A DNA stretch of 24,194 nucleotides from a virus: positions 1 through 24,194 of the IMG/VR virus record IMGVR_UViG_3300047562_003469. The stretch is one strand, 5' to 3'. Below, in pieces: positions 1-24,194 of this stretch. The notes below the pieces were generated by a model. The model saw only the letters and a list, made by a program, of their open reading frames with translations, was not told the origin of the DNA and searched no databases. Position numbers and translations under genes: made by a program. How positions within the stretch are numbered: the first letter of the stretch is position 1; every line of letters begins with the position of its first letter.

Positions 1-3000
1 CTCTCACTGTTATTTTCTGTTGATGCGAATTCTGTATAAAAATTAGAGTCTTTAAAGAACTTCAATGTTAGATTTTTTAGACTCGGATGAGATACTCCAA
101 ATCCAACTGTTGAATATTTTATTAAATCTAATTTTGGATTTACTAAACCAAACTTATGATTGCTTCCAGTCCCACCATTAGTCTCAAACTCAATATATTT
201 GGAATTTTTTATTTGAGTATCATAATAGTACTCCGACAGTCTGAATAAATTATCGGTTATTTTAATTACATAATATATTTGCCTACTTTCTAAGGGAGAA
301 GCTTGATTTGAAGATTCATAAAATATTTCATCACCAGTATTAAATCCATGATTTTCAATCTCAATAATGTTTAATTTTGTATCAATATTTTCCCCTGTTA
401 TTTGCCTGGGGTTTATTATTAACTTGCGAATAGTGTTATTATATTCAACATTATAAGCAGTAGAATCAATACCGGACAGTATATCAATCTGAATGTTATC
501 GCCATCTTCAAGCGAATGTTCAGATAGTGTTTGAATATTTGCAACATGCTTTCTCACTTTACATTTTGATTCTACTGAAACAGTTTCTAAAGAATGATTG
601 TCGCCAGTTCCAAAATTATTGAAGTAAAGTAAAAATGGTTGTTGAGTTGTATTAATGCCAATATAAGTATTATCTGTACCAATTCCTATCGGGGATATTG
701 ATAATCCAACAAAATCTTTTCCAAGATTTACTGCATAAACAGTGGAATTAGATTCCAAATTAAAAACATTATTGGGATCAGTATCTGTTGAAAATCCTAT
801 TGAACTCCCAGAGGGATCATAAGAATATAACAATTTTTGTCCCGTTTTCAAACTATGATTTGGTATAAAAATTGATTGAGTCTTAACTTCCCTTTCAAAA
901 ACAGAACCCAAGGAAATAAATTTAAGAAAAGTTGATATTCCGACTGTACCAACTCCAACTGTTTGTTTAGGAATAAAATTAAATTTATAGTTTTCTGTTT
1001 TGGGCGATGTAATTAATGTTTTATCTGTGTAAAAATTGAAAGTTTTACTTTTTAACTCAACAATATCCCCGATTGTATGTGAGGATCCTACAGAGTTTCC
1101 ATACATTCTCTTCACATATAGAGAATTTTCTTTTTTGTCAGTGTCTAAAATTTTAAATACTTCATTGCCAATAGAAACGATATCAGTTTTTTCAATGATA
1201 TATGGAGAAACCGATGATGTTAAGTAAATTGATGTGAATATTCCCGTAACAGAAGTTTCTCCAATAGAAGTTCTCAATTGTGATGTTAGTTTTGGAACAA
1301 ATATTTTCACAAATCCATCAAATTGTCCGTATTCTAATGGCAAATCATACAATTCAACAATATCATCAGTAAAAAATCCATGAGGTTCGGTACAAATTCC
1401 TGTTAAAATATTATTTGAGTATGACAGTCTAACATCATTAAAATTAATATTTTCATAATTCACTGATGAAATTCCCACACCGACAAGTGATTTCACGTCA
1501 AGAAAAACTGGTATTGATGAACCAGTTTCTGACATATCCAAAATAACCTGATCTCCTATTTTATAATTTTGTCCGCGACTAACAACAGAAACAGAATCAA
1601 TAGAACTAGTGGAAGTTTGAACTACCTTAGATTCAATATTATCCTTTTTTTGAGGTTGAATGCAATATTCGTAAACACTATTATCTTTCCCAAACTTATA
1701 TGGATAAGTATTTCTAATAATATTTAATTTGTTTAATGTATCTGATAATTGATCCAGATCATATTTTAAATTTGTGTCAACTGGATTTGAATAAAAACTA
1801 TTTCCGATTGTATATGGAAAAACAGGTTCTTTAAATCCAGAAAATCTTGAATTTGGACCCCTAACATCTGGAGAAAATGTGCAAAAATATGCATAGGTGC
1901 CATTTGGGAATTCTGGTGTAACACAAAATCTACCATTATGCTCATCAAGATCTCCAGATCCTTGATATTCAAAGTCTTCAATAAAAAATCCAGGAGGAAA
2001 AATATCAGTATCCGGACCATCATCTCTTTTTGTTCCAATGGTAACTATTTGCTTATAGCCACTTCTCATTAAAGTTGTTCCGCCACCAACATTTGTTATA
2101 TAACCATAAGGCCCATAAATTGGATGACCATCATAAGACCAACCAACTATAGGGGAATGTTCATTATCACCACCTCTATCACTTTCAACTTTTTGATTTG
2201 GATCTATCTCAAGGTCTGAATTTTTTCCGCTACCTGCATTTGTTTTTAATATCTTTCTTAAATTTCTAGGAGCATACAAAGATCCAAATTTCAAATCAAG
2301 ATCCGAATTAGAACTTTGAACTAAAAATCCATCATCATTTTTAAAAACATTCTTATTTCTTTCAAAGAGATTGATAGTCCACGTTTGAATTGATGGTTTC
2401 AAGACACAATTAGATCCAATTGACTTAACAAGTATTGATGTGGAATCACTGTATCCCAATCCACCAAATACAACAATAACTGAATCTAATACTCCATTAT
2501 CAATTACAGATACTAGTTTTGCGCCAACACCTTCACCATAATTGGTTAAAATTAAATCTGGAGGTGAAGTATATCCACTTCCACCAGATTTAACTATAAC
2601 ATATTTAATTTCACCATTTTGAATAACTGGTTCTACTACGGCACCGGAACCACTATCCACTCTAACCTTGGGGAAAGGCACAAAAGATGTATCCAAATTA
2701 ATGACATTTTCTTGAGAACCATAATTTTTTCCACCATTTAGTATAGAAATTAAAGTTATTTCACCTCTAACTATTGGTTCAGCATAAGCTGCGCCACCAT
2801 AATCAAGTGGAATATTTGATTCAACATCAATGGACAATTTAATTTGTGGGTAATTAAAAATATGATCACCATACCCAAAATTTTTAAATTTAATATATTT
2901 TTGTTGCAAATAATATTTTTCGTATACTTCTGAACCAATACCAACATTGGACAATCTAAAGTTATCCTTATCATAAACAGTTACAATATATCTTTCATCA

Positions 3001-6000
3001 TGAATTAAACCACCAATTGCTCCAGTTGAACCTATACCAGACCTGTAGACAATAGTGTCTCCATCGTTATAATCATGATTAATGATATTAATTAATCCAT
3101 CAACTGTATTAATTCCTGATAAATTTGAAGAATTTACTATTCTTTCTTTATTTCTATAATTCTTTCCACCATCAACAACTTCTATATCGCTTATTATTTT
3201 TTTGGGATAGATTGATTTAAAGGATTGTCTTCCAGTACCAAATCCAACAATATCAATAGGATTAATTCCATTAAGCGCATCCTCTTCTTTATTATGCAAC
3301 CTAAATTCTGTAGGAGATACTGTTGAAACATAATATAAAGAATTTGAAATTAGTTGAGTTGATATTCCAGAAGAAATTTTTATTGCACTATTTCCATATG
3401 AATTATAGATTACTTTATCACCGTTTCTGAATTTATGATTTGATGGTATTCTAAAAGTATCAGAAACAGTATTAATTATACTAATAGTAGATCCAAAAGA
3501 AACATAACCCGTGACACTTGCATCAAAAAATACTTCGTGGGCAATCTCATTCAATCTGGGTTTTAAAACGCACCCACTTCCATTTCCACCGGACAACGTT
3601 ATTTTTGGTTCACCGATGATATCAAAACCGGAATCTATTAAAGAAATGCCAACAACGGATCCATTTATTGATGGTTTTGCAATGGCACCATAACCATTTT
3701 CATCTTCTATTAAAATATTTGGTGGATTGATGATATCATAATCACTACCTTCGCTCAAAACATCAATAGATTCTATTTTTCCATAATGAACCCTTTGTGG
3801 AGATTTATAGTTAATAATTTCTACTCCATTAACAAACATTCCAACAGATCCATGTTCAGTTATTTGCGGATTGGTTGCTGGTTCTGTTATTATTGGTATT
3901 TTTTTAATTAATTTTTGACCTTTTATAACCTTCCCAGCATACTCTCCAGGAATCAGTTGATGAACATCTATTGGACTTGCATTTCCAGTTATTGAAACAT
4001 AATTATTAAATCTAACACCATTTCTCGTCAAAGACAAACCAATAGTATTATTATCATATCTTATTACAAAATAGAATCCAGTATTTATCCCTGCAAGTGG
4101 TGGATAAGACACATCAAATTCGCCAGCACCAATAACTAAAGGTTCAGTCCTATCTTTAGGAGTATAAAAAACACTATCTCCGCTAAAAAAACCATGATCT
4201 GGAATAGAAATTCTAGAATCTGACCCAACATTAACTGATACAAATTCGCGAATATTTTTTCCTGTGGTTATTTCATATGATGGTATTGATTCTGAAGCAA
4301 CATAAACAGTATTGTTGTTATCGGTATATGTGTTTTGTATATTTGCAACTAAAGTATTGAGATCTGAATTTTTATGATCTTCGTTATTAGTAAATCCAAG
4401 TAGTATTTTTCTTTTTACATCCCATTCTTTTTCATTAGTTATTCCATCAGATGGCATATCTAACGTCACCGTTTTCTCATTGTTTATAAACGTTACTGTC
4501 CCTTCGGCAATAACAGAATTTGTCAATACATCAATCAACTCAATATTATCTTCAAGCGCAAATTGATGTTCATCATATGTCGTCAATTTTACGGAATTTT
4601 GATTAGCCGCATCAATTGTTTTTACTCTACTTCTAGTAGATACGTTATGTAACCAAGATGAATAATGATAATCTTTTGGGTCTTGTATTTTACCTATTGA
4701 CTTAATTCTTATTGGATCATCAGTGACTAATCCTTGTGGGAATGAAGATAGTTCTAAAAATTCACCCTCAAATTCCGAACCATCAAGGTCAATTATTCCG
4801 GTATCAGATATTATTCCTTTAATTTTTGATTCTTCAACTATTCCTTGTATTTTTCCGGTTACTGTTACACCATCAAGATAGGTTCCAGTTCCATTAATAA
4901 CTCCCGTTCCAAAAATAGTTGTTGATCCAACAATATATCCACTACCTTCAACTAATCCAGAAATATTTAAAGATGATGATTTTACGTTCCCTAAAATTCT
5001 TGATACTCCCCCGGATTCATAATCTCCAAGAACACCGGTGATAATAAATTCAACTTTTTTATCAACATCATTATTCTCATAAGAAAATACAGAGTGAACT
5101 CCCCTAACAATACTTCCATCAGAAAACGATAATGGCAATATATCTCTTCCAGTTTCTGGAGAAAAACATTCTAAAAATTGATTTATATTTTTTGTTTTGT
5201 AACCAACCAAAACACTTTCATTTTGATTTTCAATGTAGAAATATCCAGATTTTGGAAATGATATTGTTGAATCAACAGTAATAGTTTTTACGTTTCCATT
5301 ATTATATTTTTGGGTGGTCAAAGTTTTTGGAGTAATTGCAAAATTTCCCTCTATTGTACCGTTCGTATTAATATCTCTATCATATCCGGATGACAAACTA
5401 ATAAGATAATATGGAACATTAGGAGAATCAATTCCACTTTTTATAATGTCCCTACCACTTAAATTTGTATCATATGCCAAAGTTTCAACATTTGTAATTG
5501 ATCCAGAAGCATATTTAATTTCCGGATTATTGAAATTTTCTTCTTGAATTAGAATTCCTCCTTTTATTTTAAGAGGATCACCACTTATACAACGACAAAC
5601 TAATCTTTCAACAACATCATAATTGGAATCTGATGCAGCAAAAAGGTACTCTTGAGGTTTTATTACGCCAGCTTCTTCTCCATATAAAGATCTAAAAAGT
5701 ATTTTTATAGATTCGTCAGTACCTTTTGCTTGATAAAAATTTCTTATTTGCTTAAGTAAATTTATTTGATTTATATTTGAATCTAGTTCTTTATCACCAA
5801 TTCCTGGCGCATACAGGAATTTATATTTTTTATATAACTCTTGAGCTATAATAAAATTTAAATTGAATACCGTTGCTCCAGAAAAATGCTCTGCAGGTAT
5901 AGATTTTACGAAATTAATTTTTTCAGAATTTGTTTGCTGTTTTAAACTATCAACACCACTAAATCCCCTTACACACCCATTAAATGTATTGGTAGTAACT

Positions 6001-6323
6001 CCAGAATAATAAATTATCTCGTCATTTATTTTCAATAATCCATGCTCTGATGGCCATCCATCAGTTGATAAAACTTGTATAACTTCCGAATCTTTTGAAA
6101 TTGTCTCCACTAATGTTGTCGTTCCATCAATAATCTCATTAGTATATGTGTCTGCTTTTTTATACTCATCAATAGTGCGAGCAATATCTACAACACCACC
6201 TTTAAATTCCTGAGAAACATAATATTGCTTTAAAAAATCAACAAAATTTTGATTATTTTCAGAAATATGTTCTGGTAAAATAGAACCAATGGTTTGATAA
6301 ATTTTTGCTTTATTATCCGTCAT
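1..6323 (-). CDS. Giant baseplate/tail structural protein with YHYH domain (3' end outside window)
   Basis: The frame opens at ATG 6323-6321 and stays open for about 2,107 codons to the window edge, so the C-terminus is missing. The start overlaps the gp6 stop (ATGA), which suggests translational coupling, and no Shine-Dalgarno (SD) sequence is visible. Around residues 1393-1408 the protein reads V-G-W-S-Y-D-G-H-P-I-Y-G-P-Y-G-Y, the signature of the YHYH domain seen in large T4-like cyanophage structural proteins. The rest is built from degenerate beta-rich modules. One type reads H-x-F-x-x-G-D-x-V-x-Y followed by Y-x-V and F-R-L. Another reads G-G-x-x-Y. Both recur many times. Position next to gp25 and gp6 places it in the baseplate wedge or attached fibres, perhaps in the place of T4 gp7. 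The structural role is well supported by context; the gp7 equivalence is inference. Confidence 0.85.
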   Translation of the reverse strand, partial: MTDNKAKIYQTIGSILPEHISENNQNFVDFLKQYYVSQEFKGGVVDIARTIDEYKKADTYTNEIIDGTTTLVETISKDSEVIQVLSTDGWPSEHGLLKINDEIIYYSGVTTNTFNGCVRGFSGVDSLKQQTNSEKINFVKSIPAEHFSGATVFNLNFIIAQELYKKYKFLYAPGIGDKELDSNINQINLLKQIRNFYQAKGTDESIKILFRSLYGEEAGVIKPQEYLFAASDSNYDVVERLVCRCISGDPLKIKGGILIQEENFNNPEIKYASGSITNVETLAYDTNLSGRDIIKSGIDSPNVPYYLISLSSGYDRDINTNGTIEGNFAITPKTLTTQKYNNGNVKTITVDSTISFPKSGYFYIENQNESVLVGYKTKNINQFLECFSPETGRDILPLSFSDGSIVRGVHSVFSYENNDVDKKVEFIITGVLGDYESGGVSRILGNVKSSSLNISGLVEGSGYIVGSTTIFGTGVINGTGTYLDGVTVTGKIQGIVEESKIKGIISDTGIIDLDGSEFEGEFLELSSFPQGLVTDDPIRIKSIGKIQDPKDYHYSSWLHNVSTRSRVKTIDAANQNSVKLTTYDEHQFALEDNIELIDVLTNSVIAEGTVTFINNEKTVTLDMPSDGITNEKEWDVKRKILLGFTNNEDHKNSDLNTLVANIQNTYTDNNNTVYVASESIPSYEITTGKNIREFVSVNVGSDSRISIPDHGFFSGDSVFYTPKDRTEPLVIGAGEFDVSYPPLAGINTGFYFVIRYDNNTIGLSLTRNGVRFNNYVSITGNASPIDVHQLIPGEYAGKVIKGQKLIKKIPIITEPATNPQITEHGSVGMFVNGVEIINYKSPQRVHYGKIESIDVLSEGSDYDIINPPNILIEDENGYGAIAKPSINGSVVGISLIDSGFDIIGEPKITLSGGNGSGCVLKPRLNEIAHEVFFDASVTGYVSFGSTISIINTVSDTFRIPSNHKFRNGDKVIYNSYGNSAIKISSGISTQLISNSLYYVSTVSPTEFRLHNKEEDALNGINPIDIVGFGTGRQSFKSIYPKKIISDIEVVDGGKNYRNKERIVNSSNLSGINTVDGLINIINHDYNDGDTIVYRSGIGSTGAIGGLIHDERYIVTVYDKDNFRLSNVGIGSEVYEKYYLQQKYIKFKNFGYGDHIFNYPQIKLSIDVESNIPLDYGGAAYAEPIVRGEITLISILNGGKNYGSQENVINLDTSFVPFPKVRVDSGSGAVVEPVIQNGEIKYVIVKSGGSGYTSPPDLILTNYGEGVGAKLVSVIDNGVLDSVIVVFGGLGYSDSTSILVKSIGSNCVLKPSIQTWTINLFERNKNVFKNDDGFLVQSSNSDLDLKFGSLYAPRNLRKILKTNAGSGKNSDLEIDPNQKVESDRGGDNEHSPIVGWSYDGHPIYGPYGYITNVGGGTTLMRSGYKQIVTIGTKRDDGPDTDIFPPGFFIEDFEYQGSGDLDEHNGRFCVTPEFPNGTYAYFCTFSPDVRGPNSRFSGFKEPVFPYTIGNSFYSNPVDTNLKYDLDQLSDTLNKLNIIRNTYPYKFGKDNSVYEYCIQPQKKDNIESKVVQTSTSSIDSVSVVSRGQNYKIGDQVILDMSETGSSIPVFLDVKSLVGVGISSVNYENINFNDVRLSYSNNILTGICTEPHGFFTDDIVELYDLPLEYGQFDGFVKIFVPKLTSQLRTSIGETSVTGIFTSIYLTSSVSPYIIEKTDIVSIGNEVFKILDTDKKENSLYVKRMYGNSVGSSHTIGDIVELKSKTFNFYTDKTLITSPKTENYKFNFIPKQTVGVGTVGISTFLKFISLGSVFEREVKTQSIFIPNHSLKTGQKLLYSYDPSGSSIGFSTDTDPNNVFNLESNSTVYAVNLGKDFVGLSISPIGIGTDNTYIGINTTQQPFLLYFNNFGTGDNHSLETVSVESKCKVRKHVANIQTLSEHSLEDGDNIQIDILSGIDSTAYNVEYNNTIRKLIINPRQITGENIDTKLNIIEIENHGFNTGDEIFYESSNQASPLESRQIYYVIKITDNLFRLSEYYYDTQIKNSKYIEFETNGGTGSNHKFGLVNPKLDLIKYSTVGFGVSHPSLKNLTLKFFKDSNFYTEFASTENNSE

Positions 6324-8215
6324 ACTATTCTAATATATTGATTGGAATTGGGGTAAGATGAAGTTGGAATATAATTTGAACCAGATGTTGCTCCACTGGC
6401 AATGGTATCTAAAACCATATTAAAACCACTTCTATCTGGTCTATATTGAACATATAGATCATTTTTACCGATTACATCATTTGAATCGGGAGAAACTTCA
6501 ATTTCAATAATGTTTTCTGGCCTTTCGGTGGATGAAAACGCTATAGTATCTATATTGATTTCGCCAGTGATATAATTAACTGTTCCGGCGTTTCTTTTGA
6601 CGACAAGAATATTATTATTATCAAGAATTTTAAAAATAAATAATCTTCCAACTTTAGATGTTTCGGGGATATCAGAAAAATATAAAGTTCCAGATATCCC
6701 AGAAACGGTAAATCCTGTTGATTTTATGTTGTACCCTCTCGTATTAACATTAAATTGATTGCCAAAACAAAGTTCATACTGGGTATAAACATTCATATTT
6801 GCTCTTAAGTTTCTAACCATTTTCACAGTTGTTATATTTGAAACTATTGAAGCATCAGTTTGATCTATCAAAGTAGTCAAGTTACTATATTTAAATCTTC
6901 CTCCAAATTTATTAACATCAATAGATTTTGAATACTGCGTTACTGCATCAATAATTTTTGATTTTACAGCATCAATATTACCCACAAAATTGGAAGCATA
7001 GTAGACGGATGATTGTGTTTCAACATATAGATACTTCAAATCAACAAACTCAGTAACAATTCCAGCAACTGTATAGTTTTTTAACTTACTCAAAATTTCT
7101 CTTTTGGCAAATGTTGAAAGATAATTTGAATTTTTTGGTTTTACTGCAATGAAAACCTTACCATATTGGGGTGGGTTTAGTTCTTCTCCACCATATGCAG
7201 AAACAGATTCTGCATTATCATATATGTAAGGAATAATTGTTTCAAAATCCTTTGCAGATACAGCCCTATATTGTGCTTGATACAATCTAGGCGCATAATA
7301 TTTTATTGAAGAAATTGATTCAATCTCGGATCCCCCATTTGAAGCGGTTACTGTTAAAATGTTTGATACTGTGGTTGTAATTTTATTTGATTCTGAACTA
7401 TCCCCATATAATATACCACTAAAAAGAAAATTTGAAGCTCCATTACCTTGTTCACCAGAAGTAACAACGTATGATGCATTAATGACATTATTGTCTTCTA
7501 CTTTTTTGCCAATTATGCCGTCACCAAACAGTAATTGATATCTTTCATCTTCAATTTCTTGCAACAAATAAACTTTTGAAGTTGAATCAACACCAATAAT
7601 ATTATCAACTAAAGCGTATGCTTCTTCTCTGTTTGACTCGGCCGAATCAATAATTTTAACTCTTATTGTTGATGTGTCAACAAATGGATTTTCCAAAATA
7701 TATCTCTGAGTATATTCTCTGCTATTAACAACCCACGATTTAGTAACATAGTTTCCCTCATAAACAGTCAAATTTGAGAAAGTCGCGACGTTTTGAATTA
7801 CGGGAACAGTTGTATTTTCTGGTATTACAAACTTATAATTTTTTTCTCCAGACGCTCCAATGCACACTAAACCAGCTTTAAGTGTTACGCTTTTGTAAAC
7901 TAATGATGGATCTAAAGTTACCGTAAAACTAATAACTGCTCTTGAAGACCTTCTTGACCGAGGAACATATCCAATATTCCTCGCCAAAGAAACGACATTT
8001 TCTCTTAGAGTTGCACTGTCAAGAAATGTTTCGTTAGCAACCATATTTGAGTTATGTGCCGTCAAATATGTATTGTATGCTAATGCATTGACAACCATTG
8101 ATAGATTAGATCCCTCAAAGTCATAATCCGTAAAAGTACTATTTGCCCTTAAGTAATCTTTTATAGATTGCTTAATTTCATCAAAATCTAAACTTGTAAA
8201 TTGTGTTAAAGCCAT
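6320..8215 (-). CDS. 6: Baseplate wedge subunit gp6 (baseplate J family)
   Basis: A 631-aa protein with the character of T4-like cyanophage gp6. The N-terminus (FTSLDFDEIKQSIKDYL, then a YNTYLTAHNSNMVANETFL stretch near residues 48-66) is typical of the wedge protein that dimerises around the baseplate. A central region near residues 310-360 (YYAPRLYQAQYRAVSAKDFE) matches the baseplate-J core. In T4, gp6 joins the six wedges into a ring around the hub. Its stop overlaps the start of the giant protein by four bases, and gp25 lies 19 bases upstream, so the three are probably co-transcribed late. The start is ATG at 8215 with no clear ribosome binding site, which is common in this block. Family assignment is confident. 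Confidence 0.92.
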   Translation of the reverse strand: MALTQFTSLDFDEIKQSIKDYLRANSTFTDYDFEGSNLSMVVNALAYNTYLTAHNSNMVANETFLDSATLRENVVSLARNIGYVPRSRRSSRAVISFTVTLDPSLVYKSVTLKAGLVCIGASGEKNYKFVIPENTTVPVIQNVATFSNLTVYEGNYVTKSWVVNSREYTQRYILENPFVDTSTIRVKIIDSAESNREEAYALVDNIIGVDSTSKVYLLQEIEDERYQLLFGDGIIGKKVEDNNVINASYVVTSGEQGNGASNFLFSGILYGDSSESNKITTTVSNILTVTASNGGSEIESISSIKYYAPRLYQAQYRAVSAKDFETIIPYIYDNAESVSAYGGEELNPPQYGKVFIAVKPKNSNYLSTFAKREILSKLKNYTVAGIVTEFVDLKYLYVETQSSVYYASNFVGNIDAVKSKIIDAVTQYSKSIDVNKFGGRFKYSNLTTLIDQTDASIVSNITTVKMVRNLRANMNVYTQYELCFGNQFNVNTRGYNIKSTGFTVSGISGTLYFSDIPETSKVGRLFIFKILDNNNILVVKRNAGTVNYITGEINIDTIAFSSTERPENIIEIEVSPDSNDVIGKNDLYVQYRPDRSGFNMVLDTIASGATSGSNYIPTSSYPNSNQYIRIV

Positions 8216-8234
8216 TGTGGATTAAGAAAATATT

Positions 8235-8639
8235 TTACGGAGTTTTTGCAATAACAAGTGTTTGATTAAACGTTTGGGGCCCAAGACTGGCGGAACCTAT
8301 AACATTGAATACAATTACAACTTCAACTTCATTTGAATCTGGACTTGGAATTGGATCAACACTTATTAATTGAACTCTAGGTTCCCACAAATTAATTGCG
8401 TCAATTACACTTGAAGCAATTGCATCTAATGTAATAAAATCAATTTGTTCAAATAAAGAATCATAAACTTTTGATCCAAATGCTGGTTCAAAAGGTCTCT
8501 CACCCAACCTTGTAAGAAGAATGTTACGAAGAGAGGCCTTTATTGCATCAAGATCTTTAATCGTTCCTACATCATTTGTTGATGGATTTTTAGCAAATGA
8601 TAGAGATATGTCTACAAATTGAGGTTTGGGTAATGGCAC
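8235..8639 (-). CDS. 25: Baseplate wedge subunit gp25 (GPW/gp25 family)
   Basis: A 134-aa protein of the usual gp25 size. The family core is visible at residues 46-63, where GERPFEPAFGSKVYDSLF gives the conserved G-E-R-P-x-x-P-x-x-G turn. The middle part (SVIDAINLWEPRVQLISVDP) is also typical. gp25 is the most conserved wedge component in contractile tails and is thought to nucleate sheath assembly, contacting gp6, which is encoded immediately downstream. The predicted start is GTG (8639-8637); no in-frame ATG lies between it and the upstream gene. No SD sequence is visible, but an AATAAATA late-promoter-like motif sits about 25 bases upstream. Confidence 0.93.
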   Translation of the reverse strand: MPLPKPQFVDISLSFAKNPSTNDVGTIKDLDAIKASLRNILLTRLGERPFEPAFGSKVYDSLFEQIDFITLDAIASSVIDAINLWEPRVQLISVDPIPSPDSNEVEVVIVFNVIGSASLGPQTFNQTLVIAKTP

Positions 8640-8663
8640 AGAATAATTTAACTATTTTTATCT

Positions 8664-8671
8664 TATTTATT
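8664..8671 (-). promoter_or_regulatory. Candidate T4-like late promoter before gp25
   Basis: The minus strand reads AATAAATA, one base from the T4 late consensus TATAAATA, inside the near-palindrome CTTAATAAATAAG. It lies about 25 bases before the gp25 GTG, and no -35 box is present, as expected for late promoters recognised by a gp55-type sigma. The region is very AT-rich, so chance occurrence is possible. Confidence 0.4.
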
Positions 8672-8679
8672 AAGAAATT

Positions 8680-8883
8680 TCACCATTTCTTGCCATAAAT
8701 TGGTTCTGTTCCATATGACCAATCATCATAATCTTCATCGTTTCTAATTTTCTCGTGCAATTCGGTTTGTTTGTTAAAATTATGGCGTTTTTCTGGCGAA
8801 TTCATAATTTCTTGAAGAAATTTTGTTTTTTCTTCTCTAACAGGAACTCCTGTCAATCTGTAATTAGGCGATCTGTACCCCAC
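8680..8883 (-). CDS. Small protein of unknown function, 67 aa (start uncertain)
   Basis: Unrecognised. The frame ends with the motif DDWSYGTEPIYGKKW and has a charged centre with a predicted helix (REEKTKFLQEIMNSPEKRH). The only start available is GTG at 8883-8881, because the frame is closed upstream by TAA without an ATG. It begins 7 bases after the stop of the 177-aa gene, so co-transcription is likely. Curiously, an ATGATG that overlaps the upstream stop lies in a different frame and runs for only 14 codons before a stop. That is the position where a coupled start would be expected, so either GTG is the true start or this gene carries a small frameshift near its beginning. Confidence 0.6.
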   Translation of the reverse strand: MGYRSPNYRLTGVPVREEKTKFLQEIMNSPEKRHNFNKQTELHEKIRNDEDYDDWSYGTEPIYGKKW

Positions 8884-8890
8884 ATTTGCA

Positions 8891-9424
8891 TCATGTATTC
8901 TTTGTTTCTGTCGGATTGCATGTTTTTTCTCCTGATTTTGACAAATCAGAACTTTTTACGGGGTTGCTATCCCGTTTTTCAATTAAATCATAATCATTTT
9001 CAAGTATTTCCTTCAAATATTCATCATCCCAGAGGTCGTAATATGAAGTTTTTGCTAATTTCTCTCTAAAATTACGTAATTTTTCTCTTGGTTGAGATAA
9101 TATTAAATTATATTTACCATTGTTTGTCTGTATACCATTGATATACGTGTTATATGAGTTGCAATCTTCAAAAAATGACCATTTTTTATATATTTTATTA
9201 TAGTAGTTAACCCAAAATTGAACTGCATCAAGGTCAAAGTAGTCTTCAATGATAAAAATTATCACCTGATAGTCATCAATTGGCATAATCTCTTCTGCAG
9301 AACACTCAACGATCTTAAAAATAGACTTTGCAGCATAAGGGCAAATCGCAAATCCATTCAATTCTGGACGATGTTCCGATACTCTACGTATCCAGTCTAA
9401 AATATGCTGTTCTTTTTCAGACAT
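8891..9424 (-). CDS. Conserved cyanophage protein of unknown function, 177 aa
   Basis: Not assigned to a functional family. The N-terminus reads WIRRVSEHRPELNGFAICPYA, and I recall similar G-F-A-I-C-P-F/Y-A proteins in other T4-like cyanophages, always hypothetical. A hydrophobic strand (YQVIIFIIEDYFDLDA) follows near residues 52-67, and the C-terminal 30 residues are charged and look disordered. The ATG at 9424 directly abuts the T-run of a hairpin (9431-9458), so no SD can fit. A late-type CTTAAATA motif in that hairpin would give a leader of about a dozen bases. No signal peptide or membrane segment is evident. Confidence 0.8.
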   Translation of the reverse strand: MSEKEQHILDWIRRVSEHRPELNGFAICPYAAKSIFKIVECSAEEIMPIDDYQVIIFIIEDYFDLDAVQFWVNYYNKIYKKWSFFEDCNSYNTYINGIQTNNGKYNLILSQPREKLRNFREKLAKTSYYDLWDDEYLKEILENDYDLIEKRDSNPVKSSDLSKSGEKTCNPTETKNT

Positions 9425-9458
9425 AAAAAAAGAGTGCCTAATACTATTTAAGCACTCT
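9425..9458 (-). terminator. Hairpin plus T-run, with late-promoter-like motif in the loop
   Basis: On the minus strand a 7-bp perfect stem (AGAGTGC 9458-9452 with GCACTCT 9437-9431) encloses a 14-base loop and is followed by seven Ts ending at the ATG of the 177-aa gene. This is a textbook intrinsic terminator for the genes upstream. The loop and stem edge contain CTTAAATA (9452-9445), also found at 11267-11260, so a terminator and a late promoter appear to be superimposed. Confidence 0.7.
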
Positions 9459-9470
9459 GAAAATATTTAA

Positions 9471-9611
9471 TTATTTTCCTTGGCCACGATACTTCTTTTT
9501 TCGTCCATTACGAGAAGTCGCGGAAAGTAGTGTACGAGAAGAGCGGCCTTGACGAGTTTTCTTAGGTGCTCCAGGTTCAAAGAGTGTTTTGTTAGCTCCA
9601 CCTTTTGCCAT
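9471..9611 (-). CDS. Small basic protein, 46 aa
   Basis: A 46-aa frame preceded by a strong SD (GGAGGAAA on the minus strand, inside the end of the upstream gene). The product starts MAKGGANKTLFEPGAPKKT and ends NGRKKKYRGQGK, giving a very high content of Lys, Arg and Gly and no acidic residue except one Glu. Such a composition suggests nucleic-acid binding or a packaged basic peptide, but that is inference. It ends just before the terminator hairpin at 9431-9458, so it is the last gene of its unit. I recall similar short proteins in other cyanophages without a function. Confidence 0.82.
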   Translation of the reverse strand: MAKGGANKTLFEPGAPKKTRQGRSSRTLLSATSRNGRKKKYRGQGK

Positions 9612-9612
9612 T

Positions 9613-9774
9613 TCAAATTTCCTCCAGTTCTATAAGATTCGGATTAATAGATTCATCACCTTCAAAGAATTGATCAGCATATTCTTGAATGATATCTGCT
9701 GCGTCTTCAAAAGTTTGTTCTCTATGAATGATTCTACCATCATAGAGAACATTATATTTTTTGATCTCAGACAT
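9613..9774 (-). CDS. Small acidic protein of unknown function, 53 aa
   Basis: The frame starts MSEIKKYNVLYDGRIIHRE and continues as a predicted amphipathic helix (TFEDAADIIQEYADQFF) with an acidic tail ending LIELEEI. It lies 5 bases after the stop of the glycosyltransferase-like gene and one base before the 46-aa basic protein gene, whose SD lies inside its final codons. That strict packing, and the resemblance to short proteins I recall from other cyanophages, support it as a real gene. No function can be given. The acidic protein followed by a basic one is a suggestive pair, but a direct interaction is speculation. Confidence 0.8.
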   Translation of the reverse strand: MSEIKKYNVLYDGRIIHREQTFEDAADIIQEYADQFFEGDESINPNLIELEEI

Positions 9775-9779
9775 TAGTA

Positions 9780-10559
9780 TCAGATAATACGAGTTTTTTC
9801 ATGTCCGACTCTGATACGAGGATCGCACCAGATTTCAAATCCGGCATCCTTGGCATCCAGACAGAACGAAACGTCCTCTCCACACATATCCTGAACAGCA
9901 CCAGATTCAAATACTTGCATCTTAGGAGCAAACCAGGGATACTCAAGATTCTCAAAGACACCCTTCTTAATCAAAACCCATCCAAAACCAGTGTAGTCTA
10001 CTGTGAAAGGCTTCCGACGCTTACTAATAGACTCAACAGTTTCGTGATTCATGACTCCACCATTGTTGCGGAAGTCATCTTCTTCTAACCAGTGAGCTAC
10101 TGAGGTTGTGCGTCCGTCTTCGGTGCAATACCAACCAGCAGCAATTTCTTTTTCGGGAACTTCGTTTTCTGGATCTCCGAGAGCCAACGATACAAGTTGC
10201 CAGAACTTTTCTGTGTTGAAGACGATATCCGAGTCAATCCAGAGTTGGTAATCATAAGGAAGTTTACCATCCCACGGAACCTGTTTAGGCCCTCTCAGAA
10301 CATTTGCACCAAGACACTTACAACGTGCAAAGTTAACCATAGATGAATAGTCTTGTGAGATCTGAATACTCACACCGTTTTGTACAAGATCAAAACAAAG
10401 TTGTACAAAGTTTTTTAGAAAGGTAAAAGAGCATCCACGACCAGGAAGACAGAATACTAAACTTTTACCACGAAATTGTTCTTTAATTTTTTCATAATCC
10501 CATTCTTCAGCCTTTGCTGGAATTGGATTTTTTGCTTTTACAGTGAATCCTTTTGCCAT
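9780..10559 (-). CDS. Putative glycosyltransferase, GT-A-like fold
   Basis: A 259-aa soluble protein. An N-terminal Rossmann-like beginning (SLVFCLPGRGCSFTFLKNFVQL, residues 33-54) is followed by the sequence LWIDSDIVF with D109-S110-D111, a typical DXD metal and nucleotide-sugar motif. A second acidic cluster, C-G-E-D-V-S-F-C (226-233), fits the catalytic or ED region near the end of GT-A enzymes, and H253 could be the metal ligand often found after it. T4-like cyanophages often encode such proteins, which may decorate virion proteins or host surface sugars; the acceptor is unknown. The start is ATG 10559. Classification rests on motifs only. Confidence 0.75.
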   Translation of the reverse strand: MAKGFTVKAKNPIPAKAEEWDYEKIKEQFRGKSLVFCLPGRGCSFTFLKNFVQLCFDLVQNGVSIQISQDYSSMVNFARCKCLGANVLRGPKQVPWDGKLPYDYQLWIDSDIVFNTEKFWQLVSLALGDPENEVPEKEIAAGWYCTEDGRTTSVAHWLEEDDFRNNGGVMNHETVESISKRRKPFTVDYTGFGWVLIKKGVFENLEYPWFAPKMQVFESGAVQDMCGEDVSFCLDAKDAGFEIWCDPRIRVGHEKTRII

Positions 10560-10609
10560 AAGTTGAATAAACCTTCAATGTCAATTCTATCAGTGTATAT
10601 AGGTATTTG

Positions 10610-10813
10610 TCAATGAGAAGAATCTAGAACTGCTAACCTATTAATAGTCAATTCCTCATATGAAAGATCATCTACTGAATAATCAGTTTTCATAAGACCG
10701 ACCATATTACGAAGAGTATTCCATGTTGCACTAAAATCTTCTTCTTTTACTGAATGAAAAATACATCTATCTTTTGCGTAGATATGATAGATCTTTTCGT
10801 GTTGTTCTTTCAT
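10610..10813 (-). CDS. Conserved cyanophage protein of unknown function, 67 aa
   Basis: The product begins with a charged segment followed by IYHIYAKDRCIFHSV and contains WNTLRNMVGLMKTDYSVDDL, ending in LDSSH. I recall this layout (IYH-YAKD, then NMVGLMKT, then LSYEE) as a recurring small protein in T4-like cyanophages near structural genes; no function is known to me. It begins with ATG 8 bases after the stop of the 54-aa membrane protein gene and ends about 50 bases before the glycosyltransferase-like gene. No membrane segment or cysteine motif is evident. Confidence 0.85.
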   Translation of the reverse strand: MKEQHEKIYHIYAKDRCIFHSVKEEDFSATWNTLRNMVGLMKTDYSVDDLSYEELTINRLAVLDSSH

Positions 10814-10821
10814 GAGATATT

Positions 10822-10986
10822 TTATCTGCTCAACACATTATATATGTACACGATGAGTATTCCCAGAGGTACTCCGAATATCGTGAAAACCTGCCTTGGA
10901 TATCGTATTAACCACCCCGCGAAGACGACCTTCCAGAAGTTCCAATATGGTTTGTGATTATAATTTTTAGAGTTTCTATAAGGCAT
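10822..10986 (-). CDS. Small membrane protein, 54 aa
   Basis: The product begins MPYRNSKNYNHKPYWNFWK and then has one long hydrophobic stretch from about residue 20 to 51 (VVFAGWLIRYP, then VFTIFGVPLGILIVYIYNVL). This is enough for one long or two short membrane segments interrupted by RYPRQ. The short cytoplasmic N-terminus is basic and aromatic. It sits 8 bases before the conserved 67-aa gene. No family is recognised. Possible roles include altering the host membrane, but nothing in the sequence shows this. Confidence 0.75.
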   Translation of the reverse strand: MPYRNSKNYNHKPYWNFWKVVFAGWLIRYPRQVFTIFGVPLGILIVYIYNVLSR

Positions 10987-11056
10987 ATCCAAATATAAGA
11001 TATCTCTTCATAAAAGGTTGTGTGGGTGAAAAATTTATCCGGATTTTTTTTCTGCG

Positions 11057-11173
11057 TCACTTTTTCTTACGGCGCTTTCTTGCAGCATTCTTTTGTGCCT
11101 GAGTTCTTCCAGCACCTTTTGCTTTATTTTTATTTGGGCGACTTTTGCCGTTTTTGTGAATCCATCCGAACAT
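11057..11173 (-). CDS. Small highly basic protein, 38 aa
   Basis: A 38-codon frame with a perfect SD (GGAGGT at 11186-11181, seven bases before ATG 11173). The product starts MFGWIHKNGKSRPNKNKAKG and ends AARKRRKKK, so more than a third of its residues are Lys or Arg and none is acidic. It resembles nucleic-acid-binding tails, or the short basic proteins scattered through cyanophage genomes. It may be the first gene of the late block: a CTTAAATA motif lies about 90 bases upstream and the base composition changes just beyond. Confidence 0.78.
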   Translation of the reverse strand: MFGWIHKNGKSRPNKNKAKGAGRTQAQKNAARKRRKKK

Positions 11174-11259
11174 TGGAAATACCTCCGGGAAATTTTTTTG
11201 AGAATGATAAAGCTAAGTCGTTTTGTCACCTCTGTAGGTTAGGGTAGTGAACCTTTTTA

Positions 11260-11267
11260 TATTTAAG
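11260..11267 (-). promoter_or_regulatory. Candidate late promoter at the early/late boundary
   Basis: The minus strand reads CTTAAATA (followed by TAAAAAGG), the same octamer as at 9452-9445. It is close to the T4-like late motif and has no -35 box. It lies immediately downstream of a GC-rich GGGCG/CGCCC inverted repeat and upstream of the 38-aa basic gene. Assignment is by similarity only. Confidence 0.35.
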
Positions 11268-11311
11268 GGCGCCCAAAATATAACAAACGCCCCAAAGCTT
11301 CAACTGCCCAT

Positions 11312-11358
11312 CACGGATGGCTGTGCTGTTCACGAATGCTTACTGGCAGCCATTCGTG
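11312..11358 (-). other. Pair of mutually exclusive hairpins downstream of the HicA-like gene
   Basis: An 8-bp perfect stem pairs CACGAATG (11331-11338) with CATTCGTG (11351-11358). The same right arm, extended to 12 bases (11347-11358), can instead pair with CACGGATGGCTG (11312-11323) with a single mismatch or wobble. No T-run follows in the minus direction. It may be the 3' end structure of the early transcript or an alternative-fold RNA switch; its role is unknown. Confidence 0.5.
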
Positions 11359-11363
11359 TTAAC

Positions 11364-11549
11364 TCAAGCTACTGCCATACGCTTCAACTGACGCTCAATC
11401 TGTCGCAGAGAGTTAACATCAGAGGGAGTCTTGCTAGTTGTCACGATTCGCCCAGCTAGGTCTTTCCAGATCATGTGCGACGATTGACGATGCAAAGTGA
11501 AACCATAGCTTTTCATTAGTTGTTCCCTTTGACGCTCAAGTTTCTTCAT
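11364..11549 (-). CDS. HicA-like small protein without a HicB partner
   Basis: The product from ATG 11549 is 61 aa. After a helical N-terminus (MKKLERQREQLMKSYGF) it reads F-T-L-H-R-Q-S-S-H-M-I-W and then GRIVTTSKTPSD, ending LRQIERQLKRM. The order GF, then S-H-x-I-W, then G-R-x-V-T, then a helix resembles the small dsRBD-like fold of HicA mRNA interferases, with the histidine of S-S-H in the place of the catalytic one. An upstream TTG at 11585 could add 12 residues, but that stretch overlaps the end of the terminator. No HicB-like antitoxin follows. The fold similarity is a motif-level guess; the gene itself is likely. Confidence 0.65.
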   Translation of the reverse strand: MKKLERQREQLMKSYGFTLHRQSSHMIWKDLAGRIVTTSKTPSDVNSLRQIERQLKRMAVA

Positions 11550-11582
11550 GATGTGATAGCGAAGGTGAGTGAAGAGGTGTAA

Positions 11583-11608
11583 CAAAAGAGGGGCAATGTA
11601 GCCCCTCT
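11583..11608 (-). terminator. Intrinsic terminator, GC-rich hairpin
   Basis: AGAGGGGC (11608-11601 on the minus strand) pairs perfectly with GCCCCTCT (11594-11587) around a 6-base loop and is followed by TTTTG. It lies about 10 bases after the stop of the 55-76 aa gene and should end the transcript of that gene. Confidence 0.8.
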
Positions 11609-11619
11609 CTCACTATTCA

Positions 11620-11787
11620 TCAGAAATCAATAGCCTCCAGAGTGGGTGCAGAGATCGTGGCATAATGTGCAGCAGCATCGTTGATGTTCTGCTGAGTCAC
11701 ATCCTCAACCAGAGTATCAAGAATCTCCAGCAGTTGAGTACCATTGGCAGCACGGCTGAGCAGGGAGATCATCACAGAGGTGGACAT
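11620..11787 (-). CDS. Small protein of unknown function, 55 aa
   Basis: From ATG 11787 the product is MSTSVMISLLSRAANGTQLLEILDTLVEDV and then a helical tail ending PTLEAIDF. The S-R-A-x-x-G-x-Q-L-L-E-I-L-D pattern recurs, in my recollection, in short cyanophage and cyanobacterial proteins with no assigned role. An upstream ATG at 11850 would add a hydrophobic 21-residue extension (TVHLFSFTFFLIM). That ATG sits only one base from an AGAGGA SD, so the shorter form is preferred; the longer form would make it a membrane protein. A strong terminator follows the stop. Confidence 0.6.
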   Translation of the reverse strand: MSTSVMISLLSRAANGTQLLEILDTLVEDVTQQNINDAAAHYATISAPTLEAIDF

Positions 11788-11871
11788 AATGAGAAAGAAA
11801 GTGAAAGAGAAAAGGTGAACAGTGAGTGTCTTTTTAGAGGCGCATCTCATTCCTCTTGAGTATAACCTAGA

Positions 11872-12135
11872 TCAGAGATCTTCCAGCATTTCGTTGAGTT
11901 CAATCTTGTTCAGCTTGCTGCTGTTCCACTTCACACCATCGGGCGTTTCTTTCTGACCGAACTCTTCATAAAGGACAGAAGCTAGTTGCTCATAGTCACA
12001 GAAGTTCTTGGCCAGATCATACAGACCAGGATCATTTTGAATCCAGAGTGCAACATTCCAGGTCTCATAATTCGTCCAACCGTTATACTCAGAATCGGTC
12101 AGATTGGTCTGGAAAGTGGTTGCGGTGGTGGTCAT
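11872..12135 (-). CDS. TNYETW-type conserved phage protein, 87 aa
   Basis: From ATG 12135 the product is 87 aa and contains Y-N-G-W-T-N-Y-E-T-W-N-V-A-L-W-I-Q-N-D near residues 18-36. I recall this motif from a widespread family of small phage and cyanobacterial proteins without a known function. The acidic C-terminus (KIELNEMLEDL) is helical. The frame extends further upstream, but that part is the promoter cassette, so the ATG preceded by GAGAGGA is the real start. It is the first gene under cassette copy 1. Confidence 0.85.
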   Translation of the reverse strand: MTTTATTFQTNLTDSEYNGWTNYETWNVALWIQNDPGLYDLAKNFCDYEQLASVLYEEFGQKETPDGVKWNSSKLNKIELNEMLEDL

Positions 12136-12157
12136 GTGTGTTCCTCTCAACATGGCT

Positions 12158-12214
12158 AATATAGGGCATCTGGCTGCCTTTGGGGAGATTTGTGGACAGC
12201 CAGATAAGTGGCAC
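12158..12214 (-). promoter_or_regulatory. Promoter/stem-loop cassette, copy 1
   Basis: Minus strand: GTGCCAC-N8-CTGTCCAC (operator-like dyad), then a CTGGCTG/CAGCCAG stem with a 20-base loop, then TATATT (12163-12158) exactly 51 bases after the first base. TAGCCATGTTGAGAGGA follows and supplies the SD for the TNYETW gene. No TTGACA is present at -35. Confidence 0.8.
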
Positions 12215-12235
12215 AAAGGGACTTGACGGGGCTAA

Positions 12236-12484
12236 CTATTGCTGCTGTTGTTTAGCTAGCTCTTGACGGATCTTCTCATCCCAGTTAGAATCGGCTTGCT
12301 GGGGTAACAACGGAGCGGCTGGAGCTTCAAGAGAATAGGAAGAACGATTCGGAGAAGAATTGCTCATCTCTATTGTAGTTTTCTTGACCGTATTCACCAT
12401 GGAATCTAACATCGGAGCTACACCTGAGAAACCAACAGTTCCGACAGAGATTCCAAAGACTGTACCGAATAGAAAGCTTTTCAT
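12236..12484 (-). CDS. Membrane-anchored small protein, 82 aa
   Basis: The N-terminus MKSFLFGTVFGISVGTVGFSG is hydrophobic with one Lys, fitting a signal anchor or single membrane helix with a GxxxG-like glycine pattern. A polar linker rich in Ser, Pro and Ala follows (SNSSPNRSSYSLEAPAAPLLP), and then a charged tail ending QELAKQQQQ. I recall proteins of this design in many T4-like cyanophages, with no known role. Its ATG overlaps the stop of the 54-aa gene (ATGA), so the two are coupled. The C-terminal poly-Gln is encoded by CAA/CAG repeats. Confidence 0.82.
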   Translation of the reverse strand: MKSFLFGTVFGISVGTVGFSGVAPMLDSMVNTVKKTTIEMSNSSPNRSSYSLEAPAAPLLPQQADSNWDEKIRQELAKQQQQ

Positions 12485-12645
12485 CGTTTTGCAATCGTAA
12501 ACTGTTCAGGGCAACGATGTGGTTGAGTGTAAAGCTGGCCTTGGAGAATGTAATCCATCTGACAGAGATTGGGCCCTGTCTGATAATAACCAACGACTTC
12601 AGCTTGAGTCAGGAAAGCAGCAGCAAGAAGAGGAAAAAGTGCCAT
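12481..12645 (-). CDS. Small exported protein, 54 aa
   Basis: The product starts MALFPLLAAAFLTQAEVVGYY, a short hydrophobic N-terminus with a plausible signal-peptidase site after TQA. The mature part contains two cysteines (near residues 28 and 45) that could form a disulphide, and ends PEQFTIAKR. It begins 8 bases after the stop of the 50-aa gene and its stop overlaps the next ATG. An exported peptide co-expressed with a membrane-anchored one could act on the host envelope; that is inference. No family is recognised. Confidence 0.7.
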   Translation of the reverse strand: MALFPLLAAAFLTQAEVVGYYQTGPNLCQMDYILQGQLYTQPHRCPEQFTIAKR

Positions 12646-12653
12646 GTTAAATA

Positions 12654-12806
12654 TCAGAAATCGTGGCCAGATTCAAGCAGATTCTCAAAGCTAGTGCTGC
12701 GTGAGTTATCATCATAATAGTCCAGCTCATCCTGGAATTCTTTCAACTCTGGAAGATCCCAGATTTCACCAGGAGCATCAACAAACTCGCGGATTTGATC
12801 AGTCAT
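12654..12806 (-). CDS. Small acidic protein, 50 aa
   Basis: The product starts MTDQIREFVDAPGEIWDLPE and is strongly acidic in the middle (KEFQDELDYYDDNSR), ending LESGHDF. It is soluble and unrecognised. The ATG is preceded by CTAAGTAACAACA, a 16-base block (with the ATG) that occurs again at 17617-17602 without a full gene after it. It probably belongs to the unit driven by cassette copy 2, following the 105-aa gene. Confidence 0.7.
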   Translation of the reverse strand: MTDQIREFVDAPGEIWDLPELKEFQDELDYYDDNSRSTSFENLLESGHDF

Positions 12807-12844
12807 TGTTGTTACTTAGTGATGAATGGTTGACTATACTTAAC

Positions 12845-13162
12845 TCAGGCGATTCGCATTCCAGAGAAGAAAGGAATCGTACCATAATCCTTGGAAGTGA
12901 AGAACCATTCGCCTTTCTTTTGAAAGATACCTTCATCGCCAACACCATGGCCACGGAGAAGTGCATTCAGACGGCTTTTGGTGGTTACAGTCTGCCAACC
13001 ACCATCAAAGAGGCGCATCCAGGTATCACCAACCTCAGCAATCTTGTTGCCATGGAGATACACATAGCTTACGCCATCAATGTTAGAAACCTCAGTGTTA
13101 TCCAGTTTCCAATCAACCTCACGGGTGATGGCTTGGTTCATCAGAGTTTCAATCTTGCGCAT
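12845..13162 (-). CDS. Conserved small protein of unknown function, 105 aa
   Basis: From ATG 13162 the product reads MRKIETLMNQAITREVDWKL and contains V-Y-L-H-G-N-K-I-A-E-V-G followed by R-L-F-D-G-G-W-Q-T-V-T-T-K-S-R-L-N-A-L-L. I recall this combination from cyanophage and cyanobacterial hypothetical proteins; the H-G-N-K-I-A turn and beta-rich spacing suggest a small beta fold. The open frame continues 52 codons further upstream, but only through the GC-rich regulatory region with cassette copy 2, so the shorter start is chosen. No catalytic motif is visible. Confidence 0.8.
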   Translation of the reverse strand: MRKIETLMNQAITREVDWKLDNTEVSNIDGVSYVYLHGNKIAEVGDTWMRLFDGGWQTVTTKSRLNALLRGHGVGDEGIFQKKGEWFFTSKDYGTIPFFSGMRIA

Positions 13163-13213
13163 GGTTTGAGAAGTGAAATGGTTGTGGGAGGTCTCATCCC
13201 CCCCGATGTGGCC

Positions 13214-13275
13214 AATATACGGGGCCCAGGGGCCCAGCACAAGGGGGCCTGTGCCACTTAGCTGGCTGTCCATCC
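13214..13275 (-). promoter_or_regulatory. Promoter/stem-loop cassette, copy 2 (rearranged)
   Basis: TATATT (13219-13214) with GGCCACA downstream. The upstream half reads TGGACAGCCAGCTAAGTGGC, the reverse complement of the operator in copy 1, at the same distance from -10. Between them lie GCACAGGCCCCCTTGTGC (hairpin) and a doubled CTGGGCCCC. It would drive the 105-aa gene with a leader of about 45 bases. Confidence 0.6.
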
Positions 13276-13283
13276 CATGCCTC

Positions 13284-13311
13284 TGGCCGCCCCTGTAGGC
13301 CCTACAATGGC
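13284..13311. repeat. Nested palindrome in GC-rich intergenic stretch
   Basis: TGTAGG-C-CCTACA (13294-13306) is a perfect 6-bp palindrome around one base, flanked by TGGCC (13284-13288) and GGCCA (13307-13311), which can extend the stem across a small internal loop. It lies between the oxygenase gene and cassette copy 2 in about 230 bases with no gene. No T-run follows, so it is not a typical terminator. Confidence 0.5.
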
Positions 13312-13392
13312 CAGACAATCAGTAGAGGCCTGGGGTAGGGCTGTAGACGATGGCCAGATCGCCACTCAGCCTGCAATAAAATAAAATATAAC

Positions 13393-14019
13393 TTAGCGGT
13401 CAAAGATGAGATCAAAAGAGATAGAAATTCGGTCGGAATCAGTCAAATTCATTGATACCCCATGCATCAATGTAGCCGGGAATAAGAGTAACCTACCCTC
13501 CAATGGGCTAAATGATACTTTGTCAATAATGTTCGTCTTTTTCTTATACTCTGGTAGCCTACACACTGTCTCCATTGCTGCCTGAGCTTCCTGATAAAAG
13601 GATATATCACCAAACTCAGCTGCTGCATCCAATGTATCTGCCGATTTCACATAGAAGACACCGCTATACATCGTCATCGGATGTGAGTGTGCTACGTTAT
13701 AGTGATGATGGCCAGAAATGTTAATCCAAAGGCGCAAAAGTGTGATCTGAATATTCTCATCAATCATAAAGTGATCTGTGAGACATTCATTCACATTCTC
13801 AATTAGCCGCCTTTGAAAGAACTGAAACTCCGGATCTTTCTGAACATGAAATGCATCACTCTGCCAGCCACCAACGTTAGAGTAATGCTGACCTCTGGGA
13901 TCTTTCTCCCTTTCTTGATAGCAATACTCTATGAGCTGCTGGCGATATTGTGCATAATCAAGATCATCCGAAACTATAACCTGCTTCGGAAAAAGGTATG
14001 CAGATCTTATATCAAACAT
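13393..14019 (-). CDS. 2OG-Fe(II) oxygenase-like protein (TIGR02466 type)
   Basis: A 208-aa protein that fits the phage 2-oxoglutarate/Fe(II) dioxygenases common in cyanophages. A core strand (LLRLWINISGHHHYN) leads to A-H-S-H-P with H111 and H113 as the proximal metal ligands, then Y-S-G-V-F-Y-V. The distal part L-L-L-F-P-A-T-L-M-H-G-V supplies H186, and R197 in D-R-I-S-I-S-F-D is placed to hold the 2OG carboxylate. Family members have been proposed to hydroxylate proteins or alter host 2OG/nitrogen signalling, but the substrate is unknown. The start is ATG 14019, 12 bases after the upstream stop. It is the second gene under the TTGACA/TATACT promoter. Confidence 0.85.
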   Translation of the reverse strand: MFDIRSAYLFPKQVIVSDDLDYAQYRQQLIEYCYQEREKDPRGQHYSNVGGWQSDAFHVQKDPEFQFFQRRLIENVNECLTDHFMIDENIQITLLRLWINISGHHHYNVAHSHPMTMYSGVFYVKSADTLDAAAEFGDISFYQEAQAAMETVCRLPEYKKKTNIIDKVSFSPLEGRLLLFPATLMHGVSMNLTDSDRISISFDLIFDR

Positions 14020-14031
14020 TCGGTCTAGGTA

Positions 14032-14205
14032 TCACCAAACAGGGTCACGGCTGAAGTCCTCAATGTATGCTGAAACATTCTCAGCTGGTTCCAGATCAAA
14101 GAGTTTCTCCCAGTCAATGTCACGGGGATTAAAGTCACTTAGTACATCAAGCTCAAGAGTGATACGATACTTCTGTTTCTGGGCCTGTGAGTATACTTTG
14201 GACAT
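14032..14205 (-). CDS. Conserved small cyanophage protein, 57 aa
   Basis: The product starts MSKVYSQAQKQKYRI and contains LELDVLSDFNPRDIDWEKLF, then a short acidic end (VSAYIEDFSRDPVW). I recall the L-E-L-D-V-x-x-D-F-N-P-x-x-I-D-W-E-K motif from small proteins of other T4-like cyanophages, with no function. It has a usable SD (AGGA) six bases before ATG and lies directly behind a canonical sigma-70-type promoter, so it should be expressed early. The oxygenase gene follows it. Confidence 0.82.
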   Translation of the reverse strand: MSKVYSQAQKQKYRITLELDVLSDFNPRDIDWEKLFDLEPAENVSAYIEDFSRDPVW

Positions 14206-14237
14206 GGAAGTTCCTGTGGGGTAGACTAACTGTGGCT

Positions 14238-14266
14238 AGTATAATGCCCCTCTGAGTGTCTGTCAA
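14238..14266 (-). promoter_or_regulatory. Canonical sigma-70-type early promoter
   Basis: TTGACA (14266-14261), a 17-base spacer and TATACT (14243-14238) on the minus strand, followed by AGCCACA as in the cassette family. It lies 33 bases upstream of the 57-aa gene ATG. It is the only family member with a consensus -35 box and lacks the operator dyad. Confidence 0.85.
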
Positions 14267-14360
14267 GGGGGTTGGCCTATGTATCAGGGTTCTGGGTGAT
14301 TCTGGGCGGTCCGGGTGAAGAATTGTGAGGGTTCTGGGATATTCTCAGAGGGTGGTTGAC

Positions 14361-14389
14361 AATATAGGGATCGTGTGATAGCCTGCTCC
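14361..14389 (-). promoter_or_regulatory. Weak relative of the promoter cassette
   Basis: TATATT (14366-14361) is preceded by CCC, as in copies 1 and 7, and by an inverted repeat GTGAT...ATCAC with a 15-base loop. The operator dyad and the TAGCCATG downstream block are missing. If active it would run in tandem with the promoter at 14238-14266. Confidence 0.3.
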
Positions 14390-14423
14390 CTTAGATCACA
14401 ACGACTCAGAGGCTTTCTAAAGG

Positions 14424-14489
14424 TTTCTCTACACTTTTCCACAGTTTTTCCACAGATTTCTCTACACTTTTCCACAGCTTTTTCCACAA
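14424..14489. repeat. 33-bp tandem repeat carrying four TTTTCCACA (DnaA-box-like) sites
   Basis: Two imperfect 33-bp units (14424-14456 and 14457-14489), each with TTTCTCTACACTTTTCCACA followed by a second TTTTCCACA. The four sites are at 14435-14443, 14446-14454, 14468-14476 and 14480-14488, all in the same orientation on the plus strand. TTTTCCACA is one base from the E. coli DnaA box TTATCCACA and, from memory, is the form reported for Synechococcus. An AT-rich stretch follows. It may be a replication origin element or a DnaA-titrating site; neither is proven. Confidence 0.6.
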
Positions 14490-14545
14490 ATATATCAGCA
14501 AAAGCTAACACTCAGCTATAATTAAAAAAGGCTTTTTTTCTTAAC

Positions 14546-14983
14546 TCAATTATAATCAACCATTAACTTTCCTTCCAAATGATCAATTTCATGCTGTATG
14601 ATTCTTGAGTTCATCCCACCGAAAAGTACGCGATGAGGTTTACCTTTTTGATCACGAAACTTGACGATGATTTCTTTACTTCTCTCTATGCTACATGTTT
14701 CTCCTGGTATAGACAGACAACCTTCATCCATCACGATTGTTTCATTTGATTCCCACACAATCTCCGGATTGATAAGAGTAAATGCAACACCATTATTATC
14801 TTGATCACGAACCACAATGATTCTCTTGGATATACCTAACTGTGGTGCTGCCAGACCTATTCCATCATTCTGAATCATTGTATCAATCATGTTCGCAATC
14901 AGGTTACGAATACTATCATCAACCTTTGCAATTCTCTTTGATTTTGTCTTGAGAATCTTGTTTCCGATCGTAACTATTTCCAT
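14546..14983 (-). CDS. def: Peptide deformylase
   Basis: Removes the N-formyl group from nascent proteins. From ATG 14983 the enzyme is 145 aa, short compared with bacterial forms and typical of phage PDFs that lack the C-terminal helix. All three motifs are intact: G-I-G-L-A-A-P-Q (41-48), E-G-C-L-S (87-91, metal ligand C89) and Q-H-E-I-D-H (H131, E132, H135). The upstream ATG at 15007 is rejected because GGAGAAAG sits just before 14983. Cyanophage PDFs are known and have been linked to maturation of photosystem II D1 during infection. It is the last gene of an eight-gene unit and overlaps the membrane-protein gene upstream by 65 bases. Confidence 0.96.
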   Translation of the reverse strand: MEIVTIGNKILKTKSKRIAKVDDSIRNLIANMIDTMIQNDGIGLAAPQLGISKRIIVVRDQDNNGVAFTLINPEIVWESNETIVMDEGCLSIPGETCSIERSKEIIVKFRDQKGKPHRVLFGGMNSRIIQHEIDHLEGKLMVDYN

Positions 14984-15170
14984 GTGTACTTTCTCCTGGT
15001 ATGTCATTCCAATGTCTCACAACTCCTGCAATAATGAATAGATTAGTCATCAGATATGTGGCGAAGATGAGTGTACGAATCAGCGCGATTTTGTCTGATT
15101 CTTTATCACATTTACTTGCCTTTTCTCCTAATGCCTTTGCCCACCATCTCCATGCAGTTCTTTCTTTCAC
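14919..15170 (-). CDS. Small membrane protein overlapping def, 83 aa
   Basis: Starts at GTG 15170, overlapping the upstream stop by four bases (GTGA). The N-terminus R-T-A-W-R-W-W-A-K-A-L-G-E-K-A-S-K is basic and aromatic, followed by ALIRTLIFATYLMTNLFIIA as a single membrane segment (about residues 29-49), then R-H-W-N-D and a polar tail. I recall similar W-R-W-W-A proteins near deformylase in other cyanophages. The tail (about 20 residues) is encoded out of frame over the start of def, so the def SD lies inside this gene. Function unknown; a membrane role beside PDF is only suggestive. Confidence 0.78.
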   Translation of the reverse strand: MKERTAWRWWAKALGEKASKCDKESDKIALIRTLIFATYLMTNLFIIAGVVRHWNDIPGESTHGNSYDRKQDSQDKIKENCKG

Positions 15171-15397
15171 GGTCTCATTCTTGCCTGTAGTTTATACTTT
15201 GGGCCCTGCTCGTTAATGACAACAATCGTCAACACATCATCATTCAATTTCACGGAACATTCATCAGGGGCAATGTGCGAATCTATGCAATTCTTGATGT
15301 CCAAAAGTGTATCCTCTGAGAAGAGCTCAAAGGCAAACTCTAGCAGAATCTCGGAGATGAGTGATTTAATCTCGGCATCAGCCTCGTCCTCGGTCAT
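15167..15397 (-). CDS. Acidic protein of unknown function, 76 aa
   Basis: The product starts MTEDEADAEIKSLISEILLEF with a strongly acidic amphipathic helix, followed by a beta-like half (CSVKLNDDVLTIVVINEQG) and a basic end (YKLQARMRP). No family is recognised. The ATG is at 15397; a GATAAATA sequence about 15 bases upstream resembles a late promoter, which could give this gene and the two after it (membrane protein and def) a second, late expression phase. The stop overlaps the following GTG. Confidence 0.75.
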   Translation of the reverse strand: MTEDEADAEIKSLISEILLEFAFELFSEDTLLDIKNCIDSHIAPDECSVKLNDDVLTIVVINEQGPKYKLQARMRP

Positions 15398-15411
15398 GAC
15401 AGTTTTGAGAG

Positions 15412-15419
15412 TTATTTAT
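15412..15419 (-). promoter_or_regulatory. Possible late promoter inside the def operon
   Basis: GATAAATA on the minus strand, one base from the T4 late consensus TATAAATA, in the 26-base gap before the 76-aa gene. In this GC-richer block such a motif is less likely by chance than in the structural block, but there is no other support. Confidence 0.3.
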
Positions 15420-15423
15420 CAGT

Positions 15424-15687
15424 CTACCATGTACCTCTCTGAATGTAAATCTTGCGAATTTCTGTATAGATGAATCTACGAAGATTCTCATCTGTGGTAT
15501 TGTCAAAGGCATAATGCATCCGATTCAAATAGTCATCTTGTTTCACACATTTCACGACTTCTGCATTGGTCACACCAAGATCATTGAGTTTAGAACCTGC
15601 CTTGGCTTTGGGTCGTCCAAAGTTACCAGTGATGTTACCTGATGTTCTCAGTTTGGGACGAATCTTTGAGAGATTGGAATAGTTCAT
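15424..15687 (-). CDS. Small basic protein of unknown function, 87 aa
   Basis: The first 35 residues are basic and glycine-rich (IRPKLRTSGNITGNFGRPKA) and look disordered. The rest is helical (NAEVVKCVKQDDYLNRMHYAF and ENLRRFIYTEIRKIYIQRG). It is soluble with no recognisable domain; the basic N-terminus could contact nucleic acid. ATG 15687 overlaps the upstream stop (ATGA), so it is translated together with the 77-aa gene. It belongs to the unit from cassette copy 4. Confidence 0.75.
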   Translation of the reverse strand: MNYSNLSKIRPKLRTSGNITGNFGRPKAKAGSKLNDLGVTNAEVVKCVKQDDYLNRMHYAFDNTTDENLRRFIYTEIRKIYIQRGTW

Positions 15688-15917
15688 CGTGCAATCAGAT
15701 CAACGGATTCAAGCAACATCATCGCAAGTTCAGTATCATGATCATCCTTTGTGATTGGTATGTTTGCATCCACGAACTCAATAGAAAGTTCATGCAACAG
15801 ATCAATCATTCGTTCATCTGCAAATGCAAATGTTGCGAACTCATGTTTGAAACCATCACGCAACAGCTTGAGAGACTTGGTGACAGTCAGTTCGTTAATG
15901 TCTTGTTCGTAAGTCAT
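15684..15917 (-). CDS. Small acidic protein of unknown function, 77 aa
   Basis: From ATG 15917 the product is MTYEQDINELTVTKSLKLL and so on, mostly alpha-helical and acidic, with DERMIDLLHELSIEFVD in the middle and LAMMLLESVDLIAR at the end. An upstream start at 15956 would overlap the previous gene and is rejected; the chosen start lies two bases after that gene's stop. No motif or family is recognised. The helical content and the partner basic protein downstream are compatible with a small complex, but there is no direct evidence. Confidence 0.75.
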   Translation of the reverse strand: MTYEQDINELTVTKSLKLLRDGFKHEFATFAFADERMIDLLHELSIEFVDANIPITKDDHDTELAMMLLESVDLIAR

Positions 15918-15919
15918 AA

Positions 15920-16330
15920 TCAATTTGCGTAAAGATAGCCGCCAGACCAATCGCAATTCTGCAAAACATCCTCGCGGGATTGTTCATTCATGAGATCATA
16001 ACGAACACCTTTGGCAGGAGCTTTCCAGGATGCAGACTTGTAAACTTGTCCAGTCTGTTTGTCAATGAACGCATGAACAGAGCGAGAACCACCACCATCA
16101 ATCATGATCAGTTTGTGATACTTTTTACCCGTCTCAATCACATAATCAATCGGGCAAATACCTTGCTTGAGTTCATCAATGCGACGCTGATGATATTCTA
16201 CATTATCGGTTGAACGCTGATGAGAGCGAATAGAATACTGAATGTAATTGTGCTTCAATGCTTCAATCAGTGCCAGAGTGTAGTCATACACTTCGGTGGC
16301 AATGTCTTGTGTCTGAAGAGTTGCGTTCAT
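15920..16330 (-). CDS. Conserved phage protein of unknown function, 136 aa
   Basis: A helical N-terminal half (DIATEVYDYTLALIEALKHN) is followed by a basic RSHQRST region and then by the conserved part K-Y-H-K-L-I-M-I-D-G-G-G-S-R-S-V-H-A-F-I-D, T-G-x-V-Y-K-x-A-S-W-K-A-P-A-K-G-V-R. I recall the S-R-S-V-H-A-F-V/I-D ... S-W-K-A-P-A motif from many cyanophages and other phages, always hypothetical. The C-terminus NCDWSGGYLYAN is also typical. ATG 16330 overlaps the upstream stop. No signal peptide or membrane helix. Confidence 0.85.
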   Translation of the reverse strand: MNATLQTQDIATEVYDYTLALIEALKHNYIQYSIRSHQRSTDNVEYHQRRIDELKQGICPIDYVIETGKKYHKLIMIDGGGSRSVHAFIDKQTGQVYKSASWKAPAKGVRYDLMNEQSREDVLQNCDWSGGYLYAN

Positions 16331-16443
16331 TTCAGTTTGAGTAGAAGTGCCTTGAGAGCTTGCTTGCGAGATTTGATTTTACTCTTGGAAATACCTTTCG
16401 TTCGTTTAGGTTTTCCTGAGTTATGTTGCCAGTTCGGTGTCAT
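16327..16443 (-). CDS. Very small basic protein, 38 aa
   Basis: The product begins MTPNWQHNSGKPKRTKG and continues ISKSKIKSRKQALKALLLKLK, with about twelve Lys/Arg and no acidic residue. It starts two bases after the upstream stop and its own stop overlaps the next ATG, which is strong positional evidence for a translated frame. The C-terminal half would form a cationic amphipathic helix, so nucleic-acid or membrane binding is possible. No family recognised. Confidence 0.75.
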   Translation of the reverse strand: MTPNWQHNSGKPKRTKGISKSKIKSRKQALKALLLKLK

Positions 16444-16445
16444 GA

Positions 16446-16673
16446 TTAACCTCCAAACATTTCATCAAACAGATCACCCATCTCGCGCATTTCGTTCTGA
16501 CGATCAATCTGATTGCGCATCTCAATGAGTGCTTGCTGCTCCATCTTCAGCTTGAGAAGTTGATCACCAAGTTTGTGCAGCTTGTTGTTGATCTCAACAC
16601 GATCCAGCCCGTTCACAGTGGTAACAGTGATCGGCATACCTTGCGACATTGTGGTGCGTTCTGCGATGATCAT
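16446..16673 (-). CDS. Small coiled-coil protein, 75 aa
   Basis: From ATG 16673 the first 25 residues are beta-like (MPITVTTVNGLDRVEI). The rest is one long charged helix with heptad spacing (KLHKLGDQLLKLKMEQQALI, then EMRNQIDRQNEMREMGDLFD) ending EMFGG, a likely coiled coil. An AGAGGA SD lies eight bases before the ATG; the longer frame upstream runs through cassette copy 4 and is not used. It is the first of eight genes in the unit that ends with def. Confidence 0.82.
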   Translation of the reverse strand: MIIAERTTMSQGMPITVTTVNGLDRVEINNKLHKLGDQLLKLKMEQQALIEMRNQIDRQNEMREMGDLFDEMFGG

Positions 16674-16697
16674 GGGGTGATTCCTCTCAACATAGCC

Positions 16698-16754
16698 AAT
16701 ATACAGCATCTGGCTACCAATGGGGCGATCAGTGGACAGCCAGTCAACTGTCAC
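16698..16754 (-). promoter_or_regulatory. Promoter/stem-loop cassette, copy 4
   Basis: GTGACAG-N8-CTGTCCAC, then a CTGGCTG arm with TAGCCAG opposite (one G-T wobble), then TATATT (16703-16698) at the fixed 51-base distance, then GGCTATGTTGAGAGGA, which carries the SD. The TGA of the 71-aa gene upstream is formed by the first bases (GTGACAG) of this element. Confidence 0.8.
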
Positions 16755-16966
16755 TCATTCTCTACACTTTCTAGCAGATCATTCAATACTTCTCCATCAT
16801 ACAATTCTTCAATCTCAGAGAGTAGTTCTGCTTCAGTATATTTGTTATACTCAGCAACCAAAGATTCAATGGCAAAGGTGACAAGATCATCCATGTCCAT
16901 GCCATCTACAATATACTCCGAATATGCTTCAATCAGAGCAGCAAGTTTTTCGTTGGAAAGTGTCAT
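16751..16966 (-). CDS. Conserved acidic cyanophage protein, 71 aa
   Basis: The product starts MTLSNEKLAALIEAYSEYIV and contains D-G-M-D-M-D-D-L-V-T-F-A-I-E-S-L, ending in an acidic helix (LLSEIEELYDGEVLNDLLES). Net charge is strongly negative and no basic patch is present. I recall this A-Y-x-E-Y-I-V-D-G-M-D-M-D motif from many T4-like cyanophages, without a function. It starts 6 bases after the upstream stop and is the last gene under cassette copy 5; its TGA stop lies inside cassette copy 4. Confidence 0.85.
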   Translation of the reverse strand: MTLSNEKLAALIEAYSEYIVDGMDMDDLVTFAIESLVAEYNKYTEAELLSEIEELYDGEVLNDLLESVENE

Positions 16967-16972
16967 TTTGTT

Positions 16973-17173
16973 TCAGTTCAGAATAATACGATAGTCAATG
17001 GATTTGATGCACCAACCTGTTGCACAAGTGATCTCTTCAATTAGATCATCTTCATCATCTGCTTCCCAGATTTGACCGATAGTTTCTGCAACAATCTCAT
17101 TGTATTCTTCGAGTGTGATCTCATCATCAGGATCATCAAAATCGAAGAAGATTTCAGTAACTTGGAATTGCAT
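16973..17173 (-). CDS. Conserved acidic cyanophage protein, 66 aa
   Basis: From ATG 17173 the product is MQFQVTEIFFDFDDPDDEIT followed by E-x-x-x-E-T-I-G-Q-I-W-E-A-D-D-E-D-D-L-I-E-E-I-T-C-A-T-G-W-C-I-K-S-I-D-Y. The D-D-L-x-E-E-I-x-x-A-T-G-x-C-x-x-S-I-D-Y ending is one I recall from several small cyanophage proteins. Fourteen or more acidic residues precede it, so the protein could mimic nucleic acid, though nothing shows that it does. The alternative TTG start at 17188 is rejected because an ATG is available right after the upstream stop. Confidence 0.83.
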   Translation of the reverse strand: MQFQVTEIFFDFDDPDDEITLEEYNEIVAETIGQIWEADDEDDLIEEITCATGWCIKSIDYRIILN

Positions 17174-17180
17174 AATCAGT

Positions 17181-17360
17181 TCAGGCAAAAACAGTGGTGT
17201 AAAGATTCAGTTTGCCACCATAGCTTTCGTAGATGTTGACTTTAGAACCAGAAAGTTCTACACTCCAGTCATAAGCAACATCATAAGCTTGCTCAAGATC
17301 AGTGAACCATTCTGCATCATCTTTGCAGAAGTCTTCAGAGATCGGAAGGACAGCGAACAT
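17181..17360 (-). CDS. Small cyanophage protein, 59 aa
   Basis: The product starts MFAVLPISEDFCKDDAEWFT and continues DLEQAYDVAYDWSVELSGSK, ending with a beta hairpin (VNIYESYGGKLNLYTTVFA). A GGAG SD lies four bases before ATG 17360, supplied by the altered downstream part of cassette copy 5 (AACAAAGGAG). I recall F-C-x-D-D-A-x-W-F-T-D-L-E proteins in other cyanophages, hypothetical throughout. It is the first of three genes in its unit. Confidence 0.82.
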   Translation of the reverse strand: MFAVLPISEDFCKDDAEWFTDLEQAYDVAYDWSVELSGSKVNIYESYGGKLNLYTTVFA

Positions 17361-17385
17361 TTAACTCCTTTGTTTCAACATGGCT

Positions 17386-17442
17386 AATATACAGCATCTG
17401 GCTGCCTCTGGTGGGTTTAGTGGACAGTCATCGGATTGGCAC
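17386..17442 (-). promoter_or_regulatory. Promoter/stem-loop cassette, copy 5
   Basis: GTGCCAA-N8-CTGTCCAC, GGCAGCCAGATGCTG and TATATT (17391-17386) at 51 bases, then TAGCCATGTTGA. The left stem arm has changed to ATGACTG, so the CAGCCAG stem is weaker than in copies 1 and 6, while the operator right arm is intact. Confidence 0.75.
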
Positions 17443-17536
17443 ACTGTCGGTGGTTTGCTGCTGATCACACCAGCCCTCATCCCGTCTTGCTTGTGTCTCG
17501 CTGAGATCCCTGTTGGCCACTCAAACAAAAACCCGA

Positions 17537-17600
17537 TTTTTCTGTGATTCTGCTGCAGATGGGGGATTGGTCGGTCGCTGCAGCCAGAATCACAGAAAAA
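17537..17600 (-). terminator. Long hairpin, 22-bp stem with one bulge
   Basis: TTTTTCTGTGATTCTGCTGC plus AG (17537-17558) pairs with 17578-17600, with a single extra C as a bulge and a 19-base loop. On the minus strand it comes just after the six-gene unit and is followed by TCGGGTTTTTG. It can stop transcription from either side, but the stem is far longer than terminators elsewhere in this window. Confidence 0.6.
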
Positions 17601-17601
17601 C

Positions 17602-17617
17602 CATTGTTGTTACTTAG
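17602..17617 (-). repeat. Orphan copy of a gene leader (16 bp)
   Basis: CTAAGTAACAACAATG is identical to 12819-12804, where its ATG starts the 50-aa gene. Here the ATG is followed by only three more codons and a TGA, running into the long hairpin. Confidence 0.6.
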
Positions 17618-17619
17618 CG

Positions 17620-17775
17620 TCAATAATAGCCGTTGGACTTCTCAAACAAGCGACGATCTAGTGCCTCATCATATTCATCACCAGTGAGATAATCTTCCCA
17701 ACAACCACCATCATCATAGGTGCGGTTGCTATAATCGTAGGAGTAGGATTCGCCTTGATAAAAGTGAACAGTCAT
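17620..17775 (-). CDS. Small acidic Tyr-rich protein, 51 aa
   Basis: The product starts MTVHFYQGESYSYDYSNRTY and continues with DDGGCWEDYLTGDEYDEALD, ending FEKSNGYY. Nine tyrosines and eleven acidic residues in 51 make it unusual in composition. A GAGG SD precedes the ATG. It is the last of the six genes from cassette copy 6 and is followed by the long hairpin. I do not recognise it. Confidence 0.75.
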   Translation of the reverse strand: MTVHFYQGESYSYDYSNRTYDDGGCWEDYLTGDEYDEALDRRLFEKSNGYY

Positions 17776-17782
17776 GATAACC

Positions 17783-17989
17783 TCAGATAGTTTGCCAGGG
17801 TTGAGCTTCTTTGATGTTGCTGTTGTAATACTTGCGGAAGATTGAGTTAATCACAGGATACCAAGGCTCATTGGCACTCGGATACCCACAATCTGCAGCA
17901 TGTTGAAGAAACTTAAGGATGCAAGTTTCTTCATCTTTGGTGAAATTGACTCGGTTGAGTGTGTAACCAGTGTTCATAGTTTCAGTCAT
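17783..17989 (-). CDS. Small protein of unknown function, 68 aa
   Basis: The product starts MTETMNTGYTLNRVNFTKDE and continues as a helix with two cysteines (ETCILKFLQHAADCGYPSAN), ending YNSNIKEAQPWQTI. ATG 17989 shares one base with the upstream stop (TGATG); a TTG one codon earlier is ignored. No domain recognised. It lies seven bases before the Tyr-rich gene. Confidence 0.75.
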   Translation of the reverse strand: MTETMNTGYTLNRVNFTKDEETCILKFLQHAADCGYPSANEPWYPVINSIFRKYYNSNIKEAQPWQTI

Positions 17990-18267
17990 CAAACCAGTTG
18001 AAGTTCTTGTGCAGGTTGAACAGAATAGGTGAAGCGTTTGGCAGTGACTGAGACAGCATTAGCTGGTGCTCCCAGTTCATCAACAATTTCCCAGAAGTCT
18101 TCGCCCTCTTCAATCACAACATAACCGAAAGTTCCAGGTTGTGAGAGTTGACGACGACCACACTGTTTGGCATCATTCAGATTGTCAAATCGTTCTTTGC
18201 GATTAAACCAACCTAGCCGAGCAACATCTTCAGAAGGGCCAAAAGTGATGCAGATAAAGTCAGTCAT
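17989..18267 (-). CDS. Small protein of unknown function, 92 aa
   Basis: The product starts MTDFICITFGPSEDVARLGW and continues FNRKERFDNLNDAKQCGRRQ, then a beta hairpin (FGYVVIEEGEDFWEIVD) and a hydrophobic-polar end. The pattern of a strand, a helix with D-A-K and then Y-V-V-I-E suggests a small alpha/beta fold, like the many short phage proteins that process a parameter next to a strand. No catalytic motif is visible. It starts three bases after the preceding stop. Confidence 0.75.
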   Translation of the reverse strand: MTDFICITFGPSEDVARLGWFNRKERFDNLNDAKQCGRRQLSQPGTFGYVVIEEGEDFWEIVDELGAPANAVSVTAKRFTYSVQPAQELQLV

Positions 18268-18270
18268 GAT

Positions 18271-18432
18271 TCAGACAGTTGGAGTAACGTCGATTTCTTT
18301 AATGTTCAACCCACAGAGTTGATTGTAGACACGATTGAGAATAATTTTAGCACCAGACTTTGCTTTGGATTTCTCATACCAGATGGTGCAAAGACCATCA
18401 TAGGTTTCAACGTAAATGCGATAGTTTTTCAT
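18271..18432 (-). CDS. Conserved small cyanophage protein, 53 aa
   Basis: From ATG 18432 the product starts MKNYRIYVETYDGLCTIWYE and contains K-S-G-A-K-I-I-L-N-R-V-Y-N-Q-L-C-G-L-N-I-K-E-I-D-V-T-P. I recall this Y-R-x-Y-V-E-T-Y-D-G and N-I-K-E-I-D-V-T-P design from T4-like cyanophages; it predicts a beta-alpha-beta mini-domain. Longer upstream starts overlap the previous gene and are not used; this ATG lies two bases after the previous stop. Confidence 0.82.
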   Translation of the reverse strand: MKNYRIYVETYDGLCTIWYEKSKAKSGAKIILNRVYNQLCGLNIKEIDVTPTV

Positions 18433-18434
18433 TA

Positions 18435-18653
18435 TCAAACAGGAAAAACAAGTTTGTATTTGGAGATTAACAAATCTCTTACACATTCACGGTCAATACT
18501 ATCACCACAGAACTCATCTCCTTTCAGTTCAAGTATTTTGATGTGTGTAAGAGTTGCTTGTTCAATCAGGTCCAATGTTGCACTCATAGGATACAATCCA
18601 CCAGCACCATAGAAAGAAAGAACATAATCGTAAAACTCTTGGAGGTTAGACAT
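18435..18653 (-). CDS. Conserved small protein, 72 aa
   Basis: From ATG 18653 the product starts MSNLQEFYDYVLSFYGAGGLYPMS and continues TLDLIEQATLTHIKILELKG, then F-C-G-D-S-I-D-R-E-C-V-R-D-L-L. The combination of Y-P-M-x-A-T-L, then G-D-S-x-D-R-E-x-V-R-D, is one I recall from other cyanophages and some phages of heterotrophs, without a function. All-helical prediction. A GGAGG sequence lies inside the gene near its start and is not its SD. Confidence 0.8.
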   Translation of the reverse strand: MSNLQEFYDYVLSFYGAGGLYPMSATLDLIEQATLTHIKILELKGDEFCGDSIDRECVRDLLISKYKLVFPV

Positions 18654-18655
18654 AA

Positions 18656-18880
18656 TCAGTACAGGAGAGAGAATGAACCACAGAAGCGACGAACCCACTG
18701 GAGAGTATCATAATGGGAGCGTGGCTTGCTCATCACCATGCTAGTGTTCTTCTCAGGATTGAGAGCAATCGCAACATACTGATGATCACATTCTTGCCAT
18801 TCAGGTGTAACTTGCTGAATGAACATTTGGCAGACTTTGCCTTCTTTCCAGTTGGTAGTGTAGTGAAAGACTTCAGTCAT
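18656..18880 (-). CDS. Small protein of unknown function, 74 aa
   Basis: The product starts MTEVFHYTTNWKEGKVCQMF and contains ECDHQYVAIALNPEKNTSMV, ending RRFCGSFSLLY. It is mostly beta with a helical end (YDTLQWVRRF). No family is recognised. There is no convincing SD before ATG 18880; the leader comes from cassette copy 6 (TGTTGAGACAAAC and then ACCGCGA). First of six genes in its unit. Confidence 0.75.
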   Translation of the reverse strand: MTEVFHYTTNWKEGKVCQMFIQQVTPEWQECDHQYVAIALNPEKNTSMVMSKPRSHYDTLQWVRRFCGSFSLLY

Positions 18881-18906
18881 TCGCGGTCGTTTGTCTCAAC
18901 ATGGCT

Positions 18907-18963
18907 AATATACAGGATCTGGCTGCCCGTGGTGAGATCAGTGGACAGCCAGTCAACTGGCAC
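18907..18963 (-). promoter_or_regulatory. Promoter/stem-loop cassette, copy 6
   Basis: GTGCCAG-N8-CTGTCCAC, a CTGGCTG/CAGCCAG stem with a 20-base loop, TATATT (18912-18907) at 51 bases, then TAGCCATGTTGAGACAAAC. This is one of the cleanest copies. A weak -35 (TCACCA) with a 17-base spacer is possible. Confidence 0.8.
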
Positions 18964-18972
18964 ATGGGTCAA

Positions 18973-19182
18973 TTAGTATCCCAAAGCTTTTGGTAGACCA
19001 ACAGCAACAAAGAAAGCTAGAAGTGCTACGATGTCCCAACATTTGTTCTCAATCATGTAGGGAACCGCAAGAGCATTGCCAGCAAGATATAACCTAGCAC
19101 CAATCACATCATCAACATACAGTGTGATAATGTATGCGACACAGAGAAACAAACTGGACAGGATTCGTGCTTTGTTTGTCAT
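18973..19182 (-). CDS. Small membrane protein, 69 aa
   Basis: From ATG 19182 there are two or three membrane segments: ILSSLFLCVAYIITLYV (about residues 7-23), an amphipathic middle (LYLAGNALAVPYMI) and DIVALLAFFVAVGLPKALG (about 50-68). The loops are short and the C-terminus ends GY. ATG shares one base with the upstream stop. Function unknown; early membrane proteins of cyanophages may remodel the thylakoid or cytoplasmic membrane, but this is not visible here. Confidence 0.75.
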   Translation of the reverse strand: MTNKARILSSLFLCVAYIITLYVDDVIGARLYLAGNALAVPYMIENKCWDIVALLAFFVAVGLPKALGY

Positions 19183-19352
19183 CAAACTGCGGTTTTAATT
19201 TTATCGTAGAGTGAATCAAAATCTGGATCTTGTGAGTAAAATGGTTTAGTTTCACTCACATATTCCATGATTTGCTCTAGCAAAATCAGTTCATCTTCAG
19301 TTAGATTTTCTATCGTAAGATTGAGTGTCATCATCAGCATTTCTTTTGGCAT
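19182..19352 (-). CDS. Small acidic protein, 56 aa
   Basis: The product starts MPKEMLMMTLNLTIENLTED and continues ELILLEQIMEYVSETKPFYS, ending SLYDKIKTAV. An internal ATG would give a 50-aa form starting MTLNLT. It has the look of a small helical protein (L-T-x-D-E-L-x-L-L-E-Q-I-M-x-Y-V). It overlaps the upstream membrane-protein gene by 56 bases in another frame, and the next gene by one base. Confidence 0.7.
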   Translation of the reverse strand: MPKEMLMMTLNLTIENLTEDELILLEQIMEYVSETKPFYSQDPDFDSLYDKIKTAV

Positions 19353-19446
19353 AACTCTCAAGATTGTCTAGGTGATTAAGACGCGGTGAGAATAGACAAA
19401 ACAGTGCCCATCCCACCGCAGAAGATATAATCAAGAACTCTAACAT
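19297..19446 (-). CDS. Small membrane protein, 49 aa
   Basis: The product starts MLEFLIISSAVGWALFCLFS, a single membrane segment, followed by a polar tail (RLNHLDNLESYAKRNADDD) that is probably cytoplasmic. The last third overlaps the next gene in a different frame. The ATG lies inside the end of the upstream gene. The tight overlaps on both sides argue for real translation, but small size keeps confidence moderate. Confidence 0.65.
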   Translation of the reverse strand: MLEFLIISSAVGWALFCLFSPRLNHLDNLESYAKRNADDDTQSYDRKSN

Positions 19447-19688
19447 GCGCCTGCCATAGGATTAACATTCTTGACCTCAGTGTTAAACCCAGTCACCTCC
19501 CAGCCAAGACCAATGCGCTCATCCATTTCACGCTCAAAGTCACGCTTAGTGATGCACTTGTAGGACATGGTATCAACACCTTGAAACTTGAGCACTTTGA
19601 ACATAAATTGAGTGCTATCTTTGACAGGATAGTAGTCAACAACCATGGAAGGCTTGCCGTCAATTTTAGAGATGCAGGAAAGTTGCAT
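19440..19688 (-). CDS. Small protein of unknown function, 82 aa
   Basis: The product starts MQLSCISKIDGKPSMVVDYY and contains FMFKVLKFQGVDTMSYKCIT, then DERIGLGWEVTGFNTEVKNV. It appears beta-rich with a helix (KRDFEREMDERIG) and no known motif. The start is ATG 19688 behind cassette copy 7, whose leader has GTTGAGACAAACACCCC and no strong SD. First of four genes in its unit. Confidence 0.75.
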   Translation of the reverse strand: MQLSCISKIDGKPSMVVDYYPVKDSTQFMFKVLKFQGVDTMSYKCITKRDFEREMDERIGLGWEVTGFNTEVKNVNPMAGAC

Positions 19689-19711
19689 GGGGTGTTTGTC
19701 TCAACATGGCT

Positions 19712-19770
19712 AATATAGGGCATTAGCACAGAGAACACAAGGCCCCCTGTGCCACTTTGCGAACTGTCAC
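19712..19770 (-). promoter_or_regulatory. Promoter/stem-loop cassette, copy 7 (variant stem)
   Basis: GTGACAG at 19770, TATATT (19717-19712) 53 bases later, then TAGCCATGTTGAGACAAAC. The middle is replaced by AAGTGGCACAGG and a GCACAG/CTGTGC stem with a 15-base loop, shared in part with copy 2. The TGA stop of the nucleotidyltransferase gene lies within GTGACAG. Confidence 0.75.
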
Positions 19771-20660
19771 CAGTTCTTTGCTAAGTTAAAATTAGCACGG
19801 GAGAATTGCTCACGGTCAACAATCTTGAACATGCCAAGCTCGTTAGTCATGACATAACCTTCATGATCGCTACGCTGACCATCAATCTCGCAAGAAATGT
19901 CAGGATCAGATTCAATGTAGCAGAACATATCCATCTTGATGGAATACACCAACTTCCACAAACGGATCAGGTTGATGTCAACATTGCAATTTTCTGCAAT
20001 TTCATCCTCATCAACATCCTTACCCTCACGGATGTAAGAATTGATCACCTTTTTCAGTTCTTTTGCTTGTTTGTCACTCACAAATGCGCAGAGAGTAGAC
20101 ATTTGCTTGGCAAACTTGCAGAACTCTTCAATATCATCACGATAAGGAGAGATTTCTGCTTCTGGTTTGACAAACATCACATTTGCAGTATCAATCCACA
20201 GATAAAAGTCAGGTTCAGCAACTGCATCGCGCAGATCTTTCTTTGCAGAATAACAAGTGTGCGGAGCAATGATAATCTTTTGAGTGATTACTTGCGGGAA
20301 ACGGTAAGTAATGGTGTTGGGGCGATAAGTGTCAGAACCGCCAAAGCCAATAAAGTCACCTTGAACGATACCTGCGATGCGAGGAAGATAATCAAAACAA
20401 GCATGAAGAATGTCTGCAACCTTACCTTCATGGTTTGTATCAATTTCTTCATGAGAATGATTGATTTTGATTTTAACTTTGTTGAAAACTGATTTAGTAC
20501 CGACAAAGAACTTACCATTGGCAGGATTGGTGCCCCAAACAATCGCAGGAGCACCATCAATCTTGACACTGAGAGTAGAATCTGCAGTGAACCAATCAAG
20601 AACGGAAAGATCACCGTTCAGGATGCAATCTTCGGGATGTTCGAGGTGAGTGTTTTTCAT
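19767..20660 (-). CDS. Covalent nucleotidyltransferase / ligase-like protein (KxDG)
   Basis: A 297-aa protein with the ordered motifs of the ATP-dependent ligase and capping enzyme superfamily. Motif I is S-V-K-I-D-G-A-P with the AMP-acceptor lysine K33. Near residues 99-106 V-Q-G-D-F-I-G-F fits motif III. D-H-E-G-Y-V-M-T (266-272) fits motif IV with E267, and M-F-K-I-V (277-281) supplies the motif V lysine K279. I recall phage proteins of this kind annotated as DUF6267, but cannot check. It could ligate or adenylate RNA, DNA or a protein; the substrate is unknown, and no OB-fold is visible. It is alone in its unit and starts almost at the predicted transcription start. Confidence 0.78.
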   Translation of the reverse strand: MKNTHLEHPEDCILNGDLSVLDWFTADSTLSVKIDGAPAIVWGTNPANGKFFVGTKSVFNKVKIKINHSHEEIDTNHEGKVADILHACFDYLPRIAGIVQGDFIGFGGSDTYRPNTITYRFPQVITQKIIIAPHTCYSAKKDLRDAVAEPDFYLWIDTANVMFVKPEAEISPYRDDIEEFCKFAKQMSTLCAFVSDKQAKELKKVINSYIREGKDVDEDEIAENCNVDINLIRLWKLVYSIKMDMFCYIESDPDISCEIDGQRSDHEGYVMTNELGMFKIVDREQFSRANFNLAKNW

Positions 20661-20666
20661 GTGGCT

Positions 20667-20724
20667 AATATACAGGAAAAACCACTCTCGCGGGTGGTTT
20701 GGTGGACAGCCCTCAAACTGTCAC
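20667..20724 (-). promoter_or_regulatory. Promoter/stem-loop cassette, copy 8 (terminator-like stem, no leader)
   Basis: GTGACAG-N8-CTGTCCAC, then AAACCAC/GTGGTTT around an 8-base loop with TT following, then TATATT (20672-20667). The first seven bases give the TGA stop of the 60-aa gene. The downstream TGTTGAG part is missing: ATG follows the -10 box by six bases, so the mRNA should be leaderless. Confidence 0.8.
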
Positions 20725-20903
20725 TTGTCTGATTCTTTATACAATTTCAGCGTATTAAACTGATTACGATATACAACAACATTCACATCATGAGACTTAT
20801 GTGATCCCTTTTTTACCAAGACGCAAATATATTGATCACACACAAAAGATACGACTCCAAGAAAGTTTTTGTAATAAACTTGCGTACCTTCGGCGTAAAT
20901 CAT
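20721..20903 (-). CDS. Small SH3-like beta protein, 60 aa
   Basis: From ATG 20903, overlapping the upstream stop (ATGA), the product reads MIYAEGTQVYYKNFLGVVSF and then CDQYICVLVKKGSHKSHDVN, VVVYRNQFNTLKLYKESDK. The order of strands (G-T-x-V-Y ... F-x-G-V-V-x-F-V ... Y-I-C-V-L-V ... V-V-V-Y) suggests a five-stranded KOW or SH3-like barrel; I recall related short cyanophage proteins with the same layout. It is the last gene of the nine-gene unit from cassette copy 9. Confidence 0.78.
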   Translation of the reverse strand: MIYAEGTQVYYKNFLGVVSFVCDQYICVLVKKGSHKSHDVNVVVYRNQFNTLKLYKESDK

Positions 20904-21097
20904 TCTTCGCAATCTCCTGGAATCATAATGTCAATGAAAGTCCATTGTTCTGGGTTTTGATCATCAACAACATACTCAAGATAGAGGGCATGTGCATCCA
21001 TTGATTTTCCCTCATCATAGAGTTCGGTGATACGCTCTTGAGCAAAAGCTTCAAGAGAATCTACCATAAACTCACGAAGTTTTTCAGTTGCGTTCAT
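20900..21097 (-). CDS. Small acidic protein, 65 aa
   Basis: From ATG 21097 the product is MNATEKLREFMVDSLEAFAQ, ERITELYDEGKSMDAHALYL, then EYVVDDQNPEQWTFIDIMIP and ending GDCEE. Helical in the first two thirds with an acidic C-terminus. Both ends overlap neighbours by four bases (ATGA). No family recognised. Confidence 0.77.
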   Translation of the reverse strand: MNATEKLREFMVDSLEAFAQERITELYDEGKSMDAHALYLEYVVDDQNPEQWTFIDIMIPGDCEE

Positions 21098-21393
21098 GAG
21101 AAACATGCCTCCAATGCTGTTTGTTTGATGGGCATAGCCGTGTAAGGTCTAGTATTCTCAATCTTCACAACTTTGCCAACAGTTTTGCTATTTACAGGAC
21201 TATAGAATATGTCTTTCTTGACATCATAGAATCCCCAGATTGTGCGGGTTGGTTTACCCAAATTGTAATCAAACTGACGATTAGTGCATAACCAAATAGA
21301 AAAAATCCCACGCTTAAAAGTTTCAACTTTGTAGAAATAACCATCTGGTGCTTCATGAGGAAATGAAATAATTGCCTTGATTGATGGATTCAT
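21094..21393 (-). CDS. Small protein of unknown function, 99 aa
   Basis: From ATG 21393 the product starts MNPSIKAIISFPHEAPDGYF and continues YKVETFKRGIFSIWLCTNRQ, then a stretch with F-D-Y-N-L-G-K-P-T-R-T-I-W-G-F-Y-D. It is beta-rich with a basic end (VGKVVKIENTRPYTAMPIKQ). No motif recognised; ATG overlaps the upstream stop by one base. Confidence 0.75.
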   Translation of the reverse strand: MNPSIKAIISFPHEAPDGYFYKVETFKRGIFSIWLCTNRQFDYNLGKPTRTIWGFYDVKKDIFYSPVNSKTVGKVVKIENTRPYTAMPIKQTALEACFS

Positions 21394-21560
21394 CAGCAAT
21401 CGTATTCTTTGATGAGAGTGAGGAGTTTGATTTGTTCTTGAAGTTGATTGATCTCTTTGTTTTGTTCAGAGATTTTAGTTTGCAGTTGAATAATTCGCTG
21501 CTGGTAATTAAACTTGAGTTGGCCAATCATCTGGTTTGTGTGTTCAACGTGGCTTGTCAT
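21393..21560 (-). CDS. Small coiled-coil protein, 55 aa
   Basis: The product starts MTSHVEHTNQMIGQLKFNYQ and continues QRIIQLQTKISEQNKEINQL, QEQIKLLTLIKEYDC. Leu and Ile fall at a/d heptad positions from about residue 22 to 50, so it should form a parallel coiled coil, with a C-terminal Cys that could cross-link a dimer. No DNA-binding domain is evident. It overlaps both neighbours by one base (TGATG). Confidence 0.78.
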   Translation of the reverse strand: MTSHVEHTNQMIGQLKFNYQQRIIQLQTKISEQNKEINQLQEQIKLLTLIKEYDC

Positions 21561-21805
21561 CAGGTAGTAAACGAATCAACGACTTTGGACTCTTCGGTAT
21601 TATCAGCAAGAGCAAAAACTCTTGCATTATAGATATTTTCTTTCAAATCGCTGTAGAACTTTTCATAAAAGTTGCCATCATCTTCAGCAACGATCAAATC
21701 AAAACATTCATCATCACTTTCAGCAACCACATTCCAAAGTCCGCCATATTCTGAACTTGGAAAAGGAACATAGTGATCAACGATGTAGAGAAACTTTTGT
21801 GTCAT
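21560..21805 (-). CDS. Conserved small cyanophage protein, 81 aa
   Basis: The product starts MTQKFLYIVDHYVPFPSSEY, then G-G-L-W-N-V-V-A-E-S-D-D-E-C-F-D-L-I, and NFYEKFYSDLKENIYNARVF, ending VDSFTT. I recall the Y-x-V-P-F-P-x-S-E-Y-G-G-L opening and the D-x-E-C-F-D-L from other cyanophages, with no role. A GAGAGG sequence lies about 18 bases before the ATG, rather far for an SD. Confidence 0.8.
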   Translation of the reverse strand: MTQKFLYIVDHYVPFPSSEYGGLWNVVAESDDECFDLIVAEDDGNFYEKFYSDLKENIYNARVFALADNTEESKVVDSFTT

Positions 21806-21831
21806 TTTTGTTTGTAAATTACCTCTCTAGT

Positions 21832-21942
21832 TTAACGAAAATCTGTGTTATTGTCAACATCATCTTGATCAGACGCGATTGACAGTAAAGAAAATCCAAT
21901 AGACAAAATCATCACAAGAGCAAAAAGTGCAATGTAAGTCAT
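21832..21942 (-). CDS. Very small membrane protein, 36 aa
   Basis: The product starts MTYIALFALVMILSIGFSLL and continues SIASDQDDVDNNTDFR: one membrane segment and a short acidic tail. It overlaps the upstream stop by four bases (ATGA), which supports translation. Size and hydrophobicity recall holin-like or host-membrane peptides, but nothing distinguishes these. Confidence 0.65.
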   Translation of the reverse strand: MTYIALFALVMILSIGFSLLSIASDQDDVDNNTDFR

Positions 21943-22064
21943 ACAAACTCCGCAATGTAATAATCCATTGTCACTTCATACTTTGCAGCTTCACGCTCCC
22001 ACTCTTGCCATTGATCGTCATCAGCAAGACATTCAAGCAAAATCATTTGATCTTCATTCATCAT
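21939..22064 (-). CDS. Small acidic cyanophage protein, 41 aa
   Basis: The product starts MMNEDQMILLECLADDDQWQ and ends TMDYYIAEFV. The ending M/V-D-Y-Y-I-A-E-F-V is one I recall from short cyanophage proteins. Both ends overlap neighbours by four bases. Two ATGs in tandem make the exact start ambiguous by one codon. Confidence 0.72.
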   Translation of the reverse strand: MMNEDQMILLECLADDDQWQEWEREAAKYEVTMDYYIAEFV

Positions 22065-22198
22065 TTCACGCAAGCAATTTGATTAGAATTACTACCACAA
22101 CTGGTTGTTTGTGGTAGTATAGATGAGTCTTTAAGAAATGTATTGTGAATTAAAAATCCACAAAACAAGATCAGAAGAGCATCACCAAGTCGGTTCAT
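22061..22198 (-). CDS. Small exported or membrane protein, 45 aa
   Basis: The product starts MNRLGDALLILFCGFLIHNT, a hydrophobic N-terminus, and ends with a Ser/Asn-rich part carrying cysteines (TTSCGSNSNQIACVK), which could form a disulphide outside the membrane. The coding sequence contains a perfect 10-bp hairpin (22091-22118). It starts four bases after the upstream stop and overlaps the next start. Confidence 0.62.
   Translation of the reverse strand: MNRLGDALLILFCGFLIHNTFLKDSSILPQTTSCGSNSNQIACVK
22091..22118 (-). other. 10-bp hairpin inside the 45-aa gene
   Basis: ACTACCACAA (22091-22100) pairs perfectly with TTGTGGTAGT (22109-22118) around an 8-base loop. It lies in the last third of the gene, about 30 bases before the start of the next one, with no T-run after it. 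It may control passage to, or translation of, the downstream genes. Confidence 0.55.
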
Positions 22199-22202
22199 TC
22201 AA

Positions 22203-22346
22203 TCACCCAAAAACAGCAGTTACACCCATAACTTTTGCGTTAGGGTTACGAGCAAGTGCAACTTGTTTTGCATCTTGATAGTCACGGGCTTCTACCTCTT
22301 CATAGAAAACTTTGCCAGCAACATAGAGTTGAACTTTGCAGCGCAT
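22203..22346 (-). CDS. Conserved small cyanophage protein, 47 aa
   Basis: From ATG 22346 the product starts MRCKVQLYVAGKVFYEEVEA, then RDYQDAKQVALARNPNAKVM and ends GVTAVFG. I recall the pattern V-Q-L-x-x-x-x-x-x-F/Y-x-E-x-V-E-A-R-D-Y-x-x-A and R-N-P-x-A-x-V-x-G-V-T-A-V-F-G as strongly conserved among T4-like cyanophages. It predicts a beta-alpha-beta mini-fold. The SD AGAGGA comes from cassette copy 9. First of nine genes in its unit. Confidence 0.85.
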   Translation of the reverse strand: MRCKVQLYVAGKVFYEEVEARDYQDAKQVALARNPNAKVMGVTAVFG

Positions 22347-22370
22347 GGAGTGATTCCTCTCAACATGGCT

Positions 22371-22427
22371 AATATACAGGATTTGGCTCGGTTTGGCAAG
22401 CATGGTAGACAGCCACTAAATTGTCAC
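22371..22427 (-). promoter_or_regulatory. Promoter/stem-loop cassette, copy 9
   Basis: GTGACAA-N8-CTGTCTAC, a TGGCT/AGCCA stem, TATATT (22376-22371) at 51 bases and TAGCCATGTTGAGAGGA. TTGCCA at -35 with a 17-base spacer is the best -35 among the cassette copies. Confidence 0.8.
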
Positions 22428-22430
22428 GCA

Positions 22431-22634
22431 CTAGAATCCTTTTTTCTTTTTATCACGTTTCATAGGCTTGATGTCCAGCACCTCAACATGACTAAACATT
22501 TCTTTTGGATTGTTATACCAAAGTTGTTGCACATCTGCATAGTTATCAAACACAACTTCACGTCCATCAGTGAACACTACTTTGTAATGATGCCTGTTAT
22601 ATGGTTCGTCAGATGTTTGTGTGAATGTTTTCAT
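22431..22634 (-). CDS. Small conserved protein, 67 aa
   Basis: From ATG 22634 the product starts MKTFTQTSDEPYNRHHYKVV and contains F-T-D-G-R-E-V-V-F-D-N-Y-A-D-V-Q-Q-L-W-Y-N, ending with a basic tail (MKRDKKKKGF). I recall H-H-Y-K-V-x-F-x-D-G-x-x-x-x-F-x-x-Y-x-D-V-Q-x-x-W from cyanophages. A TTG two codons earlier is ignored. It starts two bases after the previous stop and is the last gene of the methyltransferase unit, ending just before cassette copy 9. Confidence 0.8.
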   Translation of the reverse strand: MKTFTQTSDEPYNRHHYKVVFTDGREVVFDNYADVQQLWYNNPKEMFSHVEVLDIKPMKRDKKKKGF

Positions 22635-22636
22635 TT

Positions 22637-22819
22637 TCAATCAATGTAACGTGGTTTATCAGTATCAAATTGTATCCATTTGGCATCTTTCATGTTCAGA
22701 CACATAAGTATAGTTTCATGCTCTCTGTATTCTCTATCCGTCCCTTTATACATGTACCGACGTTGATGAGCACAGCACCAAACATTAAAATAGATTTTTG
22801 CCTTTTCAGATATTGCCAT
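22637..22819 (-). CDS. Small protein of unknown function, 60 aa
   Basis: The product starts MAISEKAKIYFNVWCCAHQR and continues RYMYKGTDREYREHETILMC, ending with a charged part (KDAKWIQFDTDKPRYID). Two adjacent cysteines with a nearby His and a third Cys might bind a metal, but the spacing fits no standard finger. It overlaps the end of the methyltransferase gene by 14 bases. Confidence 0.7.
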   Translation of the reverse strand: MAISEKAKIYFNVWCCAHQRRYMYKGTDREYREHETILMCLNMKDAKWIQFDTDKPRYID

Positions 22820-23807
22820 ATTGATAAACCACCGTGCGATCTACTGACTTTTTGTTCTTTGATCTGGACTGATTCACCTGCCTTGCAGATGACCGAATCT
22901 CATACTCTTGAGTGATATTGTAACCTATGGCTTGATGTGCTTGTGCTACACTCTCCCACATGTCATTCTTATCAACCTTTGCAACATTCCAACATGACTT
23001 ACCTGATTCACGCAACTTGTCTGCACAAGTGTGAATCAATGGTGTCAAGAATTGTTGATTCCATTGCTGATATGTTGGTCGGTCAACAATACTTTGTGTT
23101 GACTCATGTGAGTACACTTCAAGATCAAAATATGGTGGACTTGTGACAACACAATCAACCTTACTATGAATGTAATCGTTCATTGTAAGTGCATCATCAT
23201 TGAACAGCACAACATTCTCAGTGATGCTCAGAAACTCCACTAATCTTGTCAGTCCATTGTATGTCTCTGTGTTAGGTTCAAATGCAATGTATTTGCACCT
23301 ATTTGCAACCGCACCTAACATTCTACCACCCCAGCCTGCACAAGGATCTAACACAGACTCAGATCCCAACGTGACCATCTTAGCCATCTGCGGACGATAC
23401 ATCGTAGACTTGCACAGATTACCACAAAAGTATATACCTCTCTTCAGTTCAGATAGGTATGGTGTAGAGTGTGATTTACGATTCCACCGCAACACTTTTT
23501 GCAGCAACTCTGTGTCACTCCATAGACTCTTAAATGAGTTACCTTTCCTATCTTCAATGTCATAGAAGTTGGGGAAGAAATGTTCACACAACTTCATGCC
23601 AATTCTGCTGGTGCTGTTAATTGAAGTGACATCAGATTTCCACTCCAGCAGTTTCTTCCAGTCTTTAAGTAGTTCCTCTTCAGTATAACTGGGACGATAA
23701 TCTACCTGAGATAACTCTTCAGCAAGATGAGGAAGTAACCTCTCAAACTCATCGTCTGAGAGGTCACGAAGACTATTCTTTTGATTCAGGAACTTGTCAA
23801 TCACCAT
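22806..23807 (-). CDS. DNA methyltransferase (SAM-dependent, SPPY type)
   Basis: A 333-aa protein. The SAM-binding motif I is S-V-L-D-P-C-A-G-W-G-G-R-M-L-G-A (151-166), followed by I-A-F-E-P-N (motif II, 174-179). The catalytic motif IV is V-T-S-P-P-Y (221-226), typical of exocyclic amino methylases (N6-adenine or N4-cytosine). The first 130 residues are extra and may recognise the target. Motif I precedes motif IV, so the order is alpha- or gamma-like rather than beta. It overlaps the upstream gene by seven bases. Alone it would protect phage DNA from host nucleases; with the upstream gene it may be a restriction-modification pair. Confidence 0.88.
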   Translation of the reverse strand: MVIDKFLNQKNSLRDLSDDEFERLLPHLAEELSQVDYRPSYTEEELLKDWKKLLEWKSDVTSINSTSRIGMKLCEHFFPNFYDIEDRKGNSFKSLWSDTELLQKVLRWNRKSHSTPYLSELKRGIYFCGNLCKSTMYRPQMAKMVTLGSESVLDPCAGWGGRMLGAVANRCKYIAFEPNTETYNGLTRLVEFLSITENVVLFNDDALTMNDYIHSKVDCVVTSPPYFDLEVYSHESTQSIVDRPTYQQWNQQFLTPLIHTCADKLRESGKSCWNVAKVDKNDMWESVAQAHQAIGYNITQEYEIRSSARQVNQSRSKNKKSVDRTVVYQYGNI

Positions 23808-24194
23808 TCATCAATAGCCTTTACGAAATCACATTCTACCAGTTTGTTGACTTTCGTGCAAATAAAGTCATCATTGCCGATAGATTTGCCACCCTGTTGT
23901 GCAGCAAACAGACAATTATCAGACTCAAGATGCTTCAGAAAGTCTTCTTTTGTGAACCAAAACAGACGTGAAGCTTCTTCAGTATTGTTAATACCAAAGA
24001 ACACAAGACGCTCCCAATCTTTATCCTTTGAGACGTGATTGATGATGAATTGATCTTCCTTCACACCACCTTTCTTATCACGGGTAGCGAGAGAGAACTT
24101 AATCTCTGTGCGAATGTCATCAATCACACGATCATGACCAGCAGTAGAGGTCTTAGCTCGCTTGACTTGATGATTCTTTGCCTCAAAGTATTTG
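23801..24194 (-). CDS. Putative PD-(D/E)XK-type nuclease, partial at 5' end
   Basis: The frame is open through the right edge (131 complete codons in view), so the N-terminus is missing. An internal GTG at 24127 is not taken as the start, because coding-like sequence (KYFEAKNHQVKRAKTSTAGH) precedes it. The segment H-D-R-V-I-D-D-I-R-T-E-I-K-F-S-L-A, with two Asp followed by E-I-K, resembles the D...(E/D)-x-K core of restriction-type nucleases, and R-L-V-F-F-G-I lies where a following strand is expected. The C-terminal part has A-A-Q-Q-G-G-K-S-I-G-N-D-D-F. It overlaps the methyltransferase start by seven bases. Nuclease function is inferred from this motif and context. Confidence 0.6.
   Translation of the reverse strand, partial: KYFEAKNHQVKRAKTSTAGHDRVIDDIRTEIKFSLATRDKKGGVKEDQFIINHVSKDKDWERLVFFGINNTEEASRLFWFTKEDFLKHLESDNCLFAAQQGGKSIGNDDFICTKVNKLVECDFVKAIDEW

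Follow-up and report, generated by a model that had tools for sequence, protein, structure and literature searches.

What purpose is served by the repeated elements that stand between operons of small genes in a viral genome? The question was raised by an earlier, sequence-only reading of the window (the whole 24,194-nucleotide stretch analysed here, IMG/VR record IMGVR_UViG_3300047562_003469), in which seven promoter and stem-loop cassettes were described. All seven were recovered, on the minus strand, and the distance from GTG[AC]CA to TATATT was 51 bases in five of them, 52 in the copy at 20667-20724 and 53 in that at 19712-19770. An eighth, diverged copy had been overlooked, and the downstream sequence TAGCCATGTTGA, which had been attributed to six copies, is exact in five, while the copy at 16698 has TGGCTATGTTGA and that at 20667 has TAGCCACATGAA. 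The conserved core consists of a palindromic, operator-like dyad and, at a constant distance after it, a -10 box. Its general form is GTGNCASTTNNNNAASTGNCAC-N30-TATAAT; the window carries a sub-variant, GTGNCAGTYNNNNGRCTGTCCAC-N28-TATATT, followed by AGCCATGTTGAGA (Table 1).

Table 1. Candidate promoter elements of the window, the genes that they are predicted to open and associated features.
Feature	Coordinates	Strand	Details
Promoter element 1	12158..12214	-	dyad 12192-12214, spacer 28, -10 TATATT 12158-12163
Gene opened by element 1	11872-12135		DUF7249
Promoter element 2	16698..16754	-	dyad 16732-16754, spacer 28, TATATT 16698-16703
Gene opened by element 2	16446-16673		phrog_3146
Promoter element 3	17386..17442	-	dyad 17420-17442, spacer 28, TATATT 17386-17391
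Gene opened by element 3	17181-17360
Promoter element 4	18907..18963	-	dyad 18941-18963, spacer 28, TATATT 18907-18912
Gene opened by element 4	18656-18880
Promoter element 5	19712..19770	-	symmetric dyad GTGACAGTTCGCAAAGTGGCAC 19749-19770, GC-rich hairpin 19718-19748, TATATT 19712-19717
Promoter element 6	20667..20724	-	dyad 20702-20724, -10 TATATT 20667-20672
Gene opened by element 6	19767-20660		DUF6267; ATG 6 nt past -10
Intrinsic terminator AAACCACCCGCGAGAGTGGTTTTT	20677..20700	-	nested between element 6 dyad and -10
Promoter element 7	22371..22427	-	dyad 22405-22427, spacer 28, TATATT 22371-22376
Gene opened by element 7	22203-22346		phrog_685
Eighth, diverged element TATATTGGCCACATC	13214..13272	-	dyad, spacer 30, TATATT 13214-13219
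Possible divergent promoter	13251..13308	+	same dyad as eighth element; TACAAT 13303-13308; 29.5 bits

The eight copies lie within approximately 10 kb, and a comparable series of approximately 12 occupies 22 kb of G004. The eighth element stands before a Kyano_Gp96 gene (within ORF 12845-13318), homologues of which also have an element in front in P-TIM40 and in the compared sequence L054; the possible divergent promoter that shares its dyad has a stronger counterpart in L054 (2247-2304, TATAAT, 37.6 bits). Orthologues of elements 5 and 7 were located in the related sequence L055, at approximately 3923-3981, with a changed hairpin, and at 1195-1251, respectively. A leader peptide encoded in ATGTTGAGA was considered and ruled out, because its frame relative to the gene, as judged by eye, is not constant among the copies.

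Both the number of copies and their internal spacing depart strongly from chance. The pattern TGTCYACN{27,30}TATANT was matched six times in the window, whereas 100 dinucleotide-shuffled versions averaged 0.06 matches and never exceeded one, and the reversed pattern had no match in the window. When gaps of 15-35 were permitted in IMG/VR, 52 of 56 matches had a gap of 28 or 29, and when gaps of 24-33 went unpenalised, 89 of 102 non-redundant elements fell at 28-29. Symmetric dyads from IMG/VR, examined with free spacing, were followed by TATANT 29-31 bases away in 111 of 206 cases (11, 64 and 36 at gaps of 29, 30 and 31), while any other gap accounted for 0-7. Such fixed spacing between operator and -10 box would be expected if a bound protein had to contact RNA polymerase.

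The sequence-only reading had held that an absence of further copies and of conservation in relatives would tell against it; many copies and strong conservation were found across T4-like cyanophages. The element is present in Syn9, P-TIM40, P-HM2, P-SSM2, S-PM2, S-RSM4, S-CAM9 and S-T4, and the motif pattern gave 31 matches over 16 of 16 phage records, with none for the reversed control. Copies in Syn9 stand in front of gp55, gp61, gp68 and gp75 (sites 43114, 44775, 47205, 49079 and others), and P-TIM40 has seven in its small-gene region (46-55 kb), every one of them 27-38 bases 5' of an annotated start. Because the same element precedes small-gene operons in these two phages, the suggestion that a cyanophage cassette with an operator would be new did not survive. 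Searches of T4, RB49 and Ma-LMM01 did not reveal the element, and RB49 and T4 have neither the perfect dyad nor the dyad-gap-TATANT composite. Bacterial and archaeal genomes amounting to 257 Gb contained a single match to the composite, in Oceanobacillus, which is a chance occurrence; on this count the composite is confined to phages, and a host (cyanobacterial) promoter is rejected as the identity of the whole composite.

The reading that we favour, with a probability of about 0.72, is that the elements are early-type, activator-dependent promoters of a marine T4-like cyanophage and that the dyad is bound by a dimeric protein. A dimeric DNA-binding protein would occupy the 22-23 bp palindrome, centred approximately 52 bases 5' of the transcription start, and transcription would begin a few bases past TATATT. 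The first ATG of the small-gene operon would then usually lie 27-35 bases from the start of the -10 box, where a peak is seen among related elements. The proposals that each element opens such an operon as a promoter and that an operator-like dyad lies near -52 gain support from sequence comparison.

The same palindrome, placed beside many promoters, would also suit a phage-wide repressor, in which case the promoters would at first fire unaided and the operons would be shut off later. This bears on the -35 hexamer, which the sequence-only reading had called absent and which proved instead to be degenerate: at least four of six positions match in 23% of 81 related elements, compared with 10% in shuffles, and in 34% of symmetric elements, compared with 13%. 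A -35-like hexamer, present in roughly one quarter to one third of the copies, counts in favour of such repression, and its retention in a third of the symmetric elements means that an activator may be dispensable for some copies. A consensus scan of the region for sigma-70 promoters and terminators found no excess over shuffles. Repressor sites usually overlap the -35 or -10 region and need no fixed phase, whereas the dyad is centred near -52, 5' of the -35 region, keeps a fixed distance to the -10 box and mostly accompanies a poor -35. These features are better suited to an activator, and repression is judged unlikely.

A further possibility is that the main role of the units is to separate operons, by termination or as RNA hairpins, with the dyad as an RNA feature. 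The window contains one clear intrinsic terminator (in element 6) and one GC-rich hairpin (in element 5), and elements 1, 2 and 4 (12158, 16698 and 18907) have stems of 6-9 bp that overlap the dyad and lack a T run, including a 9-bp stem in element 1 (ATCTGGCTG/CAGCCAGAT) and a 7-bp stem in element 4 (CTGGCTG/CAGCCAG). The stem-loop of the original description is accordingly found in some copies, as hairpins or a terminator, but is not uniform. Under a strict criterion, which was adopted because a laxer one (22 observed, 14 expected) was inflated by the T's of TATATT, nested terminators occur in 8 of 81 elements, compared with 1.0 expected, and in 16 of 115 of a further set, compared with 3.0 expected. 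Real terminators in the gap are thus enriched 5-8 times over chance, yet they are present in just 10-14% of copies or so. The box and spacer fold better than their shuffled versions (mean z of -1.09, versus -0.34 for random stretches), but pairing between them is only slightly above that obtained after boxes and spacers had been exchanged among the elements (average stem of 4.05 versus 3.71 bp). Stem registers differ from copy to copy, which, together with this weak pairing, rules out one conserved stem in all copies, while the letters of the dyad and its distance to the -10 box are conserved. An Rfam search of the window gave no match, so the element is not a known RNA family. Terminators of different sequence precede the DUF6267 gene in other phages, and a comparison of DUF6267 homologues showed that in many relatives this gene is preceded by different sequences, so that no simple covariation test is available at one orthologous site. 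A primarily terminating or RNA function appears highly improbable.

The terminators nonetheless fit into the promoter reading, in which a minority of copies would carry an intrinsic terminator in the gap between operator and -10 box. Because the dyad lies at or within the 3' end of the gene before it (the stop codon of the gene at 20721-20912 falls inside the dyad of element 6) and some gaps contain a terminator, one unit of approximately 60 bases could close one operon and open the next.

Alternatively, the repeats might be kept for homologous exchange of gene modules, as recombination cassettes of the PeSL kind, with regulation secondary. Synteny between neighbouring homologues is broken in 46 of 53 pairs with an element and in 42 of 93 without (p=5e-7), and 10.3% of alignment ends lie inside elements, a share that is 16.5% where identity is >=80%, compared with 4-7% in controls. 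Furthermore, the window and L054 have different genes behind element 1 and matching flanks on both sides. The enrichment of synteny breaks is, however, partly confounded by distance, the excess being non-significant at gaps of <=250 bp (p=0.28), with p=0.012 at 400 bp, and the fixed spacing and conserved -10 box demand a promoter explanation in any case. Maintenance chiefly for recombination is consequently given little chance. A bolder extension of the promoter reading, which we put forward tentatively and regard as rather doubtful, is that of a spreading, self-contained control cassette whose activator operator and -10 box lie on either side of an optional intrinsic terminator. Such a cassette would halt the upstream operon inside the next promoter and would place any module behind it under one early activator, virion-borne or host-derived.

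To our knowledge, no protein has been identified that directs RNA polymerase to the early genes of marine T4-like cyanophages. A precisely defined operator at a constant distance from the -10 box (GTGNCASTTNNNNAASTGNCAC-N30-TATAAT), common to phages of Synechococcus and Prochlorococcus, could serve as bait for the activator. The element could also aid annotation, by marking operon starts, by showing where an annotated gene start needs correction (Syn9 gp61 is one case) and by pointing to likely early genes in metagenomic phages. If borne out, the placing of a terminator inside a promoter and the exchange of modules by way of the cassettes would both be novel among cyanophages.

Among known systems, the closest is a novel regulatory element that Doron et al. 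(2016, ISME J 10:1437) reportedly found, according to the abstract, to control early genes in Syn9 and P-TIM40, and that is said to be widespread in T4-like cyanophages. The promoter was very probably already described there, since the dyad-gap-TATANT arrangement occurs in both of those phages, before small-gene operons, and is widespread in the same group, a likeness at the level of the abstract's description. The CTGTCCAC arm, TATATT, the AGCCATGTTGAGA leader, the density of eight copies in approximately 10 kb and the nested terminators of the window may be undescribed.

PeSLs carry a strong sigma-70 promoter and a terminator in every unit. The elements resemble them as repeated candidate promoter units among small genes, some with a stem-loop, present in many copies in a variable region (in the window and in G004) where genes may be swapped, but differ in having a terminator in a minority of copies and an operator in place of the -35. 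The analogy with the PeSL cassettes of RB49, phi1, PST and nt-1 (Arbiol 2010; Comeau 2014; both as cited in PMC4503421) holds only in part: nested terminators and synteny breaks are enriched, but most copies lack a terminator, a strong promoter with a -35 is not found (23-34% with at least four of six positions) and the breaks are partly confounded by distance.

T4 middle and late promoters likewise have a non-standard upstream part or -10. The MotA box of the middle promoters lies near -30, whereas the dyad is centred near -52 and the -10 is TATATT or TATAAT, not TATAAATA. According to work cited in PMC5780444, marine T4-like cyanophages lack middle promoters of the T4 type, as well as motA and/or asiA. 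NtcA-type cyanobacterial promoters share the palindromic activator site 5' of a -10 box without a strong -35, but their site is GTA-N8-TAC at approximately -41, in contrast to the consensus GTGNCAST...ASTGNCAC centred at approximately -52 in the elements described here.

The 24,194-base IMG/VR fragment derives from a T4-like cyanophage (Kyanoviridae) and has the order helicase, small genes, gp25, gp6 in common with Syn9, S-CAM9, S-8S55 and S-RIM12. All seven elements recognized in the sequence-only reading, each an operator-like dyad and a -10 box separated by a fixed gap, are present as described, the exception being TAGCCATGTTGA, which had been assigned to six copies and is exact in five. 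A diverged eighth element precedes the gene for Kyano_Gp96. In the window, the spaced core TGTCYACN{27,30}TATANT occurs six times, versus 0.06 in shuffles (largest 1).

Features of the window and of related phages (L054, a related phage locus)
Feature	Location	Strand	Remark
Baseplate gp6 and gp25	left part of window
2OG-Fe(II) oxygenase, peptide deformylase, Kyano_Gp96, many small genes of unknown function	right of gp6/gp25	-
Eighth element	13214-13272	-	diverged
Shared dyad	13251-13308		apparently serves two divergent -10 boxes, conserved spacing
Shared dyad, L054	2247-2304		likewise, apparently
Dyad, P-SSM2	66556-66613	-	usable in both directions
Sigma-70 promoter	14238-14266	-	near-perfect TTGACA-17-TATACT, no recognised dyad, then AGCCACAGTT
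DnaA-box-like cluster	14435-14488		four TTTTCCACA sites in 54 bases
DnaA-box-like cluster, L054	1612-1665		same four sites
333-aa protein	22806-23807		weak DNA methylase matches; no homologue among cyanophages compared
Gap terminator	20677-20700
Gap terminator, S-T4	118878
Gap terminator, S-CAM9	114036
Gap terminator, P-SSM2	68769
gp61, Syn9	44804		annotated start, upstream of the element's -10 (44827)

Further copies were found across viral contigs and in named T4-like cyanophages, and their spacing is largely constant. When 2.9 million viral contigs were scanned for CTGTCCAC followed, after a gap of 15 to 35, by TATATTRGCCAY, the gap was exactly 28 or 29 in 52 of 56 matches (52 stretches); a looser pattern gave 31 matches in 16 phage records, and its reversed control none. 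A weight-matrix scan located about 12 copies in 22 kb of contig G004 (162 kb) and several copies in each of S-CAM9, S-T4, S-8S55 and contig G008. With spacing preference left out of the score, 89 of 102 elements from all loci had a gap of 28 or 29. Relatives outside the window's sub-variant carry a fully symmetric operator, GTGNCASTTNNNNAASTGNCAC (five copies in S-PM2, four in P-SSM2, others in P-HM2, P-TIM40, G008 and the window), which was not found in the T4, RB49 or Ma-LMM01 records searched; its reversed control gave 0 matches in 20 records. The seven P-TIM40 copies lie 29-30 bases before a TATANT or TATTAT box (gap 30 in six), and each is followed, 27-38 bases downstream, by an annotated gene. 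Among 206 symmetric dyads from viral contigs, with gaps of 16 to 46 allowed, TATANT stood at gaps 29, 30 and 31 in 11, 64 and 36 cases, and at any other gap in 0 to 7. In the window form the right arm (CTGTCCAC) has one extra base and the gap is 28, which leaves the operator-to--10 distance nearly equal. In both sets the first ATG lies mostly 27 to 35 bases past the start of the -10 box. For Syn9 gp61, translation more likely begins at 44855, where there is an ATG in frame.

A host promoter was rejected as the identity of the composite, because 257 Gb of bacterial and archaeal genomes yielded a single match (Oceanobacillus), about chance level.

The dyad indeed appears operator-like, its palindrome being centred near -52 at fixed spacing from the -10 box. 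The -35 hexamer, whose consensus form was previously considered absent, is degenerate, with at least four of six positions matching in 23-34% of copies versus 10-13% in shuffles. Together with a start codon shortly downstream, this arrangement suggests, with a probability of roughly 0.7, that the elements are activated by a dimeric protein, which would bind the palindrome, contact RNA polymerase and switch the promoter on. If the promoters are early, the activator would need to be present at infection and, thus, would be either a regulator conserved among picocyanobacteria or a component of the virion.

The sigma-70 promoter listed in the table is conserved in L054 and is similar to the dyad elements in its start region. 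The four-site TTTTCCACA cluster in the window may be an origin of replication or a region bound by DnaA.

In a minority of elements, the gap between operator and -10 is itself an intrinsic terminator, with its T run directly next to the -10 box. By a strict test, such terminators occur in 8 of 81 window-like elements (1.0 in shuffles, maximum 4) and in 16 of 115 symmetric elements (3.0, maximum 7); stems of at least 7 pairs are found in 18 of the 81, versus 5.0 expected. A dyad plus terminator precedes the DUF6267 gene in the window and in related loci or contigs L055, G004, G008, L098, L143, L151, L155 and L173. Because terminators occupy a minority of gaps and differ in sequence before this gene, termination recurs as a passenger in the gap rather than as a defining part of the element. 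Many relatives (L157, L161, L166-L169 and others) have another conserved motif, roughly CTNGGNCCTTYAAAGTGTCCCTATAGT, in the element's place before DUF6267 homologues, directly adjoining their ATG; it is perhaps the leaderless promoter of another phage group.

The elements had been likened to PeSL (promoter(early)-stem-loop) cassettes of phages RB49 and phi1, and this likeness holds in part. Between phages, window order was lost in 46 of 53 pairs of neighbouring homologues with an element between them versus 42 of 93 without (p = 5e-7), although the excess weakens under tighter distance limits (p = 1e-4 at 800 bp, 0.012 at 400 bp and 0.28 at 250 bp). Alignments end within elements at about 1.5 to 2.5 times the rate at shifted positions or expected by length. 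A clean swap is seen past the element at 12158, where gene 11872-12135 stands in the window but an unrelated gene follows the orthologous element in L054; the flanks are collinear on both sides. These observations support PeSL-like exchange at the elements but do not prove it, and the low proportion of gap terminators weighs against a full equivalence. A study of S-PM2 considered PeSLs and detected few in that phage (PMC4503421).

Syn9 and P-TIM40 both carry the element before small-gene operons. Doron et al. 2016 reportedly found the early genes of Syn9 to be under the control of a novel regulatory element, obtained similar results for P-TIM40 and described conservation among T4-like cyanophages. 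Because both phages carry our promoter in this position, it is very probably that early-gene element, and an operator-bearing cyanophage version is hardly the novelty that the sequence-only reading proposed. What may be new relative to that system is the leader-bearing sub-variant at high copy number in the window, the nesting of a terminator within the promoter, and the cassette-like behaviour.
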